A stretch of 64,000 nt of DNA, from NCBI RefSeq assembly GCF_002285415.1, contig NZ_NSBU01000007.1, positions 436,501-500,500 on the forward strand, given 5' to 3'. The position numbers and the translations under genes are program-made. Below the pieces are notes generated by a model. That model did not search any database and was not told the DNA's origin. It was given only the letters and a program-made list of their open reading frames with translations. This DNA is from Actibacterium pelagium (GTDB lineage Bacteria; Pseudomonadota; Alphaproteobacteria; Rhodobacterales; Rhodobacteraceae). Positions 1-64,000 of this stretch are shown here, in pieces (within the stretch, counting starts at the first letter, position 1; each line of letters opens with the position of its first letter).

Positions 1-1
1 G

Positions 2-880
2 GCCCATGCGATGGTCAGCCAGATTGTGGGCCGGTCGTCGGTTTCGGTCGAAGACCTGATGGCGGTGGCGGATGAGACCGCGCAAATCCTTGAATACTCC
101 ACGCGGCTAGAACAGCAGTCCGAAGAGCTTTCGCGCACGGCCCGTCAGCTGCAGGAAGCCAACCAAAAGCTAACAGAACTGTCGGTGCAAAAGGACGCCT
201 TCCTGTCGCAGATCAGCCATGAATTGCGGACACCGATGACCTCGATCCGGGCGTTTTCCGAAATCCTGATGGAAACGGATATGCTGACGCCAGAGGAGCA
301 AAAGAATTACTCTACCATCATCCATGATGAGGCGATCCGCCTGACCCGTCTTTTGGACGACCTGCTGGACCTCAGCGTGCTGGAGCGGGGCAAGGTCACA
401 CTGAACGCGCAAGAAGGCAACCTGTCTGACCTTCTGGACAAGGCCATGAGTGCGACCTCGTCGATGGAAGATGGGGCAGACATGGTCTATTCCCGTAGAA
501 AAATCCGTGAAGACATCGTTGTCCGCACCGATACGGACCGATTGAGTCAGGTGTTCATCAACCTGATCGCCAATGCGCGGAAATATTGCGACGCCGAACA
601 CCCGCGCTTGAAGATCAAAGTAACGCATCGCGGGGACATGGTGACGGTCGATTTCGTCGACAACGGCAGCGGCATTCCCACCAAAAGCCAAGCGATCATC
701 TTCGAGAAGTTCTCACGCTTGTCAGATCAGGCAGCGGCTGGTGGCGCGGGTCTAGGGCTGGCCATCTGTAAAGAGATCATGGCCAACTTGGGCGGTGATA
801 TCGTCTATCTGCCCGGGCAGGGTGGGGCGGCGTTCCGGGTCAGCTTTCCGCTGGATATGCCGGAACGCGAAGAGGATTAA
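2..880 (+). CDS. Sensor histidine kinase, C-terminal part (5' end outside window)
   Basis: The reading frame is already open at base 2, so this is the end of a longer gene; an internal Met lies at base 11. A coiled-coil stretch rich in Glu and Gln (about residues 25-60) leads into a HisKA dimerisation domain with the H-box SHELRTP, then a HATPase_c domain with the N-box (NLIANARKY), G1 (DNGSGIP) and G2 (GGAGLGLAI) motifs. It would autophosphorylate on the His of SHELRTP and pass phosphate to a response regulator. In roseobacters this tail is often fused to a sodium:solute symporter domain (CbrA-like); that is inference, since the N-terminus is not visible. Its stop overlaps the stop of the convergent next gene. 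Confidence 0.88.
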   Translation, partial: AHAMVSQIVGRSSVSVEDLMAVADETAQILEYSTRLEQQSEELSRTARQLQEANQKLTELSVQKDAFLSQISHELRTPMTSIRAFSEILMETDMLTPEEQKNYSTIIHDEAIRLTRLLDDLLDLSVLERGKVTLNAQEGNLSDLLDKAMSATSSMEDGADMVYSRRKIREDIVVRTDTDRLSQVFINLIANARKYCDAEHPRLKIKVTHRGDMVTVDFVDNGSGIPTKSQAIIFEKFSRLSDQAAAGGAGLGLAICKEIMANLGGDIVYLPGQGGAAFRVSFPLDMPEREED

Positions 881-1305
881 CGCGCGGCGGCAAGCTGCTC
901 TAGCTGGCCGCGTGCGGGGGACAGATCATATCCACCGCGGGCTGCTGCTGCGATGATGTCATCGACGGGCATTTTTCCAGCCATTGTGAAGGCCCAGACA
1001 TGGGTCGATCGGGTGCCAGAGCGGCAATAGGCCAGAACTGGACCGGCGCTGTTTTCCAAAATTTCTGCGGTCTGGTCGAGCATCTCCATCGACATGCCGC
1101 CGTGCCCAACCGGGATCACGAAAAACGCCAGCCCGGCATCGGCTGCGGCTTTTGCCATTGCCTCGGCATGCAGGTCTTCGGTCACCTCCATGTCCGGCCG
1201 GTTGCAGATCACGGTGGTGTAGCCCGCGGCAGCTATGTCTGGCAGCTCTGCTGGGTCAATTTGCGGGGCGGCCGAAAACGTGTCGGTAAGCGGGCGGATG
1301 TCCAT
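877..1305 (-). CDS. TIGR01244/DUF442 phosphatase-like (sulfur transferase) protein
   Basis: The protein has 142 residues from the ATG at 1305; an upstream start at 1335 would add ten residues and looks less likely. The sequence MDIRPL..FSAAPQIDP and the loop AYCRSGTRS match the DUF442 family (beta-lactamase hydrolase-like, Blh N-terminal domain), which has a tyrosine-phosphatase or rhodanese-like fold. The active Cys is the one in CRSGTR, with Arg closing the loop. Family members have been linked to sulfide or persulfide handling and to biofilm functions; the substrate here is unknown. An FNR-type box lies about 160 bases upstream, so oxygen control is possible. The gene converges on the sensor kinase with overlapping stops. 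Confidence 0.82.
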   Translation of the reverse strand: MDIRPLTDTFSAAPQIDPAELPDIAAAGYTTVICNRPDMEVTEDLHAEAMAKAAADAGLAFFVIPVGHGGMSMEMLDQTAEILENSAGPVLAYCRSGTRSTHVWAFTMAGKMPVDDIIAAAARGGYDLSPARGQLEQLAAAR

Positions 1306-1465
1306 GAAAGCGTCCTTAATCAACTGTGCCCACAAAAAACCCTATGCCCGCGACGAAGGCAAGACCGGGAAATGTTCATATTCTGACTAGAAAACAGGCA
1401 GGTTTGCGCAAACAGTTGAAAAACACCCATGGTGAACCTTCCAAACTGTCATAGCCGCGTTAATT

Positions 1466-1479
1466 TTGACATGTATCAA
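1466..1479. promoter_or_regulatory. FNR/FnrL-type box
   Basis: The 14-mer TTGACATGTATCAA matches the FNR/FixK/FnrL pattern TTGAY-N4-ATCAA. It sits in the 344-base space between the DUF442 gene (minus strand) and a small conserved gene (plus strand), so it could serve either direction. Nothing else was recognised in 1306-1649. Confidence 0.6.
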
Positions 1480-1649
1480 GGAAAAAGCCGTCAAAGGGTT
1501 TACTTCTGTCAGGAAGGCGATCTGCGTGTTTCCGCTTTTGTTTGTTTAAGACCTGATTAACCAGTCTTGCTCAGAAGATGCGCATCGGATTAAAGACGCC
1601 GCTGGTAGTTCCAGTGGCAGAGACGGCCAAAGATATTGGGAGAGAATAC

Positions 1650-1862
1650 ATGGCTTTTGAAGAACTTCGCGCGGCAGCACTCATGCTTCTGGAAGAAGTA
1701 GAGAAAGACCCGGAGGATAAACATATCCTGCTGGAGCAGCTGCGTGAAAAAGTCTCGGAGATGCGGACCTTGGGTCTGCAAGTCCCAAACGATCTTTTGC
1801 GGTTTGTTGACCAACTGGAACAGGAAGAAGCGGACGACATGTTTGACAACATGCCGGTCTGA
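1650..1862 (+). CDS. Small conserved hypothetical protein, 70 aa, acidic helical
   Basis: The ATG at 1650 is preceded by GGGAGAG at good spacing, so it was preferred to an in-frame ATG at 1578. The product (MAFEELRAAALMLLEEVEKD...) is strongly acidic and predicted helical, with no Cys and no membrane segment. It is not recognised as a named family; the look is of a short alphaproteobacterial conserved protein. A strong terminator follows directly, so the gene is probably monocistronic. An FNR-type box lies about 170 bases upstream. Confidence 0.7.
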   Translation: MAFEELRAAALMLLEEVEKDPEDKHILLEQLREKVSEMRTLGLQVPNDLLRFVDQLEQEEADDMFDNMPV

Positions 1863-1888
1863 CCTGCAACCGACCGAGTTTTTTAGGG

Positions 1889-1918
1889 CACCCCGCGTCT
1901 TCGCGGGGTGTTTTCGTT
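1889..1918 (+). terminator. Rho-independent terminator
   Basis: A perfect 9-bp stem CACCCCGCG/CGCGGGGTG with a TCTT loop is followed by TTTTCGTTT. It ends the small acidic protein gene and also faces the convergent gene at 1924-2136. Confidence 0.85.
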
Positions 1919-1923
1919 TAGGG

Positions 1924-2136
1924 TTACAGCATGATGCCCATGACGACCATCATCAGCCCGATGGCCGACACGAACAGGGCGCCCATGTTCAAAGCAACCA
2001 CGCCTTTCAGGCGGGCGTGCATCTCTTCGCCGGACAAGCCCTCTTTCTTGGCCTTCATTGCGACGCGGACACAATACAGAAGCCCTGCGAGCCCCAAAAG
2101 CGATACAGCGGCGCCTGCCCAAACCAGCCATTCCAT
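1924..2136 (-). CDS. Small two-helix membrane protein, 70 aa
   Basis: Start at the ATG 2136, with AGGAGA just upstream. The product (MEWLVWAGAAVSLLGLAGLLY...) has two hydrophobic helices (about residues 5-25 and 47-68) separated by a charged loop KAKKEGLSGEEMHARLKG. It is probably an inner-membrane protein with both ends on the same side. No family name is recognised. It converges on the terminator of the neighbouring small gene. Confidence 0.7.
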   Translation of the reverse strand: MEWLVWAGAAVSLLGLAGLLYCVRVAMKAKKEGLSGEEMHARLKGVVALNMGALFVSAIGLMMVVMGIML

Positions 2137-2261
2137 GTCAGTCTCCTGTCCTTTTGCCACGCGCCTAGACGATGCGGGGGCTCAAGGCAAGGGCAGGGCT
2201 TGCGAAGGGGCGTCGCGGCAGCTATCCGAGGGGGAAACATCGAAACAGATCAGAGGCCGAC

Positions 2262-2519
2262 ATGGAAGGTTCCGCATCCGACGCAAGCTATCGCGTGACC
2301 GCAGACGAGCTGCGCCAGTTTATAGAGCGTTATGAACGGCTGGAAGCCGACAAGAAAGACATCGCCGAGCAGCAGAAAGAGGTCATGGCAGAGGCCAAGT
2401 CCCGCGGCTATGACACCAAGGTCATGCGCAAGGTGATCGCGCTGCGCAAGCGTGACAAGGACGACATCGCCGAGGAAGAGGCGATCCTTGATATGTATAA
2501 AGAAGCGCTTGGGATGTGA
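2262..2519 (+). CDS. DUF2312 / GapR-like DNA-binding protein
   Basis: From the ATG at 2262 the product has 85 residues. Its sequence (ADELRQFIERYERLEADKKDIAEQ... YDTKVMRKVI...RKRDKDD...EAILDMYKEALGM) fits the DUF2312 family, whose Caulobacter member GapR is a nucleoid-associated protein that forms helical tetramers around overtwisted DNA and stimulates topoisomerases. Length is normal for the family. The role is known for GapR; transfer to this protein is by family membership. The next gene is convergent with three bases between. Confidence 0.88.
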   Translation: MEGSASDASYRVTADELRQFIERYERLEADKKDIAEQQKEVMAEAKSRGYDTKVMRKVIALRKRDKDDIAEEEAILDMYKEALGM

Positions 2520-2522
2520 TGA

Positions 2523-3398
2523 TCAGGGGGTCAGGAACGTGACCCCCTCCATCTTGGCGATCCGCTCCAGATCCTCTTCATAGGCCTCGGTGAGCGCGTT
2601 GATCAGGTCCTGCGACCAGTGGGGCAGGTCGATCTCTTCTTCCATGGCGTCAGGGCGGCCATAGGTGTCCAGCATGTCGGCCAGAAGCGCACGTTTCGAT
2701 GCGGCGTCTTTCGGCGGATCTGTTTTCAGTCGACTGGCCAGCGCCTGAACCCCGTCTTCGCTCATCAGGCTTGCCGGGAAGTCATATGATCCGCGCAGGG
2801 TCATATCCGGGCCAATCCCCGCGAACCGGTTCAGAATGTCGTGCCAGATAACCGGGCTGTCTTCATTGGCCCAGACAATCAAGGGCGATCCCGGCGACGC
2901 ACGTCTGATCCGAGAGATCGTTTCGGACCAGTACATATTGATGGGCTCGATCCCCATCATGAACTTTTCAAAGTCCTTTTCGCCGCTTTGTTTGAAAATG
3001 GCCGGAAAGTAGGTGGCCGGGTCGCGGACAGCGATGAAGAATTCGCAGTGGTCTTGCGGAAACAACCGGGCATAGCCCTGCGCCAACTCGCCTGCTTTGG
3101 GGTAAAACCGCCCTAATCCTACCGCGCCGCCGGCGCTTCCCAGAAACGCGGAGTGTGAAAAAATCACGCGTTCGACGTTGTCGAAAATGATCACATCATC
3201 CAGAAGTTCGTCCTGTTTGGCATCAGAAGCGATCTCTCCGCGCAGTTCGCCAACAGCGGCGCGCAGCTGTGCACGATAGCGTCCGGGGCCGGAAACATTG
3301 ATGCTGCGCTCACCTAGGGCGCCACGGTTCTTGAACAGGCATTTCAACAGGCGATCTTCATCGGTGCAATGGGCGCCGAAATGATATGCGAACTTCAT
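2523..3398 (-). CDS. Hypothetical protein, sulfotransferase-like N-terminus
   Basis: The ATG at 3398 gives 291 residues; a TTG at 3413 would add five. The start MKFAYHFGAHCTDEDRLLK resembles the P-loop beginning of roseobacter sulfotransferase-like proteins (LHIGAHKTGT type), but the usual Lys-Thr-Gly-Thr is replaced by CTDED, so PAPS binding is doubtful. No signal peptide or membrane helix is seen. Function unknown; the similarity is weak and may be only a fold resemblance. Confidence 0.7.
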   Translation of the reverse strand: MKFAYHFGAHCTDEDRLLKCLFKNRGALGERSINVSGPGRYRAQLRAAVGELRGEIASDAKQDELLDDVIIFDNVERVIFSHSAFLGSAGGAVGLGRFYPKAGELAQGYARLFPQDHCEFFIAVRDPATYFPAIFKQSGEKDFEKFMMGIEPINMYWSETISRIRRASPGSPLIVWANEDSPVIWHDILNRFAGIGPDMTLRGSYDFPASLMSEDGVQALASRLKTDPPKDAASKRALLADMLDTYGRPDAMEEEIDLPHWSQDLINALTEAYEEDLERIAKMEGVTFLTP

Positions 3399-3483
3399 GA
3401 ACTCTCTCGCCAATGAATTTTGTTATCCTCTGGTTACACCAGCCTTTCTGGACAGGTAAACCGCATTCGTTTAGGTCAGGCAA

Positions 3484-5145
3484 ATGACCGTCGCAAACCA
3501 GCCAGCCATGAACCGCAAACGACCCAAGATCGAGGCCAACCCCTGGTCAATCGGGGCATTGTTGATTTCGGCACTGGTTTTGATGCCGATCCTGTCGGTC
3601 GTCTGGATAGCATTTCACCCGGAAGAGAACATCTGGCCCCACCTGATCCGGACCACGTTGCCGCGCTATCTAAGCAACTCGGTCACCTTGATGTTGGCGG
3701 TGGCGGCATTGTCATCCTTTGTCGGGGCAGGGACTGCATGGTTGTTGTCAATGTACCGCTTCCCGCTGTCGCGCTGGCTGGAATGGCTGTTGTTTCTGCC
3801 GCTGGCGATCCCGGCCTATGTCGGGGCCTATGCGCTGGTCGATTTTCTAGAATACGCGGGCCCGGTTCAGGGCGCGTTGCGCGATATGTTTGGCTGGCAA
3901 AGTGCCCGGGATTATTGGTTCCCCGAAATCCGCTCTCGCGGTGGGGCGATCTTGGTGCTGTCCTTCGCGCTGTACCCCTATGTCTATCTTCTGACCAGAA
4001 CAGCGTTTCGCGAACAGTCAGGCAGCATCTATGAGGTCGCGCAAGCCTTGGGGGCTGGGGCGTTCGGCCGGTTCTGGCGCGTCGGCCTGCCACTGGCCCG
4101 GCCTGCAATCGCGGCCGGTGCAGCGATTGTCATGATGGAAACCGTCAATGACTTTGGCGTGGTAGAGTTTTTCGCGGTTCAGACCCTGACCACCGGCATC
4201 TTCTCTGTCTGGCTGGAAAGCGGCAATGCGGGTGGCGCGGCCCAGATCGCGAGCGTGGTTCTGATCCTGATCTTGGCGCTGATGGCCATGGAAAAGTTCA
4301 GCCGCCGGCGCCTGCGTTTCCACAACCCAAGCCGCCAGCCGCGTCCGATCGTTGTGAAACAGCTAACCGGTCCTACGGCGTGGGCCGCATCTGGCTTGTG
4401 CTTGTTGCCTTTCCTGATTGGCTTTGCTCTGCCGGTCGGTGTTTTGCTGTCCCATGCGATCAGCAACGAAAGCTGGTTCGAGCCGGGCCTTCTTCAGGCC
4501 CTTATCAACACGCTATTCGTTGGCGGCGCGGCGGCTGTCGCGACCATGATCGCGGCCCTGTTCCTTGTCTATGGGGTGCGTTTGAGCGGTCAAAAACTGC
4601 CGCGCCTTTTGCTGCCTGTGACGACCATCGGATATGCGGCACCGGGCGCTGTTCTGGCTGTTGGCATTTTGATCCCCCTTGCCAGTGTTGACCACGTGCT
4701 GGCTGACGGTGTCGAGAACACTTTCGGTGTCGATGTGGGGCTGGTCCTGACCGGGACCGCCTTCGCGCTTGTCTATTCCTATGCCGTCCGGTTTTTCGCC
4801 GTGGCCCAAGGGGCGACAGAATCTGCGATGGGTCGTATCTCTCCAAGCCTGCCGATGGCGGCCCGCTCCTTGGGTCGAAATGCCCGCAGCACCCTGTGGT
4901 CGGTTTACCTGCCACTGATCCGCGGGTCGGTTGGAACCGGGCTGCTGCTTGTCTTCGTTGATTGCGTTAAAGAACTTCCCGCGACCTTGCTGTTGCGTCC
5001 CTTCAACTATGACACACTGGCCACGCGCGTGTACGAGAAGGCATCGCTTGAAGACTTGGGCGGTGCCGCACCTGCCGCGCTGCTAGTTGTTGGGGTGGGG
5101 CTGATGGCGGTGGCATTGCTGGCGCGAACAAGTCGGTCAGTTTGA
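3484..5145 (+). CDS. Iron(III)-type ABC transporter permease (FbpB family)
   Basis: This 553-residue protein has about 12 membrane helices and two binding-protein-dependent permease domains in one chain, as in FbpB/SfuB/AfuB. Two EAA loops for contact with the ATPase are visible: ALGAGAFGRFWRVGLPLARPAI (about residue 190) and SLGRNARSTLWSVYLPLIRG (about residue 460). It would form the whole membrane channel for ferric iron. No ATPase or periplasmic binding protein gene is adjacent, so partners must be elsewhere. Start is the ATG at 3484, with GGTCAGG a few bases upstream. Confidence 0.87.
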   Translation: MTVANQPAMNRKRPKIEANPWSIGALLISALVLMPILSVVWIAFHPEENIWPHLIRTTLPRYLSNSVTLMLAVAALSSFVGAGTAWLLSMYRFPLSRWLEWLLFLPLAIPAYVGAYALVDFLEYAGPVQGALRDMFGWQSARDYWFPEIRSRGGAILVLSFALYPYVYLLTRTAFREQSGSIYEVAQALGAGAFGRFWRVGLPLARPAIAAGAAIVMMETVNDFGVVEFFAVQTLTTGIFSVWLESGNAGGAAQIASVVLILILALMAMEKFSRRRLRFHNPSRQPRPIVVKQLTGPTAWAASGLCLLPFLIGFALPVGVLLSHAISNESWFEPGLLQALINTLFVGGAAAVATMIAALFLVYGVRLSGQKLPRLLLPVTTIGYAAPGAVLAVGILIPLASVDHVLADGVENTFGVDVGLVLTGTAFALVYSYAVRFFAVAQGATESAMGRISPSLPMAARSLGRNARSTLWSVYLPLIRGSVGTGLLLVFVDCVKELPATLLLRPFNYDTLATRVYEKASLEDLGGAAPAALLVVGVGLMAVALLARTSRSV

Positions 5146-5256
5146 TCCGGGGCGTTGCGACTGTAGCTTTCGATCAGATCAAATCGCGTAGGTTTCATCC
5201 TCACATAGTGCGTACAGCACCCGAAGGAATTTGTGTGAAGTTGCGCGTTCGCGAAA

Positions 5257-5276
5257 AATGTCATCAATGTGACATT
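5257..5276. promoter_or_regulatory. Palindromic operator candidate upstream of FecR-cyclase genes
   Basis: AATGTCA-TCAATG-TGACATT is a perfect 7-bp inverted repeat with a 6-base spacer, the geometry of CRP/FNR-family sites. A second inverted repeat, CGCGATT/AATCGCG (5313-5333), lies closer to the gene. Both fall in an AT-rich stretch ahead of the fecR-like gene at 5390. Which protein binds is unknown. Confidence 0.45.
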
Positions 5277-5389
5277 AGATTGCTTAAAATTGTAATTATG
5301 TTGAAAAATAACCGCGATTGTTGTCTAATCGCGAGGTAATTCTCCCGATTTCAAGCCCGCCTGTGGGCGCCTGTTTTTTTGGTGAAGCC

Positions 5390-6280
5390 ATGTCATTTTC
5401 ACATTTTCTGAAGTCTATTGCGCTTTGCGCGGTTTTGATTGTTGGCTCCGTTGCGGGGGGTGTTGCTGCGCCAATCGCGACTGTCACCGGTTTGGCGGGC
5501 CAAGCGACGGTCAAAGAAGGATCAACCGCGACAGCATTGAAACAGGGCGCGCGGATCGAGCAAGGCAGCACGATCGAGACCGACGCAAAGTCACGCGTTC
5601 AGCTGGTATTTGATGACGGCACAAAGATCGCGATGGGGCCGAACTCCAAACTGGAAATCACCGATGTCCTGATGCGGTCCTCCAATCGCGCAAGCCGCTT
5701 TGCAGTGAAAGCGATTGGCGGCGGGTTCAGGTTTATTTCTGGCAATAGCAATCGCGATGTTTATGAGATTTCGACGCCGACAGCGACGATGGGTATTCGT
5801 GGAACGGCCTTCGATCTGAATGTTCGCCGTGGTGATACTGTGATGGCCCTGCTCGAGGGGCAGGTGAAGATGTGCCACAACAAAGCCTATTGCGGCTTGA
5901 TCCAGGACCCTTGTGCGATTGCGTCTGTTCCTCGCCGAAAGGTCGTGCGTGAATTCATCGGTCGGCGCGCCACACGGGCGCTGACCTCGAAGTTCGTGTT
6001 TATTGATGACCCGTCTCTTCTAGACGAGCAGTTCGAAGCTGATCTATCTGGGTGTGGTCGTCATTTCGATATTGTCGTCCAATCTATTCCTGAAGATGAA
6101 GAGACGGAAGAAACGCCTGCGCCGCCACCCCCTCCGCAACCAGAACCTGAGCCCGAACCAGAACCTGAACCTGAACCGGAGCCCGAGCTTGAAACCGGAT
6201 GTAACGGCAGTGGCTGCGAACCCGGAACAGGGAACGGAAATAGTGAAGGTCGTGAAGGATCGCAGAAAGATCGGGACTAA
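5390..6280 (+). CDS. FecR-domain exported protein with Pro-Glu repeat
   Basis: From the ATG at 5390 the product has 296 residues. A signal peptide (FLKSIALCAVLIVGSVAGGVAA) ends near residue 26. A FecR domain follows (about residues 30-150), with the typical VTGLAGQATV, GARIEQGSTIETDAKSRVQL and STPTATMGIRGTAFDL motifs. A Cys-containing central part is followed by a proline-glutamate repeat (about residues 240-265) like the periplasmic spacers of TonB-type proteins. It is probably periplasmic or surface-associated. FecR proteins next to CHASE2 cyclases are a recurring pair and suggest that this protein passes an envelope signal to the cyclase downstream (inference). Confidence 0.85.
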   Translation: MSFSHFLKSIALCAVLIVGSVAGGVAAPIATVTGLAGQATVKEGSTATALKQGARIEQGSTIETDAKSRVQLVFDDGTKIAMGPNSKLEITDVLMRSSNRASRFAVKAIGGGFRFISGNSNRDVYEISTPTATMGIRGTAFDLNVRRGDTVMALLEGQVKMCHNKAYCGLIQDPCAIASVPRRKVVREFIGRRATRALTSKFVFIDDPSLLDEQFEADLSGCGRHFDIVVQSIPEDEETEETPAPPPPPQPEPEPEPEPEPEPEPELETGCNGSGCEPGTGNGNSEGREGSQKDRD

Positions 6281-6348
6281 GTCTGGCAATCCGAATGACA
6301 GCTTTTGTTTTGCCCTTTGGCTTTATCCCGCAGAAAGCGACCTAGGTC

Positions 6349-8523
6349 TTGCGCGCGCCTGTTCTTCTTCTCGGGGCCGCACTTATTCTGGTGCTGACAG
6401 CGCTTAGGCTTGCAAACCCGCATCCCATTCAGACGCTCCGCCTGAGCTACTTTGATTTCCTGCAAAGGCTGGAGCCTCGTGACTATCAGGAACTTCCTGT
6501 ACGCGTCGTTGATATCGATGAGGATTCGCTGCGTGAGGTCGGGCAATGGCCTTGGCCGCGTGACCAACTTGCTATCTTGCTGGACAAACTCGCGGGTTAT
6601 GGTGCCGCGGTCATAACGCTGGATATCCTGTTTGCGGAACCGGACCGAAATAACCTTGCAAGGTTGCTTCAGGATCCGGTTTTGGCCGATATGCTTTCCC
6701 CGGACGCGCGCGACGTTCTTTCCAGCAGGTTGGCGACGGATCAAGTATTTGCGAGGGCGATGTCCCGCGTACCCGTCGTGCTGGGTCAGGCCGCGGGTTC
6801 AGGCAGTCGCACGGATCAAACGGCATATGACAAGGCCGGCTTCGTCGAGGTAGGCCAATCACCCGGTGAGGGAGTGATCCCACTACGCTCTGTCACGCCT
6901 ATCATCCCGGTCTTACGGAATGCCTCTCTGGGGATTGGGAACGTGAACGTGACCCCGATCCGAACGACCGGCGTCGTGCGCCAGGTGCCACTGGTCTGGC
7001 GACTGGGTGATGGTTACCTGCCGTCGCTGTCGACTGAAGCCCTGCGTGTCGCGCTTGGCCAACCTATTTTCCTGCTGAACGGGTCGCCTGACATCTCAGG
7101 GGTCATGCAATCGCTTCAGGTGGCGGGCTATAACATCCCCACGAATGAAAGAGGGGAGATCTGGGTTCACTACAGGAAGGATCATCCTGACCTTTATATC
7201 TCGGCTAATGACGTCTTGACGGACCGAAACCCTGAAGACCTGCAGGCGGCGCTGCAGGGGCAGATTGTGCTGGTCGGAACCTCTGCCGCAGGGCTGCTTG
7301 ATATCAGGGCGACCCCGCTTGGAGAAAGCGTTCCGGGGGTTTCGATCCACGCGCAGATCCTCGAACAAATCCTGACCGAAGATTACCTGTTCCGAAATGA
7401 CACGATTGCAGGGCTAGAGGTTCTTGCCTTCGTCATTTTGGGATTTCTGGTGACACGCCTGATGCACAGGTCTGGCGCGGCCCATTCCGTCTTTGCAGGG
7501 GCAATTGTCGCTGTGATTGTGACGGCGGGAAGCTGGTTCGCTTTCAGCCAATACAACATTCTGTTCGACGCGACCTTTCCGCTGCTCGGCGGGCTGGTCA
7601 ATTTCGGCTTTCTCAACGCCTTTCAGTTTATCGTGGCGGATAGGGACAAGCGTCGCATTCGCGGCTCGTTTTCCCAATATCTTGCGCCTTCCGTTCTAGA
7701 ACAAATCGAAGAGCACGACTACGAAATCACGCTGGACGGTGAAGTGCGTGACATGACGATCATGTTCACGGACATTCGGAATTTTTCTCCGATGGCAGAA
7801 AAAGTCTCTCCGCAGCAACTGGTTCCAATTCTCAATGAACTGTTTACCGATCTGTCCGAAGAAATCCTTGAACAGGAAGGAACGATCGACAAGTTCATCG
7901 GCGACAGCATCATGGCCTTCTGGAACGCACCGCTGCCGGTAGAGCAGCACTGTCGAAAGGCAGCCTTGGCCGCGCTTCAGATCGAAAAAGCAACGGCTGA
8001 GTTTGCCCGAAGACACCCAGAGATCGATCCACCAATCCGTGTGTGTCTTGGTGTCGCCTCGGGGATGGCCAGCGTGGGCAACATGGGGTCGCGGCAACGA
8101 TTTAATTATTCCGTGATCGGCGACACCGTAAACGTAGCAGCGCGGCTTGAAACAAGTTGCCGTCACCTGTCGGCCGAACTGGTGTTCTCGGAGCGGGTTC
8201 GAGAAGAGGCCGACGATCTTGCGTGGATTTACGCTGGCAAGGTCGCGCTTAAAGGGATTTCAGAGCGCCAACCCGTCTACGTTCTTGTCGGTGACGCTGA
8301 ACTGAAGGCGTCGGAAACGTTTCAAGCCTTCTGCAGGGCATACGACGGGTTGTTAGACGGTCTTAAGTTGGGAGTCCTGAACACTGGGTCCCTGCAAGAG
8401 TGTCAGTCTTTGGCGCCATCCGTCAGCAGGCAGTTGATCGACTACCTTTCCCAGATTGAGAACCGGGTCGAGGACTTTCAGCAGGTTCAGGCCGTCGCCC
8501 AAACCGCCAAGATAGCGACGTAA
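6349..8523 (+). CDS. CHASE2-domain adenylate/guanylate cyclase
   Basis: The TTG at 6349 is the first start codon after an in-frame stop at 6343. The 724-residue protein has an N-terminal helix, a large periplasmic CHASE2 sensor (about 30-345), three membrane helices (about 350-430) and a class III cyclase domain (about 465-640). Metal-binding Asp residues are in MFTDIRNF and FIGDSIMAFW. The Lys of IDKFIGDS and the Asp of VIGDTVNVAAR point to ATP as substrate, and the Arg of AARLE is the transition-state residue. It follows the FecR gene by 68 bases in the same direction and probably shares its transcript. Its end overlaps the convergent DUF3307 gene by 37 bases. Confidence 0.9.
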   Translation: MRAPVLLLGAALILVLTALRLANPHPIQTLRLSYFDFLQRLEPRDYQELPVRVVDIDEDSLREVGQWPWPRDQLAILLDKLAGYGAAVITLDILFAEPDRNNLARLLQDPVLADMLSPDARDVLSSRLATDQVFARAMSRVPVVLGQAAGSGSRTDQTAYDKAGFVEVGQSPGEGVIPLRSVTPIIPVLRNASLGIGNVNVTPIRTTGVVRQVPLVWRLGDGYLPSLSTEALRVALGQPIFLLNGSPDISGVMQSLQVAGYNIPTNERGEIWVHYRKDHPDLYISANDVLTDRNPEDLQAALQGQIVLVGTSAAGLLDIRATPLGESVPGVSIHAQILEQILTEDYLFRNDTIAGLEVLAFVILGFLVTRLMHRSGAAHSVFAGAIVAVIVTAGSWFAFSQYNILFDATFPLLGGLVNFGFLNAFQFIVADRDKRRIRGSFSQYLAPSVLEQIEEHDYEITLDGEVRDMTIMFTDIRNFSPMAEKVSPQQLVPILNELFTDLSEEILEQEGTIDKFIGDSIMAFWNAPLPVEQHCRKAALAALQIEKATAEFARRHPEIDPPIRVCLGVASGMASVGNMGSRQRFNYSVIGDTVNVAARLETSCRHLSAELVFSERVREEADDLAWIYAGKVALKGISERQPVYVLVGDAELKASETFQAFCRAYDGLLDGLKLGVLNTGSLQECQSLAPSVSRQLIDYLSQIENRVEDFQQVQAVAQTAKIAT

Positions 8524-8861
8524 GTCAATTGATGTGCGGCCTGATCAACGCCAGCTGCACGCCAAAATCCTGCATCCGCTGGTGTCAGGCCCGATCCATC
8601 TGTCACCCGCGCCTTTAACCAGTCGATGTGAAAATGGATGACAAGATCGCCGATAGCTAAAATAGCCAACAATGTTAGCGGCGTGGGTACAAATGCCAGC
8701 GCGATCGCGGTTCCCGTGGCATGTACCGCAGCATGTGCCAAGCGTCCAAAATGTAGGTAGGTGTCTCGGCCGCTGCGCATAAATTCTGGTTGAAGGAAAT
8801 AGTCCGCAAACATGTGCTTCATTTGAAAAAGCACCATCAAAACCAGCAACTCAGTCGTCAT
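8487..8861 (-). CDS. DUF3307 membrane protein
   Basis: The 124-residue protein has three or four hydrophobic helices and the DUF3307 signature near its start (LVLMVLFQMKHMFADYFLQPEFM). Histidines lie in or near helices (HFGRLAHAAVHATG, DLVIHFHIDWLKA). It should sit in the inner membrane; its function is unknown. Start is the ATG at 8861. The 3' end overlaps the cyclase gene tail to tail. Confidence 0.8.
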   Translation of the reverse strand: MTTELLVLMVLFQMKHMFADYFLQPEFMRSGRDTYLHFGRLAHAAVHATGTAIALAFVPTPLTLLAILAIGDLVIHFHIDWLKARVTDGSGLTPADAGFWRAAGVDQAAHQLTYVAILAVWATA

Positions 8862-9050
8862 TTCAGCACGCTTTTCGATCCTTTGATGATGCCAGCGTAC
8901 AATCAGCCTTCTCTTTCATGCAATCAGCAATCTCGAAACACATTGCCCGGCACAGCATTCCCACACTCGGTTGATGCCGAAGCAGGGGTGCAAAAACCAA
9001 ATAGACCGCGCAAACACCTTTGGCGATCTTAAGCGTCTGAGTTTGGGAAA

Positions 9051-9126
9051 TGGTGCCCCCACACGGACTCGAACCGCGGACCTACTGATTACAAATCAGT
9101 TGCTCTACCAGCTGAGCTATAGGGGC
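9051..9126 (-). tRNA. tRNA-Thr (anticodon TGT)
   Basis: The minus strand folds into a full cloverleaf. The acceptor is GCCCCTA/TGGGGGC with discriminator A and encoded CCA. The D-arm is GCTC/GAGC, the anticodon stem ACTGA/TCAGT closes the loop TTTGTAA (anticodon TGT), and the T-loop is TTCGAGT. Confidence 0.97.
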
Positions 9127-9400
9127 AACGGCACAGCGATTAGCATTGGCCGAAACAGGGTTCAAGATGAAAGAGAACGGAAATGTTCGGGGCGGGCTAT
9201 AAATTCTGCTCGATTGTCTTAATCAAGGTGATTTACCTGATCTGTAACTGCCGTGCCGCAGCCTAAGCGTATAGGCGAAACAGAGAACGAAGACGCGCCA
9301 GAAGTCTGGGACACGTCAAATGCCCCATAACGTGGATTTCAAACTGAACTGGAATTGGTGCAGAAGTGTCGCGCTGAGGCGTTAACCACAGAGTAGTCGA

Positions 9401-9550
9401 TTATTCGTCGTCGTCGGCTGTGTTGATCAGCCAGCCGCCGGGCCCAGCAATCGCGTCGGGCAGGGTGAAAATCATGGCTTCACGCAGCATGCCGGTCAGG
9501 ATCAGCGCATACAGCATTTGGTCCATAGTCACGGGCTGGAAGATATCCAT
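9401..9550 (-). CDS. Small ORF, 49 aa, possible small protein
   Basis: ATG at 9550 to TAA at 9401, with GGAG about nine bases upstream. The product starts MDIFQPVTMDQMLYALILTG and ends GGWLINTADDDE. It has a hydrophobic central part and an acidic tail, and stop-free coding with balanced codon use in a region otherwise without genes. No family is recognised. It could be a small membrane-associated protein or a chance frame; the good ribosome site favours the first. Confidence 0.5.
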   Translation of the reverse strand: MDIFQPVTMDQMLYALILTGMLREAMIFTLPDAIAGPGGWLINTADDDE

Positions 9551-9801
9551 GTCAATCGCTCCATCGGTGGTTCGATCTCTGATTTCTCACGGAAAAATGT
9601 CGTAATAATGGCAGGTATCGCCCTAATCACCGTGAATTCTAAGAGTTTCGGCCGTGCTTGTCTTAGTTGTCGGGCGAAATGCTTTATGCGGCGCGGATTG
9701 TTTTGAGTTTGGCGAGCTTTGTACATCACCTGCCATTTGCCAATTGTGAGGTGCCAATGCCTTGTAGGGCAGGTGTTAATCCAAAGCCTATGGTTTGACC
9801 A

Positions 9802-10485
9802 TCAAAGCGTTGCCCGATGAAGCAGATGGAACTTACCATCTTCGGCTTCACCGAACAGGCACAGGCTGTCGATCATGAAGGGGTATGGCAGTAGGGGGGT
9901 GATCAGAGGTTTCAGCACTGCCTCGGTCTGGTTTAGGTCTTCAGGGCCCAGGCGGCCCGTCATGGTCATGTGGAACCTGAACTCTTCCATGACATAGGGA
10001 TAGCCCCATTGAAGCAACAAACTGCGTTGTTGGGCGCTTAGTCGGTTGGGATTGCGGCGAGCGATGTCAGCGTCGGTAAGTGGCGCGCGAAAGATGTCCA
10101 GCCCACGAACGACGGCCGCCGCAAGTGCCTTTAGTTCAGTGGTGTCGCCCTGTGGTTTCAGTGCCAGAAACCGACCAAGGCGCGACAGTTGCAATCCCTG
10201 CAGATGAACTGAATTCAGGCTAAGCGCCAGAGCATCGAAAGCAGCGACTAGATCGACCTGGCCCATGCCCTCGGCCAGTCTGAAGGGGGGCTTGATCGTA
10301 CCATGGAACCCGTATTTGCGCGGCGTGGCGGTGATGACATCCAGCGGCTGGGGCAGGCCCTCAATGGCGGGCGGCGCGGCGGGGGCGCCTGCAACCGGAT
10401 CCCAGCCCAGCCAAGCAGAGCCAAAATCCATAAGCGGACCCGGATCTGGGGTGTAAAAGACTGCATATCTTTTAAAGTTCGTCAT
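9802..10485 (-). CDS. DUF1045 protein, 2H-phosphoesterase type
   Basis: The product matches the family called 'putative phosphonate metabolism protein' (DUF1045, TIGR03223): FKRYAVFYTP.. at the start, GWDP, and two HxT motifs, YGFHGTIKPPF and FRFHMTMTGRL. The paired HxT motifs are those of 2H phosphoesterases that act on cyclic phosphates; in phn operons the protein is thought to help phosphonate breakdown. No other phn gene is seen here. The ATG at 10485 begins the conserved part; an in-frame ATG four codons upstream (10497) is an alternative, and neither has a strong ribosome site. Confidence 0.82.
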   Translation of the reverse strand: MTNFKRYAVFYTPDPGPLMDFGSAWLGWDPVAGAPAAPPAIEGLPQPLDVITATPRKYGFHGTIKPPFRLAEGMGQVDLVAAFDALALSLNSVHLQGLQLSRLGRFLALKPQGDTTELKALAAAVVRGLDIFRAPLTDADIARRNPNRLSAQQRSLLLQWGYPYVMEEFRFHMTMTGRLGPEDLNQTEAVLKPLITPLLPYPFMIDSLCLFGEAEDGKFHLLHRATL

Positions 10486-10590
10486 GGTCGCCGTCATAAA
10501 GCCGATGCGCAACAGGTTCATGACAGGACCTGCCATGCGCACAGAAGTTTCTCAAGGCGCTTACCGCGACTGTGTCTGATCGCACTTGCG

Positions 10591-11238
10591 TCAGCTTAAC
10601 CCACGAACGAGCGCGTGAAGCTGATCGTAGTGGTTAAAGGTCGCGTTGTGGCGCAGCGCCTCGACCGGGTCGCGGCGATAGCCTTCGGTAAACAGCAGAA
10701 ACGGCGCGTCGGCGCGATCCGCTGTTTCGGCGTCGGTGCCGCTGTCGCCCACGAAGATGTAGTCAGAGGCATTCAACTGCCGGGCTGTTTCGAACAACGG
10801 GGCAGGATCAGGCTTACGGACCTTCAGGCTGTCACCGCCCAAAACGGCATCGAAGAAGGGGGCTAATGCCAGTTCTTCCAGAATTTGAACGGTGGGCTCG
10901 AAGGGCTTGTTTGTACAAACGCCCAATGGCCGTCCTTCGTCCCGCAAAGCAGCGAGGGCGTCCATCACACTTGGATAAAGGCGCGTTTCCGCAGAAGGAG
11001 AGGCTTTGTAATGGGTCTGTGTGATATTGGTCAGTTCGGCGTGATCGGCAAGGTCCAGACCCACGTGGCGCATCGCACGCTCGACCAATTTGGGAAGGCC
11101 GTTTCCGACAAATCCGATAATGGTGTGCAGGTCGAGCGGGTCCTTGTCCCGCTCGGCCAGCATTTTGTTCACGGCAATTCGAATGTCTGGCGCACTGTCG
11201 ATCAGCGTGCCGTCCAGATCGAAGATAACGGCCGTCAC
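10591..11238 (-). CDS. gph: Phosphoglycolate phosphatase, HAD family
   Basis: This 215-residue protein is of the haloacid dehalogenase superfamily. The nucleophile motif is FDLDGTLIDS near the start, motif II is VCTNKP, the conserved Lys is in KVRKPDP, and the metal motif is FVGDSGTDAETA. It would hydrolyse 2-phosphoglycolate to glycolate. The start overlaps the end of rpe by four bases (ATGA), and the rpe-gph pairing is widespread, which supports the name. Other HAD phosphatase substrates cannot be excluded. Confidence 0.87.
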   Translation of the reverse strand: MTAVIFDLDGTLIDSAPDIRIAVNKMLAERDKDPLDLHTIIGFVGNGLPKLVERAMRHVGLDLADHAELTNITQTHYKASPSAETRLYPSVMDALAALRDEGRPLGVCTNKPFEPTVQILEELALAPFFDAVLGGDSLKVRKPDPAPLFETARQLNASDYIFVGDSGTDAETADRADAPFLLFTEGYRRDPVEALRHNATFNHYDQLHALVRGLS

Positions 11239-11921
11239 AGCGCGGCTTCGGCCGCTGCGCGGATGGAGCGGATGTTGTCGCCATAGGGAGCTGGATTGTC
11301 GACCGAGCCGCCTTTGAAAACTGCCGAACCAGCGACCAGCACATCAGCACCCGCAGCCGCCATTAAGGGGGCGGTTTCGGGGGTGATGCCGCCATCGATC
11401 TCAATATGGATTGGGCGATCGCCGATCATGGCGCGCAGTTTCTTGACCTTGTCGATCTGGCTGTGAATGAATTTTTGTCCGCCAAAACCCGGGTTTACGG
11501 TCATCACGCAAATCAGGTCGACCATATCCAGCAGGTATTCGACATCCTCGATCCCCGTCGCGGGGTTCAGGGCCAGACCAGCCTTGCAGCCTGCGCCGCG
11601 GATGGCCTGCAGGGTGCGGTGGATGTGGGGGCCGGCCTCTAGGTGGGCGGTCAGGACATCGGCACCGGCGTCGGCGAACGCTTCGATATAGGGATCGACG
11701 GGCGAGATCATCAGGTGCACATCCATCACGGTGTTGATGTGCTTGCGGATGGCTTTGCAGAGGGGCGGGCCGAATGTCAGGTTCGGCACAAAGTGGCCGT
11801 CCATGACATCGACGTGAACCCAATCGCAGCCCTCTGTTTCGATGGCTTCGATCTCTTTACCGAAGTTTGCGAAATCCGCCGACAGGATCGACGGGGCGAT
11901 TTTGATTGAACGGTCAAACAT
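11235..11921 (-). CDS. rpe: Ribulose-phosphate 3-epimerase
   Basis: The 228-residue TIM-barrel enzyme interconverts ribulose 5-phosphate and xylulose 5-phosphate in the cytoplasm. Family motifs are IAPSILSADFANFG, HVDVMDGHFVPNLTFGP (metal-binding His and catalytic Asp), VMDVHLM, VMTVNPGFGGQKF and IEIDGGI, with the phosphate-binding GADVLVAGSAVF near the end. Length is normal. It is transcribed just ahead of gph with a 4-base overlap. Confidence 0.95.
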   Translation of the reverse strand: MFDRSIKIAPSILSADFANFGKEIEAIETEGCDWVHVDVMDGHFVPNLTFGPPLCKAIRKHINTVMDVHLMISPVDPYIEAFADAGADVLTAHLEAGPHIHRTLQAIRGAGCKAGLALNPATGIEDVEYLLDMVDLICVMTVNPGFGGQKFIHSQIDKVKKLRAMIGDRPIHIEIDGGITPETAPLMAAAGADVLVAGSAVFKGGSVDNPAPYGDNIRSIRAAAEAAL

Positions 11922-11981
11922 GTGCGTTGCCTGTAATTGCGTGAGTCGCGGGTCTTTTAACGTATCAAAGCCCCGGGCGCA

Positions 11982-12203
11982 TCATGCAGCTTTGGGTCGG
12001 CGGATCTGGTCGGCGGCTTTGATCACAAGTGGCGACAGCCCGTCACCGCCCGCATCCAGGATTTCGAACAGTTGAAGGCGCATGCGAGGCTCCCAGAAAT
12101 CATTGATATGGTTCGCAATTCCGGCGACGGCCTTGTCTTCGGGTTGCGACCTGAAGAACGAAGCGATCTGGTTGGCCATGTAGGTGAGTTTCTCAAGCGA
12201 CAT
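11982..12203 (-). CDS. fdsD: NAD-dependent formate dehydrogenase delta subunit
   Basis: The 73-residue protein (MSLEKLTYMANQIASFF... INDFWEPRMRLQLFEI) matches FdsD, the small accessory or delta subunit of soluble Mo-dependent formate dehydrogenases. It is the last gene of the fds operon and overlaps the end of fdhD by 11 bases, so translation is likely coupled. Its exact role in assembly or stability is not settled for the family. Confidence 0.9.
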   Translation of the reverse strand: MSLEKLTYMANQIASFFRSQPEDKAVAGIANHINDFWEPRMRLQLFEILDAGGDGLSPLVIKAADQIRRPKAA

Positions 12204-13014
12204 TATGGGCCTCTTGTGGGGTAATCCGGTGGGGATGGGTGAAAATCTCGAAACGCTCGTCGCGGGCCAGCGCGATCAGGGTCAGGCCTGCATCTTCGGC
12301 CAGCCGGACGGCGTGGGCTGTCGGGGCAGAGACAGCGATTAGAATAGGCGCACCCGCAAGGACCGTTTTTTGCACCAGTTCGACGGAAACGCGGCTGGTC
12401 AGCAGGATCACGCCGCTGGCCGGATCGATCCCCTGAAGCGCCAAAGAGCCGATCAGTTTGTCCAGCGCGTTGTGGCGGCCGACGTCCTCTTTCACGGTTA
12501 CGGTATCGTCTGCGTGCAGGAATCCGGCGCCATGAACGCCGCGGGTCAGATCGTGCAATTTCTGGCCTTTTCGCAGCATGTGCATTGCGTGAAGAAGGCG
12601 TGCAGAACCCGTACATACGTTGTCAGGTGGCAATTGGGGCAGGGGACGCATGGCCTGTTCCAGTGAATCGATCCCACATAGGCCACAACCAACGGGTCCC
12701 GCCATCTGGCGGCGGCGTTCACCAAGGCGGTCGGCGGCCTCGTCCGACAGCCACATCTGACAGTCGATACCGGCGTCCAGTTCTTCGATTTCTAACCGTT
12801 CGATCTGGTCAGGATGTGTGACGATCCCCTCGCCAAGTGAAAAGCCGATGGCGAATTCCTGTAGATCGGCGGGCGTGGCCATCATCACCGCCTGCGTCGT
12901 ACCGTTATAAGACAGCGCGACGGCGGTTTCCTCGGGGATGTCCCGCGTATTGGGGCGGGCGGTGCCCCGGGACACCGCCACGCTGGAAACAGATTGCGAC
13001 GGGCGCGGCATCAC
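12193..13014 (-). CDS. fdhD: Formate dehydrogenase sulfurtransferase FdhD
   Basis: The 273-residue protein carries the conserved Cys motif CGLCG (residues about 121-125), used in FdhD to pass sulfur from IscS to the Mo cofactor before insertion into formate dehydrogenase. Other family motifs are FAIGFSLGEGIV, DVGRHNALDKLIG and SVELVQKTVLAG. It overlaps the end of fdsA by four bases (ATGA), so it belongs to the same operon and would mature that enzyme. Confidence 0.95.
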   Translation of the reverse strand: MMPRPSQSVSSVAVSRGTARPNTRDIPEETAVALSYNGTTQAVMMATPADLQEFAIGFSLGEGIVTHPDQIERLEIEELDAGIDCQMWLSDEAADRLGERRRQMAGPVGCGLCGIDSLEQAMRPLPQLPPDNVCTGSARLLHAMHMLRKGQKLHDLTRGVHGAGFLHADDTVTVKEDVGRHNALDKLIGSLALQGIDPASGVILLTSRVSVELVQKTVLAGAPILIAVSAPTAHAVRLAEDAGLTLIALARDERFEIFTHPHRITPQEAHNVA

Positions 13015-15887
13015 TCTGCCGCTGGAAGGATGCGACGCGAAGCCTTGGCCCGCGCGGCATAGTCTTCCTGCCAGTCGGTTGGTCCGTTCGAGGGGCTGAC
13101 CTGTACCGCCGTCACCTTGTATTCCGGGCAGTTCGTGGCCCAGTCGGAATAGTCCGTTGTGATGACATTGGCCTGCGTGTCAGGATGGTGGAAGGTCGTG
13201 TAAACCACGCCGGGAGAGACGCGATCGGTAACCTTGGCCCGCAAGGCAGTTTCCCCGGAGCGTGACGCCAGTCGGACCCATGAACCATCCTGAATTCCGC
13301 GGTTTTCGGCGTCGAACGGGTGGATTTCCAGATCGTCCTGATCGTGCCAGACGACGTTCTCTGTCCGACGGGTCTGGGCGCCCACGTTGTATTGCGACAG
13401 GATACGGCCCGTGGTCAGCAACAGCGGATAGCGGGGGCCTGTTTTCTCATCCGTGGCGATGTATTCGGTGACGACGAACTGGCCTTTGCCACGCACGAAC
13501 CCGTTGGTGTGCATGATCGGCGTGCCTTCGGGCGCGGCGTCATTGCAGGGCCACTGGATTGAGCCTTTCTCTTCCAGTGCATCGTAATTTACGTTTGCAA
13601 AAGAAGGGGTTGTGGCTGCTATTTCATCCATGACTTGCGAGGGGTGCGTGTAGTTCCATCCAGCATCCATGGCGTTGGCCAGAAGCTGGGTGACCTGCCA
13701 GTCGGCATAGCCGTTCTTGGGTGCCATCACCTTGCGAACGCGGTTGATGCGGCGTTCGGCGTTGGTGAAGGTGCCGTCTTTTTCCAAGAAGGACGACCCC
13801 GGCAGGAAGACATGGGCGTAGTTTGCGGTTTCGTTAAGGAAGAGGTCGTGAACGATCACGCATTCCATGGCTTTCAGGCCCGCGGCCACGTGTTTGGTGT
13901 TGGGGTCCGATTGCAGGATGTCTTCGCCCTGACAGTAAAGGCCCTTGAACGTGCCTTCGACAGCGGCGTCCAGCATGTTGGGAATGCGCAGACCGGGTTC
14001 ATCGTCAATCTTGGTGCCCCAGATCTTTTCAAACACCTCGCGGGTGGCATCGTCAGAGACGTGGCGATAGCCGGGCAGTTCGTGCGGGAAAGAGCCCATG
14101 TCACACGCGCCCTGCACGTTGTTCTGCCCGCGCAGTGGGTTCACACCCACACCTCGACGACCGATGTTGCCGGTGGCCATGGCGAGGTTGGCGATTGAAA
14201 TAACTGTGGTGGAGCCTTGAGAGTGCTCGGTCACACCCAGACCGTAATAGATCGCGCCATTGCCGCCAGTGGCGAATAGGCGCGCAGCAGAACGCAGCTC
14301 TTCCGCGGGGACGCCGGTCAGAAGGGCGGTGCTTTCGGGCGAGTTTTCCGGGCGGCTGACGAATTCGGCCCAATCCTGGAACTCTTCCCAGTCACATTGG
14401 GTGCGGATGAAGTCTTCGTCACACAGGCCCTCTGTCACGATGGTGTGGGCCAGCGCTGTCATGACCGCAACGTTCGTGCCGGGGGTCAGCGCCAGATGGT
14501 GGGCGGCCTGAATATGCGGGGTGCGGACCAGATCAATCCGACGCGGGTCAATGACGATCAGCTTGGCCCCTTGGCGCAAGCGTTTCTTCAGACGCGAGGC
14601 AAAGACCGGATGGCCGTCGGTAGGGTTGGCGCCCATGACGATGACCACGTCGGTGTCTTCGACGGAGTCGAAATCCTGTGTCCCGGCTGATGTGCCAAAG
14701 GTGGTCTTCAGCCCGTAACCGGTGGGCGAGTGACAGACCCGTGCGCAAGTGTCGGTGTTGTTGTTGCCAAAGACCTGACGGATCAGTTTCTGAACAAGGA
14801 AGGTTTCCTCGTTCGTGCAGCGGGAAGAGGTGATGCCGCCGATCGAACGCACCCCGTGTTTCGATTGTAGATCGCGCAGCTTGGTGGCGGCAAAGCTGAT
14901 GGCCTCGTCCCAGGACACTTCTTGCCACGGGTCCTCGATGCTGTCGCGGATCATCGGGTTCAGGATGCGATCTTTGTGGCTGGTATAGCCATAGGCAAAG
15001 CGCCCTTTGACGCAGGAGTGTCCCCGGTTCGCCTTGCCTTGCTTATAGGGGACCATGCGAACCAGTTCTTCGCCGCGCATCTCGGCCTTGAAGGAGCAGC
15101 CGACGCCACAATAGGCGCAGGTGGTGACGACAGAATGGTCGGGCTGGCCGACCTCAATAATGGATTTTTCCTGCAGGGTTGCGGTGGGGCAAGCCTGCAC
15201 GCAGGCGCCGCAGCTGACGCATTCGCTGCCTAGGAAGTCGTCAGACCCCATGCCGGGCGAGACGCGGCTGTCGAAGCCGCGACCCTCGATCGTCAAGGCA
15301 AAGGTGCCCTGAACCTCTTCACAGGCGCGGACGCAGCGCGAGCAGACGATGCATTTCGACGGGTCGTAGGTGAAATAGGGGTTGGTTTCGTCTTTGGGCT
15401 GGTAGGCGGGGTTGGCCTCGCCGTTCTGGCGGGTCTCAAAGTGGTTTTCGCCCGGTTCATAGCGCACGTCGCGCAGGCCGACGACGCCAGCCATGTCCTG
15501 AAGCTCGCAATCGCCATTAGCGGCACAGGTCAAACAATCCAGCGGGTGGTCTGAGATATAAAGCTCCATCACCCCTTTGCGCAACTTGTGCAGCTTGGGG
15601 GTCTGGCTGTGGACGACCATCCCCTCGGCCACGGGCGTGGTGCAAGAGGCCGGGGTGCCGCGACGGCCTTCGATCTCGACCAGACACAGGCGGCAGGACC
15701 CGAAGGCGTCAACCATATCGGTGGCGCAAAGCTTGGGGATCTTAATCCCGGCCTCGGCACTGGCGCGCATGACAGAGGTGCCCTCTGGCACGCTCACCTG
15801 CTGGCCGTCGATGATCAGGGTGACGGTGTTTGTGGATTTCGAGGCAGGGGTGCCGAAATCGGGATCGGGGATGATGAAGTCTTTCAT
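13011..15887 (-). CDS. fdsA: NAD-dependent formate dehydrogenase alpha subunit
   Basis: The ATG at 15887 follows GGAGG at seven bases and overlaps the fdsB stop, giving 958 residues; a longer frame upstream is ignored. In order: an N-terminal [2Fe-2S] domain (FGSCRLCLVEI), a His-Cys [4Fe-4S] region (HPLDCLTCAANGDCELQ), two ferredoxin-type clusters (CIVCSRCVRACEE, CVSCGACVQACP), the Fe4S4 motif of Mo-bisPGD enzymes (CAYCGVGC), the catalytic domain and a C-terminal dinucleotide-binding domain. The Mo ligand is Cys in ARVCHSPTGYGL, not selenocysteine. It oxidises formate to CO2 and passes electrons to FdsB/FdsG. Confidence 0.96.
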   Translation of the reverse strand: MKDFIIPDPDFGTPASKSTNTVTLIIDGQQVSVPEGTSVMRASAEAGIKIPKLCATDMVDAFGSCRLCLVEIEGRRGTPASCTTPVAEGMVVHSQTPKLHKLRKGVMELYISDHPLDCLTCAANGDCELQDMAGVVGLRDVRYEPGENHFETRQNGEANPAYQPKDETNPYFTYDPSKCIVCSRCVRACEEVQGTFALTIEGRGFDSRVSPGMGSDDFLGSECVSCGACVQACPTATLQEKSIIEVGQPDHSVVTTCAYCGVGCSFKAEMRGEELVRMVPYKQGKANRGHSCVKGRFAYGYTSHKDRILNPMIRDSIEDPWQEVSWDEAISFAATKLRDLQSKHGVRSIGGITSSRCTNEETFLVQKLIRQVFGNNNTDTCARVCHSPTGYGLKTTFGTSAGTQDFDSVEDTDVVIVMGANPTDGHPVFASRLKKRLRQGAKLIVIDPRRIDLVRTPHIQAAHHLALTPGTNVAVMTALAHTIVTEGLCDEDFIRTQCDWEEFQDWAEFVSRPENSPESTALLTGVPAEELRSAARLFATGGNGAIYYGLGVTEHSQGSTTVISIANLAMATGNIGRRGVGVNPLRGQNNVQGACDMGSFPHELPGYRHVSDDATREVFEKIWGTKIDDEPGLRIPNMLDAAVEGTFKGLYCQGEDILQSDPNTKHVAAGLKAMECVIVHDLFLNETANYAHVFLPGSSFLEKDGTFTNAERRINRVRKVMAPKNGYADWQVTQLLANAMDAGWNYTHPSQVMDEIAATTPSFANVNYDALEEKGSIQWPCNDAAPEGTPIMHTNGFVRGKGQFVVTEYIATDEKTGPRYPLLLTTGRILSQYNVGAQTRRTENVVWHDQDDLEIHPFDAENRGIQDGSWVRLASRSGETALRAKVTDRVSPGVVYTTFHHPDTQANVITTDYSDWATNCPEYKVTAVQVSPSNGPTDWQEDYAARAKASRRILPAAE

Positions 15888-17413
15888 TCCGCAGCCTCCT
15901 TCTGAGGTCCGAAGTCTTCGGGGAAGTGGGTCAAGGCCGACATGACAGGGAAGGGCGTAAAGCCGCCAAGCGCGCAAAGGGACCCTTCGCGCATTGTCTC
16001 GCACAGGTCGGTCAGGATTTCGGTCGCCTCAAGGTCGCCGCGTCCGATGCGGTCGATGGTTTCCACACCGCGCACCGCACCAATACGGCAGGGGGTGCAC
16101 TTTCCGCAGCTTTCAATGGCGCAGAACTCCATCGCAAAACGGGCCATGGATTGCATATCGGCGGTGTCATCAAAGATCACGATCCCGGCGTGGCCGATCA
16201 GCCCGCCTTGGCCGTCGAATTCTTCATAACCAAACGGTGTGTCGAATTTCTCGCGCGGGAAATAGGCGCCCAAGGGGCCGCCCACTTGGACCGCTTTCAC
16301 GGGCCGACCCGTCGCAGTGCCGCCTGCGATCTCGTCGACCAACTCGCCAAGGGACATGCCAAAGGCGGCCTCGAACAACCCGCCGTGTTTGGCATTGCCC
16401 GCGATCTGAATGGGGATCGTCCCGCGCGACCGGCCAAGGCCGAAGTCACGGAAATACTCGCCGCCCTTGTCCAAGATGACCGGCACAGTGGCCAGCGAGA
16501 TGACGTTGTTCACAACGGTTGGTTTGCCCAAGAACCCTTCGTGCGCAGGAAGCGGGGGCTTGGCGCGAACCACACCACGTTTGCCTTCCAAGCTGTTGAG
16601 AAGGCTGGTTTCTTCGCCGCAGACATAAGCGCCTGCACCCACGCGGACCTCCATATCGAACGCTTTGCCACTATCCAAAATGCTGTCGCCCAGAATGCCT
16701 GCGCCTTGGGCGATTTCGATTGCGCGCTTCATGACACGGATCGCGTCTGGGTATTCGGATCGCAGGTAGATGTACCCCTTGGTCGCCCCGACAGCGAGAC
16801 CTGCGATGATCATGCCTTCGATCAAGACGAAGGGGTCGCCCTCCATGATCATCCGGTCGGCAAATGTGCCGCTGTCGCCTTCGTCGGCGTTGCAGACGAT
16901 GTACTTCTGGGGTCCGTCGCAATCTAGAACAGTCTGCCATTTGATCCCCGTCGGAAAACCCGCCCCGCCGCGACCGCGCAGGCCCGAGGTGGTGACTGTA
17001 TCGACGATCTCTTGTGGCGACATCTTCAGGGCCTTGGTTAGACCGGCAAAGCCGCTGTGGGTCCAATAGTCTTCAAGGCTAAGCGGATCCGTCAGGCCGC
17101 AGCGGGCGAAGGTCAGGCGGGTTTGCTTGGCGAAGAACGGCAGGTCTTCGACCGGGCCAAGGGCTTTGGGGTGGGTGCTGGGCGAGGCCAGCAAGTCTGG
17201 GATTTCATCCGGGGTGATGGGGCCGAAGGCGGTGCGCCCGGCCTCTGTCTCTATTTCGACCAGAGGTTCCAGCCAGATCATCCCACGAGAGCCGTTGCGC
17301 ACCACATGCAGGTCCAAATCCTGTGTTTCAGCCTCGGTCATGACCGCGCGGGCCACGGCGTCAGCCCCAAGGGCGAGGGCGGCGGAATCGCCGGGGACGT
17401 AGACCTTCATCAT
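15884..17413 (-). CDS. fdsB: NAD-dependent formate dehydrogenase beta subunit
   Basis: The ATG at 17413 overlaps the fdsG stop; an upstream frame extension lies inside fdsG and is not needed. The 509-residue product is NuoF-like. It has an N-terminal thioredoxin-like part without Cys, the NADH/FMN motifs RGRGGAGFPTGIKW, CNADEGDSGTFADR and YVCGEETSLLNSLEG, and the [4Fe-4S] motif ESCGKCTPCR followed by a fourth Cys in SLCALGG. It holds FMN and reduces NAD+ with electrons from formate. Confidence 0.95.
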   Translation of the reverse strand: MMKVYVPGDSAALALGADAVARAVMTEAETQDLDLHVVRNGSRGMIWLEPLVEIETEAGRTAFGPITPDEIPDLLASPSTHPKALGPVEDLPFFAKQTRLTFARCGLTDPLSLEDYWTHSGFAGLTKALKMSPQEIVDTVTTSGLRGRGGAGFPTGIKWQTVLDCDGPQKYIVCNADEGDSGTFADRMIMEGDPFVLIEGMIIAGLAVGATKGYIYLRSEYPDAIRVMKRAIEIAQGAGILGDSILDSGKAFDMEVRVGAGAYVCGEETSLLNSLEGKRGVVRAKPPLPAHEGFLGKPTVVNNVISLATVPVILDKGGEYFRDFGLGRSRGTIPIQIAGNAKHGGLFEAAFGMSLGELVDEIAGGTATGRPVKAVQVGGPLGAYFPREKFDTPFGYEEFDGQGGLIGHAGIVIFDDTADMQSMARFAMEFCAIESCGKCTPCRIGAVRGVETIDRIGRGDLEATEILTDLCETMREGSLCALGGFTPFPVMSALTHFPEDFGPQKEAAE

Positions 17414-17886
17414 GACTGTGCCTCCGCCAGCAGCGTGTCGAGCTGTTCGTTCACCCGGCCATGGACCTTGTCGTCCAGCATGGCCGCAGGTGCACAGGCA
17501 CACAGGCCAAGGCAGTAGACAGGTTCCAGAGTGACCGCCCCATTCGGGGTCGTCTCGTGCCAGTCCACACCTAGCTTATCTTTGGCGGCTGCTGCCACGG
17601 CATCGGCACCCATGGCCTGACAGGCTTCGGCCCGGCAAATCTTCAAAACCTTGCGCCCGCCGGGTTTGGTTTTGAAGTCATGGTAAAAGGACATCACCCC
17701 GTGAACCTCTGCCCGCGACAGGTTGAAGTGTTCGGCCAGTGTAAGCAGAGCCTCTTCCGGGATATGGCCAAGCGCATTCTGAACGCCATGCAGGGTGGGC
17801 AGCAAGGGCGCCTCAAGCCCGTCATGGGCCGTGGCGATCTCTAAGGTTCGGGCGCGGATGGCGCTTGCGTCGGTGGCTGTTTGCAC
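17410..17886 (-). CDS. fdsG: NAD-dependent formate dehydrogenase gamma subunit
   Basis: This NuoE-like subunit carries a [2Fe-2S] cluster, with Cys in KICRAEACQ and VYCLGLCAC. A GTG at 17886, seven bases after GGGGACG, gives 158 residues, the usual FdsG size; a TTG at 17940 would add 18 residues and would start inside a palindrome, so it was not chosen. It is the first gene of the fdsG-fdsB-fdsA-fdhD-fdsD operon and relays electrons in the diaphorase part of the complex. Confidence 0.92.
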   Translation of the reverse strand: MQTATDASAIRARTLEIATAHDGLEAPLLPTLHGVQNALGHIPEEALLTLAEHFNLSRAEVHGVMSFYHDFKTKPGGRKVLKICRAEACQAMGADAVAAAAKDKLGVDWHETTPNGAVTLEPVYCLGLCACAPAAMLDDKVHGRVNEQLDTLLAEAQS

Positions 17887-17939
17887 AGGTCGTCCCCACA
17901 GTAAGTCTATTGGTTTGTTCTGTGGTGGTTTGATCGGCA

Positions 17940-17987
17940 ATTCAATATTGAATATTCGTTATTTGATAGAGATAGTCTATCAAATAA
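17940..17987. promoter_or_regulatory. Operator region of the fds operon (two palindromes)
   Basis: Two perfect inverted repeats lie between the LysR gene and fdsG. One is the 14-base palindrome ATTCAATATTGAAT at 17940-17953. The other has 12-bp arms TTATTTGATAGA/TCTATCAAATAA around GATAG at 17959-17987. The second contains T-N11-A spacings typical of LysR-family sites. Likely binding site of the adjacent LysR protein. Confidence 0.6.
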
Positions 17988-18019
17988 TATCCCGTTTCGC
18001 AATGAAACAGGGCGACCGA

Positions 18020-18898
18020 TCAGTCGATGTCAGACAGTTTCCGCGCCTCGGATATCAGCGCCTCCAGCACAGGTGTGTGCGGTTCGCGCGGGGGCGCGAC
18101 AAGGCCCACCATATGTTCGGCCTCGGGTTCTGTGATCGGGCAGGCGGCCAGTTCGCCAGAGTTCAGGAACAGGCGCGCGGTTTTCAGCGGCAGGATGGTC
18201 GCCCAGTCGCCCGTCAGAACGTGGCTGATCAGGGTGATGACAGAGTTCGATTCCAGTCTTGGCGCGATCTCTGCCCCGGCGGCGGCCATATACTGGTTCA
18301 CGATCCGTCGGTTCTGCATTTCTGGTGTCAGCAGGCACAGTGGCAGTTGCGCGGCCTCTGCCCAGGTGATGGATGTGCGCGCCTGATTGGCAGGGGTCAC
18401 CAAATAGTAATGTTCGTAGAACAGCGGCACGGTTGTCAGCCGCCCAAGCGGTTCATTGTCGAGATAGGTAATACCTGCGTCGATCTCGAGGTTCTCAAGA
18501 AGCTGCAGAATCTCGACAGAACTTTGCGAGGTCACGGTGAATCGCAAGTTGGGGTGACGGGCCCGCAAACGGCTGGTCAGATCGCTGACCATCGCCAATG
18601 CGGTGGGAATGACCGCAATCCGAAGATCGCCAGACAGGCCTTGTTTCACCGCCCGCATCTCTTCGCGCATGGTCCGCGCGTCGCCGACAATCTGCCGCGC
18701 CCAGACCAGAACGCGCTGCCCCTCTGGCGTTAGCCCCTTAAACCGGGAGCCGCGCCAGACCAGCATCACGCCAAGCTGGTCTTCCAGCTGTTTGATCGCT
18801 GCCGACAGGGTGGGCTGGGTCACACCGCATTCCTCGGCCGCGCGGCCAAAGTGCTGCTGATTGGCCAGCGCAATGAACATCTCAAGCTTGTCGATCAT
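18020..18898 (-). CDS. LysR-family regulator of formate dehydrogenase
   Basis: The 292-residue protein has an N-terminal winged helix-turn-helix (about 4-62; HFGRAAEECGVTQPTLSAAI) and a LysR effector-binding domain (about 90-290). It lies directly upstream of fdsG on the same strand, with palindromes in the gap, as FdsR-type regulators do in other fds loci. Formate or a related signal as effector is inference. The ATG at 18898 matches the usual LysR start (MIDKLEMFIALA); a GTG at 18913 would add five residues. Confidence 0.9.
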   Translation of the reverse strand: MIDKLEMFIALANQQHFGRAAEECGVTQPTLSAAIKQLEDQLGVMLVWRGSRFKGLTPEGQRVLVWARQIVGDARTMREEMRAVKQGLSGDLRIAVIPTALAMVSDLTSRLRARHPNLRFTVTSQSSVEILQLLENLEIDAGITYLDNEPLGRLTTVPLFYEHYYLVTPANQARTSITWAEAAQLPLCLLTPEMQNRRIVNQYMAAAGAEIAPRLESNSVITLISHVLTGDWATILPLKTARLFLNSGELAACPITEPEAEHMVGLVAPPREPHTPVLEALISEARKLSDID

Positions 18899-18941
18899 GG
18901 CGACACTCTGCACCCGGTCAGGGCGGGGGGTAAAGAGGGGA

Positions 18942-19015
18942 TGGAGCGGGTGAAGGGAATCGAACCCTCGTCTTAAGCTTGGGAAGCTCCTGCTCTACCA
19001 TTGAGCTACACCCGC
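18942..19015 (-). tRNA. tRNA-Gly (anticodon CCC)
   Basis: The minus strand gives acceptor GCGGGTG/CACCCGC with encoded CCA, D-arm GCTC/GAGC, anticodon loop TTCCCAA (CCC) and T-arm GAGGG/CCCTT with loop TTCGATT. The length is 74 bases. Confidence 0.95.
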
Positions 19016-19151
19016 AACGTCTTCGATATAGCCACGCAGCCATAGCCGCTGCAATAGCGAAACTGGGCTTCATAGGTCTGAGGAAGGAAAATCACCAACA
19101 CCCGGAAATCCCGCTTGTCCTTCCCCTGCGATTAAGGCTACACCCGTCGGC

Positions 19152-19241
19152 GGAGACGTGGCCGAGTGGTCGAAGGCGCTCCCCTGCTAAGGGAGTATAC
19201 CGGAAACGGTATCGAGGGTTCGAATCCCTTCGTCTCCGCCA
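19152..19241 (+). tRNA. tRNA-Ser (anticodon GCT)
   Basis: This is a 90-base class II tRNA. The acceptor is GGAGACG/CGTCTCC with discriminator G and CCA. The anticodon stem CTCCC/GGGAG closes the loop CTGCTAA (GCT), and there is a long variable arm TACCGGAAACGGTA and a T-loop TTCGAAT. The accessory catabolic block begins right after it. Confidence 0.97.
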
Positions 19242-19244
19242 TTC

Positions 19245-19284
19245 ACCCCATAACTGTTTTTAAATAATAAACAGTTAGTGGGGT
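19245..19284 (+). repeat. Long stem-loop just downstream of tRNA-Ser
   Basis: ACCCCA-TAACTGTTT pairs with AAACAGTTA-(G)-TGGGGT, a 15-bp stem with one bulged G and a 9-base AT loop. There is no strong T-run after it. It may end tRNA transcription or mark an old insertion junction. The rest of 19285-19483 shows no gene. Confidence 0.7.
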
Positions 19285-19483
19285 ATTGGCCTTTCTTGTC
19301 CCCCTATAAGTCCCCTAATTGTAAATTGTAGGATTGTTGCAGTCGATCTCAGTTTGCTTCGGATCTTTTGTTGCAGAGTACCAAAGAAATTGAGCGGTTT
19401 CTTTGAAGTTGTGTGGTGCTTTCAGTGCGTTTGGGAGCGGCGCAGACGGCTTTGCTCGCCTGCGCCGTTCTAAATGATATTTC

Positions 19484-21007
19484 TCAGCTTGCTGCGGTTT
19501 GAAACGAATCCGCAAAGGTCTCTCGAAGTTGGTTCTTTTGAACTTTGCCCATCGTATTGCGCGGCAGCGCGTCCACGATTTCGATCCGTCTAGGCCGCTT
19601 GAACCCCGCGAGGTCACGTCGCACGAGTGCTTCGATTTCGGAAGTGTCGAGGGATGCGTCCGTTTCGGGGACCAGAACTGCCACCACGCTTTCGCCGAAA
19701 TCGGGGTGCGGCGCGCCGATCACCGCACTTTCCTTCACGCCTGGGATCGCGTCCAAGAAGAGTTCGATTTCCTTGGGGTAGATGTTGTAGCCGCCGGAAA
19801 TAATGAGATCCTTGCCGCGCCCGACGATATGGATGTAGCCCCGTTCGTCGATCAGCGCGAGATCGCCGGTGATGAACCAACCATCTTCCATGAGTTCTTC
19901 ACGGGTCTTTTCGGGCATTTGCCAATAGCCCTTGAAGACATGAGGCCCGCGGACCCAAAGCACCCCGATTTCGCCGGTCGGAATCTCATCGCAGGTCTCT
20001 GCGTCGCAGATCTTCGCCTCGACGCCGGGCAGAGGTAACCCCACGGTTCCGGCACGGCGTTCGCCGTCATAAGGGTTTGACGTGCTCATCGATGTCTCGG
20101 TCATGCCGTAGCGTTCCAGTATCTTGTGACCGGTCCGTTCTTCGAACTGCTTGTGTGTCTCGGCCAGAAGAGGCGCGGATCCTGAGATGAAAAGACGCAT
20201 ATGGCCCACGAGATCTTTCGTGAAGCGCGGATCGTCCAGCAGTCGGGTATAGAATGTTGGTACGCCCATCATGGTGGTCGCGTCTGGCAGGCGATCGAGC
20301 ACGATCTCGGCATCGAATTTCGGCAGGAAAATCATCGAGCCGCCAGCGAGCAGCATAATATTCGTCGCCACGAAAAGCCCGTGACTGTGAAAGATTGGCA
20401 GGGCGTGGAGCAATACATCATCCGACGTAAAGCGCCACGTTTCGACCAAGGCCTCCGCGTTCGAAAGCAGGTTTTTGTGGGTCAGCATAGCACCCTTCGA
20501 CCGGCCGGTGGTGCCCGAGGTATAAAGAAGAGCGGCAAGGTCATCTGCCCCACGTTCACAAGTCTCGAAATCGATGGGTTGGGTTGCGACCACATCGGTC
20601 AGAGAGCCTTTCCCGTCGCCACCGAGCGTCTTCAGGACACCCCCTGTTTCACCAGCGATAGCTTGCAGGTCGTCGGCTTCGCTTGGGTCGCACACGAAGA
20701 GCGCCGCGCCACTGTCGCCGACGAAATACTCGAGCTCACGCGGAGTATAGGCGGTGTTGAGCGGGAGAAAGACCGCGCCCGACTTGACGCAGGCCGCGTA
20801 AAGCGCCAGCGCTTGCGGCGATTTCGCGACATGGACTGCGACACGGTCTCCGGGCTTGACGCCGAGCGCCCGAAGCGCGTTTGCAGTTTGGCCCACCTCA
20901 TTTAGAAAAGCGCCATGCGTAATCGTCGAGCCGTCGGCCAGATGTAGAAACGGTGTTGACTTGTCTTCGTGCGGGGCAAAAAGGGCATCGTAGAGCGGGT
21001 TGCTCAT
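19484..21007 (-). CDS. matB: Malonyl-CoA synthetase (MatB-like acyl-CoA synthetase)
   Basis: This 507-residue adenylate-forming enzyme has motifs LLYTSGTTGRSKGAMLTH (P-loop), ERYGMTETSMSTSNP, GDLALIDERGYIHIVGRGKD and the C-terminal catalytic Lys in NTMGKVQKNQLRE. Long stretches (HALPIFHSHGLFVATN, MIFLPKFD, MGVPTFYTRLL, MRLFISGSAPLL) match the malonyl/methylmalonyl-CoA synthetases of the MatB type. It would make malonyl- or methylmalonyl-CoA from the free acid, ATP and CoA. A GntR gene follows directly upstream on the same strand, as matR does near matB in rhizobia. Other short diacids are possible substrates. Confidence 0.85.
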   Translation of the reverse strand: MSNPLYDALFAPHEDKSTPFLHLADGSTITHGAFLNEVGQTANALRALGVKPGDRVAVHVAKSPQALALYAACVKSGAVFLPLNTAYTPRELEYFVGDSGAALFVCDPSEADDLQAIAGETGGVLKTLGGDGKGSLTDVVATQPIDFETCERGADDLAALLYTSGTTGRSKGAMLTHKNLLSNAEALVETWRFTSDDVLLHALPIFHSHGLFVATNIMLLAGGSMIFLPKFDAEIVLDRLPDATTMMGVPTFYTRLLDDPRFTKDLVGHMRLFISGSAPLLAETHKQFEERTGHKILERYGMTETSMSTSNPYDGERRAGTVGLPLPGVEAKICDAETCDEIPTGEIGVLWVRGPHVFKGYWQMPEKTREELMEDGWFITGDLALIDERGYIHIVGRGKDLIISGGYNIYPKEIELFLDAIPGVKESAVIGAPHPDFGESVVAVLVPETDASLDTSEIEALVRRDLAGFKRPRRIEIVDALPRNTMGKVQKNQLRETFADSFQTAAS

Positions 21008-21041
21008 GTTGAGGTGTTCCTTGCTGTCGGTCGGGCGGGCG

Positions 21042-21740
21042 TCAGGTGGAGCCGACGTCTTCTTTTTCGACCATTTTCATATAACGTGTGAGGCTTGCTG
21101 CGATGTGGTGTTCGGCCGCCTTTCTTGCCGCTTCCGCATCGCCAGAAATGACGGCATCGCTGATGGCGCTGTGCTCTTCGAGCGACCGCGCGATATTGTG
21201 CGGAACAGAAAGACCGCGGCGCCTGAACAGATGCATCTCTTTGACCAGATTGTCATACATGGCCTTGGCGCGCGGGTTCCCCGCGCCGTGGAGAAGCAGA
21301 TCGTGAAATTCGATGTTGAGTTTGTAGTAGGCCGCCGTTTCTCCGCTCTTATGCGCCTTTTCCATCTTCGCGATGTTCTTGGTTAGAGCATTGGGAAGGT
21401 TGGGTTCGGTGCTTTCCCTAACCCTGCGAGCGGATGATGCGCAGGCAAGCCCGAAAATCGCGGCCCTCAGTTCATATAGGTTCCGTACCTCGCCGAGGGT
21501 GGTTTCATGAACAAAGGCGCCCCGGTTCGCGATTAGGTCGATCAATCCGGAATCGGCCAGTGATCGGATGGCTTCTCGCACAGTGCCGCGGCTCACGCCC
21601 ATGACATTCGACAACGCCAGTTCGTTCAGCTTCTCTCCGGCGGCGAGATCTCCCTCGACTATCATACGCTCAATCTCGCCGCGTACTTCGCCGGCGAGTG
21701 TGGCGCGTCCCTGTCCAATTGTTCTGGCCGAAATCGTCAT
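21042..21740 (-). CDS. GntR-family (FCD/FadR-type) regulator
   Basis: 232 residues: an N-terminal winged helix (about 15-80; GEKLNELALSNVMGVSRGTVREAIRSL) and a C-terminal all-helical FCD domain (about 85-215) with metal-binding residues of the D..H..H type (NIEFHDLLLH, EHSAISDAV, AEHH). It is transcribed ahead of matB and divergent from the CoA-transferase operon, so it probably controls both through the TGTCAACAA site at 21768. Effector unknown; an organic acid is usual for FCD domains. Confidence 0.87.
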   Translation of the reverse strand: MTISARTIGQGRATLAGEVRGEIERMIVEGDLAAGEKLNELALSNVMGVSRGTVREAIRSLADSGLIDLIANRGAFVHETTLGEVRNLYELRAAIFGLACASSARRVRESTEPNLPNALTKNIAKMEKAHKSGETAAYYKLNIEFHDLLLHGAGNPRAKAMYDNLVKEMHLFRRRGLSVPHNIARSLEEHSAISDAVISGDAEAARKAAEHHIAASLTRYMKMVEKEDVGST

Positions 21741-21767
21741 ACGTCTTCTTCTCCCAACGCCGTATTT

Positions 21768-21785
21768 TTGTCAACAATCAACATT
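21768..21785. promoter_or_regulatory. TGTCAAC-type operator candidate, site 1
   Basis: TTGTCAACAATCAACATT lies between the divergent GntR/matB and CaiB genes. The TGTCAA half-site is shared with three other promoter regions in this block (30533, 40079, 41120), though the second half here is imperfect. Confidence 0.5.
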
Positions 21786-21851
21786 TATATTGCTAAGCAC
21801 TGATCTTTGGCATAGTAATGCCAACGACACAATTTCCAAGGGGGGAGCATA

Positions 21852-23090
21852 ATGGCGCAGTCCCAAAAGGAGGCCGTTGGCGAAATGCAGGATACGGAAA
21901 CCAATATGTCGCTTCCTCTCCCGAGTACGGCCCTGAAGGGCATTCGCGTTCTGGACCTGACGCGGGTCCGCTCTGGTCCCACATGTGTACGCCAGTTCGC
22001 TGATTGGGGCGCCGATGTCATAAAGATCGAGACGCCCGTAGATAGCGCGCAGCTTGGCGGTCCGCGCTCCGGACCCGATTTCCAGAACCTGCATCGGAAC
22101 AAGCGGTCGCTGACGCTTAACTTGAAAACCGAGGAAGGGATCGCGGCTTTCAAGAGACTCGCCAAGACGGCCGACGTCATCGTCGAGAATTTCCGTCCCG
22201 GCGTAAAAAAGCGCCTCGGCATCGACTATGAGACGCTTTCTGTGGACAACCCGGGTTTGGTCTATGCCTCCATATCCGGTTTTGGACAGGACGGTCCGCT
22301 TGCCGCGCGGCCAGGCTTTGACCAGATCGCGCAGGGCATGGGCGGTCTGATGTCGATAACCGGCAAACCCGGTGAGGGCCCGATGCGCGTCGGCATTCCG
22401 ATCGCCGATCTTTGCGCAGGGCTTTTCGCCGCACAGGGCATCCTGATCGCACTTCTCGAACGCGAAAAATCGGGCAAGGGGCAGTGGATTCAAACCTCGC
22501 TCCTTCAGGCGCAGGTCTTCATGCTGGACTTTCAGGCGGCGCGTTTCCTCATGGATGGAGACGTGCCAAAGCAGGCGGGCAACAATCACCCGACGTCGAT
22601 TCCGACCGGTGTCTTCAAGACTAAGGATGGGCACATGAACCTTGCCGTCGCGGGACAGGAGATATGGAAGCGGTTTGCGACCGCGCTGGATCGCAAGGAT
22701 TGGATCGAGGACGACCGATTTGCGACGCCGCCAGCACGATCCGAGAACCGGGATGTTCTTGGGGAAGAGATCGAGGAGATAACCCTCACCCGGACGACGG
22801 CGGAGTGGATCGATATCATGAATGAGGCGGGCGTTCCCGCCGGTGAAATCAACGACATCGGACAGGTCTTTGACAATCCGCAGGTGCACCATCTTGGCCT
22901 TGCCCAGCCTGTCCATAGCCACGAACGTGGTGAAACTCGGCTTGTGGGCCAGCCAATCACCATGAGCCGGACGCCCAGCAGAATCGCGGCGCCGCCGCCG
23001 CTGGCGGGTCAGCATTCCGAAGCCATCCTCAAAGAGATAGGCTATTCGGAAACCGAAATCGCTGCCATGAAAGAAAATGGCGCAATCTAA
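21852..23090 (+). CDS. Family III CoA-transferase (CaiB/BaiF)
   Basis: The ATG at 21852, with GGGGGAG just upstream, gives 412 residues. Family III motifs are IRVLDLTRV.SGPTCVRQFADWGADVIKIE at the start, NKRSLTLNLK, ENFRPGVKKRLGIDYE and ARPGFDQIAQGMGG. The Asp of GFDQ (about residue 157) is the catalytic carboxylate that carries CoA. It moves CoA between organic acids such as succinyl-CoA and a dicarboxylate; the acceptor cannot be read from sequence. It is the first gene of a four-gene operon with the crotonase, thioesterase and aminotransferase-fold genes. Confidence 0.9.
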   Translation: MAQSQKEAVGEMQDTETNMSLPLPSTALKGIRVLDLTRVRSGPTCVRQFADWGADVIKIETPVDSAQLGGPRSGPDFQNLHRNKRSLTLNLKTEEGIAAFKRLAKTADVIVENFRPGVKKRLGIDYETLSVDNPGLVYASISGFGQDGPLAARPGFDQIAQGMGGLMSITGKPGEGPMRVGIPIADLCAGLFAAQGILIALLEREKSGKGQWIQTSLLQAQVFMLDFQAARFLMDGDVPKQAGNNHPTSIPTGVFKTKDGHMNLAVAGQEIWKRFATALDRKDWIEDDRFATPPARSENRDVLGEEIEEITLTRTTAEWIDIMNEAGVPAGEINDIGQVFDNPQVHHLGLAQPVHSHERGETRLVGQPITMSRTPSRIAAPPPLAGQHSEAILKEIGYSETEIAAMKENGAI

Positions 23091-23107
23091 TCTAACGGAC
23101 GTAATAA

Positions 23108-23893
23108 ATGACTGAAAAAATTATCACCGAGCAGAATGGCGAGATCGCGCGGATCATCTTCAACCAGCCGGAAAAGAGAAACGCCGTCTCGCTGGAGATG
23201 TGGGAGGCTGTCGAAGAAGCTCTGGCTCGTTTCGCCGCAGACCCAGAGGTGCGGATCCTGATCCTGTCAGGTGCCGGTGGAAAAGCTTTCGTCTCGGGGG
23301 CCGATGTATCGAAGTTTGAGAGCGAGCGCGCCAGCGCAGAGGCCGTCGCGCATTACAATGCCACCACAAAACGCGTCTACGACAGCCTCGAAGCGTTTCC
23401 CAAACCCACGATCGCGCAGATCGACGGTTTTTGCATTGGGGGCGGCGTCGCCCTGTCGCTCAGCTGCGATCTTCGGATCTGCGGAGAAGGGTCGCAGTTC
23501 GCGGTGCCAGCGGCCAAACTTGGCCTTGGATACGGCTATCCCGGCATCAAGCGACTTGTCGACGTTGTCGGACCGTCCTTTGCCAAGGAAATCTTTTTCA
23601 CCGCTCGGCGCTTCAACGCTGAAGAGGCAAGAACCATGGGTCTTGTAAATCGTGTGGTCGAAGACGGAAAAGTGGCCGAGGCCGCCGAAGAGACCGCGAA
23701 GATGATTGCGGCAAACGCGCCGATGACCGTCACTTCGGTCAAGTACATCGTGAGTCAGGTGGTTCTGCCAGAAAGTGAGCGAGACCTTGAAGAATGCGAG
23801 CGCCGCGTGCAGGCCTGCTTCAATAGTCAGGACTATATCGAAGGCCGCCGTGCCTTTCTTGAAAAGCGCAAACCTCAGTTCGTTGGGTCCTGA
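23108..23893 (+). CDS. Crotonase-family enzyme, possibly a decarboxylase rather than hydratase
   Basis: 261 residues with the crotonase oxyanion-hole motifs SGADVSKF and FCIGGGVALSLSCDLRI. The first catalytic Glu of enoyl-CoA hydratases (in PEILLG) is Ala here (VPAAKLGLGYGYPG, residue 135), while Glu161 (AKEIFFTA) is kept. The spacing LG..Y.(x)2GI, with Tyr142, resembles the methylmalonyl-CoA decarboxylase YgfG, whose catalytic Tyr is at that place; the YgfG active-site His (GHD) is Ala here. With matB nearby, decarboxylation of a malonyl-type thioester is an attractive guess. An ordinary hydratase or isomerase role is not excluded. Confidence 0.85.
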   Translation: MTEKIITEQNGEIARIIFNQPEKRNAVSLEMWEAVEEALARFAADPEVRILILSGAGGKAFVSGADVSKFESERASAEAVAHYNATTKRVYDSLEAFPKPTIAQIDGFCIGGGVALSLSCDLRICGEGSQFAVPAAKLGLGYGYPGIKRLVDVVGPSFAKEIFFTARRFNAEEARTMGLVNRVVEDGKVAEAAEETAKMIAANAPMTVTSVKYIVSQVVLPESERDLEECERRVQACFNSQDYIEGRRAFLEKRKPQFVGS

Positions 23894-24360
23894 TGGAGGA
23901 TGCCGCACCAAAGCGCATAGACGAGGCGAAAGCCCGGGCGCATTTTAATGAAGCGATCGAAGGTCACGAGCAGGCCTTCGAAACCTTCTTCTTTTCGCGG
24001 TTTCTGGGGCTCAGCTTCGAGTATCTTCCTGAAGGCGTTCCGGACTCTGAGAAAGAGGTATGCAGGCTGACGTTTCCGGTCACCGACATGCTTCGAAATC
24101 CGCAGGGGTCGCTTCATGGGGGCGCAATGGCCTCTGCTATGGACATTTCCATGGGGCATCTGGTTAAAAAGATCGCAGGGCCTGGCGCGACCATAGAACT
24201 GAAGGTGCAGTTCATGCGCCCGGTTATGGAGGGAACTGTGACCTGTGAGGGCCGATTCACCAAGAAGGGGCGGACGCTGTCTTTCATGGAAAGTCGGCTC
24301 AAGGGGCCGGATGGCAAACTCGCAGCTCTCGCAACCGCCACGTGGAAGATGCCAGGCTGA
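23893..24360 (+). CDS. PaaI-type hotdog thioesterase
   Basis: 155 residues; starts in the TGATG overlap with the crotonase stop, so translation is coupled. The hotdog core NPQGSLHGGAMASAMDISMG has the HGG motif and the Asp used by PaaI-family thioesterases; IELKVQFMRPVMEGTVTCEGRFTKKGRTLSFMESRL is the usual second half. The N-terminal 50 residues are longer than the minimal family. It would release a CoA ester made by the neighbouring genes, or act as a salvage hydrolase. Confidence 0.85.
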   Translation: MEDAAPKRIDEAKARAHFNEAIEGHEQAFETFFFSRFLGLSFEYLPEGVPDSEKEVCRLTFPVTDMLRNPQGSLHGGAMASAMDISMGHLVKKIAGPGATIELKVQFMRPVMEGTVTCEGRFTKKGRTLSFMESRLKGPDGKLAALATATWKMPG

Positions 24361-25628
24361 TGACGATGCTAATACGACCTATTGACGCCGAACTTCTCTC
24401 GGAAGTTCGTAGCCGTTTCGCTCATGTCGATACCTGCCCGTTCGAAGGCGAGCGGATATTCTTCGAGAATGCGGGCGGCGCGCTGACCCTGAAATCTGTT
24501 GTTGAGACCTCTGCGAAATTTGCAGCCATTCCCGACAACCAGGGCCGAGACAACCCTGCCGCTCATGCACTGATGGCCCTGATCGACAAGGCCAAGGCCG
24601 ATATGGCGGTCTTCTTCAATACTTCCGGTGGTCAATTCTTTGTCGGCGAAAGCGGCACCGAGCTTCTTTTCCGGCTGATCCGTACCGCCTGCTTGGCGAC
24701 GGAGGAGGGCCGCGTTCTTGGCAGTACGCTCGAGCATCCCGCGACCCGCAGCGCCGCGCGGCACTGGTCTGAAGTTGCGGGCAAGGCACATGTCCTTGTG
24801 TCTCATGACAACGCGACGGGAACAGTTGACCCGGATGGATATCGGCCCGAGATCACTCCCGATACCCGCGTGGCCACAATCCTGCACACATCGCCCGTGA
24901 CCGGCATGGGTGTTGACGTGGGCGCAGTTGCAGCCGAAATACGCCGCGTCGCCCCAGACTGCATCATCATTGTGGACGGGATTCAGCACGCCGCGCATGG
25001 CCGGTTAGACATCGAGAGCTATGACATCGACGGCTATGTCGTGTCGCCTTACAAGGTCTTCTCGCGCCATGGCTATGGTGTGGCTTGGGTTTCGGACCGC
25101 CTAAACGGGCTTAAGCACGAGCATCTTATCGACGCGCCCGGCGAGCCTTGGGAGTTCGGAACTCGGGATACCGGTGCCTATGCCACCTTTTCCGACGTGG
25201 TAGATTATTTCGACTGGCTAGGGGGCGAAGTCTCGTCTGCCGAGGACCGGCGCGAAAGGATCGTTGCCGCGGGCGAGGCGATCCATGCCCATGAGATGGC
25301 GCTGACCGACGCCATGATCAAAGGCACAGGCAATCAGAAGGGTCTGGCAGAAATACCCGGGATAACGATCATTGGCGGGGCCGAAAACCCGAAACGCGAG
25401 GGTCTTGTGTCCTTGGTGGTCGAGGGAATGGACGCTCCCGACGTCGTAACAGCGCTGCGGAAGCGGGGCATCCGAACCCACACGCGCAAGGCCGATCACT
25501 ACTCTGGCAACATCCTTGATCCGCTTGGCATTACTTCTGCCGTTCGCGTTTCCTTGTGTCACTACAACAGCCAAGCCGAGGTCGCGCAGTTCCTTCAGGC
25601 GATCCGCGAGATTGCTGAAGCCAACTAG
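24360..25628 (+). CDS. Class V aminotransferase-fold PLP enzyme (cysteine desulfurase-like)
   Basis: The ATG at 24360 overlaps the previous stop (ATGA); 422 residues. Fold type I PLP enzyme: IFFENAGGALTL, SGTELLFRLI, LEHPATRSAARHW, VDGIQHAAHGRLDIESYDIDGYVVSPYKVFSRHGYG. The PLP Lys is Lys232 in SPYKVFSRHG, with Asp206 and His210 in the DGIQH motif. The family includes cysteine desulfurases, isopenicillin-N epimerase-like enzymes and C-N or C-S lyases. The operon context suggests an amino-acid or amine substrate entering the pathway; the reaction is not known. Its stop overlaps that of the convergent gene. Confidence 0.85.
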   Translation: MTMLIRPIDAELLSEVRSRFAHVDTCPFEGERIFFENAGGALTLKSVVETSAKFAAIPDNQGRDNPAAHALMALIDKAKADMAVFFNTSGGQFFVGESGTELLFRLIRTACLATEEGRVLGSTLEHPATRSAARHWSEVAGKAHVLVSHDNATGTVDPDGYRPEITPDTRVATILHTSPVTGMGVDVGAVAAEIRRVAPDCIIIVDGIQHAAHGRLDIESYDIDGYVVSPYKVFSRHGYGVAWVSDRLNGLKHEHLIDAPGEPWEFGTRDTGAYATFSDVVDYFDWLGGEVSSAEDRRERIVAAGEAIHAHEMALTDAMIKGTGNQKGLAEIPGITIIGGAENPKREGLVSLVVEGMDAPDVVTALRKRGIRTHTRKADHYSGNILDPLGITSAVRVSLCHYNSQAEVAQFLQAIREIAEAN

Positions 25629-26647
25629 ACCCGCGCGAGCGCCTTGAGTCTTCCCAGCAGGTCAGGCGCGATCGGTACGCCTTTGGCACGTGCCTCGGCG
25701 AGCGACGCCAGCGCGCGATCGCCAGGAAGGCGCGGCCCATGCGCAGCATCTGGTGCGGCGCTCTCTTTCAGAAGTGAGCGTGCCACGCCAAGACGATCCG
25801 AGGCGGATTGGGGCGATAAGAGGCGCCCGGCGTCGATCACCAGGAACAGGTGCCCGGTATTGCTTACGGCTTCGGGGTTTTGATTGGCGTTCGGGATCTC
25901 CGATAGAAACGACGACCCCGAAAGGACGGCTGTAAAGAGGTCGAGCGCTAGAGAGAGGTTCGCGCCCTTGCTACCACCGATGGCCTGCATGAACCCCTTC
26001 ATCGCCTCGGCCGCATCGGTCGTTGGCTGGCCCTGCGCATCCGTCGCCCAACTGTCCGGGATCGGGATGCCTGCAGCCGCTGCCTGTCGCACCTTCGATC
26101 GGGCGGCGACTGACAAAGCTACATCGAAGATGAGATGCCGACCGCCGGTATCGGGGATCGTGATCCCGAGCGGCTGATTGCCAAGTATCGGAGAGCGTCC
26201 TCCGGGGGCAGCGATCATGGGTGCGGTGTTGGTGGTGCAGATCGCGGCGAAGCCAGCCTCGGCCGCTTGGAGCAGCAGCGGCGCCAACGCGCCGAGATGT
26301 GATGAGGCACGGCAAAAGGCCGCGCCTATGCCGACCTCCCGCGCCGCCTCCATCGCAGAGGTCATGGCGCGAAATGCGACGGCCGCACCAAGGCCGTTCT
26401 GACCGTCCACCTGCCTTAGGGCCGCTGCAGGGGCGGTGATTATGGGCGTTGCATCGGGATTGACGCCGCCTTTTTCCATTCGGTCGACATAGTACCCGGT
26501 CCGTGACACGCCGTGGGTGCTGATCCCCATCATCTCGGCGGTAACGAGCATCCGCGCGGCGTCATCGGCCATATCGGCGCGCATCGCCGCCGCGCGGAAA
26601 GCCGACCCAACGAGCCCGACCAGCTCGCATTCAGCGATCCTCTCCAC
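25625..26647 (-). CDS. Ldh2-family malate/L-lactate/ureidoglycolate dehydrogenase-like oxidoreductase
   Basis: 340 residues from a GTG at 26647; a longer frame would run into the end of tctA, and the conserved part starts at ERIAECELVGLV. Family features are MGISTHGVSRTGYYVDRM (catalytic His), GAAFCRASSHLGALAP, TNTAPMIAAPGGRSPILGNQPLGI and GSKGANLSLALDLFTAVLSG. Members reduce 2-oxo acids or imines with NAD(P)H. The ribosome site is weak and the start uncertain. It is the last gene of the minus-strand tctCBA operon, implying that the imported acid or its product is its substrate. Confidence 0.85.
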   Translation of the reverse strand: MERIAECELVGLVGSAFRAAAMRADMADDAARMLVTAEMMGISTHGVSRTGYYVDRMEKGGVNPDATPIITAPAAALRQVDGQNGLGAAVAFRAMTSAMEAAREVGIGAAFCRASSHLGALAPLLLQAAEAGFAAICTTNTAPMIAAPGGRSPILGNQPLGITIPDTGGRHLIFDVALSVAARSKVRQAAAAGIPIPDSWATDAQGQPTTDAAEAMKGFMQAIGGSKGANLSLALDLFTAVLSGSSFLSEIPNANQNPEAVSNTGHLFLVIDAGRLLSPQSASDRLGVARSLLKESAAPDAAHGPRLPGDRALASLAEARAKGVPIAPDLLGRLKALARV

Positions 26648-26651
26648 TACC

Positions 26652-28178
26652 TTAACTGCCCGCTTTTTCGGATTCCCCGGCACTGGTGTTTCCGAACCGG
26701 TTGAGCAGTGGAAGCAGTACCACAAGGGCAATCGTCACGCAGATGATCGACAATGATGGCGTGCGCTCGATGAAGATGCCAAAGGACCCGCGAGAGATGG
26801 TCATCGTTTGTCGAAGGGCTTCCTCGGCGAGGGGGCCGAGCACTAGCGCCAGGACCAGAGCGGCGGGCGAGAAGCCGTAGAGCCGCATGAAGAAACCGAC
26901 CATACCGGCGGCAAACATCAGGTAGGTCTCGATAAAGCTCGCGTGAACGCTAAACGTGCCAAGCGCGCAGACCACCACGACCGAGGGCCCGAGCACCCGG
27001 TAGGGCACCTTGATCATTTGGACGAAGAGTGGGATCGCAAAGATCGAGATGACCAGAAGCACCATGTTCCCAAGATACATCGATGCGATGAGGCCCCAAG
27101 CCAACTCGGGGTTCTGCTCCATGAAGAGAGGACCAGGACGGAGGCCCCAGAGAAGGAATGCTGCGAGAAGCACCGCCGTCGAAGCCGACCCCGGTATACC
27201 GAGCGTCAGAAGCGGGATCATTGCGCCGGACGATGCCGCGTTATTCGCGGTTTCCGGGGCGACAAGGCCCGCCATCTCGCCATTGCCGAAGTTATCGCCA
27301 TTTTTTGAGATCGACCGCTCGGTGGAGTAGGCCATGAGCGAGGCAATTGTCGCTCCTGCGCCCGGGATCACACCGACAACAAAGCCAAGGATAGAACCGC
27401 GCACCATGGTGAAGCGTGTGGAAACCCAGTCCTCAATCGACGGCCAGAACCGCTCTTCCTTGTCGTACTGGACGATGCCGCCCGTGCCGGTTTTGTGAAG
27501 CCCGGTGTAGAAGGCATAGAACAGTTCGCCAAGGCCGAAGAGACCGATCGCAATCGGGATGAAATAGATGCCCCCGATTAGCTCGGCAGAGCCGAAAGTG
27601 TAGCGGCCCTGTCCGGTTTCAAGGTCGACGCCTACTGTGCCAAGGGCGAAGCCGATCAGCGCCGAGATCACCCCAAATTTCCAGTTGGTTCCGATCATGA
27701 CGAGAAGCGTCAGCATCCCCATCACAGCCAGCAGAAAATACTCGGGTGGCCCAAAACTCCGGCTAACCTGAGCGAAGAGTGGTGCGAGGATGGTGATCAG
27801 GATCACGCCTACGGTGCCACCCACGAAAGAGGCCGCTGCCTGCATAACAAGAGCGGGCCCTGCGCGGCCTTTCTTGGCAAGTGGAAAGCCATCGAAGGTC
27901 GACGCGACTGTAGCGCTTTCCCCCGGGGTGTTGAGAAGGATCGAGGTGATCGTTCCGCCGTACATCGCGCCGTAATAAATGGCCGCGAGCATCATGATGG
28001 CGCCGATTGGGTCCATCCCGAATGTCACTGGTAGAAGGATCGCAAGACCCGCCGAGGGTCCAAAGCCCGGTATAACACCGACGATCATGCCGACGATGGC
28101 ACCGATTAGAAGGTAGAAGAGGTTGATCGGGGAGATGGCGATCGAAAGCCCCATCATCAAATCCGAAAAGATGTCCAT
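26652..28178 (-). CDS. tctA: Tripartite tricarboxylate transporter large permease, copy 1
   Basis: 508 residues, about 11-12 membrane helices, with the TctA signature near the start (GVIPGFGPSAGLAILLPVTFGMDP) and its second copy (GVIPGAGATIASLMAYSTERSISK), plus NTPGESATVASTFDGFPLAKKGRAG. It forms the transport channel with TctB and the periplasmic TctC. Gene order tctC-tctB-tctA, then Ldh2, all minus strand. Family substrates are citrate and other di- or tricarboxylates. Confidence 0.93.
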   Translation of the reverse strand: MDIFSDLMMGLSIAISPINLFYLLIGAIVGMIVGVIPGFGPSAGLAILLPVTFGMDPIGAIMMLAAIYYGAMYGGTITSILLNTPGESATVASTFDGFPLAKKGRAGPALVMQAAASFVGGTVGVILITILAPLFAQVSRSFGPPEYFLLAVMGMLTLLVMIGTNWKFGVISALIGFALGTVGVDLETGQGRYTFGSAELIGGIYFIPIAIGLFGLGELFYAFYTGLHKTGTGGIVQYDKEERFWPSIEDWVSTRFTMVRGSILGFVVGVIPGAGATIASLMAYSTERSISKNGDNFGNGEMAGLVAPETANNAASSGAMIPLLTLGIPGSASTAVLLAAFLLWGLRPGPLFMEQNPELAWGLIASMYLGNMVLLVISIFAIPLFVQMIKVPYRVLGPSVVVVCALGTFSVHASFIETYLMFAAGMVGFFMRLYGFSPAALVLALVLGPLAEEALRQTMTISRGSFGIFIERTPSLSIICVTIALVVLLPLLNRFGNTSAGESEKAGS

Positions 28179-28209
28179 TGCGGCTGCTCCGGCTAGTGTA
28201 TTGTGAGGC

Positions 28210-28662
28210 TCAGATTGGTAGGTCGTAGAGCGCGGGCGGCATGTTGGCGTTCAGCACCCTGTCGAACAGAAGATAGACGCCGCCTGGGATCAAGATGGCC
28301 AAGGCGAAGTTCTTGAGCGGTTGTGTGCGGTTTAGAACCATCAGGGTCACGCCAAGGAAGATCACGGTAGCGACGAAGCCGCCGAACATCCGGAGTAGCA
28401 CAGCGTAACCAATAGCGAGGGCCATGAGCATGACCACGTCCTGCCATGCCTCCGGGTTCGCCTTTTCCTGCTCATCCGCGCCTTTTCTGAGCTCGTCGAT
28501 CAGCGCCCAGAGGATGATGAAGATAGCAGAGATGCCGATCACACGCGGAAAGAAACCTGGGCCGGGGCGTCCGGTCCGCGTCAGAAAGTTAAGGTCGGCG
28601 AATGCGACGTAGGTATAGTAGATCACCCCGGCGAGGAGAACGACAAGGAAGACGCGGCGCAT
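28210..28662 (-). CDS. tctB: Tripartite tricarboxylate transporter small permease, copy 1
   Basis: The ATG at 28662 starts MRRVFLVVLLAGVIYYTY; 150 residues with four membrane helices and the TctB pattern TRTGRPGPGFFPRVIG. An upstream in-frame Met (28719) would add a charged, unlikely N-terminus. It sits between tctC and tctA and is the small membrane subunit. Confidence 0.9.
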   Translation of the reverse strand: MRRVFLVVLLAGVIYYTYVAFADLNFLTRTGRPGPGFFPRVIGISAIFIILWALIDELRKGADEQEKANPEAWQDVVMLMALAIGYAVLLRMFGGFVATVIFLGVTLMVLNRTQPLKNFALAILIPGGVYLLFDRVLNANMPPALYDLPI

Positions 28663-28737
28663 GATTTGAAATCCTGTGATGGAGAAGGCCGGCCGCGGAC
28701 CATTCCGCGGCCGGCCCATAGTTTTGGCAGATGCCGC

Positions 28738-29730
28738 TTATTCGATCGCGCCGACTTCACGCAGAACGGTCTCGAAGCCGTTCTTTGTGTTGCCAAGGAA
28801 GGTGCGGAACTCGTCGCCGTAGAGTACGGTCGGTGTCAGCGTATTGCTTGAGATGTACTCGTCCCATTCCGGCGTCTCGACGACTTTTTTCATGGTCTCG
28901 ATCCAGAACGTCTGGGCTTCTTCCGGCGCATTTGGCGGCAGGATCAGTCCGCGGGGCATCGACACGCCGATGTCGTAACCGATATCACCCATGGTCGGTA
29001 CGCCTTCGAGCGCGGCCGGGGTGGATGTTCCCGAGAACACCATCGGGCGCAGGTCTCCGGAGTCGATCAGACCAAGGATTTCACCTGGGTTGCCGACCAT
29101 GGCGTCTAGCGCGTTCGAGAGAAGCGCTGTGGTCTGCTCGGACATCGAGTTGAACGAAACGTAGTCGAACTCGAAGCCCGCGCGCTTGGCAAAGAGAGTC
29201 GGCACGATGAAGTCGACATTGACCGAACCTGTACCGCCGATCGTGATCGGGTTTTCTTTCGCGTTCGCGATGAACTGGTCGATATTTTGGATATCGCTTT
29301 CGCCGTTCACCACGAGGACGAGGTCGTCGGTTGCCAGAAGCGCCACGGGCGTGAAATCTTCGGGCTGCCAAGGCGTATCTGCCTGAAGCGGTGTGGTCAC
29401 GAAGCTGCCCGACGTGGTCGAGATGCCATAGCCGTTGCCGTCCTGTGCATAGAGATAGCCCCAACCGACAGCCCCAGAGCCGCCCGCGCGGTTCTCGGCC
29501 GAAATTTCGCCAGGATAGAGGTCGTACTTGTTCAGGATCTCGATGATGCTGCGGGCCATGATGTCGTTGCCGCCACCCGGACCGAAGGCGATGGTCCAGT
29601 CGAGCGTTTCATCGGCCGAGGGATAGTCCTGCGCAATCGCAGGCGTTGCCACAGCGAGGGGGGCGGCGACAACGGCCGCCGCTACGGCGCCGAGAAGTCC
29701 GCGTCCGAATTTGGTTTCAGTCTTGTCCAT
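28738..29730 (-). CDS. tctC: Tripartite tricarboxylate transporter solute-binding protein, copy 1
   Basis: The ATG at 29730 follows GGAGGATACTC; 330 residues. A signal peptide ends near AIAQ (residue 34), then comes the Bug/TctC fold: LDWTIAFGPGGGNDIMAR (ligand carboxylate loop), NRAGGSGAVGWGYLYAQ, TIGGTGSVNVDFIVP. It delivers the substrate to TctAB. The first gene of its operon; a divergent GntR gene is not directly adjacent, but the next gene upstream on the same strand is GntR. Confidence 0.9.
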   Translation of the reverse strand: MDKTETKFGRGLLGAVAAAVVAAPLAVATPAIAQDYPSADETLDWTIAFGPGGGNDIMARSIIEILNKYDLYPGEISAENRAGGSGAVGWGYLYAQDGNGYGISTTSGSFVTTPLQADTPWQPEDFTPVALLATDDLVLVVNGESDIQNIDQFIANAKENPITIGGTGSVNVDFIVPTLFAKRAGFEFDYVSFNSMSEQTTALLSNALDAMVGNPGEILGLIDSGDLRPMVFSGTSTPAALEGVPTMGDIGYDIGVSMPRGLILPPNAPEEAQTFWIETMKKVVETPEWDEYISSNTLTPTVLYGDEFRTFLGNTKNGFETVLREVGAIE

Positions 29731-29804
29731 GAGTATCCTCCCTAGGTTTTGCATGGAATTTCGGCTCGGCGCCTCCTGCGCCGGGCAGATAAATGTTGAT
29801 CGCG

Positions 29805-30503
29805 TTACGCTGTCTCTTCTGGGCTCCCTCCCATCAGGTCCAGAAGGCGCGCTTTTCCGTTCAGGTGATGCACGCTTCCTGCCTCGCGCGCAGCTTCAAC
29901 GTCGCCCATCTCGATGGCCGTTACGATGCGCTCGTGTTCCAGATTTGAAACGCGCAAAGAGTCCTGCCCGGTAAGAACACGATGGCGAAACAGCCGCACC
30001 TCTTTGCCGAGAGCAATGTAAAGTGCCGCGGTCCTTTTTGTGTCCGCTGCTTCAGCGATCCAATCGTGAAAGGCTAGGTTCTGAGCGAAGTAGCTCTCTT
30101 CGTCCCGTGCCTCGATTGCCTCTGACATACTCTCGACCTGAGCTCTAAGAGCAGCCCCCGCATCGGCGCCGCAGCGTCGAGCCACGCAGGCGCAGAGTAT
30201 ACCGGCAAGCATGGCTCTCAGATCGTAGAGCTCGAGTGCATCCTTTACCGAAAGTTTGCGGACAAAGACGCCTTTCTTGGCCACCGTAGTGACAAGGCCA
30301 TCACGTTCAAGGGATCGCGCAGCCTCCCGAACTGGAGCGCGGCTGACACCCATTTGAGCCGCGAGCGTGTGCTCGTTCAGCCGTTCCCCGCCAGGGACTT
30401 CGCCCTCCAGGATCATGCGTTCAAGTTCGTCACGCACCTCCAATACAAGCGGGCGTCGACGCTTGAAGCCAGTAAACTCGTGCTGTTTAGGGGTGCTGAT
30501 CAT
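29805..30503 (-). CDS. GntR-family (FCD/FadR-type) regulator, second copy
   Basis: The ATG at 30503 gives 232 residues; an extension to 30578 would read through the operator at 30533 and is rejected. A winged helix (about 20-85; GGERLNEHTLAAQMGVSRAPVREAARSL) is followed by an FCD domain with FHDWIAEAAD, EHERIVTAIEMGD and VHHL. It lies upstream of tctC on the same strand and divergent from the SDR operon, so both may be its targets through the palindrome 30 bases ahead of its start. Confidence 0.88.
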   Translation of the reverse strand: MISTPKQHEFTGFKRRRPLVLEVRDELERMILEGEVPGGERLNEHTLAAQMGVSRAPVREAARSLERDGLVTTVAKKGVFVRKLSVKDALELYDLRAMLAGILCACVARRCGADAGAALRAQVESMSEAIEARDEESYFAQNLAFHDWIAEAADTKRTAALYIALGKEVRLFRHRVLTGQDSLRVSNLEHERIVTAIEMGDVEAAREAGSVHHLNGKARLLDLMGGSPEETA

Positions 30504-30532
30504 GGCGCCAAGCAAATAGATATAATGTAGAA

Positions 30533-30552
30533 TGTCAACAATATTCTGTTGA
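30533..30552. promoter_or_regulatory. TGTCAAC-type operator candidate, site 2
   Basis: TGTCAACAATATTCTGTTGA contains the inverted repeat TCAACA-ATATTC-TGTTGA, 30 bases upstream of the GntR start and 84 bases upstream of the divergent SDR gene. Confidence 0.55.
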
Positions 30553-30635
30553 TTGGCGGGGGGCATACGGCTATTCACTGTGTGCAGAACGAGCCATTGC
30601 GCAATATGAATTTGGGCGAGGAGGGCCCGAACCTA

Positions 30636-31373
30636 ATGTCAAAACCACTCATTGGAAAAACCGCTTTTGTCTCTGGTTCCGGCCAGAATATTGGGCGCGG
30701 GATCGCAGTTCATCTTGCAGGTCTCGGAGCGAATGTCGTGATTAACGGATCGCGCGACGAGGCCGCCTGCACCGAAACGGCGCGTCTGGTGGCCGAGGCC
30801 GGTGCCGAGGCATTGGTAGTGATGGGCGACATGGGGCAAGCCGATGACGTCGCCCGCGCCGCTGACATCGCGAAGACACGCTTTGGTACAGTTGATATCC
30901 TCGTCAACAACGCTGCCCGCCGCCCGCACAAACCCTTCCTTGAAATGACGGACGAGGACTGGGATGGCGTGGTCGACGTTGCGCTTACCGGCGCTTTCAG
31001 AACGGCGCGTGCATTCCTGCCGGGCATGGTCGACAAGGGTTGGGGCCGGATCATCAATTTCGCGGGTATGAAGGCCATTCGTGGCTATTTTGAAGGCGCG
31101 CCCATCTCTGCGGCGAAACACGGCGTTTGGGGGCTGTCGAAGGCGCTATCGACCGAGTTCGCGCCCAAAGGCATCACAGTAAACGTCATCTCGCCGGGCC
31201 AGATCCGGAAGGATGAGGACAACGCCGACGACCCCAAGCGCGTGGCAACCATTCCAGTCGGGTTCATGGGGCAATCCCCTGATATCGCCGCCTGCGTGGG
31301 CTATCTCGCATCGCCCGAGGCGCGGTTTGTCACCGGGCAGATGATCGCCGTGAATGGTGGAGAAGAAACATAG
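30636..31373 (+). CDS. SDR-family protein lacking catalytic Ser and Tyr, copy 1
   Basis: 245 residues from the ATG at 30636. The Rossmann nucleotide site is present (FVSGSGQNIGRGIA, residues 11-24) and so is the structural LVNNAARR motif. The active site is not: the YxxxK motif reads ISAAK (Ile157 to Lys161) and the Ser position in INFAGMKA is Ala/Gly. The end VTGQMIAVNGG is standard. It binds NAD(P) in all likelihood but may not be a normal dehydrogenase. First gene of a plus-strand operon with the AbrB-like and enolase-superfamily genes. A second SDR in the block has the same losses. Confidence 0.85.
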   Translation: MSKPLIGKTAFVSGSGQNIGRGIAVHLAGLGANVVINGSRDEAACTETARLVAEAGAEALVVMGDMGQADDVARAADIAKTRFGTVDILVNNAARRPHKPFLEMTDEDWDGVVDVALTGAFRTARAFLPGMVDKGWGRIINFAGMKAIRGYFEGAPISAAKHGVWGLSKALSTEFAPKGITVNVISPGQIRKDEDNADDPKRVATIPVGFMGQSPDIAACVGYLASPEARFVTGQMIAVNGGEET

Positions 31374-31441
31374 CCCGCGTCGGTCTCAGGCGACCAGCCG
31401 GTGGGGCTGAAAATCTTCCTCGCATTCTAGCCACTATCGCC

Positions 31442-32452
31442 ATGGGTCTTTCGGGGACCGGCGTTTTCCTTTTCTTGGGGTTGCCGCTTCCGTTCTTATT
31501 CGGACCGCTTATGGCCTGTCTTCTGGCTGCACTTTTCGGCATCCATGTGGTCGGTTCCGGCCAGATCGGCGTGGTCATGCGAACCATTCTCGGCGTCGCG
31601 ATCGGGGCATCGATCACGCCCGAATTGATCCAGCGACTTCCGCTGATGACGGTCTCGCTCGCGATGGTACCGCTCTACGTCCTGGTGGTGGCCGTGATTG
31701 GCTTCCAGTTCTTTCGCCGGGTCTACGGTCTCGACAAGGCGACGGCCTTCTTTGCGGCCATGCCGGGCGGGCTTCAGGAGATGACTGCCTTTGGCGAGGA
31801 GTCGGGTGCAAAGGTGCGAACGCTTACCCTGATCCACGCGACACGGCTTCTTGTTATCGTGCTAGTTGTGCCCTTGATCATGGTCGCCGGTTTCGGTGCT
31901 GACCTTGACAATCCGATCGGAGCGCCCGCCGCCACCATACCTATCCACGAGATGCTAATCATGGTTGCTGCGGCACTTATCGGCTGGCAATTGTTCAAGC
32001 GCATCGGAATGTTCGGGGCCGCAATTATCGGGCCGATGGTGCTTTCGGCTGCGCTCTCTCTTGGTGACGTCATTCATTCCCGCCCGCCGGCCGAGGCGAT
32101 CCTAGCAGCGCAGTTCTTTATCGGCATGGGGCTTGGTGCGGGCTATGTCGGCGTGACACTGTCCGAGATCCGCAAGGATGTCGTCGCGGGGCTGGCGTAT
32201 GTGATCATCGTAGCTGCCGTCGCCGCCCTTTTTGCAGAGATCGTCATTCTGGCAGGGCTCGCGCCAGCCCTTGACGGGTTTCTCGCTTTCGCGCCTGCCG
32301 GTCAGGCTGAAATGGCGATCCTCGCTATAGTCGTCGGGGCAGATCTCGGGTTCGTGGTCCTGCATCACGTCACGCGCGTCTTTTTCATCTTGACCTGCTC
32401 GCCGCTCGCTGCGCGCCTTCTCGGCTTCAACGCCGGGAAAGACGGGACATAG
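31442..32452 (+). CDS. AbrB-family (duplicated) membrane protein
   Basis: 336 residues, about 9-10 membrane helices in two repeats: LGLPLPFLFGPLMACLLAALFGI...GVVMRTILGVAIGASITPEL and later GMFGAAIIGPMVLSAALSLGD...FIGMGLGAGYVGVTL. This matches the AbrB/'ammonia monooxygenase' regulator-like membrane family (PF05145), which despite its name is a putative transporter. The first helix seems to begin just upstream of the ATG at 31442, but no better start codon is seen. Possibly an exporter or importer for the pathway. Confidence 0.75.
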   Translation: MGLSGTGVFLFLGLPLPFLFGPLMACLLAALFGIHVVGSGQIGVVMRTILGVAIGASITPELIQRLPLMTVSLAMVPLYVLVVAVIGFQFFRRVYGLDKATAFFAAMPGGLQEMTAFGEESGAKVRTLTLIHATRLLVIVLVVPLIMVAGFGADLDNPIGAPAATIPIHEMLIMVAAALIGWQLFKRIGMFGAAIIGPMVLSAALSLGDVIHSRPPAEAILAAQFFIGMGLGAGYVGVTLSEIRKDVVAGLAYVIIVAAVAALFAEIVILAGLAPALDGFLAFAPAGQAEMAILAIVVGADLGFVVLHHVTRVFFILTCSPLAARLLGFNAGKDGT

Positions 32453-32456
32453 AGTC

Positions 32457-33539
32457 ATGGCGGCGTCTTGGCAGGTCGAAGCGACGGTTCACTCACCCAA
32501 GCCGATGAAGGGTGATCCTTCTGCCTATTCCGGGTCAGACAGTTTTACGTTTGTCAGGCTTCGGCTGCGCGATCTGGACGGGGTTGAAGGCAACGGGTTT
32601 TCCGGGCGCTTCTTAGCCCCTGAAGTCGCGCATTTCCTGAATCGCGCCTTGCCGGAAATCCTTGCGGAAGGTGTCGAAGATCCGGTGACCGTGATGGCGC
32701 ACAGGTTCAATCCGAGGAACATGGGTGGGGTCGTGATTTCGGCGCTTTCTGCGCTCGAAATCGCACTGACGGATCTCCGCGCAAAGCGCGCGGGCCAGAG
32801 CGTTGCAGCCCATCTGGGAGGAGCCCGCGCGGCAGCACCGTTCCACGTAACCTGCGGTTTTCCCGAACTCTCGACCGAGGTGCTTGCCGAGGTGTGCCGA
32901 AAAGAGGTCGCCAGCGGTGCGCTTGGCGTAAAGGTTCTTGTCGCCGCGCGCGGAAGAAGCGTTGCCGAGGACCTCGCTCGGCTTCAGGCTGTGAGACAAG
33001 CTATTGGAGAGGAAGCCGAGCTGATCGCCGATGCTAATTGCAGGATGGATTTGGAGGCAGCGCTGCGTTTCGTCGATGGTGCACGACACCTAAACCTCGC
33101 CTGGCTTGAAGAACCGGTTATCGGAAATGACATTGCTGCTCTTTCTCGCCTTGCGGCCGAAGGTATCCCGATCGGGGCCGGGCAGATGGAACAGAGCGCC
33201 GCGCGGTTCGAGGCCTTTAGCGAGGCCGGCGTTAAAATGATCCAGCCAAACGCGGTTTTTCTTGGCGGTTTTAAAGCGGCCATCGACGCGGCCCAAGACG
33301 CGGTCGACCGGAGGATTTCGATTTCGATGGCAGGAGGCTGGGAGATCGTAAACCTTCACTGGATCTGCGGGGCGTTCACGACAGGAGCTGTCGAATTGCA
33401 CCGAGCCCAAGTCCGTATCGTGCGTCTTCTGATGGCGGACCCGCCCATGTTATCCGCGGGCAAGATCGCCGTGCCAAATCGCCCGGGTCTGGGCCTTGAA
33501 CCTAATGAGCGTCTTTTGCGCGAATGCCGTATTGGATAG
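32457..33539 (+). CDS. Enolase-superfamily (mandelate racemase/muconate lactonizing type) enzyme
   Basis: 360 residues; starts four bases after the AbrB-like stop. MR/MLE barrel: metal ligands Asp192 (IADANCRMD) and Glu219 (AWLEEPV); the third ligand position (PIGAGQMEQ, about 238-246) shows Gln where Glu is common. The KxK base motif reads LGVKVLVA, so only Lys159 is kept and the second Lys is Leu161. These enzymes remove a proton next to a carboxylate, giving racemisation, dehydration or cycloisomerisation. The reaction here is open; active-site changes suggest a non-standard member. Confidence 0.82.
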   Translation: MAASWQVEATVHSPKPMKGDPSAYSGSDSFTFVRLRLRDLDGVEGNGFSGRFLAPEVAHFLNRALPEILAEGVEDPVTVMAHRFNPRNMGGVVISALSALEIALTDLRAKRAGQSVAAHLGGARAAAPFHVTCGFPELSTEVLAEVCRKEVASGALGVKVLVAARGRSVAEDLARLQAVRQAIGEEAELIADANCRMDLEAALRFVDGARHLNLAWLEEPVIGNDIAALSRLAAEGIPIGAGQMEQSAARFEAFSEAGVKMIQPNAVFLGGFKAAIDAAQDAVDRRISISMAGGWEIVNLHWICGAFTTGAVELHRAQVRIVRLLMADPPMLSAGKIAVPNRPGLGLEPNERLLRECRIG

Positions 33540-34063
33540 GGACCGATCATGCTCTTTCCGACTTCTCGAACACGACCGAAACCCCGCAACTGTTCAACAT
33601 TGGCCAGTATCGGAAACAGTTATGTTTGCCCTGCGTCTTCTGAAGAACGGGGCGAGGCTGACCGTTACTTTCCAGTACGACAAACACGAATTCGGCATCG
33701 GTCACCTTCTCGGATTTCTTGCCGCATCTCGGACACGCCGAGGCATCGACGTGCGCCCGACTTTGCGCAGCCGTGGAAAGCGCGGGCTGCCGCACTTTGT
33801 CGGATACCCAACGATTGGCAATCCGTGACGAGGAGTGCCTCCGGGTCGCGAAAACGCCGACTCTACACCGGTACACCTGTCCTCGGGTTGTTGCGTAGGA
33901 GTACAGGGCAACTACTAGGTTCCAGCTTCGATCGCGTTCGAGAAAGGCATATTAAGCTCTGCTTCGTCTACGATTACACAGACGAGCGCTTGGCCTTAAA
34001 ACACTGCTCGAAACACTCGCGAATGTTGGTTTTTTCGGGCGGTCTAGATAGGATTACAACGCC
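33540..34063 (+). other. 524-base gap without a convincing gene
   Basis: Several open frames cross this stretch on both strands but none has a good ribosome site or a recognisable product. One minus-strand frame encodes a CPRCGKK zinc-ribbon-like stretch (near 33700-33780), which may be a relic. The ATG of the next gene is preceded by AGGA at ten bases. Confidence 0.4.
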
Positions 34064-35455
34064 ATGAATGACCCTGACAGCATAGACGCGACGGTTGCCC
34101 GATACATTTCGAAAGCGGGGGGAATGGAACTGCCGCCCGAGGTCGAAATGCGCGCGCGATGCCATCTTCTCGATACCATAGCGGCGATTCTTTCGGGCCG
34201 GTTTTTGCCCGCGGGTCAGTTCGGTTACCGCTTTGTGGAAGGTGCGAAACAGATTGGACCGGCGGCATTGCTCGGATCGACGTCCCGAACAAGCGTCGAG
34301 TACGCGGCATTCGCCAATGCGATGGCTGCCCATGCGGATGAGACCGACGACAGCCATATTTGGGGGCGTTTTCATCCCGGATGCGGTATCGTGCCGGCGG
34401 CGCTTGCCATGGCCGAGCGTCAGGGTTCTTCTGGCGCGGCGCTTCTTCGCGCCATCGCTCTTGGATACGATATCGGTGCGCGGGCAACCATGGCGTTGGG
34501 ATATTCCAACCCGAAGACAACGGTGTTCTCGACCCATTCCTTCGGGTCGCTCTTCGGCGCTGCTGCGGCTTCTGGCACTCTGGCCCAGCTCAGCGCCGCC
34601 CAATGCGAGGCGATGCTGTCATTTACAGTTCAGCAGACCTCAGGGTTGTCCTATTGGAACCGCGATCCGGACCATGTTCAAAAGTCGTTTGACTTCGGCG
34701 CCAAAAGCGCACGGAACGGCGTGTTTGCGGCGCTGCTTGCCGAAGCCGGCATGACGGCGCCGGACCATCCCTTGACCGGCGAGAACAGTTTTCTTGCGGC
34801 CTTCGCGGAAGCCCCGCGTCCAGAGGCCCTGTACGAAGAGCTCGGAGAGCGTTTCGAAATAGCACGCTCGTCGATCAAGAAATGGTCCGTCGGCTCGCCA
34901 CTGCAATCCGTGCTCGACGCGGTCGAGGCAATCTTCGGCGGCAAGACACAACGAGGTGAGGACATCGACGCTATCACGGTGCACCTTCCTTCGAACCGGA
35001 TTCATATCGTTGACAATCGTCACATGCCGGCGGTTTGTGCACAGCACCTCGTGGCACTTTCGACGTTACGCGGCCGGGTCGGCTTTGCCGCTTCGCATGA
35101 CGCGGCTCTGATGTCGGACCCCGAAATTCTTGCCCTTCGTCAAAAGATCCGACTGGTGGCGGATGACGCGCTGACCCATGCGCGGCCCGAACGCCAATCG
35201 ATCGTCGAGATACGCATGGCGGACGGGAAAACGCTCCGGCACCACGCCAGGGTCGTGCGTGGTACGCCAGACGACCCGATGTCTCCGGATGAGGTTTGCG
35301 AAAAGGCCGGCGATATCCTTGGCGGCATACTTCCTGATGGCGGGACGCGCTTGATCAGCCTCTGCTTGGAAGAAAACTTCCAACCGGGCGATCTTGTTGA
35401 TGCGTGTCTTATCGGACCGCATCCGAATGACACAATTGCGCTAGGTGGAACATGA
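34064..35455 (+). CDS. MmgE/PrpD family protein 1
   Basis: 463 residues; the family includes 2-methylcitrate dehydratase, cis-aconitate decarboxylase and iminodisuccinate epimerase. Seen here: the helical N-terminal domain, ANAMAAHADETDDSHIWGRFHPGCGIVPAALAMAE (conserved His, Asp pair and HPG), STHSFGSLFGAAAASG, and SIKKWSVGSPLQSVLDA with the usual Lys before the substrate loop. It forms a tandem pair with the next gene, overlapping by ATGA. The substrate is unknown; a carboxylated chiral acid would fit. Confidence 0.88.
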   Translation: MNDPDSIDATVARYISKAGGMELPPEVEMRARCHLLDTIAAILSGRFLPAGQFGYRFVEGAKQIGPAALLGSTSRTSVEYAAFANAMAAHADETDDSHIWGRFHPGCGIVPAALAMAERQGSSGAALLRAIALGYDIGARATMALGYSNPKTTVFSTHSFGSLFGAAAASGTLAQLSAAQCEAMLSFTVQQTSGLSYWNRDPDHVQKSFDFGAKSARNGVFAALLAEAGMTAPDHPLTGENSFLAAFAEAPRPEALYEELGERFEIARSSIKKWSVGSPLQSVLDAVEAIFGGKTQRGEDIDAITVHLPSNRIHIVDNRHMPAVCAQHLVALSTLRGRVGFAASHDAALMSDPEILALRQKIRLVADDALTHARPERQSIVEIRMADGKTLRHHARVVRGTPDDPMSPDEVCEKAGDILGGILPDGGTRLISLCLEENFQPGDLVDACLIGPHPNDTIALGGT

Positions 35456-36858
35456 CCGGAATCGAACCTCCTGAGGTGACGCGCCAAATCGCCTCCTTTA
35501 TCGCGGCGACGAGATTCGAGGATTTGCCGGACGATGCCATACAGGTTGCGGTCCGCTGCGTTTTGGACGGCATGGCTGTAATGATCGCGGGTACGCAGGA
35601 AGCCTGCGCAACGATTGCCAGGGACTACGTTAGGTCCGTCGGGGGCAAAGAAGAAGTCACGGTTTTCGGAGCAGGGGGCAGGCGGTCGCCCATTCATCTT
35701 GCCGCTTTCGCCAACGGAATTGCAGGGCACGCGCTTGACTATGACGATACAGCGCTGTCGCTCGAAAAGGACCGTTCTGTCCTGATCCATCCGACGATGC
35801 CCGCGCTCTGCGCGGCATTGGCTGTCTCTGAATTGACCGGAGCGAGCGGGCCCGAGTTTCTTACGGCCTTCGTTCTGGGGTTCGAGACCGAGGTGAAGGT
35901 CGCGGAAGCGATCCACCCGGATCATTTCGCCGGCGGTCGGGGTTTTCATTCGAGTGGAACAATCGGTGTTTTCGGCTCGGCAGCGGCGGCGGCAAAGTTG
36001 ATGAAGCTAACCGAGGAGCAGACGTGCCATGCGCTCGCTATCGCTGCGACAATGTCGGCTGGTCTGGGTGTTAATCACGGCACGATGTCGAAACCCCTCA
36101 ACATGGGGCGGTCGGCGGAAACCGGTGTGACAGCGGCACGGCTCGCAAGCCTTGGATTCGATGGCCCAGGCAATGCGCTTGAAGGCGGACGTGGTTTCTT
36201 CGAGGCATTCGGTGGCGGCTTTGCCGCAGAGAAAATCGTGGATCGACTTGGCGCGCCATTTGCGATCCTCGACCCAGGCTCGTCGATAAAACCTTACCCG
36301 TCCGGCGTCGTCGGACATCCCGGGATGGATGCGATGAAAACGCTGGTTACCCTGCACGACATAGCCCCCGGGGACGTGGCAAAAGTCGTGGTCAGAACAG
36401 GGCTGAACGTGATTGCCCCCGGCCCGTTGCGCGTCGCGCATGCACGCACGGCGCTCGAAGGTAAGTTCTGCGTTCCATTCCAGATGGCAGCGATGATCCT
36501 GCGCCGGAAGGCGGGGCTAGCAGAGTTTTCGGATGATTTTGTTGCGTCCGAAGCCTGTCAGGCAATGCAGAAACGGGTGACGGCCGTTATCGCGCCCGAT
36601 ATCGCGGCTCTCGGCAAGGACAAGATCGTATTTGAGATCGAGCTACACACTCATAGCGGCGCTGTTCATGTTCAGAGATCTGAGGAGCACTACCGAGGTG
36701 GACCGCGCAATCCTCTTACTTGGGAGGAGCTGGTCGAAAAGTTTAGAGACTGCAGCGAAGGGGTTATCGAAAAGGGGGCGCAGGATACCTTTATTGCGAA
36801 TTGCCGCAACATCGCGGATCTGCCGACGATTTTGCCACTTGTGAAGTCCCTAATCTGA
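35452..36858 (+). CDS. MmgE/PrpD family protein 2
   Basis: 468 residues; starts inside the previous stop. Motifs: ANGIAGHALDYDDTAL, LIHPTMPALCAALAVSE, FHSSGTIGVFGSAAAAAKLM and SSIKPYPSGVVGHPGMDA. All conserved His and Asp positions of the family are present. Last gene of the SDR/AbrB/enolase/MmgE/MmgE strand; a strong terminator overlaps its stop. Pairs of MmgE/PrpD genes may form hetero-oligomers or act on successive intermediates (inference). Confidence 0.88.
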   Translation: MTGIEPPEVTRQIASFIAATRFEDLPDDAIQVAVRCVLDGMAVMIAGTQEACATIARDYVRSVGGKEEVTVFGAGGRRSPIHLAAFANGIAGHALDYDDTALSLEKDRSVLIHPTMPALCAALAVSELTGASGPEFLTAFVLGFETEVKVAEAIHPDHFAGGRGFHSSGTIGVFGSAAAAAKLMKLTEEQTCHALAIAATMSAGLGVNHGTMSKPLNMGRSAETGVTAARLASLGFDGPGNALEGGRGFFEAFGGGFAAEKIVDRLGAPFAILDPGSSIKPYPSGVVGHPGMDAMKTLVTLHDIAPGDVAKVVVRTGLNVIAPGPLRVAHARTALEGKFCVPFQMAAMILRRKAGLAEFSDDFVASEACQAMQKRVTAVIAPDIAALGKDKIVFEIELHTHSGAVHVQRSEEHYRGGPRNPLTWEELVEKFRDCSEGVIEKGAQDTFIANCRNIADLPTILPLVKSLI

Positions 36859-36896
36859 TCGGCGCGCACCAGCAGGCGCGCGTCGATTAGTTTTTT
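36858..36896 (+). terminator. Rho-independent terminator after MmgE/PrpD 2
   Basis: Stem ATCGGCGCGC/GCGCGTCGAT (10 bp with one G-T pair) around a 10-base loop, followed by TAGTTTTTT. It begins at the last base of the stop codon and separates this operon from the convergent tctA. Confidence 0.75.
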
Positions 36897-36908
36897 ATCG
36901 GTTAAGAG

Positions 36909-38423
36909 TTATTCTGCGCTGTCCGCGTTCGCCGCGTTCTTCTTTTTCCTCGCGTCGAAATAGTCCCGGAGGCCCGATCCCACCACGAAGAGAAGCGCCG
37001 TAATCAGCAGCCCGAGCGAGATGCCATCATTGATGAAAACGGAATGATCGCCACCAGTCAGCAAGAGAGAGCGGCGGTAGTTCGATTCGATCAGATAACC
37101 AAGCACGAGGCCCAGAACCAATGGCAGAAAAGGGAAGCCGAGCAGGCGCATGACATAGCCAATCGCCCCAGCGAAGAGGACGAGGTAGAGGTCAAAGAGC
37201 GTGTTGTCGATCGAGTAGATTCCCGAGAAGATTAGCGCGAAAATCGCGGCCATAAGATATGGTTTAGGGCGGTTCACAAGCCAGATTGCCGGCGTCAGGA
37301 TCAGCATGCCGATAAAGAAAAGCGACAGGTTCGCGACAAGCAGCCCGCCATAGAGCCCATAGATGAAGTCCGGGTTCTCTTCGAAAAGAAGCGGGCCCGG
37401 TTGAAGTCCATGGATAAGAAGGCCGCCGAGAAGGATCGCGGTCGAGTTCGATCCTGGGATGCCGAATGAGAGCATTGGAACAAGGGCCGTTCCTGCCACG
37501 GTGTTGTTGGCGCTTTCCGGGGCCGCAATGGCTTCGGGCGACCCTTTGCCGAACTCGTCCGGATTGGAAGACCAACGCCGCGCCTCGTTATAGGCCATGA
37601 AGGCCGCGATCGAGCCGCCGGCACCCGGCATGACACCTTCGAAAAGACCCACGCCGGAACCGATAGCCTGAGGTTTGCGCAGCCGCTTGAGTAGCGCCCA
37701 TGACGGAAGCTTTATCCGCATCTGCCGTGTCTCGCTCTTGGGGCGCTTGTATTCGGGTTTTCCGGCCTGCACGAGCAGTTCCGAAACCGCGAAGACGCCG
37801 ACCATCACGAGAATGAAGGGTATGCCGCCCAGCAACTCGGGGGCACCGTATGTGAAGCGGCTCACCCCGGAAATCGGGTCGGTGCCGACGGTGGCGATCA
37901 TCAGACCGATGACACCAGCCATAAGTCCCTTGATCAGCGACCCGCTCGACAGGGATGCAATCACGCTGAGCCCTAGCACGCCGAGTGCGAAATAGGCGGG
38001 TGGCGTGAAATACAGGGCGACGCTCGCCAGTGGCTTGGTCAGAAGGACAAGGCAGAAAAGTCCTATCATTCCGCCAATCACGCCAGAAACGAGCGATATC
38101 CCGAGGGCCTCGCCACCGCGCCCCTGCTTTTGCATCTCGTAGCCGTCGATCGAGGTGGCAGCAGCGGCATTGGTACCGGGGGTGCGGATCAGGATCGCCG
38201 GGATCGAACCGCCATATTCAGCGCCCACATAGGTCGCCGCGAGAAGGACGATCGCGGGAATTGGGTCCATCGTATAGGTAAAGGGCAGCAAGAGCGCCAT
38301 CGCGATCGACGGCGAAATCCCGGGCAGGGCTCCACCAAGGATGCCCCAAACGACACCACCCATCGCGGCAAAGGCCGCCGGTGTCGTCGTTAGTGCTGAC
38401 CATGCGTAGCCGAGTGGCTCCAT
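36909..38423 (-). CDS. tctA: Tripartite tricarboxylate transporter large permease, copy 2
   Basis: 504 residues with the TctA motifs GALPGISPSIAMALLLPFTYTMDP, RTPGTNAAAATSIDGYEMQKQGRGGEALG, GVMPGAGGSIAAFMAYNEARRWS and FGIPGSNSTAILLGGLLIHGLQPGP. It is clearly diverged from copy 1, so the two systems probably carry different substrates rather than being a recent duplication. Last gene of a minus-strand tctC-tctB-tctA operon. Confidence 0.93.
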   Translation of the reverse strand: MEPLGYAWSALTTTPAAFAAMGGVVWGILGGALPGISPSIAMALLLPFTYTMDPIPAIVLLAATYVGAEYGGSIPAILIRTPGTNAAAATSIDGYEMQKQGRGGEALGISLVSGVIGGMIGLFCLVLLTKPLASVALYFTPPAYFALGVLGLSVIASLSSGSLIKGLMAGVIGLMIATVGTDPISGVSRFTYGAPELLGGIPFILVMVGVFAVSELLVQAGKPEYKRPKSETRQMRIKLPSWALLKRLRKPQAIGSGVGLFEGVMPGAGGSIAAFMAYNEARRWSSNPDEFGKGSPEAIAAPESANNTVAGTALVPMLSFGIPGSNSTAILLGGLLIHGLQPGPLLFEENPDFIYGLYGGLLVANLSLFFIGMLILTPAIWLVNRPKPYLMAAIFALIFSGIYSIDNTLFDLYLVLFAGAIGYVMRLLGFPFLPLVLGLVLGYLIESNYRRSLLLTGGDHSVFINDGISLGLLITALLFVVGSGLRDYFDARKKKNAANADSAE

Positions 38424-38470
38424 TATCTCACTCCTGTATTAGAAAATGCTTGCCTGCGGTCATCGGCATA

Positions 38471-38980
38471 TCAGCCGGTACCGGGAAGCGCGGGAAGTAT
38501 CGTGCCGCCTGGCAGCGGGATGCCAAGAAACAAAACGAACAGAAGGTAAAAGCCGAAGGGCCCAATCAAGGCTATCAGTATGGTTCTCTGGCTAAGAGGA
38601 GCCCCGATGTAGAGCGAAACGAAGAAAATCAGAAGGCCGATAGAAATGACATATCCCAGCGTATTCACGACCAGCAGATAGCCAACTCCAAGGGCCAGCA
38701 TGCCGATGGCGCGAAGATGCGGCCTAATGCGTTCGGACAACGGCTGGGGATCTTCTTTGGCCACTGTCTCGGAGCTGGTCATGAGCGATATGGAAATCGC
38801 CCGAATGATCAAAAGAATGGCAAGGGCACCGAGCGCCCAAGCCAGTGATTTTGGTAGCCCCGACGCACCCACGGGATCGTCGAGCGGGCTGACGCGTATT
38901 TTAGAGGCTTCGAGCCAGTAGAAAATGGATACGCCCAACATCACAAGGCCAATCCAAATGTCCCGGGTGAAGTACGTCAT
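38471..38980 (-). CDS. tctB: Tripartite tricarboxylate transporter small permease, copy 2
   Basis: 169 residues with four membrane helices. The N-terminal helix FTRDIWIGLVMLGVSIFYWLEA and DPVGASGLPKSLAWALGALAILL are TctB-like, and a charged cytoplasmic loop carries ETVAKEDPQPLSERIRPH. It lies between tctC and tctA. Confidence 0.87.
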   Translation of the reverse strand: MTYFTRDIWIGLVMLGVSIFYWLEASKIRVSPLDDPVGASGLPKSLAWALGALAILLIIRAISISLMTSSETVAKEDPQPLSERIRPHLRAIGMLALGVGYLLVVNTLGYVISIGLLIFFVSLYIGAPLSQRTILIALIGPFGFYLLFVLFLGIPLPGGTILPALPGTG

Positions 38981-39012
38981 CTTTGTATTCCTTTTGCCCG
39001 AAGCCGTTTCGC

Positions 39013-39984
39013 TCAGCCGTCCACGATACCGTAGGTAACGAAGAATTCACGCTGATCTTCGGCGAACTGCTCAAGGAAGGCGTTGTATTCCTCATGCTGC
39101 ATGAAGGCCGGGACGAGGGACTGAGCCGAGTACCACTCTTGGAACTCTTCGTCCTGAAGAACGGCGGTCAGAGCGGCTTCCCACTTGTTGAAAATGTCGT
39201 CGGGAAGACCGGCCGGGCCTGCGATGCCGCGGAACTTGTTCACGACAAGGTCGATACCCTGCTCCATCGCGGTTGGCACATCGGGGAAGCCATCCAAACG
39301 ATCCTGTGTGTAAGTTGTAATCAGGCGCACCTCACCCGCTCTGAGTTGGGCGTCGAGTTCCTGAATTTCACCAATGCCAAGAGCCACGGTGCCGTTAAGA
39401 ACCGAGATCAACAGCTCGCCACCGCCGTCATGCGTGACGACTGGCGAGGTCACGCCGGTCAGGGCTTTGAACTTTTCCATCACCTGGCGATCGAGCGATC
39501 CAGGCGTCGTCACCCCGAAGACCACGTCAAAGGGACTAGCCTTTGCCGCCTCGACGACTTCCGTCAGATTATTGAACGGGCTGTCTGCGGCGACGTAGAC
39601 GACCTGCGGGTCGAGGAACACGTTGGAGACGCCGGTCAGGTCCTTGTAAGTGTATTCGGGCTTCGAAAGCAGCGACGTGTTGATGAAGGTCGGCGTCGTT
39701 CCATAGAAGATCGAACCGTCCGATGGTGAGTTCGCCAGCTTGGCCATCGCCTTGGCGCCAGAGCCGCCGCGAACGTTTTCGACGACGAAGTCGGCGCCGA
39801 GATACTTGCCGAGATATTTCGTCATCTCACGCAGGAAGACGTCCGTACCGCCACCCGAGCGTGAGTGCGTGACGAGCGTCACCGTATCATGTGGATATTC
39901 CTGAGCTGCCGCCGGTAGAGCCATAGTTCCGGCCGCTGCGGCCGTGGCTAATGCGGCAATTAGATTGCGAGCGCTATTGAGCAT
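39013..39984 (-). CDS. tctC: Tripartite tricarboxylate transporter solute-binding protein, copy 2
   Basis: 323 residues; the signal peptide ends at LPAAAQ (about residue 28). Bug fold: VTLVTHSRSGGGTDVFLREM (ligand loop), VENVRGGSGAKAMAKLA, then VTTPGSLDRQVMEKFKALTGV. The ligand loop differs from copy 1 (THSRSGGGTD against AFGPGGGNDI), in keeping with another substrate. A tandem TGTCAAC motif lies about 95 bases upstream. Confidence 0.9.
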   Translation of the reverse strand: MLNSARNLIAALATAAAAGTMALPAAAQEYPHDTVTLVTHSRSGGGTDVFLREMTKYLGKYLGADFVVENVRGGSGAKAMAKLANSPSDGSIFYGTTPTFINTSLLSKPEYTYKDLTGVSNVFLDPQVVYVAADSPFNNLTEVVEAAKASPFDVVFGVTTPGSLDRQVMEKFKALTGVTSPVVTHDGGGELLISVLNGTVALGIGEIQELDAQLRAGEVRLITTYTQDRLDGFPDVPTAMEQGIDLVVNKFRGIAGPAGLPDDIFNKWEAALTAVLQDEEFQEWYSAQSLVPAFMQHEEYNAFLEQFAEDQREFFVTYGIVDG

Positions 39985-40078
39985 TTTTTATCCTCCCTTG
40001 ATTGGGTCACATCGCGGGATTTCCAACCGGACAGTCGAACCCTGCAATGATCATAGCTTCGTGGATTCGAGGCTGAAT

Positions 40079-40092
40079 TGTCAACTGTCAAC
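40079..40092. promoter_or_regulatory. TGTCAAC-type operator candidate, site 3
   Basis: Two TGTCAAC heptamers in direct tandem (40079-40085, 40086-40092), upstream of tctC copy 2. The rest of 39985-40300 shows only a spaced inverted repeat CCGTTCC/GGAACGG (40199-40235), possibly an end signal for the SDR gene. Confidence 0.5.
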
Positions 40093-40300
40093 AATTTTGG
40101 AGAGTAGAAAAAGTATCGTAAGATATTGGTAATATTCAAAAAAAGTGATTTATAGCCTCTTGTCAGAGCATAAAAAATCAAAGAATCTCGCCCTTGATCC
40201 GTTCCGTTGGCAAAGCTGAACCACGGGGGGAACGGGCCGATGGCCGCTTGTACGGTGTGGGTTTGGGCGCCGTGCGCTCGCTGAGCCATCTTGTCAGCAA

Positions 40301-41062
40301 TCACGGCATGTATAATCCGCCCGAGACATGCACCGTTTGTCCGGTCATGAAGCCAGCGTGTGGTAGGCACATCGTGACCACCATTCCCGCTGCCTCGCCA
40401 ATCTCGCCCTCGCGGCCACGAAGAATTTCGGTCCCCATGTTCGGCGAGGCTCCCGATGAGGCCGAGCGTTTACCGCCGATCTTTCCGGGCACGACGCAGT
40501 TCGCCGTGATGTTCCGATCTGCGAACTCGCGAGCAATCGCCTTGGTGAGGCCGACAAGGCCGGCTTTCGCTGCGCAGACATGTGCACGGTTCACGGCACC
40601 GATATGCGCGGTCACGCCACCGATATTGATTACTGTGCCGCCGCCTGTTTCGATCATCAGTGGCAGGGCGGCACGGGACATAAGAAACGCTCCGTCGAGA
40701 ATGACCGAGTTTATCTCGCGCCATTCGTCCAACGACATCTCAAGTAGGGGGACCTGGCGGCGGATCGCGGCATTGTTCACGAGAATATCGAGGCGGCCAT
40801 ATTCCGAACGGGCCGCTTGCACCATCGACAGCGCGTCGTCCTCTTTGGTGACATCGCCCATGGCCACGATTGCGCGTCGCCCGAGCGCGCGGATCTCGTC
40901 GGCGACCGCGTCGATTTCGTCCTTAGCGCTGCGGGCGGTGATCACCATATCCGCACCGTGGCGCGCAAGGCCCAATGCAGTTTCACGGCCGATGCGGCGC
41001 GAGGCACCGGTTACTATCGCGACCTGTCCATCGAGTCGGTCGAGAGGAGCGGATTGGGGCAT
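40301..41062 (-). CDS. SDR-family protein lacking catalytic Ser and Tyr, copy 2
   Basis: 253 residues from the ATG at 41062; a TTG at 41074 would add four. Nucleotide site VTGASRRIGRETA and the LVNNAAIRRQ motif are intact. The catalytic Tyr is Val in HVCAAK (YxxxK position) and the Ser position reads NIGGVTAH. The same losses occur in the SDR at 30636, so this is a subfamily trait rather than decay. It lies alone on the minus strand, divergent from the second MmgE/PrpD pair and sharing the palindrome at 41120. Confidence 0.85.
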   Translation of the reverse strand: MPQSAPLDRLDGQVAIVTGASRRIGRETALGLARHGADMVITARSAKDEIDAVADEIRALGRRAIVAMGDVTKEDDALSMVQAARSEYGRLDILVNNAAIRRQVPLLEMSLDEWREINSVILDGAFLMSRAALPLMIETGGGTVINIGGVTAHIGAVNRAHVCAAKAGLVGLTKAIAREFADRNITANCVVPGKIGGKRSASSGASPNMGTEILRGREGEIGEAAGMVVTMCLPHAGFMTGQTVHVSGGLYMP

Positions 41063-41119
41063 TGGCGTGTCCAATATCTACTTCGGTCAGTGCCTATGGA
41101 TGTCACTCAAATACAGTAA

Positions 41120-41138
41120 AATGTCAATTGTTGACATT
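41120..41138. promoter_or_regulatory. TGTCAA palindrome, operator candidate, site 4
   Basis: AATGTCAA-TTG-TTGACATT is a perfect 8-bp inverted repeat between the divergent SDR and MmgE/PrpD 3 genes. It is the best copy of the motif shared by four promoters in this block. Confidence 0.65.
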
Positions 41139-41189
41139 TTTCAGTTCCCTCGCGATGATTGCCGCCGGTTTAGGGAGGGTTTGAAGATC

Positions 41190-42563
41190 TTGGATCAGGC
41201 AGATGGTCTTACGGTTTCTGAACAGTTCTCGGACTTCCTCGCTGCGATTGACCTAGAAAAGGTTCCGCAGGAGGTGCGGGACACCGCCATTCGCGATCTT
41301 GTGGATGCGGCCGGACTTTATCTTTCCGCGCGCAACACGGATTACATCGGTAGTCTTTTGCGGGCCGTCGAGCCCGGCAATTGCACTGTCATCGGCCAGT
41401 CGGCGGCGCTCGACGCGGCTGGCGCAGCGTTTGTCGGCGGGGTCGCGATTCATGGCGAGGATTTCGATGATACGCTGGAAGGCGCACCGATCCGGGTTGG
41501 CGCAATGGTGCTGCCAGCCGTTCTCGCCGCGGGTGAGCGGTACAGGCTTTCAGGTGCGGACGTATTGACCGGTATGATTGCCGGGCTGGAGGCGGTTTGC
41601 CGGCTCAATCATGTTGCCGCCGGGCATATGCACCGCGCGGGGTTTCACCCCGTTGGTGTCATCGGCGCGCTCGGGGCGGCAGCCGGCGTCTCGGCGGCTC
41701 TTGGTCTTGACAGAGACCGTTTCGCAGCAGCTTTCGGCGTGGCCGCCAGCTTTTCCTCGGGCATCCTCGAGTACCTGACCGACGGCGCATGGACGAAGCG
41801 ACTTCATCCCGGCTGGGCCGCACAATCGGGGCTGCGCGCCGCGCTGATAGCGCGCGAAGGTTTCTTTGCGCCTAGAACCGTGTTCGAGGGTGGGCACAAT
41901 TTTTTCAAGACCTTCGCACCCACGGCCGAACCAGACTACAGCCACCTGACACAGGGGTTGGGCGAGACTTGGTACATGAGCCGCATCGTCTTCAAACCCT
42001 ATGCCTGTGGGACAATGATTCATCCGTACATCGATTGCGCGCGACGGCTGGGAAGGGACGGCGTGCGCGCGGAAGAAATCGACAGGATCGTATGCGATAC
42101 AGGCGAGGGTCTTGTCCATCGGCTTTGGGAGCCGCTGGCCGACAAGCAGCGCCCGCCTTCGGGTTATGCCGCCAAGTTCTCGATGCCCTTTTGCATGGCG
42201 CTCGGGTTCTACGACGATGCCGCTGGCCTTGGAGAGTTCGAAGACAGCGTCGTCACTCGGCCTGACCTGTTAGGCCTTGCCGAAAAAATCAGTTATCGGA
42301 TCGACCCCAAGAACCCTTATCCCGTCAACTATACCGGCGATCTCGAGGTTTACATGAAGGACGGTCGCGTTCTTCGCTATCATCAGCCGCATATGCGCGG
42401 CGGCCAGCACGAACCTCTGAGCGATTCCGACATCGCAGAAAAATTCTTCGCAAATGCTGCTTATGGCGGATGGAGCAGGGCGCAGGCGGAGGACTTGATG
42501 ACTTTTTGCCAGACGATAGACAAGGCGGCCGATCTGGCCGACTTTTCGGCCTTCAGACATTGA
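41190..42563 (+). CDS. MmgE/PrpD family protein 3
   Basis: About 457 residues from a TTG at 41190 (GGGAGGG lies 10 bases upstream); a TTG at 41181 is an alternative, and an ATG at 41121 lies inside the operator. The open frame runs far upstream on the antisense of the SDR gene, but conserved sequence starts at SEQFSDFLAAIDL. Motifs: VAIHGEDFDDTLEG, AGFHPVGVIGALGAAAGVS, LEYLTDGAWTKRLHPGWAAQSG and FKPYACGTMIHPYID. The His that usually follows the Asp pair is Arg102 (PIRVGAMVLP). The close relative downstream keeps it. Confidence 0.83.
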   Translation: MDQADGLTVSEQFSDFLAAIDLEKVPQEVRDTAIRDLVDAAGLYLSARNTDYIGSLLRAVEPGNCTVIGQSAALDAAGAAFVGGVAIHGEDFDDTLEGAPIRVGAMVLPAVLAAGERYRLSGADVLTGMIAGLEAVCRLNHVAAGHMHRAGFHPVGVIGALGAAAGVSAALGLDRDRFAAAFGVAASFSSGILEYLTDGAWTKRLHPGWAAQSGLRAALIAREGFFAPRTVFEGGHNFFKTFAPTAEPDYSHLTQGLGETWYMSRIVFKPYACGTMIHPYIDCARRLGRDGVRAEEIDRIVCDTGEGLVHRLWEPLADKQRPPSGYAAKFSMPFCMALGFYDDAAGLGEFEDSVVTRPDLLGLAEKISYRIDPKNPYPVNYTGDLEVYMKDGRVLRYHQPHMRGGQHEPLSDSDIAEKFFANAAYGGWSRAQAEDLMTFCQTIDKAADLADFSAFRH

Positions 42564-42574
42564 AAGGGAATGCC

Positions 42575-43954
42575 ATGACAAACGAAGCGACGGTATCCGG
42601 CATCCTCGCAGAATGGATCAATAGCCTTCAGATCGAGGATATCGCCGAGGACGCCCGGCGCGATACCGAATCGACTGTCATCGACACCGTCGCGCTGACG
42701 ATTGCGGCACTTGAAACCGACTATGGATTGGCCGTCCGGAAAGCTTTTGCTGGAAAAGGCAGCGGAACGGTCTGGGGTCTGTCCGAAGGATTCGAGCCTA
42801 CAGCCGCCGCCGTTGTTAATGGAACCTGTGGTCACGGCGAGGACTACGATAACACATTCGAAGGATGCCCCGTTCACTCCGGCGTTGTCGTCGTGCCAGC
42901 TCTCTTCGCAGCAGGCGAGGCCCTAGGGCTGTCGAAATCGGATGTCGCGAAGGGACTAGTCGTCGGCATCGAAGTCGCCAATCGTCTGGGTGTCATCGCT
43001 GGAAAGTCCGTGCATTCCGCAGGTTTCCACCCGACCGCGATCCTTGGCACGATGGGCGCTGCCGCCGGTGTCGCCGGGGCCATGGGGCAGTCACCGAAAC
43101 AGATTCGGGATAGCTTGGGTGTTGCTGGTTCCATGGCTGCAGGGATTATCGAATACCTTGCCGATGGCAGTTGGACCAAGCGCATGCACGCGGGCTGGGC
43201 CGCGCAATCGGGGATACGGGCGGCGCAGATGGGCGCGGCAGGCTTTCGCGGCCCGCAAACCGTCTTCGAGGGCGTCCACGGGCTTTACGCAGCCTTCGCA
43301 CCATCGATCACGCCGGATTTCTCCCCTTTGATTGATGATCTCGGTACGGTTTGGCAATCGGCTCGCGTCGCCTTCAAGCCTTATGCCTGCGGAACAATGA
43401 CGCAACCGTTCATCGACTGTGCAATCCGACTGCGGAAGCGGGGTATCGACCCTAAGGACATCGTGCGGATCACCTGCGAGGTCGGCGAGGGCACAGTGCA
43501 CAGGCTGTGGGAGCCACTTGCCTTCAAGCAATCCCCGCCAAGCGCCTATGCTGCCAAGTTCTCGTCGCCCTATACGATTGCCGCAGGTCTTTTGTATGGC
43601 GGTGCAGGTCTGGCCGAATTTACGGAAGAAGCTGTGGCAGCGCCCGAAGCGCAGGCGCTCGCTGCCAAGGTGTCCTACGTGATCAACCCCGACGATGAAT
43701 ACCCACGCAACTATACAGGTCATATCCGCGCCGAACTCGCGAATGGCGAGGTTTTCGAAGAGAGACAGGGTCAATTGCGAGGGGGAACGAAGGAGCGGAT
43801 GTCGCAGGATGAAATCGTCGAAAAAGCGCGCGCGAATCTGATCTTCGCTCGGCGTTCGCCGGAAGCGGCCGAGGAACTTCGCGCCTTTGCTTCGGACCTG
43901 TTCACCGGAACCGGGCCGTTTGATGCCCGTCCCCTTAGTGGCCTAGGCGCGTGA
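42575..43954 (+). CDS. MmgE/PrpD family protein 4
   Basis: 459 residues from the ATG at 42575 (AAGGGAA upstream), 11 bases after protein 3. The pair share long blocks (LEYLTDG/IEYLADGSWTKRMHAGWAAQSGIRAA, FKPYACGTM, VHRLWEPLA, PPS.YAAKFS), so one is a duplicate of the other. Here the family His is present (CPVHSGVVVVPA, His101), while the Asp pair reads GEDYDNT. The two may act as an active and a helper subunit, or on related substrates (inference). Confidence 0.87.
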   Translation: MTNEATVSGILAEWINSLQIEDIAEDARRDTESTVIDTVALTIAALETDYGLAVRKAFAGKGSGTVWGLSEGFEPTAAAVVNGTCGHGEDYDNTFEGCPVHSGVVVVPALFAAGEALGLSKSDVAKGLVVGIEVANRLGVIAGKSVHSAGFHPTAILGTMGAAAGVAGAMGQSPKQIRDSLGVAGSMAAGIIEYLADGSWTKRMHAGWAAQSGIRAAQMGAAGFRGPQTVFEGVHGLYAAFAPSITPDFSPLIDDLGTVWQSARVAFKPYACGTMTQPFIDCAIRLRKRGIDPKDIVRITCEVGEGTVHRLWEPLAFKQSPPSAYAAKFSSPYTIAAGLLYGGAGLAEFTEEAVAAPEAQALAAKVSYVINPDDEYPRNYTGHIRAELANGEVFEERQGQLRGGTKERMSQDEIVEKARANLIFARRSPEAAEELRAFASDLFTGTGPFDARPLSGLGA

Positions 43955-44042
43955 CGCGGCCGGATAGCGGCCCGCCGGGCATCGCGCACCGCGCAAGCGG
44001 CGATCCTTGGGCCAGATAAGCAAGTAGGTTCGGAGGTAAGTC

Positions 44043-45599
44043 GTGTCAGCTCGGATTTCGGCAGACTCAGCGATGGGTCGCATCGTAGGCGAGGGCGAAG
44101 TCGCGTTTTTGGACTTGCGCGAGGCCGGCCCCTTCTCCGAAGGCCATCCCTTTTTCGCCGTGCCATGCCCTTGGAGCCGGTTCGAGGAGCGTGTGGTGGC
44201 GCTTGTACCCCGTCGGGATGTGCCGGTCATTCTGATCGACGGAGGCGACGGAATAGCCGAGCTCGCCGCTCGGTCGCTGGAATGCCTTGGATATTCAGAT
44301 GTGTCGTTCGTCGAGGGAGGGGTGCCAGGTTGGTCCGAGGCTGGGTTCACTAATTTCAAGGGAGTTCACGTTCCGTCGAAAACACTTGGCGAATTGGCCG
44401 AGGAGCATCTGCATCCCAGAAGCCTTGGACCCGACGCGCTTTCTCAGTGGCGCGACGAAGGGCGACCCTTTCAGTTCTACGATTGTCGTCCCGCCGCTGA
44501 ACACATGAAAATGACCGTTCCGGGGACCACCTACCTCCCGAACGGAGAGCTCTTGCATCGTCTGGAAACTCTGCCGGCCGAAACGCCTATCGTCGTGACC
44601 TGCGCGGGACGGACCCGCGGAATCATCGGCGCCGCAAGCGTCGGTCTGGTTGCGCCCGACCGCGAGATTTTCTGGTTGGAAGATGGCACTCAGGGCTGGC
44701 GGCTCTCGGGGCGTGAACTGGCCCACGACCTGCCCGAGGAAAAGTTGCCAGCGCTGAATGACGGCGCCGCCGCTGCTACTGAAGCGCGCTCCTTGAAGTT
44801 CTTGGCGCGTGAAGGCCTTGAAATGCTCGAGGCGCCGGAGGTCGATGCGCTTTGCTCCGAGAATGGGGTGACGACATATCTTTTCGACGTGCGCGCGCCA
44901 GAGGAGGCGAGACGTGATCCGTTGCCGGGATTTGCCGCGGTGCCGGTCGTTAGCCTTGTTCAGGCAACGGACCAAGAAATCGGTGTCTGGCGTGCCCGCG
45001 TGATCCTCGCCGACGATCTCGGTTTGCGGGGGGCGATCGCCGCTTATTGGCTGCGCGCGCTTGGCTTTCAGACCTTCGTTGTCCGGACATCCGACGCCCT
45101 GCGCGGAAGAAGTGTCGCTCCGAAACCTACCGCGGTCGCCGAACGGGTTCTGCGGATCAGCGCGGCAGAGGCGCTCGCGGATTTCGAGACTGGCAATGCT
45201 CGGCTTGTGGATGTCAGGCCTTCGGGCGATTTTGCGACGGGACATGTCAGGGGTTCGATCTGGACTATTCGACCGCGATTGCATGATTTGCCGTCCGACA
45301 TCGGTCGGCTCCACCTGGTCGGCGATGAGACGGCTCGGGCCGATCTTGCTGCTTTCACGCTGCGGTCCACTGGCGCCTTTGATGCCGCCGTCGTCGATGG
45401 TGGGATGACGGCGTTGACGGCGGCCGGGGCCGAAATCGAAACGTCCAGCCCCATGCCACTTTCCGAAGCCTTGGATATCACGAGTTTTGCCGACGGCCGC
45501 CACCGGGGAAACCTGAAGGCATCGCAGCTTTACCTCGCGTGGGAAAAAGGGCTCGTGGGGCAACTCAGCGATACCGAGCGCGGCTTGTTCAGGATATGA
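44043..45599 (+). CDS. Multi-domain rhodanese-like protein
   Basis: 518 residues from a GTG at 44043. Four rhodanese-like units can be traced: about 10-105 (EGEVAFLDLREAGPF...VEGGVPGW), 125-235 (FYDCRPAAEHMKMTVPG...VVTCAGRTRG...LEDGTQGWRLSG), 265-345 (TYLFDVRAPEEAR...) and 375-455 (ARLVDVRPSGDFATGHVRGS...VDGGM). Only the second has the active-site Cys (CAGRTRG); the others lack it. It would move sulfane sulfur, or the inactive units may be structural. Its place after MmgE/PrpD genes hints at sulfur in the substrate or in the PLP enzyme step. Confidence 0.85.
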   Translation: MSARISADSAMGRIVGEGEVAFLDLREAGPFSEGHPFFAVPCPWSRFEERVVALVPRRDVPVILIDGGDGIAELAARSLECLGYSDVSFVEGGVPGWSEAGFTNFKGVHVPSKTLGELAEEHLHPRSLGPDALSQWRDEGRPFQFYDCRPAAEHMKMTVPGTTYLPNGELLHRLETLPAETPIVVTCAGRTRGIIGAASVGLVAPDREIFWLEDGTQGWRLSGRELAHDLPEEKLPALNDGAAAATEARSLKFLAREGLEMLEAPEVDALCSENGVTTYLFDVRAPEEARRDPLPGFAAVPVVSLVQATDQEIGVWRARVILADDLGLRGAIAAYWLRALGFQTFVVRTSDALRGRSVAPKPTAVAERVLRISAAEALADFETGNARLVDVRPSGDFATGHVRGSIWTIRPRLHDLPSDIGRLHLVGDETARADLAAFTLRSTGAFDAAVVDGGMTALTAAGAEIETSSPMPLSEALDITSFADGRHRGNLKASQLYLAWEKGLVGQLSDTERGLFRI

Positions 45600-45749
45600 T
45601 GAAATGCCTTGGTCGATTTCGACGCCCTTCAGCATGCCTGCGACGCGGTTGGCAACACAAGCGCCCGAGGGATTCAGGACTGCTGATACACTAACTCACC
45701 CACTGGTTCGCTCAGTAGACACCGAACCCTATTCCGAAAGGGAAGACGC

Positions 45750-46472
45750 ATGACGGAAAAGACAACCGAACTCGACGCGGCCGCCATCGAGACGCTGAAG
45801 AGCGTCACAACCGCGACGCTTACCACGATCCTGCTTAAGAAAGGCCTTCGGAATGTGTGGATTCGGGGTGCCAACCCAATCCACGACAAACAGGAACGCG
45901 TTGTTGGACCGGCCTTTACCTTCCGGTTCGTGCCAGCCCGTGAAGATCTTGCCACGCCAGCCAGTTGGGGCAGCCCGATTTCCACACGTGCCGCGATCGA
46001 ATCTATGCCCGAGGGGGCTTTTGCGGTGATCGATTCAATGGGTGTCGCCGATGCAGGCGTTTTCGGTGACATCCTCTGCGCACGCATGATGAAAAGAAAG
46101 GCGGCGGGCCTTGTGACCGACGGGGTTGTACGCGATCTGATGGGTGTCCTTGGCACCGACCTGCCGGTTTGGTGCCGGGGCGCGGCCGCGCCGCCCTCGG
46201 TTGCGGGTCTTACATTCGTCGGCTGGGATGAGACGATCGGTTGTGGCGGGGTTTGCGTGATCCCCGGAGACACCATCGTCGCCGATCTGGATGGAGCGGT
46301 GGTGATCCCTGCGGCTTTTCTGGGCGAAGTTCTCGAGGAGGCTGTCGAACAGGAGCGGATGGAAGGCTGGATCGTGTCAGAGGTCGAGCGTGGAGAAAAA
46401 CTCCCGGGTCTCTATCCCATGAACGCCGAGACGAAGGCGCGCTACGAGGCGTGGAAAAAAGAGAATAGCTAG
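45750..46472 (+). CDS. RraA-like / HMG-CHA aldolase family protein
   Basis: 240 residues, ATG after GGGAAG. The RraA fold motifs are VVGPAFTFRFVP, IDSMGVADAGVFGDILCARMMKRKAAGLVTDGVVRDL and DTIVADLDGAVVIP. The GD...DG.VRD set is that of class II 4-hydroxy-4-methyl-2-oxoglutarate / 4-carboxy-4-hydroxy-2-oxoadipate aldolases (LigK/GalC type), where Arg and Asp hold pyruvate and a divalent metal. RraA RNase regulators share the fold but usually lack the extra C-terminal part seen here. A retro-aldol step releasing pyruvate or oxaloacetate is the likely role. Confidence 0.82.
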   Translation: MTEKTTELDAAAIETLKSVTTATLTTILLKKGLRNVWIRGANPIHDKQERVVGPAFTFRFVPAREDLATPASWGSPISTRAAIESMPEGAFAVIDSMGVADAGVFGDILCARMMKRKAAGLVTDGVVRDLMGVLGTDLPVWCRGAAAPPSVAGLTFVGWDETIGCGGVCVIPGDTIVADLDGAVVIPAAFLGEVLEEAVEQERMEGWIVSEVERGEKLPGLYPMNAETKARYEAWKKENS

Positions 46473-47535
46473 ACGGCAGGGTCAAAATATGAGGACTGGG
46501 GCGGAGGGCTTTCCGTTACCATCTTGTCAGTGGAGGTTGGCTTAAGTGAGGGAAGGGCAGTCTTGTAACCTTCCCCTATGACCAAGGGCGCCCGAAACAG
46601 GTAGATCAATACCAGCCCCGAAATCATGTGCCTGGCGGTCATGCTTTATTTGCGATGCCTACTCTCGCTTCGTAACGTGGGATATCTGCTGCTCAAACGG
46701 AACTTAGGTCAGGAAGGCGAAGGTGGGTAAGGATAAGTAACGAAGCCACGTGCTAAGACTGTTGAGCTGAAATTTCTCAGCTACGCATGATCAGCCTGAG
46801 GTCATCACGATGGACAAGTTCCGGTTTTCCTGCACAGGCGAAGCCTTCAGAAATTCGCTGCCGTCCATGCCTTTGCCAGGAACCACTTCAACTAGGAGCG
46901 CGGCCTCTTTAGCAGATCACGATTAATGGCCAGCCGTTCCGGTGCCAGTGACGAGCCGAGCGGTCTTAATACAGCATAAAGGACAGAGCGACTTTCCAAG
47001 TGGAGACTTTTCCGAATTAGTCTGCCAGCACCGCCAATATCATTGCTTATTGTGATGTTATTTTGGAGAACAGTGGCAGTCTAATTGGGCCCGTCCCCTA
47101 AATTTGTAGCCTGTAAGGCATGAATGAATTCGCGTTACTTGTTGTTTCAAACGGGTCCGATGGTTTGGTTGCTGGTCAATTAGGAGGGGTCTTTGGTACG
47201 GAAGCGTCTTCTCTTAAAAAATTATGAAAAAGAGTACTAGGGTGAGACGACTTGGTCTTAGTACGCAATATCGTACAACCCAAAGAGTGCTATACTAGTC
47301 GAAATACCCGGCTTGCCCCGATATCTTGGAGGGGCCCAAAATCGAACCTGCCAAGTTAAGCCTTGCCATGCGAGTTTTTGGTGCGACCTCCAATCCAGCA
47401 GGGGTGCGATCGTCGTTCTCTTATTTGGTTATTAGGCAAATTGTTATTCGAATTCGGGAGGCCCTCGCGATACGAGTGCGGTCGTCTGGCCACGGATCGC
47501 CTTAACGGGCAGATGGCCCTATAGATTTTTTGTTT
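46473..47535. other. Gene-poor kilobase between two catabolic loci
   Basis: No complete gene is recognised on either strand. Base composition is more AT-rich and irregular than in the flanks. A stop-bounded fragment at 46791-46916 (minus) looks like part of a response-regulator receiver domain. The only other start-to-stop frame looked at, 35 codons at 47120, has no support. It may be the decayed edge of the upstream catabolic block. Confidence 0.6.
46791..46916 (-). pseudogene. Possible receiver-domain remnant
   Basis: Forty-one codons without a stop read ...LLVEVVPGKGMDGSEFLKAS...NLSIVMTSG, echoing the phospho-acceptor, MDG and (V/I)MTSG parts of CheY-like domains. It has no upstream half and is cut off by stops on both sides. 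The match is by eye and short, so chance is possible. Confidence 0.25.
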
Positions 47536-48480
47536 CTAAAGTTGACTGGGTAAAAACTTTGAACCTTTCCACGCTAATCGCAGCTCTTCTCGCAGCCATT
47601 TGTGGGCCGGGTCTTCGTTGAAGCGTCTGTGCCAGATCAGATGGTTCGCGACTGGAGCGACCTCTAGGGGAACAGGGGCAATTGTCAGCGGATAGCGTTG
47701 GGTCAGGTAATCTGCCGTCAGGTGTGTGAACACGCCGATCAGATCCGACCCCAACAGCAGTTCTGGTACGATGGTGAAATTCATCACGGTCGCTGCGATC
47801 GTGCGGGTCAGTCCATGACGTTCAAGAACGGTATCGAACACCGCCCGTTGATCGCCGGTCGAGCTGACGACCAGATGCCCGTACTCCAGAATATCCGTCA
47901 ATGTTGGCATTTTACTACCAGCGAGAAGCGGGTGATCCGATCGGCACAGACAGACGAAGACATCCTCGAACGCAAGCAGGCGTTCGATATGTGGGGGGGT
48001 CTGCTCGAACCAGCCTAGGGCCAAGGCAATGTCTCCGCCTTCGATAAGGCGGATCGCATAGTCCCGGTCAGTTGTGCGCAGCTGCAAGCCAACCTTTGGC
48101 GCGATCTGCCCCAGTCTTCGCATCAATGGCAGGAACACGGGCAGGCTGATCCTATCAGGCGCGCCCACGACGAAATGGGCCTCGGCGGTGTGTGGATCGA
48201 AGGCATCGGGCTTGATGATGCTCTCTTCCGTTTCATGCAACAGCCGCGCGACCGTTCCGGCCAGCGCAACGGCCCGAGGTGTCGGGCTGAGCCCCTCCGG
48301 AGTGCGCACGAATAACGGGTCCTCCAAACGATCGCGCAACCGCTTCAGAGCGTTGGAGATCGCAGACTGGGTTCGACCAAGCCGCTCTCCTGCGCGGGTC
48401 ACGCTTCGTTCTTCCATAAGAACGTGAAAGACAACAAGTAGATTTAGGTCGAAATTATGAAACAAAATCAATCCCTTCAT
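47536..48480 (-). CDS. LysR-family regulator of the lactonase operon
   Basis: 314 residues from the ATG at 48480; an upstream TTG (48507) is possible. NodD-like type: NFDLNLLVVFHVLMEERSVTRAGERLGRTQSAISNALKRLRDRLEDPLFVR, then an effector domain. It is divergent from the LigI-like operon, the usual arrangement for a LysR activator of aromatic or lactone breakdown. An inverted repeat ACAAAATCA/TGATTTTGT (48462-48498) spans its start and could be its own site. Confidence 0.9.
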   Translation of the reverse strand: MKGLILFHNFDLNLLVVFHVLMEERSVTRAGERLGRTQSAISNALKRLRDRLEDPLFVRTPEGLSPTPRAVALAGTVARLLHETEESIIKPDAFDPHTAEAHFVVGAPDRISLPVFLPLMRRLGQIAPKVGLQLRTTDRDYAIRLIEGGDIALALGWFEQTPPHIERLLAFEDVFVCLCRSDHPLLAGSKMPTLTDILEYGHLVVSSTGDQRAVFDTVLERHGLTRTIAATVMNFTIVPELLLGSDLIGVFTHLTADYLTQRYPLTIAPVPLEVAPVANHLIWHRRFNEDPAHKWLREELRLAWKGSKFLPSQL

Positions 48481-48572
48481 TAATTTGAATGATTTTGTAT
48501 AACACAACTATTAATTTTACAAATGCTCAGAGGCGAGACAGACTTGAGGGACTAAAGAGAGGACTCAAGACT

Positions 48573-49481
48573 ATGAACGACGCTTCGGGCAACTTATTGG
48601 CCGCCGACAAGGATTATATTCCCTTCTGTCCGGCACCGTCCAAGCCTGACTTTACCCCGCCCGAGGGCGCCGTGGATGCGCATTGCCATGTCTTTGGTCC
48701 AGCAACAGAGTTCCCCTATGCGCCAGAGCGGAAGTACACGCCAGTTGATGCGCCGGCAGAACGCCTGTTTGCGCTGCGTGATCATCTGGGTTTTACGCGC
48801 AACGTCATCGTGCAGGCGACCTGCCATGGCGCCGACAACAGCGCGATGCTGGCCGCTATTGCGCAATCGGATGGCCGGGCCCGCGGGGTGGCCGTGGTTG
48901 ACGAGAATATCTCGACCTCCGATCTGACAAAACTGCACGAAGGTGGCATTCGCGGCGTGCGCTTTAACTTTTTGAAACGTCTGGTCGGTGATGCACCGAT
49001 TGACCGGTACCGCCGGATTGCTGAACGGGTTGCGGATCTTGGGTGGCACATCGTGATCTACTTTGAATCGCAAGAGCTGGACGATCTAGAAGACTTCATC
49101 CGTTCATTGCCCGGCACGATCGTCATCGATCACATGGGGCGCCCAGAGGTCGAAAAAGGGGTCGAGGGCACCGGCTTTGCAAAGGTGCGCAAGTTGATGG
49201 AAGACCCGCGTTTTTGGATCAAAGTGTCGTGCCCAGAACGGCTGTCTGTCGCTGGACCGCCCTATGCGGATGTGGTGCCCTTTGCGCGCAAGTTGGTCGC
49301 CGACTACCCCGATCGCGTACTGTGGGGGACCGACTGGCCTCACCCCAACATGCGTTCACACATGCCCGATGACGGGGGTCTGGTCGATATCATTCCCCAG
49401 ATTGCGCCGACTGCGCAGGCCCAGCAAAAGTTGCTGGTTACAAACCCCATGCGCCTGTACTGGCCCGAGGAGGCGTCCTGA
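48573..49481 (+). CDS. LigI-like amidohydrolase (2-pyrone-4,6-dicarboxylate lactonase family)
   Basis: 302 residues from the ATG at 48573. Amidohydrolase TIM barrel: VDAHCHVFGPATEFPYAPERKYTPVDAP (HxH metal motif), RNVIVQATCHGADNSAML, RGVAVVDENIS, IVIDHMGRP and VLWGTDWPHPN (catalytic Asp). The YAPERKYTP region and overall length match LigI, which opens 2-pyrone-4,6-dicarboxylate in protocatechuate 4,5-cleavage; 4-sulfomuconolactone hydrolases are close relatives. It starts an operon with a TRAP-TAXI transporter and a dienelactone hydrolase. Confidence 0.85.
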   Translation: MNDASGNLLAADKDYIPFCPAPSKPDFTPPEGAVDAHCHVFGPATEFPYAPERKYTPVDAPAERLFALRDHLGFTRNVIVQATCHGADNSAMLAAIAQSDGRARGVAVVDENISTSDLTKLHEGGIRGVRFNFLKRLVGDAPIDRYRRIAERVADLGWHIVIYFESQELDDLEDFIRSLPGTIVIDHMGRPEVEKGVEGTGFAKVRKLMEDPRFWIKVSCPERLSVAGPPYADVVPFARKLVADYPDRVLWGTDWPHPNMRSHMPDDGGLVDIIPQIAPTAQAQQKLLVTNPMRLYWPEEAS

Positions 49482-51406
49482 TGACCGAGCATCAAGACAC
49501 CCCTTGGGTCCGCTGGACCATTGCAACGCTGGCGACGGTCATGTGTGTGGCCTGCATCCTGTGGAACCTTGAAGTACACACCCGGCTTGGCTTCGCGCTT
49601 CTGCGTCAACAGTACATGGCCCTGCAACTGGGGCTGGCCTTAGCGATTGCCTTTCTGCGCTTTGGCTGGCGCGGCGAGGTCGTGGGACGGCCTTCGATCC
49701 TTGATATCGGGATTGCGGTGACCTGTCTGGGCGTTCTTTTGTACGCGGCCTATGACTTTGTCTGGCTGCTGAAAGAACAGTTCTATCGCCCGTGGCAAAT
49801 CACCATGATCGGCGCGGTCGTCGTCTTTGCCGTGATGGAGGGCATCCGTCGCCGGGCAGGCATGATGCTGTATTTCATTGTCGGCGTGTTTTTGGTCTAT
49901 GCCCTGTTTGCAGACAAGGTTCCCGGGCGCTTGATCGGTCGCGAATTGTCCCCGCAACGGCTGGTGGATTACGTGGGCTTTGACAGCTCGGCGGTGTTTT
50001 CGCTGCCCTTGGCTGTCGGCACTATCACTGTTTTGCTGTTCGTGTTTTTCGGCCAGTTGCTGTTCGCCGCTGGCGGCGGCGCCTTCTTTACCGACCTTGC
50101 CATGGCCGCCACCGGGCGTTCCCGCGGGGGGAGCGCAAAGATCGCTGTTGTGGGATCTGCGCTTTTCGGGTCGATTTCTGGCAGCGCGGTGTCGAACGTA
50201 GCGACCACCGGCGTGATCACCATCCCACTGATGCAACGCGGGGGCTATTCGAAAGAAGATGCCGGCGCGATCGAGGCCGTAGCCTCGACCGGTGGGCAGT
50301 TGACCCCGCCGATCATGGGCGCGGCGGCCTTTCTGATGGCCGAATTTCTGGACATCCCATACGCCACCGTCGCCGGGGCCGCGCTGTTGCCCGCGATCCT
50401 ATACTACTTGGGGGTTTTCCTGCAGGTCGACCTGATCGCCGTGCGCGACGGGATCAAAGCGCCAGAGGATGACGGCATGACCGTTCGGCGCGTGCTATCA
50501 GATGGTTGGCACTTCCTCGTCCCATTCGCTGTGTTGCTAGGTTCTCTGTTCTGGCTGCGGGCGGACCCCGAAGATTCCGCACTGTATGCCTCGGTCGCTA
50601 TTGTCGTGGTGGGGTTCCTGCGTGGCTATCGCGGTACCCGGTTAAGCCCTTCGACACTGTTCAATGTCTTCGTGCAGACAGGTGTCTCGATGGTCGAGCT
50701 GATCCTTGTGGTCGCAGCTGCAGGCTTTGTGATCGGGGTTCTCAACATCACCGGCCTTGGCTTCGCGCTGACGCTTCTATTGGTAGACTCGGTTGGATCC
50801 AGCCTTGTTCTGCTGCTACTGATTTCGGCGGTTGTCTGCATCATCCTTGGTATGGGGATGCCTACCTCTGGCGTCTATGTCCTGCTGGCTGCACTTGTCG
50901 CTCCGTCCTTGGTCGAGGCGGGTGTCGCCCCGATCGCGGCGCATCTGTTCATCCTGTATTTCGGGATGATGTCGATGATCACCCCGCCGGTGGCGCTTGC
51001 CGCCTTTGCCGCAGCGGCGATCTCTAAAGCAGGGGCATTGACCACCGGACTGGCCGCTATGCGGATTGGTTGGGCAGCGTTTATCCTGCCGTTTGCGTTT
51101 GTCTCGACACCCGCGCTGCTGTTCGAAGGTAGTTTGGTCGAGACAATTTTCGCAGGCCTGCTGACCGCAGTTGGGATCTTTGCCGTTACAACCGGGATCA
51201 CCGGCTATTGGGGGCGCCCCCTGCCCATGGTCCTGCGCTTGGTCTTTACCGTCCTTGGCGCGCTGGCATTGCCGCTTGGGTTTGTCGATCTACCGACGCT
51301 CGCCCACGCTGCGGCAGCGGCCGGGGCCATCTTGCTGGCCGTCGGGCTGCTTTTCTCAGCGCCCCGCGCTTCAGACACCAATCACACGAACCAACAGAAC
51401 GTTTAA
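49481..51406 (+). CDS. TRAP transporter fused permease (4TM/12TM)
   Basis: 641 residues with about 16-17 membrane helices: a small-subunit-like N-terminal part, then the DctM domain with FGSISGSAVSNVATTGVITIPLM, ASTGGQLTPPIMGAAAFLMAEFLDIPY and GMGMPTSGVYVLLAALVAPSLVEAG. Fused permeases pair with TAXI-type binding proteins, and the next gene is one. TGATG overlap with the lactonase stop shows coupling. It imports an organic acid with sodium. Confidence 0.93.
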   Translation: MTEHQDTPWVRWTIATLATVMCVACILWNLEVHTRLGFALLRQQYMALQLGLALAIAFLRFGWRGEVVGRPSILDIGIAVTCLGVLLYAAYDFVWLLKEQFYRPWQITMIGAVVVFAVMEGIRRRAGMMLYFIVGVFLVYALFADKVPGRLIGRELSPQRLVDYVGFDSSAVFSLPLAVGTITVLLFVFFGQLLFAAGGGAFFTDLAMAATGRSRGGSAKIAVVGSALFGSISGSAVSNVATTGVITIPLMQRGGYSKEDAGAIEAVASTGGQLTPPIMGAAAFLMAEFLDIPYATVAGAALLPAILYYLGVFLQVDLIAVRDGIKAPEDDGMTVRRVLSDGWHFLVPFAVLLGSLFWLRADPEDSALYASVAIVVVGFLRGYRGTRLSPSTLFNVFVQTGVSMVELILVVAAAGFVIGVLNITGLGFALTLLLVDSVGSSLVLLLLISAVVCIILGMGMPTSGVYVLLAALVAPSLVEAGVAPIAAHLFILYFGMMSMITPPVALAAFAAAAISKAGALTTGLAAMRIGWAAFILPFAFVSTPALLFEGSLVETIFAGLLTAVGIFAVTTGITGYWGRPLPMVLRLVFTVLGALALPLGFVDLPTLAHAAAAAGAILLAVGLLFSAPRASDTNHTNQQNV

Positions 51407-51421
51407 TCCAGGGAGGAAATC

Positions 51422-52390
51422 ATGAACGAACTGAAAACACTCACCATTGCCGGGCTGATGGGCCTTGGGCTTGCGGCAAGCGCGAATGCGCAGGTCGTCA
51501 CCATGGCCACCGGCGCGCAGGGCTCTTTGGCCTATAACTCGGGGCAAGCGGTTGCACGCGTCGCCAATGACGAAGGCATCACCGTGCGCACACAGCCCTT
51601 GGTCGGCTATATGGCCCTGATCCAGGCGGGTGAAGTGGACTTTGGATTTGCCAACGGGGTCGAGGTCGGTTTCGCCTATACAGGCACCGGCAACTTTGAC
51701 CGCGAGCATCCGAACGTGCGCCTTGTCGGCACCATGTTCAACCTGACCACCGGGATCATGGCGCCTTGCGATCTGGGCCTGTCCTCTGTTTCGGACCTGG
51801 CAGGCAAAACCGACCTGCGCATCGCGTCGGAATACACTTCGTCGACGATTATCCCCTATTACATCTCGGGCGCACTGGCGACCGGTGGACTTAGCTATGA
51901 CGACTTCAAGAATGTCCCCGTGTCCAGCTTTGTCGCCGGGATCAATGCACTTGGCGATGGCTTGGTCGATATCGCGCTGGTCAGCCTGAACGCAGGCGCC
52001 GGGCAGCAGGCATCCGTCAAACTGAAGGATCGTGGTGGGCTTTGCTACATCTCGCTCAACGATAGCGACGAAGCTGAAGCGGCATTCAAAGAGTTCCTTG
52101 CCGCGGGCTCTATCGCAAGCCTTCCGCAGAATGAAAAAATCAACGGTCTGGGTCAGTCCGGTGCGAACCTGATGCGTATCCCGTGGATGCTGCTGACCAG
52201 CGCCGATGTCTCGGATGATCTGGTCTATGATCTTGTCAAAGCCGTGGCAGAGAACAAGGAAAAGCTGGTTGATGCCTTCCCGCTGTTCCGCAGCGCCAAT
52301 GCCGAGAAGATGGCACCAGCGAACGAGACACCATACCACCCCGGTGCGCTTCGCTATTACGAAGAAGCTGGCATCAGCGTCGGCCAATGA
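51422..52390 (+). CDS. TAXI-family TRAP solute-binding protein
   Basis: 322 residues after GGGAGG. A signal peptide (LTIAGLMGLGLAASANAQ) ends near residue 24. Then comes the TAXI fold: VTMATGAQGSLAYNSGQAVARVAN, VGYMALIQAGEVDFGFANGVEV, VRLVGTMFNLTTGIMAPCDLGLSSVSDLAGK. Two Cys (in APCDLG and GLCYIS) could form a disulfide. It captures the substrate for the fused permease. A terminator follows before the last gene. Confidence 0.92.
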   Translation: MNELKTLTIAGLMGLGLAASANAQVVTMATGAQGSLAYNSGQAVARVANDEGITVRTQPLVGYMALIQAGEVDFGFANGVEVGFAYTGTGNFDREHPNVRLVGTMFNLTTGIMAPCDLGLSSVSDLAGKTDLRIASEYTSSTIIPYYISGALATGGLSYDDFKNVPVSSFVAGINALGDGLVDIALVSLNAGAGQQASVKLKDRGGLCYISLNDSDEAEAAFKEFLAAGSIASLPQNEKINGLGQSGANLMRIPWMLLTSADVSDDLVYDLVKAVAENKEKLVDAFPLFRSANAEKMAPANETPYHPGALRYYEEAGISVGQ

Positions 52391-52397
52391 CACTGAC

Positions 52398-52425
52398 GGC
52401 CCCGCCTTTGCGCGGGGCCATTTTC
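52398..52425 (+). terminator. Terminator (possibly partial) after the TAXI gene
   Basis: Stem GGCCCCGC/GCGGGGCC (8 bp, loop CTTTGC) followed by ATTTTC. High binding-protein yield with lower downstream expression is a common use of such a hairpin. Confidence 0.75.
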
Positions 52426-52448
52426 AACTTCAAAGGAAAACACATCAC

Positions 52449-53111
52449 ATGTTGACCACGATTACCGCCTCTGATGGCCACAGCCTTGACTGCTGGATGG
52501 TTGATGCCGAGGGCCCCGCAAAGGGTGGCATCGTCATCCTGCAAGAAATCTTCGGGATCACCGACCAGTTAAAAGGTGTGGCGGATCGCTATGCGCAACT
52601 GGGATACAACGTTGCCATTCCCGCGCTGTTTGACCGCCAGGAACGCGGCGCCGTTATCCCGTTTGACAAAGGGCCAGTGGGTCGTGACCTGATGCTTGCT
52701 GCAAAGCTGGAAAACACGATGAAAGACGTGGATGCCGCCGTTACCGCCTTGGCAAACAAGGGTGGCCGCGTCGGCGTTATCGGGTTCTGTTGGGGCGGTG
52801 GACTTGCGCTGCGTGCCGCGCAGAAATCCGACGTCGCAGCAGCCGTGGCATTTTATGGTACGCGCCTGCCGCAATATCTGGATGCCCCCCTACAGGCGCC
52901 TTTCCTTGGCCATTTCGGAGAGACAGACGATCACGTGCCGCCTGAAATGCTGGCTGAAGCCAAGGCCTACCTTCCCGAGATGGAGGTCCACATGTACGAC
53001 GCTGGGCACGCATTCGCCAACGACGCGCGCCCCAGCTACGTCGCAGACGCGGCCGAGGTTGCCCATCAACGTACTGCGGAATTTCTGTCAAAACACGTTG
53101 CGCAAAACTGA
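52449..53111 (+). CDS. Dienelactone hydrolase family protein
   Basis: 220 residues from the ATG at 52449. Alpha/beta hydrolase with the Cys-Asp-His triad of dienelactone hydrolases: Cys in VIGFCWGGGLA, Asp in GETDDHVPPE, His in DAGHAFAND; the IVILQEIFGITDQLKGVADRYA segment is typical, with the Glu that shields the Cys. It would open a lactone ring such as carboxymethylenebutenolide. Together with the LigI-like protein it suggests two ring-opening activities in one operon. Confidence 0.9.
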   Translation: MLTTITASDGHSLDCWMVDAEGPAKGGIVILQEIFGITDQLKGVADRYAQLGYNVAIPALFDRQERGAVIPFDKGPVGRDLMLAAKLENTMKDVDAAVTALANKGGRVGVIGFCWGGGLALRAAQKSDVAAAVAFYGTRLPQYLDAPLQAPFLGHFGETDDHVPPEMLAEAKAYLPEMEVHMYDAGHAFANDARPSYVADAAEVAHQRTAEFLSKHVAQN

Positions 53112-53137
53112 TCTCTTAGTTTGGCAATCAGCAATAG

Positions 53138-53165
53138 AAGGGCACCGTTTTACGGTGCCCTTTAC
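53138..53165 (+). terminator. Rho-independent terminator
   Basis: Stem AAGGGCACCGT/ACGGTGCCCTT (11 bp, TTT loop), running into TTACTATAT. It ends the LigI-TRAP-TAXI operon. Confidence 0.8.
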
Positions 53166-53415
53166 TATATTCTGAAAACAATTCGTTGTATTAGAAGCGT
53201 CAGCATTGAGAACTCAAAGAAGCATGGGCCCTTAAACAACTGAGCTTCTGGAGATCATGTGTGCAATTTCGGTTCTGAACTCAAACTAACGAAATCTCTG
53301 GCTCTATTGAGGGCGCTATCGCGTCAGTACCATTAATGTGTCAGGTCGCGATGTTTGCGTGCTTGAAGGGGTAAGATGTTGTTTTGGCTTCGCAGAGACC
53401 AAATGTGTGTGCGAA
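53166..53415. other. Intergenic, AT-rich, nothing recognised
   Basis: No gene, RNA or clear operator is seen. Composition becomes more AT-rich from here through 55.6 kb, matching the genes that follow and unlike the flanking operons. Confidence 0.5.
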
Positions 53416-54376
53416 ATGGACGACTATTCCTTACTTCATCGCCAGCCAGACCGAATTGCGGTTTATAAATCTTCGGATCGATTAGAGTGGAACGATGGTC
53501 TTGGCACGTGGTTCTCGGCAGACATCGAAACAATTCAGAAAATCCTTCGTGATCGAGAGGTGTTTCATGTGGTAAATTTTCGTTTGATTTATGAATCTTT
53601 CGCCGACAGGTTTGGGCTTGATTTTCGTCGTTTGGTCAAGGTCCTTGATCATGTGCCGCTTGGTCTGAACGGGGAAGAGCATATGGCAGAGCGGCGTGCC
53701 CAGACCCTCTATCTTAAGCAAGCGGTGCCTGACGCAGCCAAGGCTTTTGAAGAGACGTTTGACGAACATCTGACGCGTGTTCTGGATGCAGCGGGGGAAG
53801 CGGATTTTCTTACTGAAGTTTTGCTCCCCAGCAACACTGCAATGTTTTTTGAGTTGACCGGTTTGCCGGCTGAGAAAGACCAATTACGTGCCTCATGGTC
53901 GCAAATTTTTGACCGAAAAATTAGTCTGAACCGTCGCTTGAAGATCGACGCACAAGTTGCCGCTGCCCTTGAGCAGTTTCGCGAAGAGTTGTCGCCAGAC
54001 GACACACTTAGGCGCTTAGCGTTGAACATCGTTGGAGCGGACTCCATCATTGCCAGTTGCTCCGAATCCGTCGCCGCTGTCTTGCGCGCGCATCTAGGAC
54101 AGCGCTTGTGCGAGATGAATTGGCCAGAAGAAATGCCGCGAACAGGTGTGCCCTATGTCGATAGAATCGTCGCGCATAAGAGCCTTTTTTGGCGTAGGTG
54201 CGCATGTGTGCCTTGGCAAGGCGCTTTCCATGCGAGCTTGGCAGCATGTGTCGAGAACTCTTCGGCAGCAAACTGCGCGGATCGAACTGGTTGACTACCG
54301 TTACCGGCGCTCCGACCACTTATTCAACGCCCCAGAGGCCATGACAATCAAGGTGATTCATGAACGAAACAGCTAA
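53416..54376 (+). pseudogene. Cytochrome P450, damaged (frameshift and internal deletion)
   Basis: Frame 1 runs from the ATG at 53416 (MDDYSLLHRQP...) to about 54180 and holds the P450 N-terminal half, an I-helix-like NIVGADSIIASCSESV and an ExxR-like EMPR. The haem loop FFGVGAHVCLGKALSM then appears in the +1 frame (54182 on), ending at 54376. The meander of about 50 residues that should lie between is missing, so the gene looks inactivated by a non-triplet deletion near 54170. It overlaps the start of the ACP gene by 17 bases. A sequencing error would explain the frame but not the missing segment. Confidence 0.75.
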
Positions 54377-54620
54377 GGCACTGTACGAAATACTTTCGGA
54401 CTATGCGGCCAATCTGGTGGAGCCTAGTTCAGGGGTTGCTACGGCTGCTTTTCTTAAAACACATCTGGAAGATTTGAGCTTGGACAGTTTGGATGTTCTT
54501 GAAGTTGTGATGGCTATTGAGAATCGTTTCGAGATTGCGTTGGACGAGGACGAAGTGGCAATGACCAAGGTCGTCGGAGATTTTGCGGTGATGGTAGACA
54601 GGTTGTCTGCTGCAGCATGA
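54360..54620 (+). CDS. Acyl carrier protein-like
   Basis: 86 residues. The LSLDSLDVLEVVMAIENRFEI stretch is the ACP phosphopantetheine motif (Ser in DSL), with helices as expected and an acidic overall charge. It is not the housekeeping AcpP type (no GADSLD). It sits between a P450 remnant and an acyltransferase with tight overlaps, so it belongs to a small accessory lipid or acyl pathway. The loaded acyl group is unknown. Confidence 0.87.
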   Translation: MNETAKALYEILSDYAANLVEPSSGVATAAFLKTHLEDLSLDSLDVLEVVMAIENRFEIALDEDEVAMTKVVGDFAVMVDRLSAAA

Positions 54621-55495
54621 TTTCGGTCTTACGGTTTCTTGACGGGCTTGTGGGTTTGGTTCGGTTTCAGGTTGGGCGCGCAATTCTTGGAATCTATGCG
54701 TTAACGCTTTCGGGAAAGAGCGCAGAGCAAACCCACCTGCTTAAGTGGTCGCTGGCAAATAAGTTGTCTTTTCTTCTCAGGGGGCGAGAACTTTATGTAA
54801 ATCGGTATCGTTGTGCCTGGACCAACCATCTGGGAAATAGCTTTGCTCGTAGGCTTTTGAAGTCCTCGGGTGAACAGTCTTGGCTTTACGAACTGGACGG
54901 GGCTTCTCGTGCCTGCGGGTTAGCTTCAGAGACGGGGCCAGCATTGGTCATTGGCACTCATGTAAAAGTTGGCTTTGCCCGTCTCCACGTGTTGAAAGAG
55001 TTGGGCCATGACGTCGTTCAGATCGCAAAGCCGCGCCGCAATCCTAAAAAGGCTTTTGATGTCGTAAAGAAGACTGATTACATTTCGACCGATCAAGCAA
55101 CGTTACTTTCGATCCGAAAGGCGCTGAAAGAAGGGAAGTCGATTTCTGTTCTTGCAGATTTCACTCGAAGGGAAGCTTGTAGTCTTACCCACCAGCTTTA
55201 TCTAAGCTCGGCCATATTTGAGACAGCACACCTACTTGCGGCACCCGTATTGATAAGCACTTGCACGATGACTCGCGAAGGGCGCGTAAAAACCGTGTTC
55301 CGTTTGATTCAGAAAGGTGGAGAAAAGCGCCCGGTCGACGAGATGTTGGAAGAGTTTCGGGACTTTTTTGCAAAGTTCCAAGACGTGCCCCATGATTGGG
55401 AACTGGTGCGGGCACCGTCGGAAGTCGAGGGGCCTGAAAAGCAGCTTAATAACTTGTGTTTTTCACCCCGGAATCTGCTGCCTTCGTTCAAATAG
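54617..55495 (+). CDS. LpxL/HtrB-like (LPLAT) acyltransferase, atypical
   Basis: 292 residues; ATGA overlap with the ACP gene. It resembles lipid A acyltransferases: a hydrophobic N-terminus, LVIGTHVKVGFARL in place of motif I, DVVQIAKPRRNPKK, ALKEGKSISVLADFTRREA and FETAHLLAAPVLIS. The catalytic HX4(D/E) reads His115-VKVG-Phe120, so the acid is missing. It may use the neighbouring ACP as acyl donor. Whether it is active, or a relic like the P450, is open. Confidence 0.7.
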   Translation: MISVLRFLDGLVGLVRFQVGRAILGIYALTLSGKSAEQTHLLKWSLANKLSFLLRGRELYVNRYRCAWTNHLGNSFARRLLKSSGEQSWLYELDGASRACGLASETGPALVIGTHVKVGFARLHVLKELGHDVVQIAKPRRNPKKAFDVVKKTDYISTDQATLLSIRKALKEGKSISVLADFTRREACSLTHQLYLSSAIFETAHLLAAPVLISTCTMTREGRVKTVFRLIQKGGEKRPVDEMLEEFRDFFAKFQDVPHDWELVRAPSEVEGPEKQLNNLCFSPRNLLPSFK

Positions 55496-55561
55496 ACAAG
55501 TTTTGCCAGTAGCAATTGTAAGATTAAGTAGCCGGGCGGTCAGCGCCAATTCGCCCGGTAC

Positions 55562-55636
55562 AAGCGATTAGCTCTGTGGTAGAGCACTCCGTTCGCATCA
55601 AAGGTGTAAGGAGTTCAAACCTCTTTCCACCTACCA
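55562..55636 (+). tRNA. Degenerate tRNA-like sequence (tRNA-Ala CGC type)
   Basis: D-arm GCTC/GAGC, a CGC anticodon in loop TTCGCAT, a T-arm AGGAG/CTCTT with TTCAAAC, and 3' ACCA are present. The acceptor stem mostly fails to pair and the anticodon stem has two mismatches. It is probably a decayed tRNA-Ala copy. Confidence 0.45.
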
Positions 55637-55755
55637 AAATCCTTTAAAGGCGCGTCATGATGAGGGCGCGTTTTTCTTTTTTCGGGGTAGGGCGAAGAAA
55701 CTTGAAATCGGGGCTTGCACTCCCCCCGGATACCGCGCTATCAGGCACGCCGAAA

Positions 55756-55831
<76 letters not shown>

Positions 55832-55964
55832 TTCTCCCCCCAAGAAATAAAGAACGTCCGTAGAGGCACGCGATTTATGCGCTGGCCCGAGACGTTTTTG
55901 GCGCCGGCATTTGAGCAATTGGTTGAGGGCCGAACCGAAGCTCGTTGGGCCGAATCCTGAGACT

Positions 55965-56882
55965 TTAAAGCGTCGCCATCACGCGGGCCGGTTTTGTCTT
56001 TGGGGTAGTTCTGGCGCAGGGTCCATAGCGCGCTGGGTCGATGCTCAACTCTGGAAACAAGGTGGTGATTTCGTCGAGTTGGGGGCAGGGGAGAATAGAC
56101 AGGCTATAATCCGTTGGAAAAAAGCTTTCGGTCCACATGTTGTTCGACAAGACGACCTCGTGCCGGTCGAATAAGAAGTGGACATAATCGACCTGCTCTG
56201 TTCGCGGCCGGGTGACTCGCGTGTCATCTATTAATGAGATTGCGCTGACCAGAACCTCTGGTTCATCAAAAAGAAAGTCCGCCCGCCAATCGTCAATCAG
56301 AAGACGGTGTTGTGGGGACACCAAAAGGTCTCGGTCCGGGACACCTGCGCCGAAACTGTCCTTGCGGATCATTACAGGCCGCAACTTGGGGCTTTGTTGA
56401 AGAACTTGGGGCCCAAGGTGCCGTTGCCCAATCCACCGAATTTCCTGCATCCCGTTGTCTCGGGTCTGAACGAGATCTCCTATCTTCAGCAAGGATGCTG
56501 GTCGAAGCCCCGTAACCGTCTGGATTAGGGCCTCGGGTGTGAAGCAGACCACTCCACCGATATCGAGCTCAAAATCATTGCCAAGGTTTTCCCGAATGTC
56601 GGAGACGACTTGGCCTTCTTCGAAAATCGTCCCGTTGGTGGAAAATAGAGTGCCTTTGCCCCCATCCCCAACATACCCATAGAAAGTACCGCCGACATCG
56701 TTGCCCTGACTTCCATGGGCGACAAAATGAGAGTCCCACTCGTCATTCGAAATGGTTCCATCGCCATCTAGGTCGTCTATGTCGATGGTTAGAGGTTCCG
56801 TATAAACGCTGACGACGACCCACTCGCCTTTAATGCGTTGAATTTCCGCATAGGTGTAGGCGGGGAAGGTGACCTCTACCAC
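55965..56882 (-). CDS. Hint-domain (Hedgehog/intein-like) protein with EF-hand-like loop
   Basis: 305 residues. The N-terminal part has an EF-hand-like calcium loop (DIDDLDGDGTISNDEW, about 33-48). The C-terminal Hint_2 domain begins at GGVVCFTPEALIQTVTGLRPASLLKIGDLVQTRDNGMQEIRWIG, with the nucleophile Cys at about residue 112, and later SPQHRLLI and DYVHFLFDRHEVVLSNN. Such proteins are numerous in Rhodobacteraceae and often end secreted calcium-binding proteins. The stretch after the Hint domain is short. Self-processing is possible but not shown. Confidence 0.85.
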   Translation of the reverse strand: MVEVTFPAYTYAEIQRIKGEWVVVSVYTEPLTIDIDDLDGDGTISNDEWDSHFVAHGSQGNDVGGTFYGYVGDGGKGTLFSTNGTIFEEGQVVSDIRENLGNDFELDIGGVVCFTPEALIQTVTGLRPASLLKIGDLVQTRDNGMQEIRWIGQRHLGPQVLQQSPKLRPVMIRKDSFGAGVPDRDLLVSPQHRLLIDDWRADFLFDEPEVLVSAISLIDDTRVTRPRTEQVDYVHFLFDRHEVVLSNNMWTESFFPTDYSLSILPCPQLDEITTLFPELSIDPARYGPCARTTPKTKPARVMATL

Positions 56883-57242
56883 GCATCACACTCCTCGGGA
56901 CAATATACCCGATTCACGACTTTGGCAGGATGGAAACGGCCCATAGTTTGCAAGTCTTATAGTTTTGTGACGCTCGAAGTGTTCTTAAGTATAGTTTTTA
57001 ACTTCTTATAGAATATTTCTCGCCACCTTCCAAGAATGTGACCCGTTCTGCACATCAAGTGGGGTCTGCGGCAGAAAATCAGACGCTTCAAGGCCCTTTG
57101 GTTGCGCCGTTTGGTCATGGGCAAAGCAGGTTCGTGAAAAGAAAGATAAGAAATTGTCATCATCCGTTTCGAACCCGCTTGACGCCACCATCCGCCCCGC
57201 ATAAAACCCCCCTCACGCCGGGCAGAGCCCGGGTCATGCAGA
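56883..57242. other. Intergenic, no gene recognised
   Basis: Apart from the leader of the first tRNA-Asp, nothing is supported. Open frames here are short and have no ribosome site. Confidence 0.5.
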
Positions 57243-57319
57243 GCGGTTGTAGCTCAGTTGGTTAGAGTACCGGCCTGTCACGCCGGGGGTCGCGGGTTCG
57301 AGTCCCGTCAACCGCGCCA
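57243..57319 (+). tRNA. tRNA-Asp (anticodon GTC), copy 1
   Basis: Acceptor GCGGTTG/CAACCGC with G73 and CCA, anticodon stem CCGGC/GCCGG around CTGTCAC, T-loop TTCGAGT. 77 bases. Confidence 0.97.
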
Positions 57320-57351
57320 CTGCATACCCGAGACGGTCCCGAGCGAGATGC

Positions 57352-57428
57352 GCGGTTGTAGCTCAGTTGGTTAGAGTACCGGCCTGTCACGCCGGGGGTC
57401 GCGGGTTCGAGTCCCGTCAACCGCGCCA
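57352..57428 (+). tRNA. tRNA-Asp (anticodon GTC), copy 2
   Basis: Identical over all 77 bases to copy 1, 32 bases downstream. The spacers before the two copies differ, so only the tRNA body is conserved. Confidence 0.97.
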
Positions 57429-57450
57429 CTTTTTACCTGAAAATCAAAAC

Positions 57451-58188
57451 TCAGTCGTAGGTGTAGCCTATTTCGGCTTCCATCTGCAGGTTCAACTGAT
57501 CCAGCAGAAACTCTCGGTCTTCGATGGTAATGGCGTCAGGGGTTTCCGGACGGTCATCTACAAGCGCTTTGAATTTAGAGCCGAGCCGTTGCTTGATCGG
57601 ACGGAAGGGTTCCGGATCCGGCAGGGCGAACCCATCGCTGACTTTTTGCAGGAAACCTTCCGGATCAGCCAGAACAGCTTCCATCCTTACCATCAGCAAG
57701 TTCACATTGCGGTTGCGGAATCCTAGATGCGCGCGGTGTTTGCTGTTGCGCATCGAAACCAAGTTACGGAACCGTTTGCCGGTTATCGGATGCCTGTCCA
57801 GCTGAAGATCCATCATCTGTGTGCCGGGGGCGGTCCATGGAAAGGCGTCTTCGCGGTCGACCACGCTGTCCCAACGGGCTCGGATAAAGTCGCTGAAATC
57901 CAATTTCTGCATCGCTGGTGAGCAGTGCCAAGGCTTGGTATGCATCGAGCGCAGCCAATCTTCGGCGTTGCGGAAACAAACGATGATCAGATGCTCTGGC
58001 GCCACGCCGGGCATGGATGGGAAACCGTGTTTCCAGCCGTAGTCATGAATCAGCTTCAGGTTCAGGTGCCGCATGACAAAGCGCCCAACAATATGGGTGC
58101 CGGTCGACCGCTCTCCGAAAATCTGGAACCGTGTCGGCGCGACCGTGTGGTTGCGATGAATTTCGATTCCCGAATCTTGAAGCGTCAT
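57451..58188 (-). CDS. Sulfotransferase-like P-loop protein
   Basis: 245 residues. FQIFGERSTGTHIVGRFVMRHL near the start looks like the PAPS-binding P-loop of sulfotransferases (GxRSTGT), and LIIVCFRNAEDWLRSMH resembles the second motif with the conserved Arg and Ser. No membrane helix or signal. It is divergent from a glycosyltransferase gene, so it may modify a surface glycan. Assignment rests on motifs only. Confidence 0.7.
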   Translation of the reverse strand: MTLQDSGIEIHRNHTVAPTRFQIFGERSTGTHIVGRFVMRHLNLKLIHDYGWKHGFPSMPGVAPEHLIIVCFRNAEDWLRSMHTKPWHCSPAMQKLDFSDFIRARWDSVVDREDAFPWTAPGTQMMDLQLDRHPITGKRFRNLVSMRNSKHRAHLGFRNRNVNLLMVRMEAVLADPEGFLQKVSDGFALPDPEPFRPIKQRLGSKFKALVDDRPETPDAITIEDREFLLDQLNLQMEAEIGYTYD

Positions 58189-58280
58189 GCCTGTACTCTT
58201 TTCAATCGTTCTTCATTGCGTCGTCTATCATGCGAGGGTAATCCTTTCTACGGCCAAGCAATAAACGGGCAGGTAAGACG

Positions 58281-59162
58281 ATGGCATCAGATGTTGCCGT
58301 TCTCACGATGGTGCGGGACGACGATTTTTTCCTCGAGAAATGGGTCGACTATTACGGGGGACTGTTTGGGCGATCGAACCTATATGTGATTAACCACGGA
58401 TATGAAGCCAGCGTCGACCGGATTGCTGAAGGCTGCAATATCATCGGCCTGCCGGGGGATCCGCATAAAGGTTTCGATAATAAGCGCTGGCGATTGCTGA
58501 GCGGTTTGACCAACGGCATCCGCACCTATTATCGGCACATCATCGTTGGCGATGTCGACGAATTTGTTATTGTGGATCCCGATGTCTCGCCGTCTCTTAA
58601 AGAGTTTCTTGCGCAGACCCCGACTGGGCAGGTTTTGACCCCGTTTGGCTTGGATGTCATGCACCGCCGTAAGGATGAACCCGAGGCGATCTCGCAAGAA
58701 CGGATAATTGGACCTCGCAGGTTCGTTCGAAAGTCGGTTTTCTACTCAAAACCATGTGTTCTGTCAGGCGGCGCGAAGATTGCGCGGGGCGGGCACTATA
58801 CGGATTTTGATAAACTGAATGTGCCAGAAGGTCTGTACATGCTGCACCTGAAGCACTGCGACTTTGACCTTTACCAAGACACTTTGGATCGTCGGAACAA
58901 GGTTGTGGATGACGTCCGCGGGAACAAGCCCAACCGCCCGGTGATGATGGGGGCGCATTGGTACCGCGAAAATCGCAACGACGATGAAATTTTTGCGAAG
59001 TTTGAGGAGATGCCAGTCGCTGATGGTTTTGATTTCTCGCCCGAGATCAAAGGCATGTATGAAAGCTGGCAACCACGTGGGAACACGCCTTTGTGGGAAT
59101 TCGGGAAGTTCAAAAATGATGTTCTGAATGAGCTTCCTGAAAGATTTTTTGGCATTATTTGA
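58281..59162 (+). CDS. Family 2-like glycosyltransferase
   Basis: 293 residues. VAVLTMVRDDDFFLEKWVDYYGGLFG is the start typical of glycosyltransferase family 2 members of the PF13704 kind, and IVGDVDEFVIVDP carries the DxD metal motif. Further conserved pieces: KRWRLLSGL, PRRFVRKSVFYSKP, ARGGHYTDF. It probably adds a sugar to a surface polymer or protein. No partner biosynthesis genes are nearby except the sulfotransferase-like gene. Confidence 0.82.
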   Translation: MASDVAVLTMVRDDDFFLEKWVDYYGGLFGRSNLYVINHGYEASVDRIAEGCNIIGLPGDPHKGFDNKRWRLLSGLTNGIRTYYRHIIVGDVDEFVIVDPDVSPSLKEFLAQTPTGQVLTPFGLDVMHRRKDEPEAISQERIIGPRRFVRKSVFYSKPCVLSGGAKIARGGHYTDFDKLNVPEGLYMLHLKHCDFDLYQDTLDRRNKVVDDVRGNKPNRPVMMGAHWYRENRNDDEIFAKFEEMPVADGFDFSPEIKGMYESWQPRGNTPLWEFGKFKNDVLNELPERFFGII

Positions 59163-59257
59163 CCAATCTTAAAATTAGGGTCCTTACACCGGTTTTCACC
59201 TTGGAAGCTGCAACCAAAGGCTGTTAACTCGCTTCAGTGATAGCTTTAGGGGTGTGT

Positions 59258-60079
59258 ATGTCTACTTTGAGACTTGTCGGCGATGCGTTTGGATCAATCA
59301 TTCGGAACCCGTTGCAGGCCCTTCGAATATCCTTGCCGGTTTGGGGGCTGGTGTTGCTGGCTTTCCTCGCCTTGATAGGGTTGCAGAACAGCGTCCCCGA
59401 CGCACCTACCTACGAGCAAATGCGGACCATCCAGCGCGTGGCCAATACCATTATTCATGGGTCATTTATGGGATTGATAGTCGCGACGGCTTGGGCCGCT
59501 GTCGCCTGGCATCGACACCGGCTTGTCGGCGAAAACGTTTTGGGGATCTTCCCACGTTTTCAGCTGAGTGCTGTCTATGGCTATGCTTGGCGTATTTTGA
59601 TGCTGATCTTGTTGTGTGCCATCTTTGTCCTGATTCCAGCCTTGGTGGTCGGAATCGTTATCGGGGTGAACCATATCGTTGTTGGAAACTTCAAACCGGC
59701 GTTGCACTCTGGCGCGGTGCACGTTGCATTCACGTTCTTGGTCACCACAGTCTTCACAAGTATGTTCCTGCGCTACGCGATGATCCTTCCTGCGAAAGCA
59801 GTGGGAGAAACCATTACTCTTAGCGAATCTTGGCGCCGGACCAGCGACCGAAGATTTTCGATCATCGGTATAGCGGTGTTCTACTCTGCGGCAACCTTGC
59901 TTTATGGCTATCTTAGCATCACTGCATCCGTCTTCGTCCAGCTATCGCAAATCCCAGCCTTGGCGTATGTTCAGGATATTTTCTTTCTGTTCGTTCAATG
60001 GATTCTTCTCATGCTTTCGGTAAGCATCCTGACGACCCTTTATGCTGAGAGCCGACCTGTTTTGCGCCTGAAGATGTGA
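59258..60079 (+). CDS. Integral membrane protein, unknown
   Basis: 273 residues from the ATG at 59258 (MSTLRLVGDAFGSIIRNP). Six membrane helices can be seen (about 30-50, 75-97, 118-142, 160-182, 208-230, 240-265). The start FGSIIRNPLQALRISLPVW and SESWRRTSDRRFSIIGIAV recall YciC/DUF-type membrane proteins. No function can be given. It converges on the peptidase gene. Confidence 0.75.
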   Translation: MSTLRLVGDAFGSIIRNPLQALRISLPVWGLVLLAFLALIGLQNSVPDAPTYEQMRTIQRVANTIIHGSFMGLIVATAWAAVAWHRHRLVGENVLGIFPRFQLSAVYGYAWRILMLILLCAIFVLIPALVVGIVIGVNHIVVGNFKPALHSGAVHVAFTFLVTTVFTSMFLRYAMILPAKAVGETITLSESWRRTSDRRFSIIGIAVFYSAATLLYGYLSITASVFVQLSQIPALAYVQDIFFLFVQWILLMLSVSILTTLYAESRPVLRLKM

Positions 60080-60089
60080 AGGTTTTCAG

Positions 60090-61463
60090 TTAACCCGCCA
60101 AGGCGTCCAGAACCCGAGCCCAGCTTCTGATACCTTTATGGAAGCTGCGCAGGTCGTATTTCTCATTGGGCGAGTGAATGGCGTCGTCGTCATTGCCGAA
60201 GCCGATCAGCATTGCGTCTGTTTCCAGGTACTCTTTGAAATAGCCAGCAATCGGGATGGACCCGCCACAGCCGACATAGGCTGCGGGTTTCGGCCATTCA
60301 TCGGACAGGGCCGCACGGGCTTGTTCGAACGCGGGCAACTCGATCGACATCTGTGCCGCGGGCGAGGCGCCGTGCGCGCTGAAACTTACTTCGCAGTCTG
60401 CGGGCAGTGCAGAGCGAACATAATCGCGGAAGGCCTTGCGGATGGCATGGGGGTCCTGGGTGCCAACAAGGCGGAAGCTGATCTTGGCGTGGGCTTCGCT
60501 GGGAAGGACGGTTTTGAAGCCCTCGCCAGTATAGCCACCCCAGATGCCGTTAACCTCGCAGGTGGGGCGGGACCAGATCATTTCTAACGGTGTGCGATCT
60601 GCTTCACCAGCGGGGGAGGACAGGCCGACCTCACCAAGGAACCCGTCGCTGTCAAAGCCAAGATCGCGCCATTGCTGGGCGACTTCGGCGGGCAATTCCG
60701 GAACACCGTCATAGAAGCCGGGCAGGGTGATCCGCCCCTGATCGTCATGCAGGCCCGCGATGACCTTTGACAGAACCCGGATCGGGTTCATGGCCGCGCC
60801 ACCGTACATGCCGGAATGCAGGTCCTTGTTGGGGCCGGTGATGGTCAGTTCTTCGCCCAGCAAACCGCGCAGCATCGTGGTGATTGCTGGGGTGTCGCGG
60901 TCAAAGAGACCGGTGTCACAGATCAGGGCGACGTCTGCACTCAGCTCGTCGGCGTTTTCTTTCATGAAAGGGATCAGGGACGGAGAGCCCGATTCCTCTT
61001 CGCCCTCAAAGAAGAACGAGATCTTGATCGGCAGTGAGCCATGCACAGCTTTCCATGCGCGGCAGGCTTCGACAAAGGTCATCAACTGGCCCTTGTCGTC
61101 GGATGAGCCGCGGCCGCGGATGACTTTACCCGCCGGAGTGTCTTCGATCTGCGGGTCAAACGGGTCGCGGTCCCACAGGTCCAACGGGTCAACAGGCTGC
61201 ACGTCGTAATGGCCATAGAACACGACATGAAGACCCGGTCCATCACCATGCGCTACCACCATCGGGTGGCCCGGTGTGCTGCGTTTGCTGGCATCGAACC
61301 CAAGCGAGCTCAATTCCGCCACCAGCCAATCGGCTGCGGCATCGCAGTCAGTTTTAAAAGCCGGATCGGTCGAGATTGACGGGATCCGCAATAGTTCGAG
61401 CAGGCGGTCGGTCGCCTCGGGCAATGTTTCGTCGATTTTGGCCAAAACGGGGGAAAGGGACAT
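60090..61463 (-). CDS. M20-family dipeptidase/metallopeptidase
   Basis: 457 residues. Di-zinc M20 motifs: HVVFYGHYDVQPVDP (His, Asp), GRGSSDDKGQLM (bridging Asp), FFFEGEEESGSP (catalytic Glu pair), ICDTG and IHSPNEKYDLRSF (last His). The lid domain runs about 205-360 (NKDLHSGMYGGA). Cytoplasmic; cuts dipeptides or related amides. Length normal for the CNDP/DapE-like dipeptidase group. Divergent from hemA. Confidence 0.92.
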   Translation of the reverse strand: MSLSPVLAKIDETLPEATDRLLELLRIPSISTDPAFKTDCDAAADWLVAELSSLGFDASKRSTPGHPMVVAHGDGPGLHVVFYGHYDVQPVDPLDLWDRDPFDPQIEDTPAGKVIRGRGSSDDKGQLMTFVEACRAWKAVHGSLPIKISFFFEGEEESGSPSLIPFMKENADELSADVALICDTGLFDRDTPAITTMLRGLLGEELTITGPNKDLHSGMYGGAAMNPIRVLSKVIAGLHDDQGRITLPGFYDGVPELPAEVAQQWRDLGFDSDGFLGEVGLSSPAGEADRTPLEMIWSRPTCEVNGIWGGYTGEGFKTVLPSEAHAKISFRLVGTQDPHAIRKAFRDYVRSALPADCEVSFSAHGASPAAQMSIELPAFEQARAALSDEWPKPAAYVGCGGSIPIAGYFKEYLETDAMLIGFGNDDDAIHSPNEKYDLRSFHKGIRSWARVLDALAG

Positions 61464-61825
61464 GGGGTCATCCAGTATTTTGAGGTTGCGCCAAACCTAT
61501 CATCCGGCTGCGTGCTGTCCAGACCGACTGGACGTCAGCGGCGCCAAACGCGTGGCCGGGCGGTCAAACCAATGACATAACGGTGTCGGCCAGCCGTCAG
61601 AGATTCGAAGATTTACCGGCTATTTTGCACTACAATGGTTCAGTAGCAGTCGGATTTAAGCGCATTCCGAAGCGTAACCCGCGACAACATGGTACAGCTA
61701 AGAGAGTTTATCCAAAGAGCTAAATGTGGCATCAGAGACTAATAATTTCTTGAAGTTGCCCCTTACGGGATGCCAAGGAAGACGGAAGGCGTCGCCAGCA
61801 ATCGGCGATTAGAAGGAGACACGCG
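61464..61825. other. Divergent promoter region of M20 peptidase and hemA
   Basis: 362 bases without a gene. No FNR-type box, terminator or riboswitch was recognised. A clear ribosome site AGAAGGAG (61811-61818) serves hemA. Confidence 0.5.
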
Positions 61826-63049
61826 GTGGATTATAACGAAGGTCTGGATAAAGCGATTGGCCAACTTCATGACGAAGGCCGCTATCGCACGTTCATCGAC
61901 ATCGAGCGCCGCAAAGGTTTCTTTCCGCACGCGACGTGGCGTCATCCCGATGGAACCGAACGTCCAGTCACCGTCTGGTGTGGCAACGACTATCTGGGCA
62001 TGGGGCAACATCCCGAAGTCCTGAGCGCGATGCACGAAGCCATCGACGCCGCAGGTGCGGGCTCGGGCGGTACGCGCAACATCTCTGGCACCACGGTTTA
62101 TCATAACCGTCTGGAAGCCGAGCTTGCCGATCTTCATCAGAAAGAGGCCGCGCTGGTGTTCACCTCGGCCTATATCGCGAATGATGCGACGCTTTCGACA
62201 CTGCCGAAACTGTTCCCCGGTCTGATCATCTATTCGGACGAGTTGAACCACGCTTCGATGATCGAAGGCGTGCGCCGCAATGGTGGCGCCAAGCGTATCT
62301 TCCGCCATAACGACGTGGCGCATCTGCGCGAGTTGCTGCAAGCTGACGATCCCGCCGCGCCGAAGCTGATTGCATTCGAGTCGGTCTATTCGATGGACGG
62401 CGATTTTGGCCCGATCAAAGAGATTTGTGATCTGGCAGACGAATTCAACGCCTTGACCTATATTGATGAGGTCCACGCAGTTGGCATGTACGGTCCCCGT
62501 GGTGCTGGTGTTGCTGAACGTGACGGGCTGATGCACCGCATCGACATCATCAATGGGACGCTGGCAAAGGCCTATGGTGTCATGGGCGGCTATATCGCGG
62601 CCAGCGCCAAGATGTGCGACGCGATCCGGTCTTACGCCCCGGGCTTCATCTTCACCACGTCGCTGGCACCTGCGATCGCAGCAGGGGCGGCGGCCTCGGT
62701 TCGTGTTCTGAAGACCGAACAAGTTCTGCGCGACCAGCACCAGACTCAGGCGAAAATCCTGAAAACCCGCCTGAAGGGGCTGGGTCTGCCGATCATCGAC
62801 CATGGCAGCCACATTGTGCCTGTGATCGTCGGTGACCCGGTTCATACCAAGCTGCTGTCGGACATGCTGCTTGAACAGCATGGCATCTATGTCCAGCCGA
62901 TCAACTTCCCGACCGTTCCGCGCGGGACAGAGCGTCTGCGCTTTACCCCGTCGCCGGTCCATGGGCCCAAAGAGATTGATGCGCTGGTCAAAGCGATGGA
63001 TTCGCTGTGGTCCCACTGCGCGCTGAATCGTGCCGACCTGTCGGCCTGA
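61826..63049 (+). CDS. hemA: 5-aminolevulinate synthase
   Basis: 407 residues from a GTG eight bases after AGAAGGAG. PLP enzyme of the C4 haem pathway: condenses glycine and succinyl-CoA. Motifs: [64 protein letters not shown] and the PLP Lys in [35 protein letters not shown] near the end. The C4 route marks an alphaproteobacterium. Alone on this strand before the RodZ-like gene. Confidence 0.97.
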
Positions 63050-63153
63050 TTTACCCTGTGGATGAAATCGCACTTGTTCTGTGCTATGAACGCTTTAAAG
63101 GTTCCCGGTAAGGGGAATCATTAAAACGTTCGTTTCGCAGGGGCACAGAGCAG

Positions 63154-64000
63154 ATGACCGGGTCCAAAGATCCGCATTCCGGCGATCATGCAGAAGAGCT
63201 TCAAGGGTTTGATGCCTTTGAGTTCCGTCTCGGTGACGAGATGCGCGGAGAACGTGCGACTCTTGGAAAGTCCCTTCTTGACGTCCAGCGAGAGCTGAAG
63301 ATCAAGGCAAGCTATATCGCCGCGATCGAGAATGCAGATCCCAATGCCTTTGATTCCAAGGGGTTTATTGCCGGGTTTGTCCGGTCTTATGCGCGCTATC
63401 TGGGTATGGATCCAGACGAATCCTTCCGCCGCTTCTGCGAAGAAAGCGGGTTTGAAACACCGCGCGGACCTGCCGCGACGACGAAAGCGCCATCCAACAA
63501 AACGCCTGTCAAATCTCGCAGCAAGTCGGCGAATGACCCGCTGCTGACCGCAAAGACGGCCTTTGTACCTGAACGTTCGGGTTTCTTCAGTCAGCTAGAG
63601 GCTGGCGCGCTTGGCTCTTCGCTGGTGCTGTTGGCTCTGATCGCGGCGCTGGGTTATGGCGGCTGGTCGGTGCTGCAACAGGTACAGCAGGTGAACCTGA
63701 CACCGGTCGAAGACGCGCCAGAGGTTCTGGCCGTCGTTGATCCGCTGGTGGGTGCCTCGACCCCTGCAGCTGAAGAAGACGAAGAACGCGAAGCAGCGCT
63801 TGTCCGCCTGTATCGCCCGCAAGCCTTGGATGTCCCGGTGCTAGAGGCGCGGGACGGTCCGATCGCGACGATTGATCCAAGGGCGATGGGCGTGCTGGCG
63901 AATGAACAGCAGCGTCTGGAACAGATCGCCTTGGATTCTTTGCCGACACTGCCTGATCTGCCAGAGCCGGTTCAGGTCGTCGAACCCGTTGCGCCGGAAC
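63154..64000 (+). CDS. RodZ-like helix-turn-helix membrane protein (3' end outside window)
   Basis: The frame from the ATG at 63154 runs off the window end, 282 codons seen. An N-terminal Cro/HTH_25 domain (about 20-95: LRQERATLGKSLLDVQ-type helix, IAAIENADPNAFDSKGFIAGFVRSYARYLG) is followed by a basic linker, one membrane helix (about 155-172, SSLVLLALIAALGYGGW) and the start of a Pro/Glu-rich periplasmic part. This matches RodZ, which links MreB to the wall machinery. It probably begins a new transcription unit after hemA. Confidence 0.83.
   Translation, partial: MTGSKDPHSGDHAEELQGFDAFEFRLGDEMRGERATLGKSLLDVQRELKIKASYIAAIENADPNAFDSKGFIAGFVRSYARYLGMDPDESFRRFCEESGFETPRGPAATTKAPSNKTPVKSRSKSANDPLLTAKTAFVPERSGFFSQLEAGALGSSLVLLALIAALGYGGWSVLQQVQQVNLTPVEDAPEVLAVVDPLVGASTPAAEEDEEREAALVRLYRPQALDVPVLEARDGPIATIDPRAMGVLANEQQRLEQIALDSLPTLPDLPEPVQVVEPVAPE

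Follow-up and report, generated by a model that had tools for sequence, protein, structure and literature searches.

How is the uptake and breakdown of acids controlled at a locus of Actibacterium pelagium in which similar short sequences recur at several promoters? The stretch of DNA analysed here, 64,000 nucleotides in length and referred to as the window, contains a block of about 20 kb with genes for acid uptake and breakdown, arranged in seven predicted operons. The original prediction, made from the same DNA, held that four TGTCAA-containing sites tie these operons into one regulon under one or both of two GntR-type regulators encoded within the block. We examine which motif the sites share, whether it is conserved in relatives, and which regulator would act at each site.

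Genes, regulators and sites of the block

The features on which the analysis depends are the following.

19484 to 21007, minus strand: malonyl-CoA synthase-like gene downstream of GntR1 (NF005702, 803 bits, cut-off 558)
21042 to 21740, minus strand: GntR1, FCD-type GntR regulator, recognition helix VSRGTVREA
21767 to 21785, plus strand: site S1, between GntR1 and the CoA-transferase operon; core TTTGTCAACAAT at 21767-21778
21852 to 25628, plus strand: operon right of S1, with family III CoA transferase-like, enoyl-CoA hydratase-like, thioesterase-like and cysteine-desulfurase-like genes (first and last labels below NCBIfam cut-offs, the two middle ones from translations)
25625 to 29754, minus strand: operon downstream of GntR2, with TctC1, TctB1 and TctA1 (labelled from translations and cross-matches with TctA2 and TctC2) and a ureidoglycolate/malate dehydrogenase-like gene (from the profile scan); an NCBIfam search with the ORF at 28738-29754 gave no match
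29805 to 30503, minus strand: GntR2, FCD-type GntR regulator, recognition helix VSRAPVREA; start taken as the ATG at 30503
30531 to 30552, plus strand: site S2, between GntR2 and SDR1; core AATGTCAACAAT at 30531-30542, with an inverted box TGTTGA at 30547-30552
30636 to 36858, plus strand: operon right of S2, with SDR1, an AbrB-type protein, a mandelate racemase-like protein and PrpD1 (all by profile search) and PrpD2 (from translation)
36909 to 39984, minus strand: operon left of S3, with TctC2 and TctA2 (profile search) and TctB2 (from translation)
40079 to 40095, plus strand: site S3, tandem TGTCAAC TGTCAAC; core ACTGTCAACAAT at 40084-40095; TctC2 starts about 100 nt downstream
40301 to 41062, minus strand: SDR2, left of S4 (profile search)
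41120 to 41138, no strand assigned: site S4, a perfect 19-bp palindrome between SDR2 and PrpD3; core AATGTCAACAAT on the minus strand at 41127-41138
41131 to 41159, plus strand: sigma-70-like promoter TTGACA-17-GATGAT, overlapping S4 and reading towards PrpD3
41190 to 46472, plus strand: operon right of S4, with PrpD3, a rhodanese-like multi-domain protein and an RraA-like protein (profile search) and PrpD4 (from translation); the TTG start at 41190 is inferred

All four sites were located as predicted, with TTGTCAACAATCAACATT at 21768, TGTCAACAATATTCTGTTGA at 30533, TGTCAAC at 40079 and 40086, and AATGTCAATTGTTGACATT at 41120-41138. The motif stands at the start of all seven predicted operons, in agreement with the divergent or upstream positions originally ascribed to it. 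S1 in addition contains a 7-bp direct repeat, CAACAAT/CAACATT. The promoter at S4 agrees at 10 of 12 positions, by consensus match alone, and a simple consensus scan detected no sigma-70-like promoter using the motif at S1-S3.

The expectation that FCD-type GntR genes lie at the first two sites was borne out, since PF00392 (winged helix, N-terminal) and PF07729 (C-terminal) scored above cut-off in both proteins, placing them in the FadR subfamily (FCD). The two share 40% identity. All 10 of the regulators aligned share Asn142, His146, His190 and His212, residues that would presumably suit a metal-carboxylate pocket. The best curated match of the clade to which both belong is a phosphonate regulator, PhnR (TIGR03338, phosphonate utilisation), but we rejected this name because the two proteins score 175.6 and 176.9 bits against a family cut-off of 271.5, and none of the 15 genomes searched had a TIGR03338 match above cut-off. 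By our scan the clade extends over alpha-, beta- and gammaproteobacteria plus a few actinobacteria. A regulator tree (a quick one with SH-aLRT support only, 3 identical proteins having been removed from 124 loci and 8 FCD rows of the genome itself excluded) shows GntR1 and GntR2 subclades that each retain their own gene neighbourhood. Among the loci compared, the recognition helix reads SRGT in GntR1 orthologues and SRGP in GntR2 orthologues, and SRAP in GntR2 of the window.

The conserved motif

The palindrome TGTCAAnnnTTGACA, originally put forward as the regulon motif, did not stand up to counting. Genome-wide it has 67 matches against 63 in a reversed control (up to 2 mismatches) and in the window 16 against 18.4 expected (up to 3 mismatches), and its sole exact fit among the four sites is that at 41120. 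It was dropped because it could not be called commoner than the control; bare TGTCAAC, with 6 occurrences in the window against 6.4 expected, was also dropped. What is conserved is instead ATTGTCAACAAT, which corresponds to a GntR operator of the FadR subfamily (FCD) in its GT-N2-AC form. The exact word TGTCAACAAT occurs 11 times in the 3,487,967 bases of the 3.49-Mb genome and 0 times in the reversed control. Equal frequency at random sites, which the original prediction had named as a result that would refute it, does not hold for the corrected motif. Four of the 11 are the four sites (binomial 3e-7, for a word picked after the sites were seen). A 12-bp matrix built from 19 sites of other genomes, without the window's own, places S1 (22.2 bits), S4 (20.2), S2 (20.2) and S3 (16.2) at ranks 1 to 4 in the 64-kb window, and leans towards ATTGTCAACAAT because its sites are the best matches to that sequence inside orthologous promoters. 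On this sequence evidence both regulators are predicted to have a palindromic operator of the GT-N2/3-AC type at their own and their target promoters.

Matches elsewhere in the genome are mostly coding. Among the seven exact TGTCAACAAT words outside the block, four lie within plausible long ORFs (L028, L031, L032, L038) and three appear intergenic (L029, L030, L037), each of these 2 mismatches from the 12-mer; the site at L037 is upstream of a LexA-like gene (label read from the translation). Allowing up to 1 mismatch to the 12-mer gives 18 sites in the genome, 13 of them beyond the block, and a crude ORF call puts 12 of these 13 within ORFs and one, ATTGTAAACAAT at L210, between genes. A fifth 12-mer match in the block, at 35006, is coding and falls on the IVDN codons of PrpD1. 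The same crude call put S2 and S4 inside ORFs because mechanical ORFs with upstream starts cover them (that of GntR2 begins at 30578); with the starts adopted here (30503, 41190) both are intergenic. The genome encodes 12 FCD proteins, and GntR1 and GntR2 are the only ones whose genes have TGTCAACAAT within 1 mismatch near the start; at a further locus, L011, a 1-mismatch site lies several hundred bases off.

Conservation in orthologous promoters, on which the original prediction had staked itself, was found for S1, S2 and S4 but is weak for S3. All 11 of the GntR1-type promoters examined in other genomes have both the S1 core (up to 2 mismatches) and its 7-bp repeat. The S2 core is present with at most 2 mismatches in 6 of 7 GntR2-type promoters and with 3 in the seventh, and the TTGA box lies at equal distance in 5 of the 7 (in this set, the sites of L125 and L194 were entered by exact words). 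The promoter between SDR2 and PrpD3 has a strong site (at least 16 bits) in 6 of the 7 relatives scored that bear a clade member. At TctC2 the equivalents of S3 are weakly conserved, with best scores in the seven clade-bearing relatives of at least 16.0 in two, 9.5-12.8 in three and 6.2 in two. More broadly, 58 of 80 loci of relatives have a core (at most 2 mismatches) in the 350 nt upstream of the GntR match, as against 18 of 714 control windows from the same loci; the other 22 of the 80 have no upstream site within 2 mismatches.

Three relatives that lack a clade member (G014, G008, G257) have no strong site at the promoters scored, and G014 alone among them shares the gene order of the window; in G008 (82% complete) and G257 the genes are arranged differently and are more distant. 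In G014 the match at the SDR2 promoter is poor, at 5.2 bits. The genome-wide 12-mer count was abandoned as a test for the regulator, since clade-free G014 has the highest count within 1 mismatch, 40. A second FCD lineage in G014 and G257 also has the core upstream, so that finding the word is not enough to tell which regulator acts there.

Proposed control by GntR1 and GntR2

We consider it very probable that S1-S4 are operators of this FCD-GntR clade, with GntR1 acting at S1, GntR2 at S2 and one or both at S3 and S4, most likely as repressors. The clade would recognise ATTGTCAACAAT through its GT-N2-AC form. At S1, GntR1 would control its own gene and the two operons starting there, and GntR2 would do the same at S2; because the flanks of S1 and S2 differ, each regulator is probably self-controlling. 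Some relatives keep a local GntR at the S3 and S4 operons that this genome lacks, and GntR1 and/or GntR2 would therefore serve these sites remotely. Repression would most likely come from covering the promoter, as at S4, where the site overlaps the TTGACA hexamer; the signal that lifts it would be a carboxylic acid, or an intermediate of the pathway, connected with the TctABC transporters and the MmgE/PrpD and CoA-transferase enzymes. Two carboxylate-uptake clusters would thereby be linked to one kind of switch, and a clade below the cut-off of its best curated match would gain a testable operator and gene list.

As for the original notion of one GntR regulon, the GntR-type operator at all seven operon starts stands, but the single shared regulator does not follow: with different conserved flanks and separate gene neighbourhoods, a pair of overlapping regulons is no worse an explanation. 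That GntR1 serves S1, and at most S3 or S4 besides, while GntR2 serves S2, with a core inherited from common ancestry and flanks that separate the two, has in our estimate nearly an even chance of being correct. Over the 14 nt that follow the core, S1 and S2 agree with the promoters of their own set at a mean of 11.3 and 10.4 positions, against 4.1 and 4.6 for the opposite set, where the GntR1 set omits a second site of G089 that the 19-site matrix includes; the SRGT and SRGP helices and the separately kept neighbourhoods agree with such a division. Against it, the 12-bp core is identical, and a matrix built from the core alone, whether of the GntR1 or of the GntR2 set, gives the four sites the four highest ranks in the window. 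Binding of all four sites by both paralogues is a serious contender, if probably not the correct one. It would explain the core common to all sites and the near-equal scores of S4 with the GntR1 and GntR2 matrices (19.7, 19.5), and it would have a precedent in G074, where 5 of 8 genomic sites (up to 1 mismatch) lie within 19.4 kb around a single clade regulator and these operons. It does not account for the conserved flank differences between S1 and S2.

S3 and S4 might instead be unbound remnants, operators of a regulator lost in this lineage, which we regard as unlikely. A clade GntR of another subclade is found next to SDR2 in G161, G324, G273 and G272, in the first three adjoining the SDR2 site, and is missing from the genome of the window; the poor SDR2 match of clade-free G014 could also be read in this way. 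S4, however, is still a perfect palindrome, both sites rank in the window's top four, and the genome retains two clade regulators. A related and tentative proposal, rather doubtful as it stands, is an operator hand-over, in which the lineage lost the GntR beside SDR2, PrpD3 and TctABC2 and the GntR of the neighbouring cluster took over its operators; this would be possible because the whole clade reads one GTC half-site.

It is very improbable that the motif is merely the sigma-70 -35 hexamer on either strand: TGTCAA reads TTGACA on the opposite strand and S4 fits TTGACA-17-GATGAT, but the simple consensus scan showed no promoter-like pair using the motif at S1-S3, the conserved stretch is at least 12 bp, and the site is missing at the SDR2 promoter of clade-free G014. 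Chance matching is scarcely credible for the set, although bare TGTCAAC and TGTCAAnnnTTGACA are at background level and the LVNNA codons of an SDR also spell the word, given ranks 1-4 in the matrix scan and conservation that speaks against chance for S1, S2 and S4; S3 alone could have arisen by chance.

Known systems and the recognition residue

The clade appears to be of known FCD-GntR type. Its closest known system is PrpR (PmiR, PA0797) of Pseudomonas aeruginosa, an FCD-GntR repressor reported to act on the prp (2-methylcitrate) operon, which includes prpD (PMC9765439). The predicted 12-nt operator given there, ATTGTCGACAAT, is one central base from the operator described here, the centre being CG in PrpR and CA here (PMC9765439). 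The operator here also has extra half-sites, unlike that of PrpR. Moreover, a scan of 18 distinct window proteins found neither prpB nor prpC, that is, no methylcitrate synthase or methylisocitrate lyase, so that the block does not qualify as a methylcitrate operon. PDB entries 7XP0 and 7XP1, titled 'Probable transcriptional regulator', we take to be PrpR/PmiR (PA0797); the recognition helix of 7XP0 likewise contains SRG, but its identity to GntR1 is 30%.

Other likenesses are more remote. GntR1 and GntR2 of Corynebacterium glutamicum are likewise two GntR-type paralogues and are reported to be functionally redundant (PMC2230225), but they belong to another phylum and are described for gluconate and glucose genes, and redundancy was tested there, whereas the present pair is known from sequence. 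GdhR of Neisseria is also of GntR type, and TGTCAACA has been proposed as its site upstream of gdhA (PMC5388806); its target differs from the operons of the block. The sections consulted of the compilation of FadR-subfamily regulons by Suvorova et al. 2015 (PMC4494728) do not name the present clade or its targets. A literature search on TTGTCAACAAT returned no paper with a GntR regulator in its title.

Atu1419 of Agrobacterium fabrum, a VanR-type FCD-GntR whose structure with DNA is reported, likewise binds a GT-N2-AC palindrome, ATGTATACAT, with the centre TA, unlike CA here (PMC7797058). Thr46 of that protein is described as contacting adenine at position 5 (PMC7797058); the window regulators have Gly or Ala there, when aligned by the S-R-x motif and not by structure. 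The hand-over proposal includes, with the same tentativeness, a rule in which Thr at the third S-R-x place reads GTA and a non-Thr residue (Gly, Ala) reads GTC. Among 99 regulators with G or A at this place, the site is CA-centred in 64 (at most 2 mismatches, and a closer match than to TA), TA-centred in none, and a tie or neither in 35. With T (n=11), none is CA-centred, four are TA-centred and seven are a tie or neither. The rows of this sample are related, 80 of the loci came from a scan with peptide patterns that included SRG, and GntR1 and GntR2 of the window account for two of the rows. A further FCD lineage also has the CA core although it has GRM at that place. The SRG/GTC link is weak or one-sided. 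The contrast between SRG/GTC and SRT/GTA would allow specificity in a large regulator family to be probed by changing one residue.

Four candidate operators and a corrected motif

The original prediction placed four related sequences in divergent or upstream regions of the window, two of them at FCD-type GntR genes, and all four were found there. The shared motif proposed for them, TGTCAAnnnTTGACA, was rejected as a model, since its counts were at background level in the window (16 versus 18.4 expected, with up to three mismatches) and in the genome of 3,487,967 bases in 7 contigs (67 versus 63 for the reversed pattern, with up to two mismatches). Exact TGTCAACAAT occurs 11 times genome-wide and its reversed control not once, and 4 of the 11 are the four sites. 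Allowing one mismatch, ATTGTCAACAAT marks 18 genome sites versus 1 in the control, 5 of them (one coding) within the ~20-kb acid uptake and breakdown block. The unit conserved in relatives is ATTGTCAACA[A/T]T or near it, i.e. GT-N2-AC; of the two spacings that PMC4494728 gives for the FadR subfamily, this is the shorter. A 12-bp matrix built from 19 sites that other genomes carry in promoters of the GntR1 and GntR2 types, with the window's own sites excluded, gave the following.

Best matrix places in the window
21767, S1, adjoining GntR1 (21042-21740, reverse strand): rank 1, 22.2 bits
41127, S4, between SDR2 and PrpD3: rank 2-3, 20.2 bits
30531, S2, adjoining GntR2 (29805-30503, reverse strand): rank 2-3, 20.2 bits
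40084, S3, upstream of TctC2: rank 4, 16.2 bits
35006, coding: rank 5, 16.0 bits

The sixth-best place scored 13.7 bits. Judged by sequence and under the corrected motif, S1 to S4 are a real, conserved set of predicted operators that belong to a known kind, and S3 is the weakest among them. The four may form a single regulon, as first proposed, or more than one.

Three more exact TGTCAACAAT sites in the same genome are apparently intergenic (L029, L030, L037; position 1501), one of them upstream of a LexA-like gene. LVNNA codons in short-chain dehydrogenases spell TTGTCAACAA(T/C) (L213; L088, 9685; L094, 8793) and are a source of false operator matches in motif scans.

The regulators and their predicted recognition sites

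GntR1 and GntR2 share 40% identity over 203 aligned positions and, among the genome's 12 FCD genes, are the only two with TGTCAACAAT within one mismatch near the start. The closest named records to GntR1 (60-68% identity) come from Puniceibacterium, Dinoroseobacter, Maritalea, Roseicyclus, Thalassococcus, Yoonia, Salinarimonas and Pseudorhodobacter. A tree built from 113 FCD regulators, with SH-aLRT support, places GntR1 in a group of 12 (support 100), whose nine named-locus members all lie next to genes for CoA transferase, enoyl-CoA hydratase and malonyl-CoA synthase. The same tree places GntR2 in a group of 7 (support 98), all four named-locus members of which adjoin SDR1 and TctABC1. The core, the 12-bp CA-centred word, lies within 350 nt upstream of the regulator at 58 of 80 loci of relatives with at most two mismatches, versus 18 of 714 control windows, and at 37 of 80 with at most one.

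The flanks of S1 and S2 each fit their own regulator's set and not the other's. GntR1-type promoters carry a second [C/T]A[A/G]CA 7 bp beyond the core (11/11) and TTGT again 22 bp on (9/11); that of L052 (G089) has two full cores, TGTCAACATT, at 8227 and 8249, 22 bp or about two helix turns apart, and eight others retain the partial TTGT at that distance. A TTGA box spaced as in S2 is found in five of seven GntR2-type promoters, the exceptions being L125, with the box 4 bp further on, and G048, without it. Such additional half-sites, at a distance of 7-12 nt from the centre, have been described in the family (PMC4494728). S4 scores nearly equally with the GntR1 and GntR2 matrices (19.7 and 19.5) and highest with the SDR2-promoter set (26.5). 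When aligned by its best core, S3 fits all three sets poorly; aligned by its first repeat, it fits two of the three better.

Base 5 of ATGTATACAT, an adenine, is touched by Thr46 of Atu1419 (PMC7797058). In the window's clade the corresponding residue is Gly (Ala in GntR2), and the site has C instead of that adenine. The 99 regulators with G or A as that residue have 64 CA and 0 TA sites, and the 11 with T have 0 CA and 4 TA sites. Given the common descent of these regulators and the way the loci were chosen, the counts do no more than suggest a link of G or A to CA and of T to TA.

Around a clade GntR in a genome from another family (L057, G125), three exact TGTCAACAAT sites lie on the same strand (1882, 2925, 7991; ~6 kb), perhaps another multi-site regulon.

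Operons without a local regulator

Clade members were called by a TIGR03338 search of 15 genomes, our own included, at a 160-bit threshold of our own choosing, inside the gap from 164.6 down to 147.8. Matches of at least 160 bits occurred in 12 of the 15; G014, G008 and G257 reached at most 128. The search found no third clade member in the window's genome, and therefore GntR1 or GntR2 are the candidates for the regulator-less operons at S3 and S4.

The SDR2, PrpD3 and TctABC2 genes are present in relatives. A strong site, scoring 16.0 to 22.5 bits, marks the SDR2 promoter of G074, G215, G206, G161, G324 and G273. In G272 that promoter lacks one (3.0) and the strong site is at TctC2 instead (16.0), as in G084 (22.5), where gene order differs. 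A clade GntR adjoins SDR2 in G161, G324, G273 and G272. G074 has one clade regulator, and of its 8 genome sites with at most one mismatch, 5 fall in the 19.4 kb around regulator and cluster. The SDR2 promoter of G014, which has the window's gene order, scored 5.2, and the promoters tested in G008 and G257, with other gene order and more distant genes, scored below 0.

Two results argue against so simple a picture: genome-wide, G014 has 40 sites within one mismatch, and in G014 and G257 the core also stands upstream of regulators of a different FCD lineage, whose recognition helix contains GRM. Those upstream sites, at 897 in L224 (G014) and in L205 (G257), are ATTGTCAACAAT or a near copy; L224 has a second near copy at 923, 26 bp after the first.

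Proposed control and other genes of the block

The regulators would repress at the promoter, and a carboxylate or related intermediate would release them. This model draws on known FCD repressors, namely PrpR of P. aeruginosa, which represses prp (PMC9765439), and Atu1419 (PMC7797058), on the divergent layout, and on the overlap of S4 with a promoter-like TTGACA-17-GATGAT.

Other genes of the block
25625-26731, reverse strand: dehydrogenase ORF as listed, overlapping by 80 nt the end of TctA1 (26652-28178, reverse strand); the dehydrogenase gene probably starts further inside this ORF
33549-34067, forward strand: ORF of 172 aa between a mandelate racemase-like gene and PrpD1, which may be spurious or a remnant
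44043-45599, forward strand: rhodanese-like protein of 518 aa, with relatives near PrpD4 genes in G014, G074, G161 and G215
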